Source: Arenicola marina
Taxonomy: Eukaryota > Annelida > Polychaeta > Arenicolidae
NCBI GenBank assembly: GCA_964019135.1
Contig: OZ025252.1
Coordinates: 43,870,959 to 43,934,958 of the forward strand
Reading direction: 5' to 3'
DNA: 64,000 bases
Shown here: positions 1 through 64,000 of the stretch, one piece after another
Position numbering within the stretch: position 1 is the stretch's first letter
How the letters are laid out: each line of letters starts with the position of its first letter
The notes under the pieces: model-generated
What the model was told of the DNA's origin: nothing
Seen by the model: the letters and a program-made list of their open reading frames with translations, nothing else
The model's database searches: none
Program-made: the position numbers and the translations under genes

Positions 1-2994
1 CAGAAGTCATCAAGGTACACCAACAGGACCCATAATATACCGCCTACAGAAGTCATCAAGGCACACCAACAGGACCCACTATATACCGCCTAAATAAGTC
101 ATCCAGGTACACCAACAGGACCCACTATATACCGCCTACAGAAGTCATCAAGGCACACCAACAGGACCCACTATATACCGCCTACAGAAGTCAACAAGGT
201 ACACCAACAGGACCCACTATATACCGCCTAAATAAGTCATCCAGGTACACCAACAGGACCCACTATATACCGCCTAAATAAGTCATCCAGGTACACCAAC
301 AGGACCCACTATATACCGCCTACAGAAGTCATCAAGGTACACCAACAGGACCCACTATATACCGCCTACAGAAGTCATCAAGGCACACCAACATGACCCA
401 CTATATACCGCCTACAGAAGTTATCAAGGTACACCAACAGGACCCACTATATACCGCCTACAGAAGTTATCAGGGTACACCAACAGGACCCACTATATAC
501 CGCCTACAGAAGTCATCAAGGTACACCAACAGGACCCACTATATACCGCCTACAGAAGTCATCAAGGTACACCAACAGGACCCATAATATACCGCCTACA
601 GAAGTCATCAAGGTACACCAACAGGACCCACTATATACCGCCTACAGAAGTCATCAAGGTACACCAACAGGACCCACCATGTACCGCCTACAGAAGTTAT
701 CGAGGTACACCAACAGGACCCACTATATACCGCCTACAGAAGTCATCAAGGTACACCAACAGGACCCATAATATACCGCCTACAGAAGTCATCAAGGTAC
801 ACCAACAGGACCCACTATATACCGCCTCAGAAGTCATCAAGGTACACCAACAAGACCCACTATGTACCGCCTCAGAAGTTATCAAGGTACACCAACAGGA
901 ACCACTATGTACCGCCTACAGAAGTTATCAAGGTACACCAACAGTACCCACTATATACCGCCTACAGAAGTTATCAAGGTACACCAACAGGACCCACTAT
1001 ATACCGCCTACAGAAGTTATCAAGGTAAACCAACAGGACCCACTATATACCGCCTCAGAAGTCATCAAGGCACACCAACATGACCCACTATATACCGCCT
1101 AAATAAGTCATCCAGGTACACCAACAGGACCCACTATATACCGCCTACAGAAGTCATCAAGGCACACCAACAGGACCCACTATATACCGCCTAAATAAGT
1201 CATCCAGGTACACCAACAGGACCCACTATATACCGCCTACAGAAGTCATCAAGGCACACCAACAGGACCCACTATATACCGCCTACAGAAGTCAACAAGG
1301 TACACCAACATGACCCACTATATACCGCCTACAGAAGTCATCAAGGCACACCAACAGGACCCACTATATACCGCCTACAGAAGTCATCAAGGTACACCAA
1401 CAGGACCCACTATATACCGCCTACAGAAGTCATCAAGGTACACCAACAGGACCCATAATATACCGCCTACAGAAGTCATCAAGGCACACCAACAGGACCC
1501 ACTATATACCGCCTAAATAAGTCATCCAGGTACACCAACAGGACCCACTATATACCGCCTACAGAAGTCATCAAGGCACACCAACAGGACCCACTATATA
1601 CCGCCTACAGAAGTCAACAAGGTACACCAACAGGACCCACTATATACCGCCTAAATAAGTCATCCAGGTACACCAACAGGACCCACTATATACCGCCTAA
1701 ATAAGTCATCCAGGTACACCAACAGGACCCACTATATACCGCCTACAGAAGTCATCAAGGTACACCAACAGGACCCACTATATACCGCCTACAGAAGTCA
1801 TCAAGGCACACCAACAGGACCCACTATATACCGCCTAAATAAGTCATCCAGGTACACCAACAGGACCCACTATATACCGCCTACAGAAGTCATCAAGGCA
1901 CACCAACAGGACCCACTATATACCGCCTAAATAAGTCATCCAGGTACACCAACAGGACCCACTATATACCGCCTACAGAAGTCATCAAGGTACACCAACA
2001 GGACCCACTATATACCGCCTACAGAAGTCATCAAGGTACACTAACAGGACCCACTATATACCGCCTACAGAAGTCATCAAGGTACACCAACAGGACCCAC
2101 TATATACCGCCTACAGAAGTCATCCAGGTACACCAACAGGACCCACTATATACCGCCTAAATAAGTCATCCAGGTACACCAACAGGACCCACTATATACC
2201 GCCTACAGAAGTCATCAAGGCACACCAACAGGACCCACTATATACCGCCTAAATAAGTTATCCAGGTACACCAACAGGACCCACTATATACCGCCTACAG
2301 AAGTCATCAAGGTACACCAACAGGACCCACTATATACCGCCTACAGAAGTCATCAAGGTACACCAACAGGACCCACTATATACCGCCTACAGAAGTCATC
2401 AAGGTACACCAACAGGACCCACTATATACCGCCTACAGAAGTCATCAAGGCACACCAACAGGACCCACTATATACCGCCTAAATAAGTCATCCAGGTACA
2501 CCAACAGGACCCACTATATACCGCCTACAGAAGTCATCAAGGCACACCAACAGGACCCACTATATACCGCCTACAGAAGTCAACAAGGTACACCAACATG
2601 ACCCACTATATACCGCCTACAGAAGTCATCCAGGTACACCAACAGGACCCACTATATACCGCCTAAATAAGTCATCCAGGTACACCAACAGGACCCACTA
2701 TATACCGCCTAAATAAGTCATCCAGGTACACCAACAGGACCCACTATATACCGCCTACAGAAGTCATCAAGGTACACCAACAGGACCCACTATATACCGC
2801 CTACAGAAGTCATCAAGGCACACCAACAGGACCCACTATATACCGCCTAAATAAGTCATCCAGGTACACCAACAGGACCCACTATATACCGCCTACAGAA
2901 GTCATCAAGGTACACCAACAGGACCCACTATATACCGCCTACAGAAGTCAACAAGGTACACCAACAGGACCCACTATATACCGCATACAGAAGC
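1..2994. repeat. 46-bp minisatellite, about 65 copies, cut by window edge
   Basis: Tandem array of a 46-bp unit that begins before the window and ends where the sequence becomes unique at about 2,994. Two main unit types alternate: one with CAGAAGTCATCAAGG and one with AATAAGTCATCCAGG; minor types have GTCAACAAGG, GTTATC, or C for T in GGTACACC. The same runs of unit types recur (for example around 90-300, 1,200-1,400 and 1,510-1,760), which points to higher-order block duplication by unequal exchange. Short reading frames within it are by-products of the repeat. No gene is seen. Confidence 0.97.
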
Positions 2995-3198
2995 TCCTAC
3001 TTTTATATTCTATATTCTTACTATATATATGATAATGTGCACCTAGATATTCATGACATTACCTTAACTACCGCCACATTCCTTCATATATTCATATAAT
3101 TAGAAAGAATGACTCAACACAACACAAAGGTAAAAAAAAAGGTTAACAAAAATCCTATCATGCCAACATCTTTAGTGCACTTCACGACATTGCATGCT

Positions 3199-4224
3199 CG
3201 GGTGTCTACCCACGGCGACATGACAACGGCCTCGTTGGGGCACGATACGCCTCGGGTGTCTACCCACGGCGGCATGACAACGGTCTCGTTGGGGCACGAT
3301 ACGCCTCGGGTGTCTACCCACGGCGGCATGACAACGGTCTCGTTGGGGCACGATACGCCTCGGGTGTCTACCCACGGCGGCATGACAACGGTCTCGTTGG
3401 GGCACGATACGCCTCGGGTGTCTACCCACGGCGGCATGACAACGGTCTCGTTGGGGCACGATACGCCTCGGGTGTCTACCCACGGCGGCATGACAACGGT
3501 CTCGTTGGGGCACGATACGCCTCGGGTGTCTACCCACGGCGGCATGACAACGGTCTCGTTGGGGCACGATACGCCTCGGGTGTCTACCCACGGCGGCATG
3601 ACAACGGTCTCGTTGGGGCACGATACGCCTCGGGTGTCTACCCACGGCGGCATGACAACGGTCTCGTTGGGGCACGATACGCCTCGGGTGTCTACCCACG
3701 GCGGCATGACAACGGTCTCGTTGGGGCACGATACGCCTCGGGTGTCTACCCACGGCGGCATGACAACGGTCTCGTTGGGGCACGATACGCCTCGGGTGTC
3801 TACCCACGGCGGCATGACAACGGTCTCGTTGGGGCACGATACGCCTCGGGTGTCTACCCACGGCGACATGACAACGGTCTCGTTGGGGCACGATACGCCT
3901 CGGGTGTCTACCCACGGCGGCATGACAACGGTCTCGTTGGGGCACGATACGCCTCGGGTGTCTACCCACGGCGGCATGACAACGGTCTCGTTGGGGCACG
4001 ATACGCCTCGGGTGTCTACCCACGGCGACATGACAACGGTCTCGTTGGGGCACGATACGCCTCGGGTGTCTACCCACGGCGGCATGACAACGGACTCGTT
4101 GGGGCACGATACGCCTCGGGTGTCTACCCACGGCGGCATGACAACGGTCTCGTTGGGGCACGATACGCCTCGGGTGTCTACCCACGGCGACATGACAACG
4201 GTCTCGTTGGGGCACGATACGCCT
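3199..4224. repeat. 54-bp minisatellite, exactly 19 copies, open in three frames
   Basis: Nineteen head-to-tail copies of a 54-bp unit (starts CGGGTGTCTACCCACGGC) with no length variation and very few substitutions: GGC/GAC at one site, plus single changes in the first copy and one late copy. Because 54 is a multiple of 3, the array is open for 395 codons on plus (3,109-4,296, peptide unit RVSTHGGMTTVSLGHDTP) and for 359 and 378 codons on minus. Openness in three frames shows that frame length alone is not evidence of a gene. A translated short-repeat protein is possible but unsupported: there is no recognised domain, signal peptide or splice context. Confidence 0.93.
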
Positions 4225-5365
4225 CATCTCCGATTGACTAGTTGGGCCTTCCCCGGTGTAACTACATGCATTGAACATTTCGTTAAGAGACGATAAATCA
4301 GTAAACAATTACGAATTTAATTGATACACGAAGGCATCAGACAATGATAATTGGAACAGCATTGGGCTTGAGGTGAACCGGTTGACTCTCGAATCATCTT
4401 GCTTCTGGTTATTGGATAGATTCACACAATTATTGTCCAACCACGAGGCCGGAAACTGATCCACCCACACGTCCGCCCCTCTCCGGCCCCCACGCCCTAC
4501 CCCCACACCCCGCATCCCCTCGCTGGCTGCCCACGGTGACCAGCTCCCTCCCTCCTTCCCCCCCTCCCGCCGACCACCCCGAGCTGACGCCCCCTATGTT
4601 ATAGCGACCCCAGCTGGTCCCATACAATGTCATGACACATGGCACGGCTGGTGTCCCTGGCTGTGCCGCTAACCTCCAAGCCCACATCGCACGCAATGCG
4701 CACATTTATCCAATATCTACATATAGATATATATATATGTATGTATATATGTATTGTCGGGCGGCGGGTAAGTGTGTCACCGAGCAGGTGATCGCCTATT
4801 GACACAGGTTCCGCCGGGGATGGCAGCACTACGGAAACACATCAGCGGCAAACAGGATGACCTGGCGGCAAGAGTGACCGACCCACTCCTACGGAAGCCG
4901 ATGGGTGCCACCAACAAGGAGGCCATAACTGTGGTTGCGATCAGCTTACTGCTTACTGAATGAAGGCGGAGGGGCCACAACTCAGCCGTGAGAATGGAAA
5001 GGTCCAAGGTATAGCTGAGCTATGTTAGATGCCAGTACCAGGGTTCGAACCCACGACCTGTCAATCGTTAGCTCAGCCTTCTAACAATCAGACCATTAAG
5101 AAGGTCCTATGTCCATATCGCAAGGGGTTGTCGCCAAACAGCCACACGAGGAGAGACCCACGGTTTGGTCCGGGGCCATAGCGCCTCGCACCGTACAGTG
5201 TAGACCACTGTGGACACACCTTGCAAGTGGCACAACCGAGGAAGCAACCACGAGCGCCAGGCGTCGCTCTCCATACAGAGCGTAAGCAGTCTTACACGGT
5301 TTGGACCAAGCGGGATGCGGTAAAGTGGCATTTGCGTGGGGCTGCGGCCCGGTGCGAGAGCGTTG
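4225..5365. other. Unique intergenic stretch with tRNA-like relic
   Basis: Unique sequence between two minisatellites. It holds a TA-rich microsatellite near 4,710-4,755 and the tRNA-like segment at 5,020-5,105 listed separately. No exon or conserved reading frame was recognised. Confidence 0.5.
5020..5105 (-). mobile_element. tRNA-derived SINE head or tRNA-like relic
   Basis: Read on minus, the segment has an A-box-like TGGTCTGATTGTTAG and, about 40 nt later, a strong RNA polymerase III B box, GGTTCGAACCC, preceded by GGTCGTG. The same GGTCGTGGGTTCGAACCC block occurs in the SINE heads at 61,919-62,218. No clean acceptor stem is seen, so it is called a SINE head or degenerate tRNA rather than a working tRNA gene. 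Confidence 0.5.
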
Positions 5366-7078
5366 TCACTGGAGGGCTGGGACTGGAGGGCTGGGGCTGG
5401 AGGGCTGGGACTGGATGGCTGGGACTGGAGGGCTGGGCTAGGACTGGAAGGCTGGGACTGGAGAGATGGGACTGGAGGTCTGGGACTGGAGGGCTGGGAC
5501 TGGAGGGCTGGGGCTGGAGGGCTGGGACTGGAGGGCTTGGACTGGATGGCTGGGACTGGAGGGCTGGGACTGGAGGGCTGGGACTGGAGGGCTGGGGCTG
5601 GAGGGCTGGGGCTGGAGGGCTGGGACTAGAGGGCTTGGACTGGAGGGCTTGGACTGGATGGCTGGGACTGGAGAGCTGGGCTAGGACTGGAAGGCGGGGA
5701 CTGGAGAGCTGGGACAGGAGAGCTGGGACTGGAGGGCTGGGACTGGAGGGCTGGGGCTGGAGGGCTGGGACTGGAGGGCTTGGACTGGATGGCTGGGACT
5801 GGAGGGCTGGGACTGGAGGGCTGGGACTGGAGAGCTGGGCTAGGACTGGAAGGCTGGGACTGGAGAGCTGGGACTGGAGGTCTGGGACTGGAGGGCTGGG
5901 ACTGGAGGGCTGGGACTGGAGGGCTGGGACTGGAGGGCTGGGACTGGAGGGCTGAGACTGGAGGGCTGGGACTGGAGGGCTGGGGCTGGTGGGCTGGCAC
6001 TGGAGGGCTGGGACAGGAGAGCTGGGACTGGAGGGCTGAGACTGGAGGGCTGGGACTTGAGGGCTGGGACTGGAGGGCTGGGACTGGAGGGCTGGGACAG
6101 GAGAGCTGGGACTGGAGGGCTGAGACTGGAGGGCTGGGACTGGAGGGCTGGGACTGGAGGGCTGGGACTGGAGGGCTGGGACCGGAGGGCTGGGACTGGA
6201 GGGCTTGGACTGGAGGGCTTGGACTGGAGGGCTGGGACAGGAGAGCTGGGACTGGAGGGCTGGGACTGGAGGGCTGGGACTGGAGGGCTGAGACTGGAGG
6301 GCTGGGACTGGAGGGCTGGGACTGGAGAGCTGGGACTGGAGGGCTGGGACTGGAGGGCTGAGACTGGAGGGCTGAGACTGGAGGGCTGAGACTGGAGGGC
6401 TGAGACTGGAGGGCTGGGACTGGAGGTCTGGGACTGGAGGGTTGGGACAGGAGGGCTGGGACTGGAGGGCTGGGACTGGAGGGCTGAGACTGGAAGGCTG
6501 AGACTGGAGGGTTGAGACTGGAGGGCTGGGACTGGAGGGCTGGGACTGGAGGGCTGAGACTGGAGGGCTGGGACTGGAGGGCTGGGACTGGAGAGCTGGG
6601 ACTGGAGGGCTGGGACTGGAGGGCTGGGACTGGAGGGCTGAGACTGGAGGGCTGGGACTGGAGGGCTGGGACTGGAGGGCTGGGACTGGAGGGCTGAGAC
6701 TGGAGGGCTGAGACTGGAGGGCTGAGACTGGAGGGCTGAGACTGGAGGGCTGGGACTGGAGAGCTGGGACTGGAGGGCTGGGACTGGAGGGCTGGGACTG
6801 GAGGGCTGAGACTGGAGAGGCTGAGACTGGAGGGCTGAGATTGGAGGGCTGAGACTGGAGGGCTGGGACTGGAGGGCTGGGACTGGAGGGCTGGGACAGG
6901 AGAGCTGGGACAGGAGAGCTGGGACTGGAGGGCTGGGACTGGAGGGCTGGGACTGGAGAGCTGGGACTGGAGGGCTGGGACTGGAGGGCTGGGATTTGAG
7001 GGCTGGGACTGGAGGGCTGGGACTGGAGGGCTGAGACTGGAGAGCTGGGACTGGAGGCCTGGGACTGGAGAGCTGGGA
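5366..7078. repeat. 14-bp G-rich minisatellite, about 120 copies
   Basis: Tandem copies of GGGACTGGAGGGCT with scattered variants (GGGGCTGG, GAGACTGG, GGACAGGAGAGCT). Three units make 42 nt, so every frame of a strand reads through the same 14-residue peptide period. This gives long spurious frames on minus (622, 613 and 414 codons, rich in Ser, Pro and Gln) and Gly/Leu/Trp-rich frames on plus. The plus strand is a run of G2-3 tracts and could form G-quadruplexes. Not a gene on the evidence here. Confidence 0.95.
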
Positions 7079-10000
7079 CGGCATATCTGTGCAGTGGGTG
7101 GGGAGCCGGGACTGGAGACGCTAGCACGACACCGCGATGGAGTGCCATTACCTGTAGCACACAGCACCCTGCGGAGGGCGCCTACACGTCGGGCAGCGCC
7201 ACAGCCCACCGGCCAGAAGTAACCAAATATGGCCCAGCAAGGTAAATACACGGGGTCACACAGTGCCATTGTGACACCTGCCAACCGCTGCCCTGATCTA
7301 TTGACAACCCTCCCCCCTCCCTCATCCACCCCACCCACTCCTTGTGACCCGCCGCCAAACCCAACCCAACACCCACAGCTAAAGCTAGCAGTACTGCAGG
7401 AGTGTGTCCCTACGCCCCCCCCCCCCCACCATCCCTCTACGCCACATCCGCACGGTGACCTAGGCATGGACCACAGGACATATATATGTATATGTCTATA
7501 TTATTGGACACCGCCCAGCTAAAGTGATCCCTGTTTACTAAATCACAACAAAGTGCCTCGGAAGTGTGTGGCCTCTGCGGCTTGCCTGTGGCGTCAATCG
7601 GTAGCTGAAGGACTCATCATGGATTCGACGCTGTGTGGGTTGTGGGTGGGGGGGGGGGTGTTATGAAGTATTGCCTTGATGACGTTATTCTTTTTCAACC
7701 ATAAGAGCCATCCACATAGTCAATGTCCGGGTTAAAAACTATCTACCAGTTTCAAATCGACCATCCCTGGACGGTAATGGAAGTGACAGACAAATTTGGG
7801 AGTTTTTACACGTCATTCAAACATAAAACAACATTCAAATTGCTTATATTATTCCTACAAAGACGTCCGTGTACGCATCACCCACTGTCGCACAACTCAA
7901 CAGTCGCCTTCACCAGTCTTCCGCTTGTACACCACACAGTTAACAAGCAGGCCCCTCCACTAAGATACAAACAACCACATGTAGACGATGTATGTATATA
8001 TGACATCGACCATACTCGGCAACGGTGATCGTCATACAGGTGCAAAAAGTGTTCTCACTCCATGAGCCAATCATAACACAGACATTACGTTCCCGGCGGT
8101 AGTCCACTCATGACGGAACATACCGCTCGCCTACGTTAGCGTGTGGGTGAGAATGCGGCACCGTAGGCACAGTACGGGGGACAGGTAAGGAAAAGGGGGG
8201 GGGGGGGTGGGGGAGGCACGGAAAGAGGGACGGGGTACTCTACTACATGGCTACTTGTACAAATCAGGCAGAGTGTGACACATGAGTCGGCAACCTGCGT
8301 ATTTCTCTCGAATGACGGTGGCTACCATTATTGTACCAGCAACGATATTATAATGATACGTTGTTTCCCGCCAAACTCCTGTCCCTATCTAAAATTGTTA
8401 TATTTAATGGCTTCATTAGTGATATTCAAATGCTAAAACTGTGCAATTAAATAGCGGACTACGCACAAATCTGTGACGTCATCCCGGGAAAAACAACACA
8501 CGTTGCTTTCAATTAACCATCAACTATCAAGCCAAAAATACCGTTCTGCCATATTTACCATTTCATCTATTCATCGCCAGCAGATGATACATTTCTGCTC
8601 CATATTTTGTTAATGGGTGGCATTGTTTCTATATACAAATTTAATTCTAAACATACATGCACCTTCGGACAGTTATTTTAAATCAGTCTCGACGCCTATC
8701 AAAGGCAATTAAGGTTCGTCTCAAAGGACTCAATTCCGACGGAACGAGGTTCGCTACCGGTCCGGACAATAATTCCCTTTCCGACAGGAAATGCAGCTCT
8801 CCGGCGGTTCTGAGTACTGAGAGAAACGTGGTATCTCTGTGGCTCCCATGTCGTTCAGTCGCTGCCAGATATGTTGGACTGTATATATGATGTTGTATAT
8901 ACCATACATATATTACTGGCTACTGCTCGAACAGTATTTAACAAAAATCCACTAAACCATGGACTGTTATTGCCTAGCTACAAGTACCTATTGACAAGGA
9001 CCATTCACATTTAGCGCAGGCCTGTCGCGTATAGACCATGTAAACACAAAACTTGATTCAATCCATACGGAGTCATGCACACATCGATACTGTTCGATCG
9101 GCTGAAGCTGTCCGGTGGAAGGGATTAGCTGGATAGGGAGGTGGAGGGGGGGGGGGGCACTTCCTGTCTCTACTTGCGGATCTGTATATTGGTGGGCGGT
9201 TTTGTTGAGGGGAGATGTAGTCTCGTGACATGAATCACTGTCAGCTGTGTGTGTGGGGGAGGGGGGGGGTCCGGTAGTGTGTGTGTGGGGGGGGGGGGGG
9301 AAACAACACATACCATGTGCACGGTGACTAGGAATAGATACAATCGGTGATTGGGTGAGAGGGTAGAGATACAACACACATGTGGAGTACATACTGAGGC
9401 AGGGTTTGCTAGAACACAGCGCACGTAAAGTACTCGGGGTGGTTAGGGGAGAGGGTGCAGGGGCAGGGGGGTGGGCTGTCCACTGTCCTTCGGCAAAGGG
9501 GAGCAAATCGTATGGCGATAACTATCACTACCCATTATAACGGCAGTAAGGTTAGCTAGATGAATCAAGACCCCGGGTCACCGATCGCTGCATAGATATC
9601 AGACTAGTTCTCGCCAGTGTGTCTAAAGCATCTGAAAGCTCAACATATACCATTATATGCCGGCAGTACGAAGCAACGCAACCATTGGTGCATTTATATG
9701 AACGGTCCGCTTCGTGTTATGTTCTGTGATCCTTTGCCATCAGTACTGTCTGAAACAAACCCCAAACACACACCAGGGAATGTTGCCAGCCGGGGCAGAT
9801 CCCCCCAAGGCCTCGTGGGCTTGCTGCCAGCGCTACTGGGTAACCTTGATGGCAACATTTCTCTTTTTTTCTCTCGATATACATCTGTGTATGAAAAACG
9901 ATATCGCCGGCTGGATTTCACCACACGGGTAAATGGCCACAGTACAACAACCCATCCTACGTTATGACAAGGTCGGCCATAGTTAACCTTGAGAACATTA

Positions 10001-11757
10001 AATGCGAGGTCGAGAGAAGGGACGAGGGTGGGGGCGGGGGGTAGAAGCAGGCTGGCCGGTAGGCGGGTGGCGGTGGGCGGGTGATGGGCGGTAGGCGGGT
10101 GGTGGGCGGTGTGGTAGGCAACCACAACACCTCCCCACGTCGAGGCTGACATGGCCGGATGTTATAGCCAAACGATAAAATAGAATAGGTTGTAAGTAAT
10201 TATTCCGCATCTATCTATTACATCAAGGGATCAAGGGGTGGGAACATCCTTGGCTATGGCCTTACACGTAGCATATCAAAAAGCACATATAATACTCAGG
10301 ATATGATGATACACGGCTAGAAATTATCACTTCCGACTGATGTATCAGGACACCGCCAACAGCTTCACTTAGGTTATGCACCACTATCGCTAGGCCTTGG
10401 TTTACATTGGCGCATCCTGTCAGAATGGTCAGCACTAGACAAGCAATAGAATCACCATTTCCTAACCACGAGATGTAAACGGAGTGTGTTTAAGTCACAC
10501 ATCTCCCAGGGTGTCAGATCCTACATTCCCAAGATGTGTCATCAGACGGTATCAGGTCAAAGAACCCACCAAAGGCCAGAATGGCTAGAAATAGGTTTTG
10601 GCTATTCAGGCATAATAATAAGGTCACAGAACCTATATAACACAGGTAAGCTCAATTGTAAGTATTAGCTGCGATTATATTACAGCGTATATTAAGTCCA
10701 GACGTTAAGCCATGAGGTCAGTGACCCTACAACTGAGAAGTGTGCGAGACATACTCCCCAATGAGGTCACACGATACGCCAGAAACGAGATGACATCATT
10801 GCAGCCCCATATCATCAATGTCTTCATTGCCGCCTCAGTCCCCCGCCGCAAGCTGGGGTCAGCACGACACATAGAAACAATCACATGCCAACAGTCTGTG
10901 CTAGTATGTATCTACAAACACCGCTCAAGCAAAACTTAGATAGCCCTCACAGGCCGACCGAGTTGACGCATAAAGCTGTCAACGACACAGCAATGGGCCC
11001 TTGAGGTCCTCCCGTCCAGAGCGCTAAAGATACCAGGTCACTTAGACATAAACCAAGACTTATTAGCGGATTAGTAACAGCGAGATTACGGCTAAAATAT
11101 ATAAAAATGTCCGACGATGACAGAGCTCCTAATTTTTGTCAGATGCACTTCAACTGGTATATATATATATACAACTAGCCGCCCGCGTTCGTATTAATAA
11201 GCAAAAGAAATAACAGTATGACTAAGGCCCAAGCTCATACATTGATTGAGTAAAAAAGGGGGGCTGTTTCCCGCCCGTTGTTCGTCATTTAACATGACTT
11301 CAGTGGACAAAATTTGCTACTGATGGGAAGTTGTGGACACGAGACAGTACGGGATTCGTTTGTTTTGATGACGGTTCGGGCGATAAAGCGTTGGGAAAAA
11401 TATTATTACTGTTGGCACCAAGCCAGGTAGCCCGCCGCAGACATGGTCACCATACGGGAAGCACCCGAAGGCGATCTATTATGCGCGGGATAAGGTGATA
11501 AGCAAGTGGTAGTGTTGACACAAGCGATAGCGTTGACAGTGGTTCGGTTGGATGTAGGTTCAAGGCGGCTGCGGAAGCCAATGCGCTCTTGCATGCAGCG
11601 GCATAGTGGGATAGACAGCTTCATTTTATTAGTATAGATATATGTAGCATCCGTGCGTTTTGCATTGGCATACAGTGATGCTTTATGCCAAATGTGTGCA
11701 CATCTGGACTTCACCGCGCTCATGACGAAACCGATCGTCAGGTGGGACATAAAAGCA
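7079..11757. other. Intergenic stretch without recognised gene
   Basis: About 4.7 kb with homopolymer and G-run tracts (7,651-7,660, 8,196-8,208, 9,148-9,158, 9,256-9,300), a GGGCGGT/GGCGGGTG-rich patch at 10,060-10,110, TA microsatellites near 7,485-7,500 and 11,155-11,172, and a CRE-type palindrome TGACGTCA near 8,473. The last 500 bases are the dispersed repeat listed at 11,176. Small frames (at most 172 codons) show no family resemblance. Confidence 0.5.
11176..11640. mobile_element. Dispersed repeat, copy 1 (shares sequence with 51,781-52,787)
   Basis: The segment from CTAGCCGCCCGCG to TTCATTTTATTAGTAT is repeated with high similarity at 51,781-52,787. Shared landmarks are the CTGTTTCCCGCCCGTTG block, a GATGACGGTTCGGGCGATAA block, GGCACCAAGCCAGGTAGCCC and the terminal CATGCAGCGGCATAGTGGGA. 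Copy 1 is the shorter and lacks the inverted-repeat insertion carried by copy 2, so it shows the empty site. No protein was recognised; the family is unassigned. Confidence 0.75.
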
Positions 11758-14700
11758 CGATGAATGGACAGACACACACGAGTGGAGGCGTGAGAGCAGG
11801 TTTAACGCCTCAGAAGCACGATGAATGGACAGACACGCACGAGTGGAGGCGTGAGAGCAGGTTTAACGCCTCAGAAGCACGATGAATGGACAGACACGCA
11901 CGAGTGGAGGCGTGAGAGCAGGTTTAACGCCTCAGAAGCACGATGAATGGACAGACACGCACGAGTGGAGGCGTGAGAGCAGGTTTAACGCCTCAGAAGC
12001 ACGATGAATGGACAGACACGCACGAGTGGAGGCGTGAGAGCAGGTTTAACGCCTCAGAAGCACGATGAATGGACAGACACGCACGAGTGGAGGCGTGAGA
12101 GCAGGTTTAACGCCTCAGAAGCACGATGAATGGACAGACACGCACGAGTGGAGGCGTGAGAGCAGGTTTAACGCCTCAGAAGCACGATGAATGGACAGAC
12201 ACACACGAGTGGAGGCGTGAGAGCAGGTTAACGCCTCAGAAGCACGATGAATGGACAGACACGCACGAGTGGAGGCGTGAGAGCAGGTTTAACGCCTCAG
12301 AAGCACGATGAATGGACAGACACGCACGAGTGGAGGCGTGAGAGCAGGTTTAACGCCTCAGAAGCACGATGAATGGACAGACACGCACGAGTGGAGGCGT
12401 GAGAGCAGGTTTAACGCCTCAGAAGCACGATGAATGGACAGACACGCACGAGTGGAGGCGTGAGAGCAGGTTTAACGCCTCAGAAGCACGATGAATGGAC
12501 AGACACGCACGAGTGGAGGCGTGAGAGCAGGTTTAACGCCTCAGAAGCACGATGAATGGACAGACACACACGAGTGGAGGCGTGAGAGCAGGTTAACGCC
12601 TCAGAAGCACGATGAATGGACAGACACGCACGAGTGGAGGCGTGAGAGCAGGTTTAACGCCTCAGAAGCACGATGAATGGACAGACACACACGAGTGGAG
12701 GCGTGAGAGCAGGTTAACGCCTCAGAAGCACGATGGATGGACAGACACACACGAGTGGAGGCGTGAGAGCAGGTTAACGCCTCAGAAGCACGATGAATGG
12801 ACAGACACACACGAGTGGAGGCGTGAGAGCAGGTTAACGCCTCAGAAGCACGATGAATGGACAGACACGCACGAGTGGAGGCGTGAGAGCAGGTTAACGC
12901 CTCAGAAGCACGATGAATGGACAGACACACACGAGTGGAGGCGTGAGAGCAGGTTAACGCCTCAGAAGCACGATGAATGGACAGACACGCACGAGTGGAG
13001 GCGTGAGAGCAGGTTAACGCCTCAGAAGCACGATGAATGGACAGACACACACGAGTGGAGGCGTGAGAGCAGGTTTAACGCCTCAGAAGCACGATGAATG
13101 GACAGACACGCACGAGTGGAGGCGTGAGAGCAGGTTAACGCCTCAGAAGCACGATGAATGGACAGACACGCACGAGTGGAGGCGTGAGAGCAGGTTAACG
13201 CCTCAGAAGCACGATGAATGGACAGACACACACGAGTGGAGGCGTGAGAGCAGGTTAACGCCTCAGAAGCACGATGAATGGACAGACACGCACGAGTGGA
13301 GGCGTGAGAGCAGGTTAACGCCTCAGAAGCACGATGAATGGACAGACACGCACGAGTGGAGGCGTGAGAGCAGGTTTAACGCCTCAGAAGCACGATGAAT
13401 GGACAGACACGCACGAGTGGAGGCGTGAGAGCAGGTTTAACGCCTCAGAAGCACGATGAATGGACAGACACGCACGAGTGGAGGCGTGAGAGCAGGTTAA
13501 CGCCTCAGAAGCACGATGAATGGACAGACACGCACGAGTGGAGGCGTGAGAGCCGGTTTAACGCCTCAGAAGCACGATGAATGGACAGACACGCACCAGT
13601 GGAGGCGTGAGAGCAGGTTAACGCCTCAGAAGCACGATGAATGGACAGACACACACGAGTGGAGGTGTGAGAGCAGGTTTAACGCCTCAGAAGCACGATG
13701 AATGGACAGACACGCACGAGTGGAGGCGTGAGAGCAGGTTAACGCCTCAGAAGCACGATGAATGGACAGACACGCACGAGTGGAGGCGTGAGAGCAGGTT
13801 TAACGCCTCAGAAGCACGATGAATGGACAGACACGCACGAGTGGAGGCGTGAGAGCAGGTTTAACGCCTCAGAAGCACGATGAATGGACAGACACGCACG
13901 AGTGGAGGCGTGAGAGCAGGTTTAACGCCTCAGAAGCACGATGAATGGACAGACACGCACCAGTGGAGGCGTGAGAGCAGGTTAACGCCTCAGAAGCACG
14001 ATGAATGGACAGACACGCACGAGTGGAGGCGTGAGAGCAGGTTAACGCCTCAGAAGCACGATGAATGGACAGACACGCACGAGTGGAGGCGTGAGAGCAG
14101 GTTAACGCCTCAGAAGCACGATGAATGGACAGACACGCACGAGTGGAGGCGTGAGAGCAGGTTTAACGCCTCAGAAGCACGATGAATGGACAGACACGCA
14201 CGAGTGGAGGCGTGAGAGCAGGTTAACGCCTCAGAAGCACGATGAATGGACAGACACGCACGAGTGGAGGCGTGAGAGCAGGTTAACGCCTCAGAAGCAC
14301 GATGAATGGACAGACACGCACGAGTGGAGGCGTGAGAGCAGGTTAACGCCTCAGAAGCACGATGAATGGACAGACACACACGAGTGGAGGCGTGAGAGCA
14401 GGTTAACGCCTCAGAAGCACGATGAATGGACAGACACACACGAGTGGAGGCGTGAGAGCAGGTTAACGCCTCAGAAGCACGATGAATGGACAGACACGCA
14501 CGAGTGGAGGCGTGAGAGCAGGTTAACGCCTCAGAAGCACGATGAATGGACAGACACACACGAGTGGAGGCGTGAGAGCAGGTTAACGCCTCAGAAGCAC
14601 GATGGATGGACAGACACACACGAGTGGAGGCGTGAGAGCAGGTTAACGCCTCAGAAGCACGATGAATGGACAGACACACACGAGTGGAGGCGTGAGAGCA

Positions 14701-17364
14701 GGTTAACGCCTCAGAAGCACGATGGATGGACAGACACACACGAGTGGAGGCGTGAGAGCAGGTTAACGCCTCAGAAGCACGATGAATGGACAGACACGCA
14801 CGAGTGGAGGCGTGAGAGCAGGTTAACGCCTCAGAAGCACGATGAATGGACAGACACACACGAGTGGAGGCGTGAGAGCAGGTTAACGCCTCAGAAGCAC
14901 GATGGATGGACAGACACACACGAGTGGAGGCGTGAGAGCAGGTTAACGCCTCAGAAGCACGATGAATGGACAGACACGCACGAGTGGAGGCGTGAGAGCA
15001 GGTTAACGCCTCAGAAGCACGATGAATGGACAGACACACACGAGTGGAGGCGTGAGAGCAGGTTAACGCCTCAGAAGAACGATGAATGGACAGACACACA
15101 CGAGTGGAGGCGTGAGAGCAGGTTAACGCCTCAGAAGCACGATGAATGGACAGACACGCACGAGTGGAGGCGTGAGAGCAGGTTAACGCCTCAGAAGCAC
15201 GATGAATGGACAGACACGCACGAGTGGAGGCGTGAGAGCAGGTTAACGCCTCAGAAGCACGATGAATGGACAGACACACACGAGTGGAGGCGTGAGAGCA
15301 GGTTAACGCCTCAGAAGCACGATGAATGGACAGACACACACGAGTGGAGGCGTGAGAGCAGGTTAACGCCTCAGAAGCACGATGAATGGACAGACACACA
15401 CGAGTGGAGGCGTGAGAGCAGGTTAACGCCTCAGAAGCACGATGAATGGACAGACACGCACGAGTGGAGGCGTGAGAGCAGGTTAACGCCTCAGAAGCAC
15501 GATGAATGGACAGACACACACGAGTGGAGGCGTGAGAGCAGGTTAACGCCTCAGAAGCACGATGAATGGACAGACACACACGAGTGGAGGCGTGAGAGCA
15601 GGTTAACGCCTCAGAAGCACGATGAATGGACAGACACACACGAGTGGAGGCGTGAGAGCAGGTTAACGCCTCAGAAGCACGATGAATGGACAGACACGCA
15701 CGAGTGGAGGCGTGAGAGCAGGTTTAACGCCTCAGAAGCACGATGAATGGACAGACACGCACCAGTGGAGGCGTGAGAGCAGGTTAACGCCTCAGAAGCA
15801 CGATGAATGGACAGACACACACGAGTGGAGGCGTGAGAGCAGGTTTAACGCCTCAGAAGCACGATGAATGGACAGACACGCACGAGTGGAGGCGTGAGAG
15901 CAGGTTAACGCCTCAGAAGCACGATGAATGGACAGACACGCACGAGTGGAGGCGTGAGAGCAGGTTTAACGCCTCAGAAGCACGATGAATGGACAGACAC
16001 GCACGAGTGGAGGCGTGAGAGCAGGTTTAACGCCTCAGAAGCACGATGAATGGACAGACACGCACGAGTGGAGGCGTGAGAGCAGGTTTAACGCCTCAGA
16101 AGCACGATGAATGGACAGACACGCACCAGTGGAGGCGTGAGAGCAGGTTAACGCCTCAGAAGCACGATGAATGGACAGACACGCACGAGTGGAGGCGTGA
16201 GAGCAGGTTAACGCCTCAGAAGCACGATGAATGGACAGACACGCACGAGTGGAGGCGTGAGAGCAGGTTAACCCCTCAGAAGCACGATGAATGGACAGAC
16301 ACGCACGAGTGGAGGCGTGAGAGCAGGTTTAACGCCTCAGAAGCACGATGAATGGACAGACACGCACGAGTGGAGGCGTGAGAGCAGGTTAACGCCTCAG
16401 AAGCACGATGAATGGACAGACACACACGAGTGGAGGCGTGAGAGCAGGTTAACGCCTCAGAAGCACGATGAATGGACAGACACGCACGAGTGGAGGCGTG
16501 AGAGCAGGTTAACGCCTCAGAAGCACGATGAATGGACAGACACGCACGAGTGGAGGCGTGAGAGCAGGTTAACGCCTCAGAAGCACGATGAATGGACAGA
16601 CACACACGAGTGGAGGCGTGAGAGCAGGTTAACGCCTCAGAAGCACGATGAATGGACAGACACACACGAGTGGAGGCGTGAGAGCAGGTTAACGCCTCAG
16701 AAGCACGATGAATGGACAGACACGCACGAGTGGAGGCGTGAGAGCAGGTTAACGCCTCAGAAGCACGATGAATGGACAGACACACACGAGTGGAGGCGTG
16801 AGAGCAGGTTAACGCCTCAGAAGCACGATGGATGGACAGACACACACGAGTGGAGGCGTGAGAGCAGGTTAACGCCTCAGAAGCACGATGAATGGACAGA
16901 CACACACGAGTGGAGGCGTGAGAGCAGGTTAACGCCTCAGAAGCACGATGGATGGACAGACACACACGAGTGGAGGCGTGAGAGCAGGTTAACGCCTCAG
17001 AAGCACGATGAATGGACAGACACGCACGAGTGGAGGCGTGAGAGCAGGTTAACGCCTCAGAAGCACGATGAATGGACAGACACACACGAGTGGAGGCGTG
17101 AGAGCAGGTTAACGCCTCAGAAGCACGATGGATGGACAGACACACACGAGTGGAGGCGTGAGAGCAGGTTAACGCCTCAGAAGCACGATGAATGGACAGA
17201 CACACACGAGTGGAGGCGTGAGAGCAGGTTAACGCCTCAGAAGCACGATGAATGGACAGACACACACGAGTGGAGGCGTGAGAGCAGGTTAACGCCTCAG
17301 AAGCACGATGAATGGACAGACACACACGAGTGGAGGCGTGAGAGCAGGTTAACGCCTCAGAAGA
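11758..17364. repeat. 60/61-bp minisatellite, about 93 copies, with higher-order duplication
   Basis: Array of units beginning ATGAATGGACAGACAC. Two length types exist: 61 bp (GGTTTAACG) and 60 bp (GGTTAACG). Stretches of pure 60-mers are open in frame (541 and 601 codons on plus, 509 and 368 on minus), and each 61-mer breaks the frame, so the long frames are by-products. Other marks are CGCACG/CACACG, CACCAG and ATGGATGG. A block of 36 units is duplicated at an offset of 2,166 bp: features at 13,516, 13,637, 13,880 and 14,121 recur at 15,682, 15,803, 16,046 and 16,287. GTTAAC (HpaI site) marks the 60-mers. Confidence 0.96.
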
Positions 17365-17374
17365 ACAAGAAACA

Positions 17375-18055
17375 ACAGCCAAGTTACAGGACAGCCAAGT
17401 TACAGGACAGCCAAGTTACAGGACAGCCAAGTTACAGGACAGCCAAGTTACAGGACAGCCAAGTTACAGGACAGCCAAGTTACAGGGCAGCCAAGTTACA
17501 GGACAGCCAAGTTACAGGACAGCCAAGTTACAGGACAGTCAAGTTACAGGGCAGCCAAGTTACAGGACAGCCAAGTTACAGGACAGCCAAGTTACAGGGC
17601 AGCCAAGTTACAGGACAGCCAAGTTACAGGACAGCCAAGTTACAGGACAGCCAAGTTACGGGACAGTCAAGTTACAGGGCAGCCAAGTTACAGGGCAGCC
17701 AAGTTACAGGACAGCCAAGTTACAGGACAGCCAAGTTACAGGACAGCCAAGTTACAGGACAGCCAAGTTACAGGACAGCCAAGTTACAGGACAGCCAAGT
17801 TACAGGACAGCCAAGTTACAGGACAGCCAAGTTACAGGACAGCCAAGTTACAGGACAGCCAAGTTACAGGACAGCCAAGTTACAGGGCAGCCAAGTTACA
17901 GGACAGCCAAGTTACAGGACAGCCAAGTTACAGGACAGCCAAGTTACAGGGCAGCCAAGTTACAGGACAGCCAAGTTACAGGACAGCCAAGTTACAGGAC
18001 AGCCAAGTTACAGGGCAGCCAAGTTACAGGACAGCCAAGTTACAGGACAGTCAAG
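17375..18055. repeat. 16-bp minisatellite, about 42 copies
   Basis: Tandem copies of CAAGTTACAGGACAGC with GGGCAGC and GTCAAG variants, directly abutting the 60-bp array with only about 10 bases between. Three units make 48 nt, so it is open in all plus frames and is carried as an extension of the 601-codon frame of the preceding array. No gene is inferred. Confidence 0.95.
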
Positions 18056-21000
18056 TCGATTCTCAAACTTTGCACAATGGATATCAGCGTAATTGCAGCA
18101 CACATTATTAGTATTAATGTATAATTGCATGAACCCCGCCTGGACCGAGTTGCTCGATGTCTCGTTACACAGTCGAGAGCACCCCAGAGCCTGACGAGAT
18201 TACGAGCAATACGCCATATCCTGAAGGTGCCTGGATCTGCTGGGCACAGCACGTGAAACCCTCCTAATCCGTGCATCCTCGACAGGGCATCGTTTGCAAC
18301 ACATAACATCCTTGTGTAGACGAACCCTGGAAGTCACTTCACAACATAAATATGCACCCCCCCCCCACCCCACCCCCGCCAACACCCCCTAGATACACAC
18401 CGTGCGCGCCCATGGGGGCCCTCCCCGTCGGTTGTCGGCAGGCAGACCCCGACCGCCACCCATCACACCGCGCACCAGTCGTCCGACGTAACCAATTAGG
18501 ACGCCATCCGTTTCCGGCACTTGGCGGCCTCCCGTCAGCAGACACTGCGATGACCTCCGCTCCGACTGTCTGGGGATCCTCAGCAGTGCCTCACGCCCGC
18601 TGACTGACCCCCCGTACACTCTCCGCCCCCCACACCATCTCCTTCTTTCTACTAGTAGAAGAGATCGAACACCGTATCGGCTAACTTAAATTTGAGTTAC
18701 GCAAGTGCTTGTCGGGGGTAGCTATTAGTGCGAGTTCACCATGTGGCGATTGCAAAGGGCTGCCATGATTAAATGGACGCTAGTAATAAGCAAAATGCGT
18801 CCTATAATGCATTGGCTCAAATGGCGTGACTGACACCGTTCATGTAGTCAAAAGAAGCAAAATAATAGGAACATATAAGTGTTGCAAACTTCAAGTATTT
18901 TACAGTGAACGCATAAGTTTCTAACTAGAACCATTTGGCGCACGTTTGGTCTGAAAACATGGCGAATCAAACCATGTTGAGGTCCCGACATGGGGAGGCG
19001 AGCGGCAAGATAGCTAAAAGCTAAAAGTCTAAAACTTCACGAGCCTGCGAGGAAGCAAAGCCAAGAGTAGCACATGTTAGCTACATTCCATCTGGAGCGT
19101 CTCTAAGTCCCATCAGAGAGGAATTCATCAGGCACCAAGCACCTCTTAGCAGACAAGAGACCATGCAGTGAAGACCACGCCAGGGCGTCCGTCTGTTTTG
19201 TTGTTTTTTTACCAAGGGAAGCTCGCTTGATGGCAGGCCCCGTGGCGCAGTTTTATTCCATTAGTCCGCCTCGGCTTACAGATATATTTACGACGTGTTA
19301 AAAAGCGGTAGCGAGAAGAGAAATCAGTAGCGCCGGGAGTGAGGAAGGCGGTATACATTGAGCGCGGCTATAGCCTCCGTCAACGCTTCCACCAGTAATG
19401 TGAGCAGCTTAAAGCCTTGCCATTTGAACCGTTAGGGGTGGGGGCAAAGCCAGAATGGGGGAAGTTTTTAACTAAAGAGGTAACCGTGGCCTGAAAGGAT
19501 TTACAAATAGGCATCTGGCAGAAAAAAAGCTTCACTGGCCGTCGTCAAAGATTCACCTGTAATTTGTCCTATATTGGTTGACCTTGAGACTGGGAGATTG
19601 AAGGTCAACCGGGACATGTCTGCAACGAAGATGTTCTGTTTAACATTGCTGTGTTCTTGAAGAACTGCGGAAACTGCAGCACCGACGATCCAGAACCGAC
19701 ACATCCCGGGAGCCCAGTCGACTCTCACAACTGGACGATGATGCAGCGCATAGTTACACACGGCAGACCAGCGTCCACTCCTCCTCGTCCCCATTCACCA
19801 CTTGACGTAACTCATCACAGGCCAGGTGGATGAAGGGCCCTCACCCCCTTCTCACGAACGCTGTGCTCCGTAACCCATGGCGATCGTGTGTATACTACAG
19901 CCCACATCGGTGGGAGGTCCAGCTACGCCCCACAGTACTCCACTGTTCTTCATATAAACACAATTACCACAACCTTATATCACATTCACATCACATCGAT
20001 GATCGGAAACGCCGCAGGCCGATGATAAAATATAATGTGAAGGTCATATAAATAGAACGGCCTGCCAATGATTCTGGATAAAAATCCCCTATATATTTAT
20101 ACTACCCCTCCCCACCCCCAACCATCTATCCCCTCCCCTGACTGTTGTGATTGCTTCCACTGGGAAGCGTCCCATGTTTTGCTCCAACGCTGCGCAAGAT
20201 CCCAGTGGTCTGACCAGAGATTACTATACGATCTCTGGTCTGACTACCGGACTATATATATCTGTCACACTGGCGTTGTCCAACTTCGATTCCATCATCC
20301 TAACGTACTGGCCAATTGCCCCGCGTCGCCAGAGCAAGGGTTGCCTTAGGCCTAGTTCTATTGCTGTATGAGAGGCAATATCCGACTTTTGCCCACCGTA
20401 CAGCCATAGAACTAGGGCTATGGTTGCCTAGCAACACTGGCGGTGGACCTCTTCATATAGATACGGGTTTTCTTGCCGCTATTCTTTTTTATCAGATAAA
20501 AACGCAATCCCCAATTCACCATGCTTCATAGGCCCATCGTGAGCGAATACCGAATATATGTATGTAGTTGAAACCACCAGGCTGGGTCTCCTGCGTAACT
20601 TACACATAACGTTTCTCAGCGATAACAGTTACGTAATTTAAATCAACTATTTGACTTCACCCACTGATCTAGTAACAGAGCCCATATGGCGATGAAAGGC
20701 CACAGAGGGGGTGGGTTACTGAGTCCGCTCCTCCTGACACCCACCCCAGACATAACACCCCTGCAAACTACCCGACGCCACGCCATATCCTCATCCACAC
20801 CCCATCCCCCTAATGCAATACGAAATGGGCTCCCTTCGTGCACCCAGTCAGCACCCCAAACCCAAAGGCAAAAAGAAACGTATAAAGAGCCTACAGCGTA
20901 GCCAAGGCCGTGCAAGTATTATTCCGCGGTCCATGACCGTGACTCAACAACGGTAACCTCACAGGAATCTGACTGAGACCAGCACCCTGGGAACTAATGA

Positions 21001-21236
21001 AAAGACCCCGGTTCGCCGTCGTGTTGTCTTGCCGTGAGACTCTGGCGTGAGACTGTAAAGGGAGAACGACAACACCTTCTACTGTGTAAATATATATCTA
21101 TACCCCCTATCTATACCAGTACGGACAAGTTTCTACCTACACCATGTATCAGACACCAAGGAACCCTGAGTGGCAGAGTGGTGGCGCGCCAGTCTCCTGA
21201 TGGGGCTGGGTTCGAACTGATCCTAAATATGTACTG
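18056..21236. other. Intergenic stretch without recognised gene
   Basis: Mostly unique sequence. It contains C-rich homopolymer near 18,356-18,390, a tRNA A-box-like CCCGTGGCGCAGTTTT without a B box near 19,241, and a better tRNA-like segment at 21,166-21,220 (listed). All frames are under 100 codons and none was recognised. The missing exons of the MAPKBP1/WDR62 homologue were looked for here on minus and not found. Confidence 0.45.
21166..21220 (+). mobile_element. tRNA-derived SINE head
   Basis: TGGCAGAGTGG is an exact match to the RNA polymerase III A-box pattern, and GGGTTCGAACT follows about 37 nt later as the B box. The spacing is that of a tRNA, but the 3' half of the acceptor stem is not evident, so this is a tRNA-derived SINE head. 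It sits just before the 27-bp minisatellite. Confidence 0.5.
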
Positions 21237-22056
21237 AGGGTGGGTGTGGTGGTGGGAGTGACGGATGTGGTGGTGGGGGTAACGGATGGTGGTGTGGGAG
21301 TGATGGGGGTGGGGGTGGGGGTGGTGGAGGGAGTGACGGACGCCGATGCAGTGGTGGGTGTGGTGGTGGGAGTGACGGAGGTGGGTGTGGTGGTGGGAGG
21401 GACGGAGGTGGGTGTGGTGGTGGGAGGGACGGAGGTGGGTGTGGTGGTGGGAGTGACGGAGGTGGGTGTGGTGGTGGTAGGGACGGAGGTGGGTGTGGCG
21501 GTGTGGTGGTGGGAGTGACGGAGGTGGGTGTGGCGGTGGGTGCGTGTGGCGGTGTGGTGGTGGGAGTGACGGAGGTGGGTGTGGTGGTGGGAGGGACGGA
21601 GGTGGGTGTGGCGGTGTGGTGGTGGGAGTGACGGAGGTGGGTGTGGTGGTGGGAGGGACGGAGGTCGGTGTGGTTGAATGGAATGTTGGTGTTTTAGGCC
21701 ACTTGTGTGCACATACAGGCTAAATTGGGCCAAGGAACCTCCCGGGACGATGAAGGATGAAGGAATGAAACATGCCCCAGATTAGGTGCCCGAGCCCGGA
21801 TTCGAACCCAGGACCTATTGATCTGCGGTCTAGTGCGCTAACCACTACACCAGGGAGGCCCCCCGTCGGTGTGGTGGTGGGAGTGACGGAGGTGGGTGTG
21901 GTGGTGGGAGGGATGGGGGTGGGTGTGGCGGTGGGTGCGTGTGGCGGTGTGGTGGTGGGAGTGACGGAGGTGCGTGTGGCGGTGGGTGCGTGTGGCGGTG
22001 TGGTGGTGGGAGTGCCGAGGTGGGAGTGACGGAGGTGCGTGTGGCGGTGGGTCAAG
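21237..22056. repeat. 27-bp GT-rich minisatellite split by a SINE
   Basis: Tandem copies of a GGTGGGTGTGGTGGTGGGAG/TGACGGA type unit, with shorter and longer variants that add GGCGGTGTGGTG. The array runs at 21,237-21,663 and resumes at 21,876-22,056; the interruption is the SINE at 21,675-21,864. Short open frames on both strands are by-products. Confidence 0.9.
21675..21864 (-). mobile_element. tRNA-derived SINE (190 bp) with 11-bp target-site duplication
   Basis: Flanked by direct repeats GTCGGTGTGGT at 21,664-21,674 and 21,865-21,875. Read on minus it has an A-box region CTGGTGTAGTGGTTAGCGC, a B box GGGTTCGAATCC, a middle part ending TCATCCTTCATCGTCCC, and a 3' part CGGGAGGTTCCTTGGCCCAA ... 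TGTGCACACAAG with a short A/T-rich tail. The head matches the element at 40,440-40,640. The 3' part matches 62,255-62,310 and, less well, 22,595-22,680. This is a non-autonomous SINE, probably young since its flanking repeats are perfect. Confidence 0.88.
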
Positions 22057-22539
22057 GGGTGATGAGTTGCTTGTAGCCATACCGTCGTTAATCCAGGGAG
22101 AACTATTCCCTTCCCAGATCGGCGTGATTGGCAAAACGACCGACGATTGCCTGCGACGCCTCACGTCATAACATTACCGCGATTACCCTGGGAGCCCGCC
22201 TTATCCCACGTTGTGCAGTCATGGCGGCTGAAAACCCGACAGGCCCCCACCGTGCGCAGCCACGAACGAAGGCGCCGGCTGCAGGCGCGAATCTGGCGTA
22301 TTGAAAGCAGGATGGGGGAACATTGGACGCCTATCTGCACCTTACACGATTAGATAACGGGAGGGGGAAAAAACTCAGACGGGACAGGGAAAGACACCCA
22401 GACGGGACGGGGATAACTCCCGAGGCATGGGGAACGCCACTCTGGCCATGGTTATTCTGGCTCAGAGTGAGTCACCATGCACCAGACGACTTAAAACAAT
22501 GCAGTCTGTACAGATTTTTAACAACAGAAACGCTCTTTT

Positions 22540-22690
22540 CTGGTTCTTTACAGCAAACAGGTGATCTCCATCTGGGGCTTGTCTCACTCAACCCCAATGC
22601 CTTGGCCCGGGAAGCTTGTTGGCTCAATTATAGCCCTAATGTGCACAAACTGGCCTAAAGCACTAAAACGTCCTCTGCTTTCAATATCAT
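22540..22690 (+). mobile_element. SINE 3' part, diverged
   Basis: CCTTGGCCCGGGAAGCTTGT ... AATGTGCACAAACTGGCCTAA resembles the 3' domain of the 21,675-21,864 SINE (CCTTGGCCCAA ... TGTGCACACAAGTGGCCTAA), and both end in CATTCAA-type sequence. No tRNA-like head is seen upstream, so it is a 5'-truncated or diverged copy. Confidence 0.5.
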
Positions 22691-23245
22691 TCAAAAATAA
22701 CATATAAAAGGGTAAGTTGGTGACTTTGACAGGTTGCTGACATTAAAAAGGTAATCCAATGGCTTACTTTTGCAATACTCAGAGTAAACATCAGTCAGAG
22801 ATGAAGAAAGGCCTGCCTTGAAAGCATGCACCATTAAGCAGTATGCCAATTTCTTGCAAACGTTACCAGTGTACCAATTACCTTTAATGGGGGATCAGGC
22901 TAGATCAAGCAAATATCCAACAAATTGTTAGACATTTGTGCCAGATATTGCATCAAATAATGGCAGACAGCAGTGATGTCCTTGTACCAGGTTGATTGAC
23001 ATATATCCCAATATGTATACCAGAGGTAGGCCATATTGTTGCAGAAGGTGAGGTCCTTACACAAGACTTGATCCTTTTTAACATGAAATGCATCTAAAGC
23101 TTAGTTTAAATAACAAAAAGTTCAGAATATGATACAAAAACAAATACATTTCCAGAACCAGTTCAAAGCAGCTTATTATTCATGACACACATGACAGGTA
23201 GAATACAGTTTGAATGTAAAAAGAGAAAAAACAAGCTTGTCTTAC
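22691..23245. other. Intronic or flanking sequence downstream of MAPKBP1/WDR62 exon 2
   Basis: AT-rich unique sequence. By gene structure this is the start of the intron after the second coding exon of the minus-strand gene. No further exon was recognised. Confidence 0.5.
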
Positions 23246-23733
23246 CCTGCTGGATAAGCTATTACTCCATTAACAGGATCTGTGGCAATTGCTGCATTGT
23301 TTGTGACAGTTAATCCAAGAACACGTTCTAATTTAATCTGCAAAACAAAAAAAAAAAGAGTAAATTAAAATAAAGTTTAATGGCAAATACTCTTTACTTG
23401 AATATCAAGCATCACACTTTGAGGAATTCAAGTGTTACAATAATTACTACAAAAAACATTATTTGACATATGTTACATCTTGTAAAAACTAGATATCACC
23501 AAAAGAACCCTAATCCCAACAATTAACCAGCCATTCATTGCCAAGCACTTGTTCTTGACTCACCCTCTGTGACACTGGGAGAGCCTTAGGCTTTCTCTTC
23601 AGGGATGGAGATCTGAGGAGACGTTTGACCTGTAAGTTGGGAGCAGGTCTCTCCATGGTGTCTCCAAGGTTTGTAATTCCCAAGGTATAATGAACTTTAT
23701 TCCAATATATTCCTCATCAAGAGTCATCAGTTC
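23246..23733 (-). CDS. MAPKBP1: MAPKBP1/WDR62-like protein, N-terminal coding exons (partial)
   Basis: Minus-strand, two coding exons. Exon with ATG: 5'UTR from 23,733 (acceptor ...TTTTTAG), CDS 23,656-23,564 (31 codons), donor GTGAGT. Next exon: 23,337-23,246 (92 nt), acceptor TTTTGCAG, donor GTAAG. The joined reading contains LLRSPSLKRKPK and then IKLERVLGLTVTN ... GVIAYPAG. This matches the N-terminus of MAPKBP1 and WDR62, where LLRSPS precedes the first WD40 blade (LEKVLGIT...GLVAYPAG). Family proteins are large WD40 scaffolds (about 1,500 residues) for JNK signalling and centrosome or spindle function. Only about 61 residues are present; the next exon (expected to start with CVVV and a NPRK-type motif) was not found in the remaining 23 kb to the left. 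It is divergent to the SRR-like gene. A 5' non-coding exon may end near 25,259 (GTACGT), unproven. Confidence 0.8.
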
Positions 23734-25977
23734 CTAAAAATAAAAAATTGTAAATGTAACTGGCAATTTAATTCAGAACAATGCTATTTAAGTCATTTCA
23801 ATGAATTTCAGGTCAAAGTCAACAACTTTGTTGAAGTACCGGTGGTATTTGATAATGTACCCAATACAGTGGTCTCTGCATAATATAACTTCAAGTCTGC
23901 CAGCCTGAAAAGCCTCTGTAATGAAGGGAGTGATATCATGAAGGGAGCATAAAGTATGATTACACTCAAATTTATATGCGCTAAATCAGCCAAACATCAG
24001 TTTGTTGAGCTTATATACTGTTTTCCAAAGCCTGATGGTCTTAGATTGCTGAGCATCAGCATTCCTAATTTATGCTGCAAATAATCATACAACATTTCAG
24101 ACAATGTTAAGCAGTTATTAGTCAAGGATCGAGACAGATTTAACATGAGCATGATGAATGCTGTATGTAAATGATTATACAACTAAATACATCTATTCAT
24201 GTTCTTGATATTCAATCTCATGAGAAGATAACCACACTTTTAAGTCTTTAATTTATCAAGTTGTTTTATCAGATGATGAATCTTTATTGCATAAAGTAGA
24301 CTATTACTATATATAAATTATAATATAATATAAATGGCTTTGCTTCATTCAGTTAAACTTTCCTCAGTGTGACCAAATTATAATCTGAACCATATTATTG
24401 ATATATATAAACTCATTGACTAGGCTACCTACCAGTACTCACTTTAAGAGATAGGGTCTTTTCTTATGCTGTATATGAAACTTGTTAATTGGATATATAC
24501 ATGCAGGTCCCAAGTTATATTAGCTGGACTTAAACCTCATGGGACTTTGCAATCGGAGGAATGGGGTTCGGGCCTGTATTTTATGGAGGGTGATGTATAT
24601 GATTAACCATTAATATTTGCCAGTAGCTTGGGTTTATGCCGGGACAAGATTTGAGCAGTGTCATGGTAGCTGGATCAGCACAAAAAGCATCTGGATGTGT
24701 GGTAAAAATCTTTAATATTTACTTTGGATACATCAGATCGTCCTGAAAATGGAGTATCATAGCATTGAATAGGTACCATATACATACCAGCTTTTAACAT
24801 CGCCCCATTGTAAATCGGCCAGTACATCAGTGAATTACCCTTGCCTCACTTATCGTTCTTGCAACAGTTGTCACGACAGTTGTTGTGACTCGCCATAATT
24901 ACTGGATCAGACGTCAGATAGGTCACTGACACCACAGGCGCTGCAGATCGACTGACACAGGCTGGAGGGGGGGCCTACATAGGCGGTGCGCGAATCCCCC
25001 CCCCCCACCCCCGGCCTGTGTCAGTCGATCTGCGGCGCCTCTGACTGACACTGACAGACAGTCACAGAGCGAAAGCCGAGCCGAGAAATTGATGAAATAA
25101 AGTAACAACACCTGGCACTTTTTTTCATTATTTGACGCAGGAAACCAGGTATAAGAAACCTATTTTTAATCACAATGTTAACCTGCATACTTAACCATTC
25201 ACAAGAAACTATGAAACGTGAAGTATTATGCATATGCCTAACGGCAAGAGTCACACGTACCGATATCACACCCGTCCCATTCCAACTTCAAACCTGAACT
25301 GATGGAGGATGTCGGAAAACACCTTCGCACTCAGATGTAACCCGCCATCTGATTGGTCAATCTTGAAATGGTGTCAGAAGACCAATAACGATTATGATTG
25401 TCGATATAGACTCTGGAAATCATCAGAAATTATGTCACAGACTGTTCTTGCGCCTCTATGATGACACCGTGAAACTTCAAACTAAAATTGGCGACACTGG
25501 GGATACGTAAGTTCAAGTCACTGAAACTTGCTCCGCCAATGATGTTACATGTTACATATGAAAGGAGGGGAGATTCCACGCATATGACGTCATATCGGGC
25601 ATCCCTTTTGTCAAGAGGATTTCTCAAGTGGGCGATCCCGTGAACTCTTTACCGGCATCGATATGCAACATCGGCAACTTAACACCACTTGACATAAATA
25701 AGCTAGATGAACTTTGAGCACGGTAGCTTGAAAGTAGACTTGTAGCAAATTGATTGGTGCATGCGTAGTCCCATATGAGACAGTTGTTGCTACACACAAC
25801 AGTTGTTTCCCAACAACGCCACATGGGGCTAGTGCATGCGATGCACAGTGTGTGGCGAAGATAGTAAGATAAAAAGTTGTATTTATTATTATGAGATAAA
25901 AAGTGGCAATTGTCTTGATACGAGAGCATTGAAAACTACATAGATTGGTTTATTCAAGAAGATTGAATGGTTTCAAC
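23734..25977. other. Divergent promoter region between MAPKBP1/WDR62 homologue and SRR-like gene
   Basis: AT-rich to 24,850, then a 2 x 45-bp inverted repeat (about 24,917-24,963 and 25,013-25,060, sharing CTGACACAGGC and AGATCGACTGACACAGG-type blocks) around a C-run. Then comes the probable promoter zone with a palindromic CRE, TGACGTCA, at 25,585-25,592. No coding exon was recognised. Confidence 0.5.
24917..25060. repeat. Inverted repeat (hairpin), arms about 45 bp
   Basis: The left arm with GCGCTGCAGATCGACTGACAC is matched in reverse complement by GTGTCAGTCGATCTGCGGCGCC on the right; about 50 bp of C/G-run sequence lies between. It may be a small foldback or MITE in the 5' region of the minus-strand gene. 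Related CAGTGTCAGTGACTGAG blocks occur at 32,560 and 33,065. Confidence 0.7.
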
Positions 25978-28928
25978 ATGTCATTTGAAGAAATTCTGAA
26001 GGCTCAGCAGAGGATATGCAAATATATACATAAAACACCTATTTGCACATCTTCTACCATTGACAACATAGTTGGGAGGAAGGTTTTCTTCAAATGTGAA
26101 AATTTCCAAAAGACTGGCTCTTTTAAGGCAAGGGGTGCCTTAAATGCGGTAAGTGTATAATAATACAATTTGATCAATTAGCAATCACTCTTCACTTTTG
26201 ATCAGAGGCAATATGATATAATTTGTATCACTGTTTTCCTTATAGTAATTTGAGGGCCAGCGAGAGGCTAGCTTTTCGACACGGCGATTTTCAAAATCGA
26301 CAACGCGACATTGGGGTGTCTTAGAATCGACTTGCGACCTAAGACTTAGCGACACGCGACATGGAACTTTTCTTAAAATCGACATGCGACATGGACCTTT
26401 TTTTAAAATCGACACACGACATATGGACCTTTTCTTAAAATTGACACGCGACATGGACCTTTTCTTAAAATCGACACGCGACATGGCTACCCCCCCTCAG
26501 GGGCCCTAATTTGTTCTATGACATAACAGTAACAGATGTTTCAATACACTTAGTCATTTAATTTACATACTAGTCTTTCTGTTCCAGGTGTTAAAGCTTC
26601 GTGAGAGTGGTTCAAATGTAACAGGAGTTGTAAGTATATTTTATACTATTTCGCATAGAGGCCCCTTGTTATTAGGGCAAAAATGTGCAACCTCACTGCA
26701 CTCTATGGCATCCCTGCTAGTTAGTGTTTTGAAGTACTCATCCCAACCAAATTCGACCCCAACAATTCAAAATGTCTACATAGGCAACATGCTTTGACCT
26801 TTCTTATGGAGCATAATACATAATTACATTTTTATAAGTTGTCCATGTAGGATAACTATTCTTTCAGAAGTTGATCATCAATATTTTGTTTTCTGCACAA
26901 AAGGTTACACACAGCAGTGGAAATCATGGACAAGCTCTAGCTTGGGCTGCAAGAACTGCAGGGTTTAAATGTTCAGTTGTGGTTCCAAACAACGCTCCAT
27001 CCGTGAAAACCAATGCTATCAGAGATTATGGTGCAGAATTGGTTTCATGTAACCCAACACCTAAAGATAGGTAGGACTTAACTCATATCATTATGTACAA
27101 TTGTTGTTTTGGTGACAGATGATACCGACATTACATGAAAACCTTTTAAACATTTAATGATGTGAAATACTACATACTGGTAGTGCTTGTTATAGTTGTT
27201 ACAAAAAACATTAAAAGGCATATTCTTATGCCTAAAGCATGCTCTTAATAATGCAAGCAACCATAGGCCGTATTGAGTGTGTAATATATTAATTAATCTG
27301 GTTTAATCTTTTCATCTTGATGTAGGGAAGAGACATGTCAGTGGGTGGCCATGGAACAGGGTAAAACCATCATCCCTCCCTTTGATCATGTGGATATAAT
27401 TGCTGGACAGGTAATATCCCACTCGTGTATATTCTACATAGAATAATGAGCGATAATTATAAATTGCCCTTATGTGGTAGATGTTGTCATGCAACTGAAG
27501 ACCAGAGTAACAATGTAATGGAGAGCGGTCCATTCCACAGCAATGCACGAATTTGGAAACGCGCATAACGGCTAGATCTTGTGTACAAGCCCAGTTGCAG
27601 TATTTGAAAGGGATTATGATATGGACTGTGACATCAAGGGCACTATCGCGGTGGAGTTCCTGGAGCAGTGTCCCTCCCTGGACGCCATTCTAGTGCCAAT
27701 CAGCGGAGGTGGAATGACATCAGGCATCGCAATAGCAACCAAACACATCAGTCCCAAGACAAAGGTGTTTGCTGTGGAGCCCAAGGGGAAAGATCTGGAG
27801 AGAAGTCTCGTGGCAGGTGGTCAAATGTCGATATCGCTCTTGAGATTAATAAATCACACAGAACTATGCTTGATGCTAAAAGCGAAAGTATTTAACAAAT
27901 ATTGGAAACATACTATTAGAAGATATGTAATAGGAGGCATTTTCGCAGAATATATCAGTTTCTCGGTCCATTTATGCATTTATCGTTCATTAGACGAGAG
28001 AAGAACCCACACAGTAAGTCTTGTAGGAATGCATAATGACAACTAATGAATTACAATAACGAGCGTTACATGGCAATGCTGTCTATTTTCTCGCATGCAG
28101 TGATTTCATTGTTTCGTTTGGACTCAGGGAAACCATTGTGGCCAGACCCCCCAAGGTTTGTGGAAACCATAGCGGACGGGATTAGGTTCCAACAAGTGGG
28201 CAAGCTGACGTTTCCCATACTCTGCCAGCATGCCGAGAAAGAAGTCTTCACTGTGGTGAGTTACAACATGCATTGTACGCCTGGATACGAAGACTTGGTA
28301 GAAATTCATCTGTACAGCAGGACTATTGCATTGTGCATTCTTCGCTAACTGCCGTTCTCATCCACCATTGAGCGAAGACATGTTTTTGGTACATGAGAGA
28401 AATTGTGTTTTATCTTCCTTAGACAGACGACGAGATGATCGAAGCAATGAAACTGGTTTTCCAGCGCATGAAGGTATGAAGAAACCAGCGAACACATAAT
28501 GGCGTTAAGTGAAATGGTTGTATTTATCAACGATATATTTATACAATATATAACATCGAATACAGACTTTCAATACAAAATCTCCACTGACGAATGGTTG
28601 TTGCTATATGAGTCACGATAGTGACCGTTGACGAATTATCGGAATTAAGTACCGAAAAGCAACACAAATACAACTACCTTCATTGGTTTAAATGACCTTA
28701 CACAGGTGCCAGGTTTTTATGTGGATATCTGTGTGTGTACAGCACATAATGCAGAGTCGGTCTATCGTGGGGTTTCCGCTCCTTCAGTTGGTGATCGAGG
28801 CCAGCTCGGCGGCTGGAGTCGCGGCGGTTTTGTCCGATCGCCTCAAATCCATGGACTCCAAGCTACAGAATATCGGAGTGGTGCTCTGCGGTGGCAACAC
28901 GGACATTGGAAAACTGCCCTGGAACTAA
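25978..28928 (+). CDS. SRR: Serine racemase / serine-threonine dehydratase-like PLP enzyme, 8 exons, 320 aa
   Basis: Exons: 25,978-26,148; 26,588-26,629; 26,904-27,070; 27,326-27,410; 27,639-27,816; 28,128-28,255; 28,423-28,473; 28,788-28,928 (TAA). Total 963 nt, all GT-AG, phases consistent; human SRR is 340 aa. Fold-type II PLP enzyme that racemises or deaminates L-serine in the cytosol. Seen: KTGSFKARGALNA with Schiff-base Lys50; THSSGNHGQAL (Ser76 aligns with human racemisation base Ser84); IAGQGTIAVEFL; a glycine loop PISGGGM (176-181); ETIADGIR; LCGGNTD near the C-terminus. Oddities: SGGGM instead of GGGGM, PPFDH (144-148) instead of the human PNQEP loop as in bacterial threonine dehydratases, Cys308 where human SRR has Ser313, and EPKGKDL where human has the Mg site E-x3-A-x-D. 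Dehydratase activity is therefore as likely as racemase. ATG 25,978 is the first in frame; a polyadenylation signal AATAAA lies at 29,072. Confidence 0.93.
26240..26510. repeat. GTCG-rich repeat in SRR-like intron 1
   Basis: About four imperfect 30-31 bp units of the type ACATGGACCTTTTCTTAAAA/TCGACACGCG at 26,358-26,485, flanked by more irregular TCGACA-rich sequence. The edges TAATTTGAGGGCC (26,248) and GGGGCCCTAATTTG (26,500) are roughly symmetric, suggesting a mobile element. A similar TGTCG-rich style recurs at 35,909-36,120. Confidence 0.6.
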
Positions 28929-29604
28929 CAACAGCGCTGTTCTATCATTGATTATGCAAATTATATATATCTATTGGCGTATTGAAGTTGTTTACTCATC
29001 CAGATCACATACGTATCATTGGATGCAATTTATATTTTTACTTCTACCTCTTACACCAGAAAGTATATTTCAATAAATTAGTCAGAACGGAAGAAGTATT
29101 GCCTTGCTTCACGCAAAACAGAAGGAACGTTATTCTCTTGGAGGGACATTCGTATTTTGCCGCATGGAATTTCTGCAGATGAACTGTACATATCGTTTGT
29201 CTCCAGAGGTATTCTGGGCATGAACTGCGGAAGTGCATCAGTATCCGTTGTGGTAAAGTTAGTTGGAACTGTGCATCAGCTCGCCTCGCTTAATGATATA
29301 GTTTTGCCACGAACTGTTGTGAATGGGCTCCAGAAGGCTGTCTAAAGAGACACTGTTGTAATGCCGCAATCAGAGGACAAGGTACACCATGTTGCTGGGT
29401 ATCCTGGTCTGATGAAACCGGTCTTGTTTTTTGATGAACCGCAGTCACCGGACAATGTGCTCCAGAATCCCCTGTCTCACATAGTCAGTGGACAATGTGC
29501 TCCAGAATCCCCTGTCTCACATAGTCAGTGGACAATGTGCTCCAGAATCCCCTGTCTCACAAGGTCAGTGGACAATGTGCTCCAGAATCCCTTGTCTCAC
29601 AAGG
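28929..29604. other. 3' flanks of two convergent genes
   Basis: 677 bp between the stop codons of the SRR-like gene (plus) and GINS1 (minus). It contains AATAAA at 29,072-29,077 for the plus gene and, at 29,446-29,645, the array derived from the GINS1 last exon. No other gene was seen. Confidence 0.6.
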
Positions 29605-29645
29605 TCAGTGGACAATGTGCTCCAGAATACCTTGTCTCACAAGGT
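29446..29645 (-). repeat. 40-bp array copied from the last exon of GINS1, 5 copies
   Basis: Five 40-bp units with GGACAATGTGCTCCAGAAT at 29,448, 29,488, 29,528, 29,568 and 29,608 (positions approximate to 2 bases). Read on minus each unit spells the end of the GINS1 reading frame ([12 protein letters not shown] and the stop). The first unit is the real exon end (29,605-29,645) and the other four lie in the 3'UTR. Later units differ slightly (ACAGGGGATT for ACAAGGTATT). Confidence 0.92.
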
Positions 29646-32600
29646 GTTCGCATTCTGTCCGTAAAATGAAGTGCTGTTCACAAAAAAAGGAAAAAAATCA
29701 TACTACTTGATTTATCTTGAGCATGGGTTATTGTTGACATTTTCTAAGCCTTCAACCATTAGTGACACGTTTTTTTACCACCCCTAACACATCTTGGGAA
29801 TATTACACCAGTCCAGAAAGGCGCGTCAGTGCCGCGCAACTTAATATTTATGTATACACACACCCGTATTAGCCATCCATACAATAGCCGGTAAAAAAAT
29901 GCAATATGAAAATAAAACAGACAATCTTAGACCCTTGCTTTAAGAAAAACGGCACGGTACCTGGCTGTTTTTCTTCAGCAATATCACGTTGCCATCTTGT
30001 GTTTCGAATTCACCATGGTCCATTACACATCGAACCTGCCAAAACCGGTTGTAATAGTCTTGTTACCAGTCGTGAATGAAAACATAATGGCTCGTTTTAT
30101 TAGAGAAACATACATAGTGGTACGTATAAGCATATATTCATATATTGTTTTTTGAAACCTCGGTCAACATCAAAATGGATATACAGATAAAAGGATAACA
30201 CGACTAACTTTGATATCTGGCATTAGATGTTTTAATATGTTTTAATTATATTTAATATTTATATTTAATTATATATAATATTCATATTTCATTATATATA
30301 ATATTCATATTTCATTATATATAATATTCATATTTCATTATATATAATATTCATATTTCATTATATATAATATTCATATTTAATTATATATAATATTCAT
30401 ATTTAATTATATATTATCTAACAGATTAATTCATTAAACTTTACTTTCCTGGCTCAATGAAAAACACCGCTAGGGTTATACCTCTATGTAGAGAGACTTT
30501 GGCGGTTTCATGTCTTGTGTGAGATCCAGACCTCCGTGACCGCCTATCGACCTCATGTAGTTTGCCAGACATTTGTTGTACTTTATAAACCACTGCACCT
30601 GCATAAAGAAAAAATATACGTGAGCATATTATTAGCTTTACGTATGTAAAAGTTACTGTTCAAGGCAAGTATTTGCTTGGTCGAATTGTGAAGGACTCTT
30701 AGACCTGTGAATGTCATATGCCGTCAATGGCTAGGATCAAGGGCAGATTGCAGTATGTTTCCTGGAGTCATCCCCTACTCTCCTTGAAGAAGGAATTTAG
30801 ATCTTTATCATTCAAGACTATTCGCATATTGGGTGGCGAACCCTCGAAGGCCAGCACGATGGCTGAGCTGCTAGAGCTCACTCGACAAAGTCGTGCGCGC
30901 AAAGCAGGCCGAATGCAAAAATCGTTACTAATACCAAAGCATCCATAGCATTCGCCAATACTCTATTTTTTTATTTACACTGATAAAACTTGGAATATAT
31001 GTTGAAATAGGTTTCGGAAAAAGGAACGTGTCCCTTGAATGTTGTTCGTACTTCCTGTTCTGATAAGTTGTACTTAATATCAGCTGGTAGGACACTTCCA
31101 AACTCCCACCTCATCTGGCGCACGCTTTGCAGACGATTGTACCTGTGAATAAAACAAAAGCGTCATAATCGATTTGCTGGTGTACCATCATGAATCAATA
31201 TACCGGTAATACCTATGATCCAGCTGAGATCCTGTGAGTCAGTACGAAGACTGATTTTATCACCTTTAAATCGAACTCCGCTGAGCAATACCAGGTGTTT
31301 CCTCACACAGATAGCCATTATGTATGCCAGTCAAGGAATGAAGCCAAACTTTTATGACATGTGGGACTGTGCAAATCTATGTAAACTTACATTTGTCATA
31401 TTCCATGCCATGACAATACCTCAATAAAATTATATCTATTTAAAGCCATATTCACACATGGCTTCAAATTAGTACAAGTTGCAAGCTTTGTGTAATGTTC
31501 ATGTATGGCTAGGGGAGCAGTAAGCCAATTGCAGCAAATTCATGTCAATGGATATATCCTTTGTAAAAAAACTTACAAATAAGCCAGAAGACATCTCTTA
31601 TTTCTTTCCAGAGCAGCATGACGAAGCTGAATACTTGGAAATAGTCTTTGTTCACCTTCTATTGCTGAATTTCTGAAAAACACCACAATGTATGTCATCC
31701 CTTCTATCATGGAACAATAAATCAACAAAAAAAGGAAACATATTGTACATTTACATGTGTAATGATTAGGTACTAGCAGGAGTATAGTTTACAAACACAC
31801 TCTTTGGATCTGTACTTGTACTCACACATCCTTTTGATTCTGTTCAAACAATGCTCGCATTTCATCCAGCACTTGGCGCACACCATCTTCCTAAAGACAA
31901 ACAGAACTTCATTACATGTTAATATCAATATAGGTATACCTTTCATCTGACGCCTAAACTTAGAAGAAAATTGTGTGTAGTAAATGTTGCTGCATAGAAA
32001 TGGAAAGAAGGAAGTTTGCCTTGGAAGCCTTTCACTAAAAGTTACTAGCTTTTAACATATTCAACAATATTATTTACATGCTAAATTATTGACTTATCCT
32101 AACAATGACAAATGAGAGTTACAGTGGTCTGGAAGGGGGGTCCAGCGTCGAATGTCGATATTTCACGACGTTCCATGTCCATCCCTTCCAGACCCCTAGT
32201 TATGTAAATTATTAATATACAGCTATCTTCATCTACTCTAAAGGTCATTTTGAAGAATCTACACATCACAAGCAGTACATTGGTTTTAACTTCTCCCCTG
32301 ACCTATTAAAACTATGCCACCTCCCAGGCCTAATCATAATTCTATCCATCTAGTCCTCACCATCACCATGCTCACTCAAAATTGCTACTTTTTGTATATG
32401 CCAAAATGCTGTACTATTTCAATAAGCTTATATTTACTATTTTTTTTTTGACCCAATAAAATTTTCAACTTCATGAACAATTTTTAACTGACACTGAGAT
32501 ATGTTGCTGGTATGGCGGGGCATTGTCACATTTACAGTAACAGGTGACAATGAGTGGACAGTGTCAGTGACTGAGTTTGAGAGGAGCAAAAGGACTGTGC

Positions 32601-34434
32601 GGTGTAGGTGGAGGGGGCCAGGTGTGGTTGGCTTGCTGTTATCAGCTTTTTAGTTCGACATGAATGATACTGGTATCTATGTTCTTAGAGAGATCCCAGC
32701 CTGCCTGTTACAGGGCTAGGCCTAACCAATAGTTATTCCTGTAAACTTTCATATTTAACAGAATTATAGCATATCTATCAAATATAACGATGAATACTGC
32801 AATAATAATAATGTGACATATAATAAAAATAGATTATCTTTCATACCTTGCATCCTTCCCCCTTTTTCAGTACTGCCATACCATCCCTCCTCCCCCTTAC
32901 CATCTCCCCCAAACCTTAATCCAGCCATACAGGAACATTGCTCCAGTTAGGAGCAGACCATGTTTACTTAAGTGTTACACTATCCCAACCAAGGCAGTGC
33001 TGCCCTTACAACTAACAAGGCTTATGCCCGACATCATCAGTAAAAGTGAGTGTCACTGTAGGACACTCAAACTCAGTGACTGTGTCACTGATAGTATACC
33101 CAGCGCCAACGCCAGTGACTGTCACTGTCATGATCGCGGCAAATTCAAAGAAAATATGGGCTGCAACATTGTTCTCTGGCATTTATGAATTTGACTTATA
33201 AGTTCTCACACTCAGTTTGGCTGATATCTTTGTTAACATTTGAGCGAGTGCTAAAAAATTTATAGACAGGCTGCAGGACTAAGAGGCCCAACCATTTCAA
33301 TCATACTTTTCTTTATGGGCCAATCTATTCTTCCTACAATATCCAAAGTAATACTGCACATGAAAAAGCTCAATTTGACCACAAACATCAAGCATTACAC
33401 AGTCTAAAAGAAGGAGTGTGCATGCAGCAATGCCTAGCAGTAGCAATGGTTGCCATTAGATGTAATTAACACAATGGAGACAGTAGACGTCATAACAGGT
33501 GCAAGCTTCTTTTAGCTTTTCTTTTAGGCCAACATTTGTGGCCAAACCAAGCATGAACTTCATTAGTTCAAAATGAATTTGACTTTATACAGTCTAGCTG
33601 ATATTGAAAGTGTTAAAATAAGTAACCTTTTGACACTTTGCCGTAAATGTCTGACTATTTTAGGGATATTTTTAACGACAAATTTCTACTGATGTAATGT
33701 AGTGGCTTCCCTCCCCCCCAGCCTTCATGACTAAAATCAGCTGATGCAGACATCTAGACAGTGGGCGCATTTCTTTGGGCCAGGTTTGGTATCCCAACTA
33801 GGACCCACAACCCCCACAACACGTGACAGGCAACTTCCGGGTGTGCCGACAGGGATATGCCTATTCCAATGAAATACACACACTGTTCACATCCGGTACA
33901 CGTCAGGGCACTGGAACCAACTTACCACATGCGCTCAGATCTGCTGCCAGAACCCCCGAAGTAAATAAACAAAGCCCCCCTCTCAAGTTCTATCAGTAGA
34001 TCTGAGCACCTGTGCAACCTACTCTCAACACCTTTCAATCAGCCACCATCTTCTACAAAAGGTCCCATGCTGTTTTGAACAGGGCACATATTGCCATTGG
34101 CATAGCGAATCGATGCGTGTGCACCCATACCCGGGTGAAAGAAGTGTCGGTCAGTTTACCGATGCGTAATGTGCGTATTCGGGTTACCGCAGGGATATAC
34201 CGAGCTACCAAAGAAATGTGCCCGGTGTAGTGTTGAAGCTTTCAAAGCTGTTGCGGTAGTGTGACACTGTCAGTGTCACTGTCACTGACTGACACTTTGA
34301 CAGTCTTTGTCTTTGACTTTGACAGATAAGATGGGCCGTTGCGATCCGCGAAAACTTACTGTAAATGACGGTAATGCACCCGTTCTACATCTATGAAGTT
34401 CCTTTATCAGCTCCAGTGCCTTCTCCCCAAACAT
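29605..34434 (-). CDS. GINS1: GINS1 / PSF1, DNA replication GINS complex subunit, 7 exons, 195 aa
   Basis: Minus-strand coding exons (high to low): 34,434-34,360; 31,890-31,826; 31,672-31,577; 31,142-31,052; 30,598-30,482; 30,035-29,961; 29,673-29,605 (TGA). Total 588 nt, phases agree at every junction, GT-AG throughout; human GINS1 is 196 aa. PSF1 is a subunit of the GINS tetramer that joins MCM2-7 and CDC45 in the replicative helicase in the nucleus. Seen: [15 protein letters not shown] start, [40 protein letters not shown]...[28 protein letters not shown], and the C-terminal [10 protein letters not shown] that anchors the B domain. All conserved family blocks are present. The last exon is the template of the 40-bp array downstream. 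It is head-to-head with ABHD12, 2.9 kb between start codons. Confidence 0.97.
30238..30415. repeat. 23-bp AT-rich array in GINS1 intron, about 7-8 copies
   Basis: Copies of TATTTCATTATATATAATATTCA in the intron between the GINS1 exons at 30,482 and 30,035. Almost pure AT; expected to be easily melted. No coding content. Confidence 0.9.
32125..32194. mobile_element. Miniature inverted-repeat element, about 70 bp, in GINS1 intron 1
   Basis: Starts GGTCTGGAAGGGG and ends CCCTTCCAGACC, an inverted terminal repeat of about 12 bp, with TCCAGCGTCGAATGTCGAT inside. The same start, GGTCTGGAAGGGAGTGGGG then GTCCAGCGTCTCATGTCG, occurs at 35,912, and an end-like CCCCTTCCAGAC at 36,733-36,744. The family was not identified; this is a small DNA-transposon derivative or foldback. 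Confidence 0.6.
33130..33205 (+). mobile_element. Diverged end of the palindromic MITE family, in GINS1 intron 1
   Basis: ATGATCGCGGCAAATTCAAA, then GAAAATATGGGC and GGCATTTATGAATTTGACTTA, resemble the right arm of the 38,507-39,041 element (GCGATCGCGCCAAATTC, GGAAAATATGGGC, GGCATTTATGACTGACTTTA). The matching left end may be lost or diverged. Confidence 0.55.
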
Positions 34435-34720
34435 CTTTTCAAGTGATACCAGTATATTACGTAGAGTTTGACGGTTACAGATAGAAAACAGTATTATGAT
34501 TGTTCGCAAGTGTCGAATTTACCGCCAGCAATTTCAATGTCAAGGCCGAATGTCCGTTTGTATTTCCGGTGCAATTTCAAAGTGACGTCATTATGACGGT
34601 ATTGACGTCCTTGACCGCTGGATGTAAACACAAAACTCCACGTGGTGGACACATGGGCACTTAACATAAATCCAAGCATTACCTAAACCTTACTGCTACA
34701 GTGTCCACGTGAACGTGAGT
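34435..34720 (-). promoter_or_regulatory. Putative GINS1 promoter with CRE palindrome
   Basis: Immediately upstream of the GINS1 start codon there is an ETS-like TTTCCGG, a palindromic cAMP-response element TGACGTCA at 34,583-34,590 with a second half TTGACGTCC close by, and CACGTGG E-box-type motifs near 34,638 and 34,705. Motif content only; no transcription start can be shown from the sequence. Confidence 0.4.
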
Positions 34721-37298
34721 TGTCTGACAATTGTAGGTGACCTCGACCTAGGCTCTGATGCAACGCTTTACAACAGTGAGACTGGCCAAAAAGTGAAGCC
34801 ACAGCTTAGGGGGGTTACTGTCGCTCTATCTGCGATATATATATATATATAGGCCTACATGTAAATGCTATTGAGTATTGTTAATATGTATACTAATCCA
34901 GCTCTCACCTCCTATATAGATCTTTATTGCTTCAGCTTTGTTTAGACTTTTCACTATGGTCAACGTGCAATGTTCACCATACGCCCCCCCCCCCCCCACC
35001 CCCTTAATATTCCGGCACATCTCAATTTATCCCATATGCCGCCTCCCGCTTCCGAATCGTGTTGATGACATGTATACGAACGGTTTGGCATGCATGAGCG
35101 GTTGAGCAATGTACGTACATATTTGGACATTTGAGAGTGAACTATTTACGAAGTTAGTATACCCGTTCTGTACAAGCTGGCCAGATATGGGGAATGCAGG
35201 TGGAGCATAGAAGAGGGCTAAGTAAGGCACATAGGTTCATATCGGCCGATTTAAAAAAAAAAAAAATGTAATACTGCACAAAAAAAGCACGTTTACAAGA
35301 AAATTAACTCACTCAAACCAAGGAAAAAATATATCCGTTTTAAAGCTGTATTAGCTACTATAGGAGATGAACTTCATTTTCTCTGTGTATGTTAACAAGA
35401 TCTCTAAGTCAAAAGTCTCATGAAAATTGATCGGGAAGGCCTAGATGGTGACACGCCACGTTGGCATCCAAATTCCGAGACCAAAAATGTAAAAATTCGT
35501 CACAGACAAAGTTTATCAGTATATATATAGACCCTATATATAATTGGTTTCTCCAAAATTCGACAGAGACGCCGTTACAGTGCGACAAATCCACAATGGA
35601 TATCGACACTATAGACACTATATAGGCCCTCCCAAATCATATGAAATAACACTGAGTTTATGTAAAATTGTCATATGGTTTTTTTGGGAGCATGGGTGCA
35701 TGATGATGTCTGTTTTCGTGCAAAACAATGCAATATGTACGTACCTTACACGTGATTTTAATCAATATAATGTCACGGAATCAGAAGTAAGTTCCAGGTG
35801 ACAATTAAAGCCTTGGTGAATACCCCCCCCCCCCTCTCTCCCCCGATTGCACCCTCATGCGCCCGCTTACCGGTATAGCAATTAATTACATTGTACCCCG
35901 CGGCTATAAGGGGTCTGGAAGGGAGTGGGGGGTCCAGCGTCTCATGTCGCATTTTCAAAATTCTCAGTGTCGAATTGCAAATTTTGACGACGTTCAGTGT
36001 TCTTTTTTTTTTATAAATCTGTGTCGATTGTCGCTTTTTCAAATTCTCAGTGTCGGAACTTGGGGGTCAATGTCGAATGTCGAGTTTTCAAATATGCCTG
36101 TGTCGCCGCGTGTCGCCATTTATTATGACGGAAATCTTTGATTGGAGGAATCCATCAGTTTGTCCGTTTGTCCGTGTGTGTGTGTGTCTGTCTGTCTGTG
36201 TGTTCGCGCTCTACAGGTCGCAAATCGCAACAGATCGTTCTGTAACTTTACCCACCGATAGGTATCCGACATGGCTCGGTCAAGTTCGTTAGCGGGGTGT
36301 GTAGGTCAAAGGTCAAGGTCACAGGAATTTTTCGTTTGATCCTTTACCATTGGGAGATAGGGCCAATAATTGAAATACAGGCCACTGTACAGACAGTTTT
36401 GGGGCTAGCGCTTTGGAAAAAAATACACATATGGTCCTCTGGCTTTTCTCGCCCTGTGCCAATTTGCATCGAAATCGATTAAGAAGTTTGATCGCTAAAA
36501 ATATTTTAACTTTAAAAACACGTTTAACATGGGACTCTATGAGGCTACATATTTGAGCAATAAGCTCTGTTCATCGCGTGAGCAATAAGCCATGCCGCCT
36601 TTCAGGGTGGAGTACTGCTCAAATCCGTGTGCGTGGGCGTGTGTATTGGCGGGGAGGGGCGGGTAGGCGTGGTGTGCGGGAATGCTGCATTTCCGTCATC
36701 AGCCTTCACCCTGTGGGTGACGCTCTCGTTTACCCCTTCCAGACACCATATGCAGCTGCTATACGGAACGGTCCGCACCGCTTCGGTCTTCCGGTCACAA
36801 TATTCTTCCAATATTCCAGTGCCCCCCCCCCCCCCCCCCTCCACCCGCGTCCAAAAATAGAATCATCCAGACTGCCGGGGATGATCTAGATCTATTGCAA
36901 TATATGCTGTGTATTTTGTATCTTTAGATGCATATGGGTCTATTTTACCTGTCACATTTTTTCAGTATGACTGTAAATATTAACGACTTTTGGGGTGGTT
37001 AATCCTATCAAACGACCTCATAATAAAAAGGCATACAAGACATGCATTTACCCCTATATGTCATTACTTAATTATACGTAATATATGGGCCCGAATAAAC
37101 CGGGGCAATTGTGTGTATAGTACCTCCCCTCACTAAGTAAAGGCGCCTCTCAGTGTGACCTTGACATCATTTGCATAACGACCCGGATGACAACGACAAC
37201 ACAGGCTGGGTGAATGGCTGAATGGCTGGGTCAACAGTTGCCGCCGTTGGAGCAAGTTCAAGAAGTATAACGATAGATATTGGATCAACTTTGAGATA
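34721..37298. other. Intergenic region between GINS1 and ABHD12
   Basis: Contains TA microsatellites near 34,845 and 35,520, C-runs near 34,984 and 35,825, a TGTCG-rich repeat at 35,909-36,120 (related to the 32,125 element at its left end), a TG/TCTG microsatellite at 36,172-36,203, a triple nuclear-receptor half-site at 36,303-36,321, and a C-run at 36,822-36,840. No coding exon was recognised. ABHD12's promoter should lie at its right end. Confidence 0.5.
36303..36321 (+). promoter_or_regulatory. Three tandem AGGTCA half-sites (DR1 plus adjacent half-site)
   Basis: AGGTCA at 36,303-36,308, a single spacer base, AGGTCA at 36,310-36,315, and AGGTCA directly after at 36,316-36,321. Two half-sites with one spacer form a perfect DR1, the element typical for HNF4, RXR/PPAR and COUP-TF receptors. 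It is about 980 bp upstream of the ABHD12 start codon but sits in what may be repeat-derived sequence, so function is uncertain. Confidence 0.35.
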
Positions 37299-40200
37299 AT
37301 GAGACTTCGTAGCGGTGCTGAGGTAATCGAATCGACCAAGGGTGATAATCCTTCGTCAGCAAGCAGCAGCCACATCGCAAAAGAAGTGTCTTCTGTGAAC
37401 GATCCCGGCGGTGTAGATCTACTTGTAAACAAACCACCTTGTGAAAGCACCTTGCTGGGCGGGGTCTGCTCGGGCTCGCACGGCTGTGACTCAGTCTACG
37501 CTTCAAGAGGGGTCGAATCAGACGATCAGATGCACAGCCCTCATCAAACCCCAAGCACTGCTGGTGCTGGGGAAGGAAATACGAGCTCACTTATGTAAGC
37601 ATTGCACGCTTGTTGAACTTGCACATTTACCTTTAATCTTCATACTAAATTCTGCCTTTCTGGGACTTAAAATGTTAAAGCTGCTCATGCAGCAATTTTC
37701 GACATAAGAGTAGCCATGCATCCATGGCTATGGTTGAAGAATCATAGCCATGTAGCATTCTATAGTTAAAAATCAACTTCATATGACAAATTGAATTATT
37801 TAAGTATAGCTTTGATAATTAGTTTCATCAATGTAAATGTACTTTTCTATATATAATTAATGATGTATGAACTCTTGCAAAGTTGTTAAAGTCTTCAAAA
37901 GGAGCTATAATTGCCTACTGGCATAAAAATGGACAACAACATGCAACCATTTTTTTTACAGGAAGTTGATCACTGCACATGTGCAAGGTCATCACATGAT
38001 ATTATAAGCCATGCTAATTGGTTCATTGTTCAGGGACCCAGTCATTGGGTCAGTGAAAACACATGTTTTCATATGAATTTCTGGTGACAGACTGGACTAT
38101 TTTTGCCTTTTAACAAAGGTTAATTATCTGATTAGTCATTACTTGCCAGGAAGTAATAAGAAAAGGATTAAGGTTTGTTTCTGTTATAAAACTTTTCCCA
38201 CCACAAAGGAGAATCAGAGCTACACTTGGTCAAAGTCAAATAACCCTGAAATGGGGTTGTTCCAGACCAGATTTTTACTATGGAATGCTACTACTACTAG
38301 GCTGTGTTTCAGCCCACACAGCCTAGGTTTCTGGGCTAACATAAGAGTATCCAAAGTGCTAGACATATTGTCTGACATTGACTTTGAACATTTTTGATGA
38401 CACGATACATAAGAAAGCCAAGCTTTCCCACACCATTCAGGTAAAAAATGCCTTCTGTAAGGGTAATATGGATGAATTTGATGTGAAAACCATGACTAAA
38501 ATCAAAGTCATAAATGCCGTAGACTCACGTTTCGGCCCATATTTTCCGCGAATTTGGCGCAATCGCTCTAAAAATCACTGACCTGACAAAGCAACCCTGT
38601 GCAATTTTAATGACACCAAACTTACGCGCATACTGCGAGGTTATCCTTTTTTAAGACACAAACAATATTTCTCCGTGTTGACACTCCATTGGCAGGAAAC
38701 GCAGTTTCGTAAACATACTAAAGCACACGTCATAAAATGACGTAGTTGCCATGGCGCCGAACGTGCTCTGAGCTATATTTGCACCAGCCACGCGCGCCAT
38801 GGCAACAGCCTTTCATTGTCTGTGATTTAGTCTATTTGTCACAAAGTGTCTGCTGCCAATGGAGTGTCAGCATGGAGAAATATTGTTTGTGTCTTAAAAA
38901 AGGATAAGCTCACAGTACACACGTAAGTTTGGTATCATTAAAATTGCACAGGGTTGCTTTGTCAGGTCAGTGATTTTTAGAGCGATCGCGCCAAATTCGC
39001 GGAAAATATGGGCAGAAACGTGAGTCTACGGCATTTATGACTGACTTTATACCGGTTACTAAGCTTAATAAAGATTTTATTTTTTCATATTCATGCTGAA
39101 TAATTATGATCAAGATCCCATATCCATCTCCGACAAGAATAGGGGAGAGGGTATCCCAGAGACTCTTTTTGTCATTTTAATTCTTTCACAACCAAACAGA
39201 AATTATTTAGGTTCTAACTTTCTCTCTTTGTAGACCACACAATAAATGGGTAGTCTTATGTATGAAGCTGGCTGGTGCTGCATTGGTGATATCTTACTTC
39301 ATCCTACCAGCTGTGATCAGACTCAATCCCTGGATTCTGTATGAAGTGGCTTTTCTTCATAGAGGTTTGTAAAAGTATTATAAATCTTAAATATTTTGTC
39401 ATAGTGTGGTATCTATACCTTGTCAACATTGCCAGTGGTATACATAGATGCATATGTTACCAGACTGCAGGAATATTCCTTTACATGCCAAGAGCTAGCG
39501 TGTCAGCACAGTGGTCAAATGGTAATGCATACCTCAGTCAAGGCAGCCAGGTTGTCTGAAGTATTGATTTATCATCATCTTTATTTGTAGACTTTATATC
39601 CATTCATATTTTATTTAATAGAAGAAATGTTCATTATATTTTGTATTGATATGTATGTTTTAAAATGCATTGCTCAGTGTTACTTAATATATAATGTATT
39701 GTTTGTAGTAAGATGGCCTCCATTTGTCAATCTAAGTTACCCAGCTGAGCTTGGTCTGAATACTACCCAGAGTTTTCAACTAGAAACTACTGAATCTCTT
39801 TCCATTGGAGTATGGTGAGTCTATTGATACATACTTACATTGCTTACTGGAATGTCCAACTTATTCAGGGTCCCTGGATCAAGCATTGGTAACTTATATC
39901 ATACTAAGCAGTGTGTACGTCCTACCGGGCATACACCTTTCAATTTATCTACCTCTGTTTAAGAAACCAAGATATTGTTTGTACCAGTAGTGGTATATGT
40001 CATTGTTAGAGTCACTTGCCATGCTAGCTACAACATGTTTGTTAAGACAAGACCATATTTTAAAACACTAGTATTCAAGCAAGACAAGACCATATTTTGA
40101 ATACACTAGTATTCTAGCAAAAAAATCCGGTAGAAAGTTTGCAGCGCCAACAGGGTTTGTTAAATTGCCTTCAAACCCCAAAAGAATTGTATTGGTTACT

Positions 40201-43200
40201 TTCTGTACATTATCACAACATCTTGAGTCTTTTATCACATGGAAAATATATGCCAGCTTTGGTAGAGGAACACTGACGTTATAGCATTCCATTGCTTCCT
40301 GCAGGCACACGCTACCTTCAGACCTTGAAGGAGGTCCATTAGCCAAGAAAGACTACACGCTTCAAATGAGTAATGGAAGTCCAGTGGTGCTGTATTTACA
40401 TGGCAATGCGGGAACAAGGTGAGCAAGGCTAGACCAGTAGGGGCGTCCCTGGTGTAATAGTTACCACACTAGACCCCAGATTATTACCGGTAGGTACTGG
40501 GTTCGAATTTGGGCCTGGGTGCGTAATCTTAGGCATGCTTAATCTATTCATCCTTCACTGTCCCAAATCCTTTCTGTATTTGCACGGAAAAGCTAGAGAA
40601 GGTGAGCTTAATGCATCATTCATTTGTGCTGAGTTTTAGGATTACAGGAAATGTTACAATTCCTACCATAGTGGCATGGCAACGTCCCATTACTACACCC
40701 TGTAGCGGATTTCACGAACGCAGTTTAGCCGACTAGGGCGCTTAGTCGTCTAAAGTTACCATGTAAACGATGGGCGATTTTAGCCGTCTAAGCCCCGTAG
40801 CCGGCTAAACTATGTTCGTGAAATAGGCCACAGGTCTTTGGGTCAGCGATCACAATTAGGAGTGATGTATCATTTTCAATCTTGATGAATATGTGAACAC
40901 TGTGCCGGGTTCATGTTTTTAACGTTCATATAGTGTCACCATTGGTGACAGAGGTACACCATTGGTGATGAGAGGCATTGTTTGATTGGAGTTGTAATAT
41001 TGGTGCTTGTGTTTCTGTTGCAGAGCTGGATGGCACAGGATCCAGCTGTACAAGGTGCTAGCCAAGGCTGGCTTCCACGTGGTGGCTATAGACTATAGAG
41101 GTAGCTGGTTCTTGCCGTCATGCTGCGGTTCATCAAACATTTTCTAAACGAAATAATCTGTTTTAAACTCAAGTGATGAATATGTATATCGTCACCTGAA
41201 CGTTGAAGTGTTTGTAACAGGCCATGTTGCAATGGCACATTGAATCTACGTACTTACCTAGATGAATAATCATTGTGTAAGCGTAAGTACCAGACAGTGA
41301 CTCATGATAGCAATAAGTACAGAGAAAGGCATTAGCAACTTTTTCAAGTTTACTTTGGAGCAAATGAAGTCATTTATCTTGGTTGAATCCCGTTTTAAAT
41401 TTACAAGGTGTAGACCTAATAACAGTCATGTGTTGTTCAAACTTAATTAAACTATATCGATTAGACAATGTTGTTTATTTACCAGGCTATGGCGACTCGA
41501 CCGGCAGTCCCACTGAAGACGGCTTGTGTTCGGACGCCATGGCCGCGTACAAGTGGATCCTCCAGCATAGCGGCAATTCGCCGGTCTATATTTGGGGTCA
41601 TTCCATGGGGTCAGGGTAAGAGTTGATAACGATGTAAGACTAAGGATTGAAGAGTATCACCGTGCTATGACCGCTGTCCCTGTTAGTAGAATATTAATGA
41701 GCCCAGCACGAGGTCGAGTGGTAGCGCGCCCGGCTTTAACGTAACCGCTCCTGAGTCTAATAATCTTTACAAATGCTAATGTGTCTAGAATTTTTTCACC
41801 GTTGTTTGTTTGAAGAAAAGGTCTCAATTTATCTCTTTTCAATATGTGTGATTGAGTGTATTTAGGTTACCATTTTGTATGCTTCCAGGGTTGCTACCAA
41901 GGTTGCCAAGCAGATCTGTGATGCTGGTATGTTTCTTCGCAAACTTCCACGTTTCATGATTTTGTCTCATGCTAGATATTTAAAATATTTTAAGCGGAAA
42001 TCAGGTATTTATTGAAAATTGCAAAAACATGCTATATTTTAGCAGTGATATTATAGACACTTTTTAACAAGTGTCGTCTGGCCTGGGTCGTCTGACCTGG
42101 ATGATGAGCTGTTATATTTCTAACGTACAGTGAATAAAGAATTCCAAGATACTGTAAGAAGGTAAATGTGGATAACGTATTGGTTGGTTGTTTCAGATCT
42201 CCCGTTAAGTGGACTCTTTCTGGAAGCTCCGTTCAACAATATCATCGAGGCCACAGTATATCATCCTTTCAGTCAGGTAAATAAACTACTGTATCATCCT
42301 TTGTAGTGTATCATCCTTTCAGTCAGGTAAATAAACTACTGTATCATCCTTTCAGTCAGGTAAATAGTCTAGTGTAGCATCCTTTCAGTCAGGTAACTGA
42401 ACAAGTGTATCATCCTTTGTAGTGTATCATCCTTTCAGTCAGGTAAATAAACTAGTGTATCATCCTTTCAGTCAGGTAAATAATCTAGTGTATCATCCTT
42501 TCAGTCAGGTAAATAATCTAGTGTATCATCCTTTCAGTCAGGTAAATAAACTAGTGTATCATCCTTTCAGTCAGGTAAATAATCTAGTGTATCATCCTTT
42601 CAGTCAAGTAAATAATCTAGTGTATCATCCTTTCAGTCAGGTAAATAAACTAGTGTATCATCCTTTCAGTCAGGTAAATAAATTAGTGTATCATCCTTTC
42701 AGTCAGGTAAATAATCTAGTGTATCATCCTTTCAGTCCGGTAAATAAATGAGTATGATCTTTCCGTCAGGTAAATAAACTGTAGTTTATCATCCTTTGTA
42801 GTGTATCATCCTTTCAGTCAGGTAAATAAATGAGTATCATCCTTTCAGTCAGGTAAACTGCAGTGTATAATCCTTTCTATTGTAAATAATCTGCAGAATA
42901 TCATACTTTCAGTCGGGTAAATGATCAGTAGTGTGACATCCTTTCAGATAAATATCAGATGAACAATTTTTGTCAGCTAAATTTGTGAACAGTTGCGAAC
43001 AGTTTGTTGAGTGACATGTTTTGTCCGTTGCACAGCCTTTCCGCTACATGCCGTGGTTCACCTGGGCCTTCGTGGAGGCGATGAAGATGAACAACATCCA
43101 CTTCTACAGCGACAAGAGGTGCGTCTGTCTGTGCAACCGTCTCCTCTTCATTGAGATCTATGACTCTAATCACTAAACTGTCAACAAATGATTTACAAAT

Positions 43201-43890
43201 ACTTGTGTGAAGCAACACATATTCAACGCAGTATCTGATAAGCGTCACTGTGTAAACACGAGTATATACATACATGTATTTCATTTCAAGAACTTTTTGA
43301 TTTGACATCAACCATTCTCAGTTCACTTATCCTGTGTATCTCGCTTCTCCCCTTCCTCCCTCAGTATTGCCAGTGTGACGGCGCCAACCCTTATCCTACA
43401 TGCCGAAGACGATGGCATTGTACCTTACATTCTAGGCAAAAAGGTACGAAACAGATTTTAAAAGGACAAAAATTACAAAATAAACTGTAAAAATATACCC
43501 ATAGTGCCTCAAACAAATTACCGGCAGTACACTGTGGTCACTGCCTTATACGATCTTATATTATCGCTCACTCCCTGCAGGTTAGCAACGCTTTAATCTA
43601 CAGAACGCATGGACGTTCCGATAGAATCTCTGGGGGCTTCCAATTTTACATCTTACATGTGAAAAGGCGAGTTCGTGCTACCCCTTGGAACCCCCCCCCC
43701 CCCTGATATCTGTAAATGCTACGCCTGCTGAACGGAAGTGACGTATGTTGCCATCGGGTCCACAGCTGTACGAGTCCGCCCTGATATCCAAGGAGCGTGG
43801 CGGGGTCCAGTTCATCACCTTCGACGGCCAGCGTGGGTACGGCCACAAGCACATCCACAAGGCCCCAGAGCTGCCCTCCATCATACAGTA
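37299..43890 (+). CDS. ABHD12: ABHD12, membrane alpha/beta-hydrolase (lysophosphatidylserine lipase), 11 exons, 419 aa to first stop
   Basis: Exons: 37,299-37,594; 39,234-39,364; 39,709-39,814; 40,305-40,418; 41,024-41,100; 41,486-41,615; 41,889-41,926; 42,197-42,276; 43,036-43,118; 43,365-43,443; 43,766-43,887 (donor GTAAGT) or on to TAA at 43,888-43,890 if unspliced. Phases agree throughout; human ABHD12 is 398 aa. It is an ER membrane enzyme with lumenal active site that hydrolyses lysophosphatidylserine. Seen: disordered N-terminus (MRLRSGAE, human MRKRTEP), one membrane segment at about 104-126, YLHGNAGTR (208-216) oxyanion region, YRGYGDSTGSPTEDG, nucleophile elbow GHSMGSG with Ser281, LHAEDDGIVP with the acid at Asp367/368, and GYGHKHIHKAPELP with catalytic His405. 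Complete triad. The 3' end is complicated by an 80-bp array; see the alternative last exon. Confidence 0.95.
38507..39041. mobile_element. 535-bp palindromic MITE in ABHD12 intron 1
   Basis: Left arm 38,507-38,695 is matched by the reverse complement of the right arm 38,853-39,041: 189 bp each, roughly 95% identical by eye, starting GTCATAAATGCCGTAGACTC. Even the centre is partly palindromic (GTTGCCATGGCGCC against GCGCGCCATGGCAAC). No reading frame; a non-autonomous DNA transposon. Outer flanks ATCAAA / TGACTTTAT do not give a clear target-site duplication. A diverged end of the same family lies at about 33,130-33,200. Confidence 0.88.
40440..40640 (+). mobile_element. tRNA-derived SINE in ABHD12 intron 4
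   Basis: CCCTGGTGTAATAGTTACCACACTAG is the A-box side and GGTACTGGGTTCGAATTTGGGC the B-box side. CATCCTTCACTGTCCCAAATCC follows as in the 21,675-21,864 element (minus), so the two share head and middle part. The 3' part differs. Older than the 21.7 kb copy by its number of differences. Confidence 0.75.
40698..40834. mobile_element. Small inverted-repeat element (about 137 bp) in ABHD12 intron 4
   Basis: The left end TGTAGCGGATTTCACGAACG and CAGTTTAGCCGACTAG are matched in reverse complement by the right end (ACCTGTGGCCTATTTCACGA, ACATAGTTTAGCCGGCTA). The centre contains AACGATGGGCGATTTTAGCC. A second member of the family is at 50,655-50,735. Confidence 0.8.
41697..41740 (+). other. tRNA A-box-like relic
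   Basis: GGTCGAGTGGTAGCGCGCCC in ABHD12 intron 6 looks like the D-arm half of a tRNA-derived element, but no B box follows. Probably a truncated SINE head. Confidence 0.3.
42258..42940 (+). repeat. 33-bp array copied from the exon 8 / intron junction of ABHD12, about 20 copies
   Basis: The last 20 or so bases of ABHD12 exon 8 (encoding YHPFSQ) plus the donor GTAAATAAAC are repeated in 33-bp steps, TGTATCATCCTTTCAGTCAG then GTAAATAAACTAG, until about 42,940 where the copies decay. Each copy keeps the TCAG/GTAAAT donor and an upstream CCTTTCAG that looks like an acceptor. The real exon is the first unit (ending 42,276). Some copies have 4-15 bp changes (GTAACTGAAC, CCTTTGTAG). Confidence 0.95.
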
Positions 43891-46447
43891 AGTGGCCACA
43901 TGGTTTTCCAGCGTGGGTACGGCCACAAGCACATCCACAAGGCCCCAGAGCTGCCCTCCATCATACAGTAAGTGGCCCCATGGTTTTCCAGCGTGGGTAC
44001 GGCCACAATCACATCCACAAGGCCCCAGAGCTGCCCTCCATCATACAGTAAGTGGCCCCGTGGCTTTCCAGCGTGGGTACGGCCACAATCACATCCACAA
44101 GGCCCCAGAGCTGCCCTCCATCATACAGTAAGTGGCCCCATGGTTTTCCAGCGTGGGTACGGCCACAAGCACATCCACAAGGCCCCAGAGCTGCCCTCCA
44201 TCATACAGTAAGTGGCCCCATGGTTTTCCAGCGTGGGTACGGCCACAATCACATCCACAAGGCCCCAGAGCTGCCCTCCATCATACAGTAAGTGGCCCCG
44301 TGGCTTTCCAGCGTGGGTACGGCCACAATCACATCCACAAGGCCCCAGAGCTGCCCTCCATCATACAGTAAGTGGCCCCATGGTTTTCCAGCGTGGGTAC
44401 GGCCACAAGCACATCCACAAGGCCCCAGAGCTGCCCTCCATCATACAGTAAGTGGCCCCATGGTTTTCCAGCGTGGGTACGGCCACAAGCACATCCACAA
44501 GGCCCCAGAGCTGCCCTCCATCATACAGTAAGTGGCCCCGTGGCTTTCCAGCGTGGGTACGGCCACAATCACATCCACAAGGCCCCAGAGCTGCCCTCCA
44601 TCATACAGTAAGTGGCCCCATGGTTTTCCAGCGTGGGTACGGCCACAATCACATCCACAAGGCCCCAGAGCTGCCCTCCATCATACAGTAAGTGGCCCCA
44701 TGGTTTTCCAGCGTGGGTACGGCCACAATCACATCCACAAGGCCCCAGAGCTGCCCTCCATCATACAGTAAGTGGCCCCGTGGCTTTCCAGCGTGGGTAC
44801 GGCCACAATCACATCCACAAGGCCCCAGAGCTGCCCTCCATCATACAGTAAGTGGCCCCATGGTTTTCCAGCGTGGGTACGGCCACAATCACATCCACAA
44901 GGCCCCAGAGCTGCCCTCCATCATACAGTAAGTGGCCCCATGGTTTTCCAGCGTGGGTACGGCCACAATCACATCCACAAGGCCCCAGAGCTGCCCTCCA
45001 TCATACAGTAAGTGGCCCCATGGTTTTCCAGCGTGGGTACGGCCACAAGCACATCCACAAGGCCCCAGAGCTGCCCTCCATCATACAGTAAGTGGCCCCG
45101 TGGCTTTCCAGCGTGAGTACGGCCACAATCACATCCACAAGGCCCCAGAGCTGCCCTCCATCATACAGTAAGTGGCCCCATGGTTTTCCAGCGTGGGTAC
45201 GGCCACAATCACATCCACAAGGCCCCAGAGCTGCCCTCCATCATACAGTAAGTGGCCCCATGGTTTTCCAGCGTGGGTACGGCCACAATCACATCCACAA
45301 GGCCCCAGAGCTGCCCTCCATCATACAGTAAGTGGCCCCGTGGCTTTCCAGCGTGGGTACGGCCACAATCACATCCACAAGGCCCCAGAGCTGCCCTCCA
45401 TCATACAGTAAGTGGCCCCATGGTTTTCCAGCGTGGGTACGGCCACAATCACATCCACAAGGCCCCAGAGCTGCCCTCCATCATACAGTAAGTGGCCCCA
45501 TGGTTTTCCAGCGTGGGTACGGCCACAATCACATCCACAAGGCCCCAGAGCTGCCCTCCATCATACAGTAAGTGGCCCCGTGGCTTTCCAGCGTGGGTAC
45601 GGCCACAATCACATCCACAAGGCCCCAGAGCTGCCCTCCATCATACAGTAAGTGGCCCCATGGTTTTCCAGCGTGGGTACGGCCACAATCACATCCACAA
45701 GGCCCCAGAGCTGCCCTCCATCATACAGTAAGTGGCCCCATGGTTTTCCAGCGTGGGTACGGCCACAATCACATCCACAAGGCCCCAGAGCTGCCCTCCA
45801 TCATACAGTAAGTGGCCCCATGGTTTTCCAGCGTGGGTACGGCCACAAGCACATCCACAAGGCCCCAGAGCTGCCCTCCATCATACAGTAAGTGGCCCCG
45901 TGGCTTTCCAGCGTGGGTACGGCCACAATCACATCCACAAGGCCCCAGAGCTGCCCTCCATCATACAGTAAGTGGCCCCATGGTTTTCCAGCGTGGGTAC
46001 GGCCACAATCACATCCACAAGGCCCCAGAGCTGCCCTCCATCATACAGTAAGTGGCCCCATGGTTTTCCAGCGTGGGTACGGCCACAATCACATCCACAA
46101 GGCCCCAGAGCTGCCCTCCATCATACAGTAAGTGGCCCCATGGTTTTCCAGCGTGGGTACGGCCACAATCACATCCACAAGGCCCCAGAGCTGCCCTCCA
46201 TCATACAGTAAGTGGCCCCATGGTTTTCCAGCGTGGGTACGGCCACAATCACATCCACAAGGCCCCAGAGCTGCCCTCCATCATACAGTAAGTGGCCCCA
46301 TGGTTTTCCAGCGTGGGTACGGCCACAATCACATCCACAAGGCCCCAGAGCTGCCCTCCATCATACAGTAAGTGGCCCCATGGTTTTCCAGCGTGGGTAC
46401 GGCCACAATCACATCCACAAGGCCCCAGAGCTGCCCTCCATCATACA
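43832..46447 (+). repeat. 80-bp array copied from ABHD12 exon 11 and its donor, 33 copies
   Basis: Each unit is 56 bp of exon (from CGTGGGTACGGCCACAA to CATCATACA, encoding the catalytic-His segment RGYGHKHIHKAPELPSII) followed by 24 bp of intron (GTAAGTGGCCCCATGG and TTTTCCAG). Every unit is bounded by a TTTTCCAG acceptor-like and a GTAAGT donor. The first unit is the real exon end (43,832-43,887); the last (46,392-46,447) has lost the donor (CAGGAAGT). Units are 80 bp without exception and differ at few sites (AAGC/AATC, CATGGTT/CGTGGCT). CGTGGCT copies recur mostly every 240 bp, a three-unit higher-order repeat. Confidence 0.97.
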
Positions 46448-46596
46448 GGAAGTGGCCCCGTGGCTTTATATAAGGATCTCCAGGTGTGGCTTATGAGGTT
46501 GCACACTGATCGCCCGATCATCTTGGATCCTGTAATCTGGGTCGCAGTGTTCGGAATGCGTCTGTATATGTAAATGTATTCATGTCATTATCTCAG

Positions 46597-46828
46597 GAAG
46601 ATGTTTGTCCCTGTAGGCGCTCAGGTTGCCATCAGACCTTCCGTCCTCGAGTCACATGCATTTTCCTTGTGGATAGTTTACTCACAAGGGACCCTTCAAA
46701 CACTGTCCATCTGTAGCGTTATATTGCTTCTGTTGTGCTTCTTGCCAACGACGTTCTGTTTGTACAAGAAGTGTTCGGTATTGATGCAAACATTGCCTAA
46801 AATGACTCGTTACTACATTTTTCAGTGA
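46597..46828 (+). CDS. Possible alternative last exon of ABHD12 (76 extra residues)
   Basis: An acceptor TTATCTCAG at 46,588-46,596 is followed by a frame that joins the ABHD12 exon 11 donor (43,887) in phase: CA|G AAG ATG. It stays open to TGA at 46,826-46,828. The extension would start KMFVPVGAQ and contains a hydrophobic stretch (ICSVILLLLCFLPTTFCLY) that could be a membrane segment. Human ABHD12 ends only about 12 residues after this point with no such tail. It would require splicing across the entire 2.6 kb array. Alternatives: exon 11 ends at the TAA at 43,888, or the last array copy reads into IIQEVAPWLY and stops at 46,496. Confidence 0.35.
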
Positions 46829-47060
46829 TTTTATTCACGGTTCCTCACTTCCGGCTACTTGAGCAATGCGATGTCACCACGGCAACGCCTCCAGACCACG
46901 TGACCAGGACACAAGTTTTATCATACGGGCACATACGGGCATCCAGCGAGTGTCTGCTGGGGTCACGCATGACCCAGTTCAACCGGATGGCCAGTGTGTG
47001 TGTCTGGGGCACATCTCGTGCGTGAGATATATCTCGTGAATATCTTCGTGCGGCACATAT

Positions 47061-47252
47061 ATCCCAAGTCTTTCTTCAAAAAATAGGGGTCACATTGGAG
47101 TCATGAGTCCACCCAATAATTTACAGGTCAAAGCGTCCAGCTTAAACTGACCAAATATCCCAAGTCTTTCTTCAAAAAATAGGGGTCACATTGGAGTCAT
47201 GAGTCCACCCAATAATTTACAGGTCAAAGCGTCCAACTTAAACTGACCAGTT
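47061..47252. repeat. 96-bp tandem duplication
   Basis: ATCCCAAGTCTTTCTTCAAA to CTTAAACTGACCA occurs twice in a row with one base change (CCAGC/CCAAC). Recent local duplication. Confidence 0.93.
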
Positions 47253-47424
47253 TTAGATAAGTCCTTGCGAGATGTATTTCTCATAGCAAATGTCGTTGTC
47301 GGATATCTCCGAACTTTATTTATTTTAAATTGTCGCTATTTTATCGATATTAAATATGTCCATGACTATAAGTGTGACTAGCTTGCCATGGCATCAATGC
47401 TGTGAACATGGAACATGGTGTCTT

Positions 47425-47575
47425 CAAGTTATTGTTGTTTATGTTCATTAGTGCTTTGTTATATGAACATCGGACAGGAAGCATTCTAATTGTTAAAACC
47501 AAGTTATTGTTGTTTATGTTCATTAGTGCTTTGTTATGTGAACATCGGACAGGAAGCATTCTAATTGTTAAAACC
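47425..47575. repeat. 75-bp tandem duplication
   Basis: CAAGTTATTGTTGTTTATGT to AATTGTTAAAAC occurs twice with one base change (TTATATGAAC/TTATGTGAAC). Confidence 0.93.
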
Positions 47576-48215
47576 ATAGTATGAGGATATATCTCTCATA
47601 TTTTAATGTCTGTTAATTTCTTGTTTTTTTTTTGTATGAGAATATGAGGTTCTTGTCTTTTTAAGCTGTTTATCTGTCATTAAGTTCTCGTTCTATTCAA
47701 TATGTATATTTTGATGCTAAAATGCTTTTTTGTTTGTTATGTTTGGGTACTGTATATATATAACCGTTAGAGAGGATCTTGCCCTGTACAATTCTCTTTT
47801 ATCGAGAAATTAGGAAGTGAAGTGGAACAAGATATAGACTCAGCCGCTAGCCATTGATGGCTTATCGCATGCACACTGTGAGGATATTGAGGATGATAAA
47901 TTCATTTTAAACTAGATCTTGTAATATATAAATTTCGTTTTCATGTAATCTATCAATTTTAATCACGTAGCCTTTGTCGTCTGTCGCAATAATTGTTCTT
48001 ATTTCACACAATCGTGTTATGCTAATATATAATTATTTTTGTGATGTGAACTGCTTTTGAACTGTGATTTGGCGGTAATCTCAAAACGGGGCATTTATGT
48101 CTACAATGTATTGACATAAACCCCTGGCAAATCGTAAACATTTCAATGCGGTGTCATTCTATCCTAAGATTTTTTGTTTGCGGTAGGTTATTGTACATGA
48201 ACTCTAGTTCTTGAG

Positions 48216-48302
48216 ACCACGCTGTGTACCGGCTATGGGTACAGACTACGCTGTGTACCGGCTATGGGTACAGACCACGCTGTGTACCGGCTATGGGTAC
48301 AA
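48216..48302. repeat. 29-bp repeat, 3 copies
   Basis: ACCACGCTGTGTACCGGCTA followed by TGGGTACAG, three times with minor changes (ACTACG; final CAA). Confidence 0.9.
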
Positions 48303-50654
48303 AGTCAACAGTATGGATGAGTTTGGCGGGGGACAGTATCACAAGTGGTCACACAACTCGTGACGTGAAGCGAAGCCCGCTGATAGCCAGCTGCCTGTTA
48401 GTCCCCGTGGATTATATGCGTGCCCTCGCCTGTCCAGGGTTCGAATCTCACGCGTACCAAGCGTTTTTGATTATGGCATAACTAATAACTATAGGGCAAA
48501 GCATAAAACCATTTTTTTTTTGTACTTGTCCAAATCATACCGATTTTCGATCTGACGAGCCTTTGCACTTTCCTGTAATGTTGGACTGTAACCTCTCTAG
48601 CCCTTGCCGATACCCCCGCTAATATGTTTATTATTATTGTTTGGTAATTTAATACAGGCCGTCTAGTCCAGAAGGTATCCTGGTGACAAATTGCGCCCTC
48701 CCCCGGTTCATAGAAACGTCCGTATGTCGCTCTGGTAAACCGATAATATGCACCCATTATACTTTGCCCTCTGCGTGTCGCAAACGATCTAACCGAAGCG
48801 GGATAATACACGACTAATATATGGTAAAGATGTATCGTTAGTTAAGATGTATTAACCTGGTGTCTGTGTGTTTAATATTGATATCTCTCACCTCCTGGTA
48901 CGGACTGGGTGGCCCCGCGTTCTGAGACAGTCGCTGTCACTACCAGTCCCCAGAGGGCGGCACCTTCCATCGTACAACACCTGGGAGAGCCGTGCTCCCC
49001 TCCGGTGGGCGGAGTCCATCGCTATATATTTTTTATTCGAACTCAAAGTTCATTGTACATGTACAATGCAATGTCACAATCAGTGAAGGTTATTAACGAG
49101 ACGTCGGGTGCAGAGAGTGCCGTCTGTAGGCTATAAACGGTTAGCATACAGTGCCTTCTGTAGGCTATAAACGGTTAGCCTACAGTGTGGTTCTGGCTCC
49201 GACAGATTGACCGGGGACGAAGCGACCACATGCTTCGGTTCGCCTGATGGTTGCTAGGCGCTGTCCCCTGGCGACCAATCAGCTGCTCCGCATGGCTACA
49301 GTGAATCTCTGGTCGAGGAGGTTTTATACCATCTAGTTAGTATCTCAGGGATGACCTTTTTATGAGTCTCGTGATAATGATAATAGTATGACCCCTCGTC
49401 TTTATCTGTAATTACGTTTATTCTTATGTGAGTTGCTGAGAGTGAGGGGTGTTGTGCCGAGGGCGACGATGAAAGCCTTTTACAGATACATGTGTATCTT
49501 GCCATTAGGACCATGTAAACAAGTCCTGGCCACGCAGAGGAAACGAGCAAACATCGCTTATGGTGATTCCTTTTCAGCCTGCTTCAATTGACACCTTCTT
49601 TAGCTATATTTAACCACTCTGTGCTGCTGATCCGAGTCTTGTAATACGACAAGGAAGCGATGAATGAAATTAAATATCCCAGTGATATACCACGAGATGG
49701 TTAGAAGGTCTCGCTCACATGCGTCTTTGGGGTGCGTTATGACTCGTCTTTAAACGACGGTGAGTCATAACGTGGCTCCTCTAAGGGAGATCGCGTGTTT
49801 GAGAGGGCCCTCCGGTTTGGACTTAACGTCATGTTAGCTTCATCTGGGGAAGCTGCCTAACAGAAAGTGGTGGAATGCTACATTATACTTGTAGCTCTGT
49901 AGAGACTTTGCAACTCCCCCAAATAAATTCCACCCGCGATATTGGCCAATCAATGCAAGGGCAGCTGTATGCCCATACTTATTTAAGAGGTCGACCGCGG
50001 ATTTACGTAGCTTAGTTTGCAGCTATTATAATTCAGTTTTCACGCAACGAGCAATGCAAGATTTTGGTTTCGGCATTCACTGTGGTACTGTGTGTCGCTA
50101 TCAATCAGACTTCACGATGATTAATTTAATTGGTTGTTTAGAAACGTTGTACATGTTATTAGAAACAGAAATCACGTTACTATTATAATCAAAGAGCACC
50201 GAACTCGTGTTATATAGTGCATTCTATTTCATTTTTCGCCATCTATTGAGGTGTAAGTTGTGGTAGTTCTATTGTGAAACGCTATGAAGGATATCTAATA
50301 AATAGGTAATCAAATCCGAGTTTGTTGTCATTGTATTTGCCTTCCGTTGTAACGGGTGCCATGTGACTTCAGGTCCGCTTGATGCTTCACGATGGCGATT
50401 GGTTGTATATTCAGGTGGCTTTAACAACTTTTGGTCATATCGTGTCAATGGGAGAAGGAAGGGAGAGTGAAGTGAATGTCCCCGGGGTAACCCCCTACTC
50501 TTTGCGAAGTAGGACATGGGATCTTTACCCTGCGACCACACAGACATGGCCACAGCGGGCCGCGAACCACCGATCCACGTGCCGTTATTCACGACGGTGA
50601 GGCGGGGCGGCAGCAGCCACGGACTAACCAATAGTCTCCGACACAGCCAAGGGA

Positions 50655-50735
50655 TCTGTGGCCTATTTCACGCACATACTTTAGCCGATTAAGCCCCGTA
50701 GTCGGCTAAACTGCGTTCTTGCAATCAGCCACTGT
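50655..50735. mobile_element. Small inverted-repeat element, second family member
   Basis: CTGTGGCCTATTTCACGCAC and TTTAGCCGATTAAGCCC, with a right half that is the inverse (TAGTCGGCTAAACTGCGTTC, CAATCAGCCACTG). Same terminal motif as the 40,698-40,834 element, shorter centre. Confidence 0.75.
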
Positions 50736-50769
50736 ACTCTGAACTGATTTAATCGTGTTCATTGTGTCA

Positions 50770-50895
50770 GAAATGTACATTCTCATATTTTTCCTTTAAA
50801 ACATGTGCATTCTTATATCTGTCCTTTAAAACATGTACATTCTCATATCTTTCCTTTAAAACATGTACATTCTTATATCTGTCCTTTAAAACAGG
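50770..50895. repeat. 30-bp AT-rich repeat, 4 copies
   Basis: Units of the type TACATTCTCATATCTTTCCT/TTAAAACATG with TCTTATATCTGTCC variants alternating. Confidence 0.9.
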
Positions 50896-51112
50896 AATGT
50901 CCAAATGCGTATGACTAAGACACGACAAAACCTACACGAAGTACACCAATTTGAGAAGAGCGGGTTTTAAACAACATAATTATATGTCCTTATATGTATT
51001 GCACACTATAAACTATAGTTTTGTATATATGCAAAAAGGAGTGCCGTTAGCCCTGATGATATATTCCGGGGTTTGTCCGCACAATATAAGACCTTACCTG
51101 TAAGACTCAGTA

Positions 51113-51427
51113 ACACAAGATTCAGAGATTCTACTGTAGGCCACTGTGTATCGTTTGTCACAAAATACAAGATTCAGAGATTCTACTGTAGGCCACTGTG
51201 TATCGTTTGTCACAAAATACAAGATTCAGAGATTCTACTGTAGGCCACTGTGTATCGTTTGTCACAAAATACAAGATTCAGAGATTCTACTGTAGGCCAC
51301 TGTGTATCGTTTGTCACAAAATACAAGATTCAGAGATTCTACTGTAGGCCACTGTGTATCGTTTGTCACAAAATACAAGATTCAGAGATTCTACTGTAGG
51401 CCACTGTGTATCGTTTGTCACAAAATT
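51113..51427. repeat. 52-bp repeat, 6 copies
   Basis: Six nearly identical copies of CAAGATTCAGAGATTCTACT ... CGTTTGTCACAAAATA. The sequence around it is AT-rich and without recognised genes. Confidence 0.95.
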
Positions 51428-51780
51428 CATGACTATTTCCGTCTATTCCGAAAACCCAGAGTAGAGTTCGTTATACGTTTAGTGTTAAACTGCTCTACTT
51501 ATAAAAACGATTGATATATATCTCGATTTTTAGATCAAAGTTATTGTAGGAATGAGAGATTCGGAGGGGGGCATGCCTATATCATTAAGGAAATGTAAGG
51601 GTGGTATGACCAGAAGGAGAAGAATTTAACGTTGCGCTTCGACGCAAGTTTGTTCCCACGCTAATATTCTGAATCCACCGCTGAACATTTAACTTATCGA
51701 ACCTATAGTTCGCGTTACGACACATTTCCCCTTAGGAGAATAAGGATTTCCTCCGCGCAATGCCGCTCATGTAAGATTAC

Positions 51781-52787
51781 TAGCCGCCCCGCGAGCGGTA
51801 CTAATAAGCGAAAGAAATGACAGTATTTTGTTTTATACGTCAAATAGTAGCAGGCAGAAGGTAGACCTTGGGCCGAAATAATATCGATAATTATATTGAA
51901 ATAAATTGAGACCGGGAGCTGCTGAATAACGGGACATAAGTGTTAAGGATATTTGAACACTTTGTGTGGAATTATTGTGTATCTAGTACAGAACACTCAA
52001 ATTGCGGCTAAAGCACGCTAATAAACGAATATCAGTCCAGTAAATCTAAGGCCCAATCTCATACATTGATTGAGTAAAAAAAAAGGGGCTGATTGAGTAA
52101 AAAAAGGGGCTGTTTCCCGCCCGTTGTTCGTCATTTAACGAACCTTCAGTGGACAAAATGTGCTACTGGTGGGAAGTTGTGGACGCGAGACAGTACAGGA
52201 TTTGTTTGTTTTGATGACGGTTCGGGCGATAATGCGTTGAGAAAAATATTATTACTGTTGGCACCAAGCCAGGTAGCCCGCCGCAGACATGGTCACCATG
52301 CGGGATAAGCACCCGAAAGCGATATTATGCGTTGGATAAGGTGATAAGCACACAGCGGTATTACCAGGCCTGTCTCCAACGCATCACGGGGTGCCGTTAG
52401 AGCCAGGCCGTATTTGCTGTCTTTGCGGTGTTGCAGCGCATAATGGCGCGGCTGGCGCTGATCGAATAAATGTGCCCAGAAAAAGCCCCGACATTGCATG
52501 TTAGGACAATAAATCAAAGAACTATACGCGAAAATATGCGCTGCAACACCGCAAAGACAGCAAGTTCGGCCTGGCTCTAACGGCACCCCGTGATGCGTTG
52601 GAGACAGGCCGGGTAACCAGCGGTAGTGTTGACACATGCGATAGCGTTGACACATCTAAGAGCGACACTGTTGATACATCCAAGGCGGACCAAGCACTGC
52701 ATGCAGTGGTTCAAGGCGGCTGCTGGGGCCAATGTGCTCTTGCATGCAGCGGCATAGTGGGACAGACAGCTTCATTTTATTAGTATA
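51781..52787. mobile_element. Dispersed repeat, copy 2, carrying an inserted MITE
   Basis: Second copy of the repeat at 11,176-11,640, with the same landmarks in the same order from TAGCCGCCCCGCG to TTCATTTTATTAGTAT. It is longer, because of extra sequence near 51,830-52,040, a duplicated GATTGAGTAAAAA block, a longer 3' third, and the MITE at 52,361-52,617. No protein was identified. Confidence 0.75.
52361..52617. mobile_element. 257-bp MITE with about 80-bp inverted repeats and 8-bp target-site duplication
   Basis: Flanked by CAGCGGTA at 52,353-52,360 and 52,618-52,625. Left arm (about 52,361-52,442, TTACCAGGCCTGTCTCCAAC...) and right arm (about 52,535-52,617) are inverse copies, sharing GGGGTGCCGTTAGAGCCAGG and CTTTGCGGTGTTGCAGCGCA. 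The paralogous repeat at 11,496-11,510 lacks the insertion and has a single GTGGTA site. An 8-bp duplication fits the hAT or P superfamilies of DNA transposons; no transposase is present. Confidence 0.9.
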
Positions 52788-55454
52788 AAAATCTCTAGTG
52801 ATGGGCATGAGTGTCTAGAACGGAAAGGTCGCAATCACTACTCGCGGAGAGAATGGTGCAAGACAGATAATACCCTTTATGCCGAACACGTTACATACTG
52901 ACAGCCAGTGTACGTGCGCCTTCAAATGCATGCACATAGACCGACAGCCCGGGTGGGTGTGACCCATACTAGATGCCGTGGTAACACCTTCAGTCGATTT
53001 GTAATGTGTCCCCGTACCTTACAAGGTGCTTCATGCATACAAAAATAGGATTCGTATCAATATTTATTCATAGTTCAAACGTAGCGACATTGATAAGTTA
53101 TGGTGTAACTGCCCGACTAGCGGCAAAACAATATGCGTCGTGTGGGTTTGAACGTCGGTAAATATTGGTCCTGGCCCATGACAAATATTGCCTCACTCGT
53201 GTTTTATCACAGGAAGAGCAGTTTTGTTTTTGTTAGTCAGACACTTACGGTTTTTCTACAATGTTGTTGCGTATTTGCAGATTCCACCACTGTTCGTTCT
53301 GATGTGTAATTATTATCTGAGCTCGATCGCCCGCAACGGACCCAGATTGGTTTGCTGTCGACCTATCTGTCAGAATCACTGCAGGTTTCAGATGTGCCAA
53401 TCTTTCAAGAATCGCGTTAATAGACCGATCCAGGCTATCAATCATTCGCTGACGTCACTGTGGCTTTTATCCAATCGTGTCGTGAAAAAAGGCCGCCTCC
53501 CACGTGCGTTATGTCGGACAAACAAGTCGGACAAACAAAGCAGCATGTCACTTTGTTGTCAGTTCAGAGATGAGTACTTCTCACTTGTGCTTACCATCAG
53601 CTATGATTTTCAATTCATACACATGAGTAACGAAAAATGCCTCAAGCGTGGGCGGGGCTTTGTGTCGGAGCCTGGATCGGTCTCTTGGGTTAATCTCCTT
53701 AAACCAGGTGGGATTGCTCTAATATTGGTTAAAACACTCAAGTTAGTTTTAAAAAAGGCGTTAATTTCTCATTGACGTTATATCCCTATACTCTGAGAGT
53801 CGTTTGATATGTGACGTGATCGCATTATACTCTGAAGTGGTTTGATGGACGCGGGTACGTGCCTTGCCCACTGGAGCCCCAGGGTTGTTTTCTGAAATGT
53901 AAATTACTGTGGCAGGGCGTTAAAGCATATGCTAATGTTCCCCCCCAAAAAGATGCGTCAATAACAGAAATGATGAAGTGAAACGAGCGCGTGCTGGGCG
54001 TACAGATGCGGTGTACAGGTGCGTGTACAGGTGCGTGTACAGGTACGACGTGATCTCGGGGTAAATAGGTCCATTATTGCTGATTTGTCAATATGCTGAT
54101 TGGTCTTTTCTCTGACATGCATGTGTGTGCCGGTGATTCTTAATCTGGTATGCATATGCCGGCTGATCTCATATCGATTGGTGCCTGTTGTTCTGTACTA
54201 GGTACTTGGAGGTCGGCCAGTTCTGTTTCTGGCTTCTACTACTAGCTCGCCATATCCTTATTACTGCTCGCTTGCGATTCGTCATGTTCATTTCACACCT
54301 TCAGGGTCATCGAATATCGCTCAATGAACGTGTGTCCAGACGTACGGACTGAGTGACCGGTAGATTAATCATCACTTTACATGACCGCTCAAACCCTGTA
54401 CTGGTCACCGACGGCCCCCCACCCCACCCCACCCCATCCCCTGATCGACCTGACAACTCGATGGGGTCATACAGCTCGTGATATAAACACCGATACAATG
54501 AAATTGAATATAGAATATGGGGAGCGGGAGGGTGGGGGGGAGGGGTTGGTGAATAGGGGTAAGGTGTTGATAGCCCAGGCGTCGGTAATGTGAGTAAGCC
54601 AGACACACTCTCATCCACGTGTTGGACAGGGTACGGGTGGCAACCTGACACCGGTTAGCTGACCATCCCAACCCACCCACATCAGTTGATCAGCCCTGCT
54701 TGTCGATGGTATTGGCTGAGGGGGTCGGTGCGGTAAGGGCGTGGTGAGTGCTCGATCATCACCAATAAAAGTTTTAGTTTCGCAAATTTTCTGACTAATA
54801 TATATTTATCGTCCGTTTTTATATATTTGCCATGCGGGCCTTTGGTTTACTGTGCGGCACCGCTAAAAAAACATAAAACATGGGCGTAGGCGTCAACCGC
54901 CCCCCCCCCCCTCCCGCCCCCCACACACAGACACACATATTTATATATATGGCCATGACTGGATTAATGATTGCGTAGGAGAGCTCTAGAAACCTCTCGA
55001 CCTGAGCCTCGTATTGTAGGTATGGATCGATGCGCATATTCTGTGAACGCTGTTTGAATGCGAGAGGTTAAATGATCATCTTATCGGTGCTTTACGGGAG
55101 GGCGGCGTCGGGGGGGGGGGGGGGGGGGTAAGACAGGGGGGGGGGGTAGGACAGGGGATGGGCAGGGATCGGAAGAGATGCAAATGGGGAATGGGGCGGT
55201 GACACAGCGGTAGCTTGATACACGTGTATCGGAAACGCGTGTATGTGACGGGTCTGTATGGATTGAACTCCAGATTAAAAAACCTGTCTGGTCGGGGTTC
55301 CCGGAACAGCATAATCGTTATCACCCGCAGCACGGTGAACCCACCGATATGTCATTATCCACATGAAACAAATTACCGCAAACTGCTCTACTGGGAAATG
55401 TTGATCATGATGTAATAGTCGTTATTCCATCGCGGGATATCATGGCAAACTTGG
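52788..55454. other. Intergenic stretch, no recognised gene
   Basis: Unique sequence with G/C homopolymers (54,531-54,542, 54,900-54,912, 55,110-55,147), a short GTGTACAGGTGC triple repeat near 54,010-54,050, and the longest non-repetitive frame of the window (53,188-53,775 plus, 195 codons), which shows no known domain and is treated as unsupported. Confidence 0.45.
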
Positions 55455-55455
55455 C

Positions 55456-55925
55456 GTGAGGGAGGGGCGGGTGGTCGGTCAGGGAGGGGCGGGTGGTCGG
55501 TCAGGGAGGGGCGGGTGGTCGGTCAGGGAGGGCCGGGTGGTCGGTCGGGGATCGAGGGCCAGGGGGGCGGTCGGGGATCGAGGGCCGGGGGGTCGGTCGG
55601 GGAGGGCCCGGGGGTCGGTCGGGGAGGGCCGGGGGGTCGGTCGGGGAGGGCCCGGGGGTCGGTCGGAGAGGGCCGGGGGGTCGGTCGAGGAGGGGCGGGG
55701 GGTCGGTCGGGGAGGGCCCGGGGGTCGGTCGGGGAGGGCCGGGGGTCGGTCGAGGAGGGGCGGGGGGGTCGGTCGGGGAGGGGCGGGGGGTCGGTCGAGG
55801 AGGGGCGGGGGGTCGGTCGGGGAGGGCCCGGGGGTCGGTCGGAGAGGGCCGGGGGGGTCGGTCGAGGAGGGCCGGGGGGTCGGTCGAGGAGGGGCGGGGG
55901 GTCGGTCGGGGAGGGCCGGGGGGTC
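55456..55925. repeat. 21/22-bp very G-rich minisatellite, about 21 copies
   Basis: Units of the form GGGGGTCGGTCGGGGAGGGC with GGTGGTCGGTCAGGG early in the array. The plus strand has G3-G7 runs every few bases and is a strong G-quadruplex candidate. Open frames on both strands are by-products of the composition. Confidence 0.93.
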
Positions 55926-56599
55926 ATTATTTCAACTGATTAAGGCGTCAGCATGCGACCACCCATATCGTTGAAACGTTTGATATAAGCATCATATATA
56001 TAATATATATATATATGAATTTTCTCGAGGCTGACGGCGTGAAGTGGTATAGGTGTACTTATACCATCATCAAAATTAACGTTGTGTCGGGTCAGTGGAC
56101 AAGTGAAGCAGCTTTAGCCGGTGTGAACGTCGGCTTAGTCCCTGGCAAACTAATCACACTATATGAGGGCCACGCCATGTACTACAATTTATACAATATA
56201 CCATATCATCGTTTGGTTAAAGCTGGCGGTAATCCCAGCTTATTTTGCGCCTAATGTTAACTATGTAGCAAACACGCTAAAAGCCGTATAACCAGCACGG
56301 AAATACACGTTTCTGAACACGATACTCCCAACGCGTATTCGTCTGAAGCGGACGATCACACTATGATTGATCATATAAAACGTATATAATTACATAAGGC
56401 TATATGTGGTCAATCGAGCGTGTAGGAAGTTTAGATTCCCAGTAACACACCAGGCGATATGCAATTCATATACGTCACTTCGTTGTATTTGGTTATTTAG
56501 TTACTGACTTTATCGGCAACCTTGTCATGGTCCCGCACATGATTCCAACTATATTAAGTGTCACATGTATAAGAAAATCCCATATTTCGGCGTTCGTCT
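55926..56599. other. Unique spacer
   Basis: TA microsatellite at 55,994-56,015; otherwise unique. A 79-codon frame at 56,015-56,254 was not recognised. Confidence 0.4.
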
Positions 56600-57062
56600 A
56601 TTCGTCTGCTTGTCTAGCCCGGGTGTCGGCGGATCTGTCTAGCCTGGGGAAGGGCGGATCTGTCTAGCCTGGGGAAGGGCGGATGTGTCTAGCCTGGGGA
56701 AGGGCGGATCTGTCTAGCCTGGGGAAGGGCGGATGTGTCTAGCCCGGGTGTCGGCCGATCTATCTAGCCTGGGGACCGGCGGATCTGTCTAGCCTGGGGA
56801 AGGGTGGATCTGTCTATCCCGGGTGTCGGCGGATCTGTCCAGCCCGGGTGTCGGTGGATCTATCTGGCCTGGGGACCGGCGGGTATGTCTAGCCAGGGTG
56901 TCGGCGGATATGTCTAGCCTGGGGACCGGCGGATCTGTCTAGCCAGGGTGTCGGCGGATCTGCCCAGCCCGGGTGTCTGCAGATCTGTCTAGCCAGGGTG
57001 TCGGCGGATCTGCCCAGCCCGGGTGTCTGCAGATCTGTCTAGCCAGGGTGTCGGCGGATATG
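56600..57062. repeat. 25-bp minisatellite, about 18-19 copies, two unit types
   Basis: TGTCTAGCCTGGGGAAGGGC/GGATC alternates with a variant TGTCTAGCCCGGGTGTCGGC/GGATC and hybrids (GGGGACCGGC, TGCCCAGCC). Ordered alternation near the right end (CCAGGGTGTCGGCGG, GATCTGCCCAGCCCGGG) indicates two-unit higher-order duplication. Confidence 0.92.
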
Positions 57063-57099
57063 TCTGTAGTGTCTGTATTTGTGGCTGTGCCTATCCACA

Positions 57100-58622
57100 G
57101 GCAGTTGTTGGAGGACATTGCGTAGTAGACGCATCACAGGCCCGGGTGACAGGGAGGGGCAGGCGACGGTCGCGTACGGTGGGAAGTAAATAGATCTACA
57201 CTCCTGCCCTCATTTGGTCACCATGTCACCTGGGGAGCTGAGAATGGTTATTCAGGAGTGGTATTGATATCAAACGGTGCGGTGTGGGATTTTGTTTTAA
57301 TTATGCCAGCGGCATGCATCACGAATATCCCGCTTGCTATTGTCCCATAGCCGGAACAGGACAGGCTTACCGGTAACCACGTGAGGCGGCGCCTACGCCG
57401 TAAGCTAGGCAGAAGCTCGCACCATCAAGTCTGACCGGGCACCCCACAACAAGCGAGCGAGCACCCAACCCTACACAATATTTCTGGGTAAACGACCCGC
57501 CGGTGAGCGAGCGCCAGGCTAACTGGGTGCCGTATTGACGTCACGGCGCGGCCAGCCAATCAGGGCGCTCGTTGCTGTTGATTGCCCGAGCGAGCGGTGT
57601 CTGTCTGTCTGTGTGTCTCACTGTGTGTGCGTCTGGGCTTGGCTTTCGGGGTTCGCCGGTCGCTGCGGGACTCAGTCGACGTCCGTCTGTCCATCAGTCA
57701 GGCAAGGAGTCGGGAGGGGCGTCGATATTACACCTGATATATCTCGATAACGCAGATATGATCTCACAAACAGACAACGTCTGTCGTCGGTGAGGTTTGA
57801 AGGAACAACGCCGTGAGATAAGTTCCGCGGATAGCTCTCGCTGCGCGGAGATAAACTCCGCTGGGATATTCCGCTCGTCGTTTGAAGACGGCCGCTCGCA
57901 CTGGTGGTGTGTGGTGGAGATAGGCGGTGAGACCAACGTGCGTGCTGCTTGTTGCGGCCGGGCGGGCTGGCTGGCACGGTTTACGTCGGTCCGGTGACGG
58001 TTGTCTCCGCTGGTATGGTATTGCGTGTGTATGGTGTTTACATGGGCCGCCGTAGAAGAGCCTCAGATATCGTGGACCCGTATACTATAGAAGGTTAGCG
58101 TAACCTGGGTATTGTGTGTCTGTAACAGAACACTAAACAGATACATCCGCGGACATCCGCCGTCGGTGCATGCAGCAACCCATATTCACACCTCACTACG
58201 CAGTCTGTGACCGTCACATCTCTGTCACCGTCACATCGCTGTCACCGTCAGCGCCCTGAGCCACCCCAGCCCCAGGTCAGTCAGAGCGACCTGCCTTTAC
58301 ACGGTGGATAGACAGTCGTCTGTCTTGGTGTGGTGAGATCAAAGGACTGGGGCTATAAAAGCGGACAGAAGCCGGTGTTGGGCGGGAGACCAGCGGCGGA
58401 GGAGGGGAGCGGTTGAGCGGCAAGGGATGAAGAGCGGTGAAAGACGCGCCGTCACTGTCCCAGAGACCCACCTGGTGGAGGTGTTGTAGCAGCAGTAGCT
58501 CCTGTAGCCTACGTACGGCGAGGGGTAGACCCCGCAGCCCGCCTCACGTCGGACAGACCCACCCAAAGGTGTTCCTCCCCGGGGTAGACGCCCACGACGA
58601 CCTGGGGGCGACCCCCGGGTCC
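57100..58622 (+). promoter_or_regulatory. CpG-rich promoter and 5'UTR of the RHOU-like gene
   Basis: GC- and CpG-rich block. It carries a palindromic CRE TGACGTCA at 57,536-57,543, a CCAAT box (AGCCAATCAGG) at 57,556, and a canonical TATA box (GCTATAAAAGCGG, 58,352-58,364). A start about 30 bp past the TATA box would give a 5'UTR of roughly 240 nt. That UTR holds one small upstream frame: ATG at 58,427 to TAG at 58,489 (20 codons), out of frame with the main start at 58,623. Confidence 0.55.
58427..58489 (+). CDS. Upstream open reading frame in the RHOU-like 5'UTR
   Basis: ATG AAG AGC ... TTG TAG, 20 codons, 73 bp downstream of the TATA box and 134 bp before the main start. It is in another frame and ends before the main ATG, the usual layout of a translation-dampening uORF. 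Coding of a functional peptide is not implied. Confidence 0.35.
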
Positions 58623-58992
58623 ATGCCCCCCCACCAAGCGGACAGGCTGGACCACTCGGCCAGCCTGATTGCGGGCCCCCAAGACACCCCCAATGGGGGT
58701 GTCGGCAGCAACGGTGTCGGCCCCCCTCCCGGGGTGGCGGTGGCCGTGGGGCCCGGCGGGATGGGAGCGGGCGGGACGGGGGCCGGCGGGGCGGGGCCGG
58801 GCGCAGTGACCACCCCCGCGGGTCCCCGGGCCAGCAGGGAGAGTCCCGGGAGCGACTCGTCCTTCGATGAACCCAGCGTGAAGTGTATCCTGGTGGGCGA
58901 TGGGTCCATCGGGAAGACTTCCATGGTCGTCAGCTACACAACCAATGGATACCCAACGGAGTACCTGCCCACAGCCTTCGACAACTACTCAG
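58623..58992 (+). CDS. RHOU: RHOU/Wrch-type Rho GTPase, first coding exon (partial)
   Basis: Start ATG 58,623 is the first in-frame ATG and gives [12 protein letters not shown], close to human RHOU MPPQQGDP. 370 nt, donor GTAGG at 58,993. RHOU (Wrch-1) is an atypical, fast-cycling Rho GTPase of the CDC42 branch acting in adhesion and filopodia. Seen: a Gly/Pro/Ala-rich N-terminal extension of about 85 residues, then [20 protein letters not shown] with the P-loop GDGSIGKT, followed by [18 protein letters not shown] (switch I), nearly identical to RHOU (VKCVLVGDGAVGKTSLVV...) and less like RHOV (NGYPARYRPTALDTFS). The exon ends exactly where the vertebrate gene's first exon ends. The later exons (DTAGQ, NKxD-like, C-terminal CCFV) are not in the window, so the first intron exceeds 5 kb. 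The exon end is the template of the 46-bp array downstream. Confidence 0.88.
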
Positions 58993-59915
58993 GTAGGCTT
59001 TACTTGTTACCTCCCCACGTCCTTCGACAACTACTCAGGTAGGCTTTACTTGTTACCTGCCCACAGCCTTTGACAACTACTCAAGTAGGCTTTACTTGCT
59101 ACCTGCCCACAGCCTTCGACAACAACTCAGGTAGGCTTTACTTGTTACCTGCCCACAGCCTTTGATAACTACTCAGGTAGGCTTTACTTGTTACCTGCCC
59201 ACAGCCTTTGACAACTACTCAGGTAGGCTTTACTTGTTACCTGCCCACATCCTTTGACAACTACTCAAGTAGGCTTTACTTGCTACCTGCCCACAACCTT
59301 CGACAACAACTCAGGTAGGCTTTACTTGTTACCTGCCCACAGCCTTTGACAACTACTCAAATAGGCTTTACTTGCTACCTGCCCACAGCCTTTGACAACT
59401 ACTCAGGTAGGCTTTACTTGTTACCTGCCCACAGACTTCGACAACTACTCAGGTAGGCTTTACTTGTTACCTGGCCACAGCCTTCGACAACTACTCAGGT
59501 AGGCTTTACTTGTTACCTGCCCACAGCCTTTGACAACTACTCATGTAGGCTTTACTTGTTACCTGCCCACAGCCTTTGACAACTACTCAGGTAGGCTTTA
59601 CTTGTTACCTGGCCTCAGCCTTCGACAACTACTCAGGTAGGCTTTACTTGTTACCTGCCCACAGCCTTTGACAACTACTCAGGTAGGCTTTACTTGTTAC
59701 CTGGCCTCAGCCTTCGACAACTACTCATGTAGGCTTTACTTGTTACCTGCCCACAGCCTTTGACAACTACTCAGGTAGGCTTTACTTGTTACCTGGCCAC
59801 AGCATTCGACAACTACTCAGGTAGGCTTTACTTGTTACCTGTCCACGGCCTTTGACAACTACTCACGTAGGCTTTACTTGTTACCTGCCCTCAGCCTTCG
59901 ACAACTACTTTTATT
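58963..59915 (+). repeat. 46-bp array copied from the exon 1 / intron junction of the RHOU-like gene, about 20 copies
   Basis: Units consist of 30 bp of exon (ACCTGCCCACAGCCTTCGAC/AACTACTCAG, coding LPTAFDNYS) and 16 bp of intron (GTAGGCTTTACTTGTT). The first is the real exon end. Copies vary at few sites (TTCGAC/TTTGAC, CAGG/CATG/CAAG donors, GCCCACAG/GGCCTCAG). In most copies CCCACAG looks like an acceptor and TCAG/GTAGG is an intact donor, enclosing 18 nt. Confidence 0.95.
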
Positions 59916-59979
59916 TACGATTAACAACAAACAATTTACGAGCGCCTTATATTTGTGTATGCGTCAACTACATAAAAGT

Positions 59980-60118
59980 GAGCTGCTAAACTACCAGCTT
60001 ACCTGGTCGGTGGACGGGTGTGGAGAGTTGAGACCTTCCAGGTGGTGAGCTACTAAACTACCAGCTTACCTGGTCGGTGAACGGGTGTGGAGAGTTGAGA
60101 CCTTCCAGGTGGTGAGCT
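59980..60118. repeat. 67-bp tandem duplication
   Basis: CTAAACTACCAGCTTACCTG to GACCTTCCAGGTGGTGAGCT occurs twice (starts 59,986 and 60,053) with two base changes. It contains CTTACCTG, the reverse complement of a strong donor CAGGTAAG, but no exon was recognised on minus. Confidence 0.9.
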
Positions 60119-61918
60119 GTTCATATAATGGTGCAGGCTACCGGCTAGGCCAACGTGGCGGCCCACTAGCCCTGCGGTGTGGCGCTGCTCCCTGTCTTGC
60201 CGGTAGTCGGTATTGTTTAGCCAGTCAGTCAGTGGTGTGCTGGCCGAGGCAACCTTCCCATTGATTACCTCCCAGTACTGTGAAGTCTCCCGTGTCTCGG
60301 GGTGAATGATCGCTGGTGTCCGCGAACCTTCCTCACTCCATGTACGGCAAACGATACGGAGACAGTGGTCGACAGGCTGTAGGGTTTTGGGTGCAGTCTG
60401 CGAGTGTCTCCTGCCAGGCGTTATGGTTCGTGGCCAAGCTGATATCAGTAGCTGGCTGGGTGCAATGGTCACGTTTGTTTCACTCAAAAAAAGAAATCTG
60501 AAGCTTTCTTTTCATGATGCATTCTCTCCTTGGTTTATACTCTCTCGAAAAGAGGATTATCTGCCTGCCACCCCGCACTGTCATGAGGCAGCCGATTTAT
60601 CCATCTTTACAAACGATTTTTGTGGTACAGGTTTTTGCCCGGACCACGCCCAGCGTGACACAGATATTGACGGCTATCTGAGAGGGTGTGGGAGGAGGGT
60701 TGGGGGGGTGGGGGGGGGACTTGGGGTCGGCGCGTGGACCATTCAACCATTGACATCGCAAAAATACCGTAGTCATGCGAATATATTGTCAGAAATAGAG
60801 CGCTGACCTGAAGAGGACAGGCGGCAACAGATTAGTGGACGGGGGGCGGGGGAGGGTCGGAGTTAGGATATATAAAGTTACAAATAGGAGCGGGGAGGGT
60901 AGAGGGGGGGGCGAGGGGAGGGGGCAAGGGAGGAGGATATGTGTCCCCTGCCCAGAGGTGACCTAAAGTACCGATTTAGTCATTCCTTCCATATCTGTGA
61001 CCTGAGTAATGACCTAAGGAACCTGAGAGGTATAGTGGCCAGGGTTAGCGGACTGGTTTATCCCATGCGGGGATACACACGTTGGCATCCAGTGGCGGTC
61101 TGCGGGTAGACCAGGTAGACCAGCCCCGGTCCCGCGGGTAGACCAGGTAGACCAGACCCGGTCCCGGGTGCGTGCGAACCCGGCACTCCCGCCCCTTGAG
61201 ACGTCAATGACCTGGAGTGAGTGTATCGCGCGGTGTGGCGGGCGCAAACACACGATATTAATGTCACGATAAGGACTTTTGATAAAGTGTTAGACCGAGA
61301 AAGCTGGCGTGTGTGGGTGGGTGTAGAGGGAGGGGGAGGGAGGGGGGGGGGCAGAGCTTCTACGATGGCACTGACCTCAGGCCATCGTGACCCCCAGCCC
61401 CCCGCCCAGACTACCTCGGGCCGTGATGGGTCAAGACCTGGGCTAATCCCAAGGTGGAGATTACTAAAGTACAAACTCGATATATCGCAGCTTCCTGGGC
61501 GTCGCGCTCTCAGATGAGTTCCGCCAACACTCGCCACTTTCGAGTGGTATTGGTTTGTGGTTTGTCCTCTGGTGGCTCGCGCTGACCTCGGCGTTGGTGT
61601 CAGTTGGTGGTAGCGGGAGAGTGTAAGGCTGGGATTGAAGAGGGGGCGTATGGGGGGGGGGGGTCAGGTATGTAGGTCTTTATACATTCCCTTGTGATGA
61701 CAGTTAGTATGTAACGCTGTCCGATGGATAGTTAATGAAGTGTAAAGAATAGGCCGAAATAACAGTATTCATAGATCCTGACAAGATTCGAAGTATGGGC
61801 GCCCATCTAATTTTGTTTGCATAATACATATCCCATTATCCGAAATGTGTGAATATTCAGGACAAGGTACCGTGAGGGTGGTCCGGCGAAGCCTGTGTTT
61901 CGCACATTACAAAGAGCG
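60119..61918. other. Intron 1 of the RHOU-like gene (inferred)
   Basis: No exon was recognised. Holds G-runs (60,705-60,718, 60,840-60,930, 61,320-61,352, 61,650-61,661) and a 32/33-bp pair at 61,100-61,165 (GCGGGTAGACCAGGTAGACC). Frames up to 166 codons were not recognised. Confidence 0.45.
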
Positions 61919-62310
61919 TCACTAACTCAGTGGGTAACCAGGCAGAGCTGCAGGACAACAGGTCGTGGGTTCGAACCCTCCCTAGCTTAATGGGTAACCA
62001 GGCTGAGCTGCACGTCAACAGGTCGTGGGTTCGAACCCTCCCTAGCTTAGTTGGGAACCAGGCTGAGCTGCAGGTCAACAGGTCGTGGGTTCGAACCCTC
62101 CCTAGCTCAGTGGGTAACCAGGCTGAGCTGCAGGTCAACAGGTCGTGGGTTCGAACCCTCCCTAGCTTAGTTGGTATCCAGGCTGAGCTGCAGGTCAACG
62201 GGTCGTGGGTTCGAACCCTGGCAGCTGCATCTGGAGAAAGTTTGTCCTTTCTAGATTTAATTGTCCCGGGAGGTTTCTTGGACCAAGTTAGCCTTTAAAT
62301 GTGCACAGAA
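61919..62310 (+). mobile_element. SINE with its tRNA-like head repeated five times
   Basis: Five 60-bp tandem units, each with an A-box-type CTTAGTTGG/CTCAGTGGG and a B box GGTCGTGGGTTCGAACCC; the best A box (TAGCTTAGTTGG) is in the last unit. After the fifth head come GGCAGCTGCATCTGGAGAAA and ATTGTCCCGGGAGGTTTCTT ... AAATGTGCACAGAAG, the 3' domain shared with the SINE at 21,675-21,864. So it is one SINE whose head was multiplied in tandem, not five insertions. Confidence 0.82.
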
Positions 62311-62353
62311 GAGACATAATGCACAAATATGTCATTTGCTTAATTTTTTATAG

Positions 62354-63160
62354 CCTTGCGTGGTGCATACCAGCTTGTGGTGTGGTGTGGCGTGGTGTAT
62401 ACCAACTTGTGGTGTGGTGTGGCGTGGTGCATGCCAACTTGGTGGTGTGGTGTGGTGTGGGGCATACCAGCTTGTGGTGTGGTGTGGCGTGGTGCATACC
62501 AGCTTGTGGTGTGGTGTGGCGTGGTGCATACGAACTTGTAGTGTGGTGTGGCGTGGTTCATACCAGCTTGTGGTGTGGTGTGGTGTGGTGCATACCAGCT
62601 TGTGGTGTGGTGTGGCGTGGTGCATACCAGCTTGTGGTGTGGTGTGGCGTGGTGCAGACGAACTTGTGGTGTGGTGTGGCGTGGTGCATACCAGCTTGTG
62701 GTGTGGTGTGGTGTGGTGTGGTGGTGTGCATACCAGCTTGTGGTGTGGTGTGGTGTGGTGTGGTGCATACCAGCTTGTGGTGTGGTGTGGTGTGGTGCAT
62801 ACCAGCTTGTGGTGTGGTGTGGCGTGGTGCAGACGAACTTGTGGTGTGGTGTGGCGTGGTGCATACGAACTTGTGGTGTGGTGTGGCGTGGTTCATACCA
62901 GCTTGTGGTGTGGTGTGGTGGTGTGCATACCAGCTTGTGGTGTGGTGTGGTGTGGTGTGGTGTGGTGTGGTGCATACCAGCTTGTGGTGTGGTGTGGTGT
63001 GGTGCATACCAGCTTGTGGTGTGGTGTGGTGGTGTGCATACCAGCTTGTGGTGTGGTGTGGTGTGGTGCATACCAGCTTGTGGTGTGGTGTGGTGGTGTG
63101 CATACCAGCTTGTAGTGTGGTGTGGTGTGGTGTGGTGTGGTGTGGTGTGGTGTGGTGTGC
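62354..63160. repeat. 32-bp GT-rich minisatellite, about 25 copies
   Basis: Units of GCATACCAGCTTGTGGTGTG/GTGTGGCGTGGT with length changes in steps of 5 bp (GTGTG), and CGAAC/CCAAC variants. Ends in a pure GTGTG run at 63,115-63,160. Long open frames (332, 251 and 240 codons on plus; 359 on minus) are by-products of the repeat. Confidence 0.95.
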
Positions 63161-64000
63161 GTTTATCCTTCACAAACTGGTTCCAAAGCCCCGGGTGTTC
63201 CATTTCACAACTCTCTCCGGAAGGGCACTGGGTAGAGCGCCATCGTGTGCCAAATGCTGGCAAAAAATGACCTACTTTTATCCGCGGTGGAAAATCTAGA
63301 ATTCGCGCGTCAACAAATACGCCAGAGTGAAAATGGATCGGTGGTCGGGACAGGGAGGCCGGGGGCGGGGGTGGGGTTAGAGGTGGGGATCGTTGGAGGG
63401 AGGGGAGCTCGATTGACACAACAACTGTCCTGTCCGATGTGATTGTGAACCCCGGTCTAGTTGCCAGGCTTGGACCCGATACCTTAGCACGCCAGCTTGC
63501 GCCAATAAAGCGAGCTGCGTCATGGACTCACACTGGGTCGTCTGACTCACAAAACAAGGGAAACTCAATGTAAACAAGGCCATCATGTAACCTAGTGACC
63601 TATATGGCTTTTCTTTGAAGATAGATTCTCTTTGTCTTTGTTTCTTGACGAACGATCCGCCGTGGGTTTGCGGGAAACAATGCGTCACCGTGAGGATATT
63701 TACTGGTCAGGGATGACCACTCTTTGACCCACCTCCTTCTCCCCACGTGATCAGTCACTCCCCTTCCCACTGCCCCTAGGCCTTCGAGTGCTTCAAATGT
63801 GTGTCAGACAAACCGTGAAACCATGTGACAGACTTTGCGCGCACACATGAACGTGTTCTATCGATCTGCACTCAAGTTAAGCCATCAGGAGTATGTGTGT
63901 CTGTCTGATCGCTTTGGGCGATGCGCAATTATTTGTAGCGTATTATCAATAACGATTAACACCACGCTTCCCATCTAAATAAGAATGTTATACGGCCCAT
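63161..64000. other. Unique sequence to window end, no recognised gene
   Basis: No RHOU exon 2 (expected to encode an AVVSVDG / DTAGQ block) and no other exon was found. The segment is presumably still RHOU intron 1. Confidence 0.4.

Follow-up and report, generated by a model that had tools for sequence, protein, structure and literature searches.

Tandem-repeat arrays that begin inside coding sequence in a 64-kb window of the Arenicola marina genome

In amphioxus, tandem duplications that resemble minisatellites and take in an exon/intron boundary are known as mirages. They are reported in Adh (Adh3), troponin C, the globins BflGb6 and BflGb9, and PGBD5; splice signals are kept in many of the copies, and unequal or intra-strand crossing-over is thought to be responsible for their length instability (PMC3087553, PMC3902484). 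A mirage on the acceptor side is described in the globin paper (PMC3087553). For potato RdRp, ATP2A1 and fission yeast, a segment carrying a donor-like site is described as having been duplicated in tandem, the extra copies being removed as an intron (PMC4974935).

The original prediction for a 64-kb stretch of the Arenicola marina genome (the window, that is, the whole stretch analysed) described four minisatellites on exon ends and pointed to similar amphioxus repeats over exon/intron junctions, a precedent that the mirages bear out. The four arrays are real, and three of them span an exact GT donor. They and their host genes are located as follows.

29605..34434, minus strand: GINS1 coding region, 7 exons, 195 aa plus stop, canonical GT-AG, tblastn support for all exons
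29605..29607, minus strand: GINS1 stop codon TGA, TG in unit 1 and A in unit 2
29450..29645, minus strand: 40-bp array, 4.9 copies, at the 3' end of the GINS1 coding sequence (TRF, reading frame)
37299..46862, plus strand: ABHD12 coding region, 12 exons in this model, 430 aa plus stop, canonical GT-AG
42197..42276, plus strand: ABHD12 exon 8, donor CAG/GTAAAT, last 22 nt within array copy 1
42255..42921, plus strand: irregular 33-bp array, merged from several TRF rows, crossing the ABHD12 exon 8 donor
43766..43887, plus strand: ABHD12 exon 11, donor ACA/GTAAGT, last 60 nt within array copy 1
43828..46467, plus strand: 80-bp array, 33.0 copies, crossing the ABHD12 exon 11 donor (TRF)
46826..46862, plus strand: ABHD12 exon 12, terminal
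58623..58992, plus strand: RHOU exon 1, coding part, donor CAG/GTAGGC, last 31 nt within array copy 1
58962..59909, plus strand: 46-bp array, 20.6 copies, crossing the RHOU exon 1 donor (TRF)

All four arrays start inside coding sequence, and the copy furthest upstream is in each case the one that codes, in frame with the conserved protein (tblastn and gene models). The idea that the units consist of exon ends plus what follows them holds in that the arrays begin in coding sequence, but their edges do not coincide with the exon ends: in ABHD12 exon 8, ABHD12 exon 11 and RHOU the first unit starts 22, 60 and 31 nt upstream of the donor and ends 11, 20 and 15 nt past it, so that unit edges lie 11-60 nt from the donor GT. 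The claim of independent origin stands, since the four units differ in length and none of their six pairwise comparisons gives similarity above shuffles (P 0.21 to 0.95).

The GINS1 array is the exception to the predicted exon-end pattern. The gene lies on the minus strand, its model places no splice donor in the array, and AAGGTCAGT, which is donor-like on the plus strand, is antisense to GINS1; the reading of this repeat as a donor array arose from a misread strand. Unit 1 lies wholly within the coding sequence of the terminal exon, copy 1 (29645-29606) encodes the C-terminus, the stop codon straddles the first unit junction, and copies 2-5 lie downstream of the stop. A splice site is therefore not required for an array of this kind.

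In the ABHD12 model, exons 1, 2, 7 and 12 were derived from reading frame and splice sites and the others from tblastn (weakly for exon 9). Later RHOU exons were sought in the 64-kb window and none was found; the many weak RHOU tblastn matches in array copies, and in repeats or glycine-rich stretches around 4.5, 21 and 55 kb, were set aside as low complexity. A Pfam scan covered 40 frames drawn from the 50 longest of 380 (at least 45 aa, array-masked, outside the two known gene regions); it yielded a racemase gene and the RHOU frame, which matched the Ras family slightly below the cut-off, and the remaining matches fell under the curated cut-offs. Among eight array-borne frames also scanned, TusA and zf-tcix scored above cut-off on a minus frame of a 54-bp array; no single stretch passes the cut-off, so these matches were taken as sums over repeat copies. 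Searches of the window for tRNAs (ARAGORN, bacterial code) and for Rfam matches reaching the gathering score were both negative.

We sought copies of the coding edge itself at all 56 coding edges of the window, within at most 700 nt on the non-coding side. The four arrays scored 136, 78, 73 and 55 and the next edge 26, so that 4 of 56 edges, about 1 in 14, carry an array. The score of 26 belongs to the end of ABHD12 exon 4, where the following intron holds a degenerate 35-nt copy (best of 60 shuffles, 19); it was dropped because its P of 0.00175 becomes 0.098 over 56 junctions and because two overlapping windows among 202 controls scored 28. No bases shared at the array edges, as would be expected from microhomology at the first duplication, were seen at any of the four arrays, a null that is nearly built in since TRF places edges where the period stops. 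Only the ABHD12 exon 11 array, with exactly 33.0 copies, counts against shared bases; the last copies of the ABHD12 exon 8, RHOU and GINS1 arrays are broken or irregular and uninformative on this point.

In the exon 11 and RHOU arrays most copies retain the donor. In the ABHD12 exon 11 array, whose copies show 98% matches overall (TRF), GT is present in 32 of 33 copies, the last having GG. The RHOU array comprises 20 full copies and a 28-nt partial copy; 19 of the full copies keep GT and 6 have lost the last exonic G. The exon 8 array is interrupted at three places by a truncated 17-bp unit. The computed reading frames indicate that use of later donors would truncate ABHD12 and would cause a frame shift or a stop in RHOU. 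From the first five later donors of exon 8 the protein stops at residue 333, against the normal 430; from exon 11 donors 2-7 reading ends at IQ-stop, and of all exon 11 donors the model gives a stop-free path into exon 12 for the first alone. In RHOU, donor 2 leads to a frame shift and donors 3-5 to a stop. The stop sits in the read-through adjoining donor 1 or 2, and donors further on therefore inherit it.

Eight lags were tested for recurrence of variants among the copies of each of these two arrays in the one haplotype analysed. Exon 11 shows recurrence at lag 3 (P 0.008) and lag 7 (P 0.005), and RHOU shows it weakly at lag 4 (P 0.046), a pattern that block amplification predicts. The exonic part of the unit is less variable than the intronic part in exon 11 (2/60 against 4/20 sites), and the reverse is true of RHOU (11/31 against 2/15). 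Later copies carry 2 non-synonymous and 0 synonymous events in exon 11, 7 and 5 in RHOU, and 4 and 2 in GINS1.

The array anatomy, the coding first copy, the dead-end later donors and the higher-order copy patterns established here are probably best explained if mirages arise by near-random tandem duplication in a minisatellite-rich genome and are retained where the first copy works. The first step would be a local duplication, perhaps by repair of a break, that sets 33-80 bp from the downstream edge of a coding sequence in tandem; the array would then grow by block-wise unequal exchange or conversion. Such an array could persist because the most upstream copy alone gives the correct exon end and donor, or the C-terminus and stop, the first donor presumably being used exclusively in the cell; later copies, in intron or 3' UTR, would be free to change. 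In a genome so dense in minisatellites, duplication probably strikes at nearly random sites, and a selective filter would retain the arrays with a working first copy. Some observations count against this explanation. Pooled over the later copies, 13 non-synonymous and 7 synonymous events were found, against 283 and 86 possible changes; these counts, together with the low exonic variation of exon 11, mean that substitutions in later copies are no proof of lost constraint. Furthermore, all four arrays lie at downstream edges, which speaks against random placement.

How far placement departs from chance was evaluated with 38 arrays, merged by hand from the 64 TRF rows of the window. In a first null, seed units were distributed over the 64-kb window with its arrays left uncollapsed and the GINS1 array counted at full length; it gave 1.08 expected crossings for the 38 arrays (P for four or more 0.022) and 0.66 for 23 arrays (P 0.0034). 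Since 21,235 bp of the window is array sequence, this null was too permissive and gave way to a collapsed one, in which each array is reduced to one unit and placed randomly; crossings are counted either without GINS1 (strict) or with it (lenient). In this window, picked for the pattern, 1.57 coding-edge crossings are then expected for the 38 arrays, against 3 (strict, P = 0.21) or 4 (lenient, P = 0.069), and 0.96 for the 23 arrays of at least 3 copies (P = 0.067 strict, 0.013 lenient). For donors alone, the observed 3 compare with an expectation of 0.71 for the 38 arrays (P = 0.033) or 0.43 for the 23 (P = 0.008). All these P values are uncorrected for the choice of the window. When a random 33-80 bp unit overlaps coding sequence, it crosses an edge in 44-79% of cases. 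Arrays are found at 3 of 25 donors and 0 of 24 acceptors (hypergeometric, one-sided 0.125, two-sided about 0.24, by hand) and at 0 of 28 upstream edges (one-sided 0.056, by hand). Edge-crossing arrays are thus weakly above chance, and special targeting of segment ends or of exon 3' ends is not shown by this one window. Since selection can only take arrays away, it does not account for an excess; should the surplus among arrays of at least 3 copies or at donors be real, random placement would not suffice.

A rival reading is a recurrent process that duplicates DNA specifically at exon 3' ends, for example through R-loop-linked breaks or duplication at AGGT sites, as originally proposed. We consider this unlikely, although the excess at donors favours it, as do two further arrays in lancelet PGBD5 that have their first copy directly next to a 5' splice site (PMC3902484). 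Against it stand the donor-free GINS1 array, the non-significant difference between donors and acceptors, and the acceptor-side globin mirage. R-loops are favoured by a G-rich coding strand, but coding-strand skew is towards C in all three donor arrays (-0.22, -0.09 and -0.27) and slightly towards G only in GINS1 (+0.14); an R-loop origin on this basis was rejected for the donor arrays. A preference for AGGT was rejected also: AG/GT is found at 2 of 3 arrayed donors and 13 of all 25, no clear preference, and the unit edges lie away from the GT. Quite unlikely, in our judgement, is that arrays form anywhere and those at coding edges last or stay recognisable longer, copy 1 being kept unchanged by selection and the others refreshed by exchange with it, which would over-represent edge arrays among large ones. 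The larger excess for arrays of at least 3 copies and the shifting of variants between copies in blocks agree with this; yet exon 11 copy 1 has AAG where 26 of the 33 copies have AAT, so that copy 1 is not the main source of conversion in that array.

It is very improbable that the repeated copies are themselves functional, as alternative donors or as arrays regulating the host gene through, for instance, unproductive splicing. The retained GTs and the truncation or frame shift expected from later donors would suit such a role, but recent homogenisation, for which the similarity of the exon 11 copies speaks, also predicts kept donors, and the loss of the last exonic G in RHOU copies argues against it. 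Least probable of all is an assembly artefact, whether inflated copy numbers or exon ends duplicated by misassembly. Two lancelet repeats did differ in copy number between assemblies, according to the PGBD5 paper, but there resequencing of 108-bp repeats argued against assembly error (PMC3902484), and the copies described here are distinguished by patterned substitutions.

Near-random duplication with retention of a working first copy remains our preferred reading, and the GINS1 case helps to separate it from duplication aimed at splice sites. That minisatellites of this genome generally originate at downstream coding edges, whether donors or stop codons, seems doubtful; if they did, very many genes would carry tens of near-identical 5' splice sites in series, only the first giving protein, a natural series in which to test spliceosome choice among equal donors. 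If mirages are as common as the window hints, nature has performed a large splice-site-choice experiment with up to 33 near-identical donor units in a row, and new introns and intragenic copy-number variation could readily come from them.

Repeats over exon/intron junctions are already known, and the splice-site-free GINS1 array is an added case. The ABHD12 exon 8, exon 11 and RHOU arrays resemble the amphioxus mirages in that the first unit includes the exon/intron boundary; they differ in their genes (ABHD12 twice, RHOU) and in that one array reaches 33 copies, whereas the GINS1 array, which starts in the last codons and has no splice site, lacks the boundary altogether. With intron gain of the Rogers type (PMC4974935) the arrays share a donor-like segment that has been duplicated in tandem. 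In contrast, the acceptors used by the two ABHD12 introns, ahead of exons 9 and 12, are not part of the arrays, so that no new intron is bounded there by duplicated sites; unit edges are not at AGGT, and RHOU's acceptor was not found in the window. The four arrays resemble the window's 33 other merged arrays, which lie off known coding sequence. Some of those could touch unseen exons, since small exons may have been missed, and the only difference from such ordinary intronic or intergenic minisatellites is a seed unit that overlaps coding sequence.

Three of the four coding-exon minisatellites that we studied, those of ABHD12 exon 8, ABHD12 exon 11 and RHOU exon 1, are new cases of mirages, the amphioxus name for tandem arrays that include an exon/intron boundary. 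The gene models, built with human proteins as tblastn queries, and the four arrays are as follows.

34434 to 29605, minus strand: GINS1, 7 exons (tblastn and manual splicing)
37299 to 46862, plus strand: ABHD12, 12 exons (tblastn and manual splicing)
58623 to 58992, plus strand: RHOU exon 1 (tblastn and manual splicing)
25978-28928, plus strand: serine/aspartate-racemase-like gene, complete, 8 exons (Pfam PALP match)
29450..29645: GINS1 array, 40-bp unit
42255..42921: ABHD12 exon 8 array, 33-bp unit
43828..46467: ABHD12 exon 11 array, 80-bp unit
58962..59909: RHOU exon 1 array, 46-bp unit

All junctions used are GT-AG, and each of the three complete frames opens with ATG and closes with a stop codon. 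ABHD12 exons 1, 2, 7 and 12 were placed by splice sites, reading frame and comparison with known relatives, as were the racemase-like exons other than two that were matched to relatives. The models supply 25 donors, 24 acceptors, 4 starts and 3 stops. The racemase-like gene, absent from the original prediction, is convergent with GINS1, and its best solved relatives are serine racemase 5cvc and aspartate racemase 5ybw. Its junctions are all free of arrays, and one array lies inside its intron 1. Upstream of the gene, at 24933-25043, two 41-nt arms that are 88% complementary and separated by 29 nt form an inverted repeat. The Pfam scan for further genes covered 40 of 380 open frames and 8 array frames, and exons outside the four genes may be missed. 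The 64 rows that Tandem Repeats Finder reported for the window were combined manually into 38 arrays, which together occupy 21,235 of 64,000 bp. The four arrays belong to these 38, and their units share no similarity, as originally stated.

The three donor arrays start inside the exon, 22 (exon 8), 60 (exon 11) and 31 nt (RHOU) before the donor, and the first unit runs past it by 11, 20 and 15 nt, so that the unit spans the junction and its edges lie off it. Of the 33 exon 11 copies, 32 retain the donor GT, as do 19 of the 20 full RHOU copies, and the last exonic G is lost in 6 of 20 RHOU copies. The description of all four arrays as exon 3' ends plus what follows them holds at these three donors but not at GINS1, where the gene on the minus strand, its reading frame and the copies revealed no donor. 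There, copy 1 (the most upstream copy in gene sense) of the unit ACCTTGTGAGACAAGG...CACATTGTCCACTG encodes 12 residues, its TG together with the A of copy 2 forms the stop codon, and copies 2 to 5 lie beyond it. No AATAAA or ATTAAA was found within about 800 nt 3' of this stop (28800-29605, minus strand). Lacking the splice boundary by which mirages are defined, the GINS1 array is better termed a related variant.

In each of the four cases tblastn and the gene models show the conserved protein completed by copy 1. Read-through to a later donor is predicted to fail in ABHD12 and RHOU: exon 11 donors 2 to 7 give TAA immediately (IQ*), with the first five later donors of exon 8 translation would end at residue 333 of 430, the second RHOU donor shifts the frame, and RHOU donors 3 to 5 bring in a stop. 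Outside copy 1, non-synonymous and synonymous events number 7 and 5 in RHOU, 2 and 0 in exon 11, and 4 and 2 in GINS1; the pooled totals of 13 and 7, set against 283 and 86 possible, are not enough to prove that constraint was lost. One exon 11 codon is lysine in copy 1, as in the human protein, and asparagine in 26 of 33 copies. In exon 11 units the intronic part has the higher density of variable sites (4/20 vs 2/60 exonic), and in RHOU units the exonic part does (11/31 vs 2/15 intronic).

A self-copy scan of the 56 coding edges, extending 700 nt on the non-coding side of each, placed the four arrays at the top (scores 136, 78, 73 and 55). The next-best hit, with a score of 26, is a degenerate 35-nt copy of the end of ABHD12 exon 4 with its donor, at 40573-40607 in the following intron; it failed its control and was not significant. 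For the null, each array was collapsed to one unit (44,054 nt remain) and units were placed at random; P values were smaller under a previous null that left the arrays uncollapsed. Crossings were counted strictly (only where the edge falls within the unit itself) or leniently (adding GINS1). P values are not to be taken at face value, because the window was picked for a pattern that a reader noticed; so read, 1.57 crossings were expected among the 38 arrays against 3 strict or 4 lenient (P 0.21 and 0.069), and 0.96 among the 23 arrays with at least 3 copies (P 0.067 and 0.013). In the racemase-GINS1-ABHD12 block, 0.80 were expected for 8 arrays against 2 strict or 3 lenient (P 0.18 and 0.034), and 0.62 for the 6 with at least 3 copies (P 0.115 and 0.014). 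Any coding overlap was seen 5 times against 3.54 expected for 38 arrays (P 0.28) and 2.14 for 23 (P 0.057). A mild excess of edge-crossing arrays is possible.

Donors alone were crossed 3 times against 0.71 (38 arrays) or 0.43 (23 arrays) expected (P 0.033 and 0.008), and downstream edges (4/28) compare with upstream edges (0/28) at 0.056 one-sided, by hand. Duplication targeted to exon ends nevertheless appears unlikely: GINS1 has no donor, and yet there too a working first copy precedes the others. The original proposal of such targeting is not borne out, given GINS1, the comparison of donors (3/25) with acceptors (0/24) at about 0.24 two-sided (by hand), and the choice of window. We rank above it, as probable, near-random duplication in which arrays survive where copy 1 is enough, because edge crossing is common by chance (44 to 79% of random placements of a 33 to 80 bp unit that touch coding sequence here also cross an edge) and GINS1 has the same layout without a donor. 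In most cases an array lying entirely within an exon would disrupt the protein, and one over a downstream edge need not do so if the first copy is used.

Variants recur in the exon 11 array at lags 3 (P 0.008) and 7 (P 0.005), and weakly in RHOU at lag 4 (P 0.046), with eight lags tested in each. A truncated 17-bp unit occurs at three places in the exon 8 array (42255-42921) and produces higher-order periods of 50 and 116 bp. Both the recurrence and the truncated units bear the signature of block-wise amplification. The copy number of the exon 11 array is exactly 33.0, with no base common to its two ends, which fits a first duplication that would have arisen, judging from this one array, by fill-in at a staggered break and not by slippage at an older repeat.

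Other repeats lie in the window. A 46-bp array at 1-2993 (65 copies, left end outside the window) has AAG|GTACAC in its unit and may be a further boundary array. At 3197-4225, a 54-bp array of 19 copies (99% matches) has open reading frames on both strands, and its Pfam matches look weak or like sums over repeat copies. An inverted repeat in ABHD12 intron 1 (38506-39042; 222-nt arms, 90% complementary, 93 nt apart) resembles a fold-back mobile element. A 60-bp array of five copies at 61922-62219 contains GGTTCGAACCC, which resembles a tRNA B box; it is perhaps an amplified SINE piece, and ARAGORN and Rfam found nothing in it.

Amphioxus arrays that tandemly duplicate exon/intron boundaries are already published as mirages (PMC3087553, PMC3902484), and both papers confirm the precedent originally invoked. 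PMC3902484 describes two arrays in PGBD5, each with its first copy adjoining a 5' splice site, and cites Adh and troponin C. The accessible parts of PMC2206037, which mentions tandem repeats in amphioxus huntingtin scaffolds, and of PMC2632668, which treats tandem-repeat density, contain no boundary arrays. Among the open-licence literature matches listed there was neither a mirage at a stop codon nor a genome-wide mirage count. PMC3087553, which cites Adh3 and two further reports, places the globin mirages at both 5' and 3' boundaries and gives RT-PCR results that suggest normal splicing.
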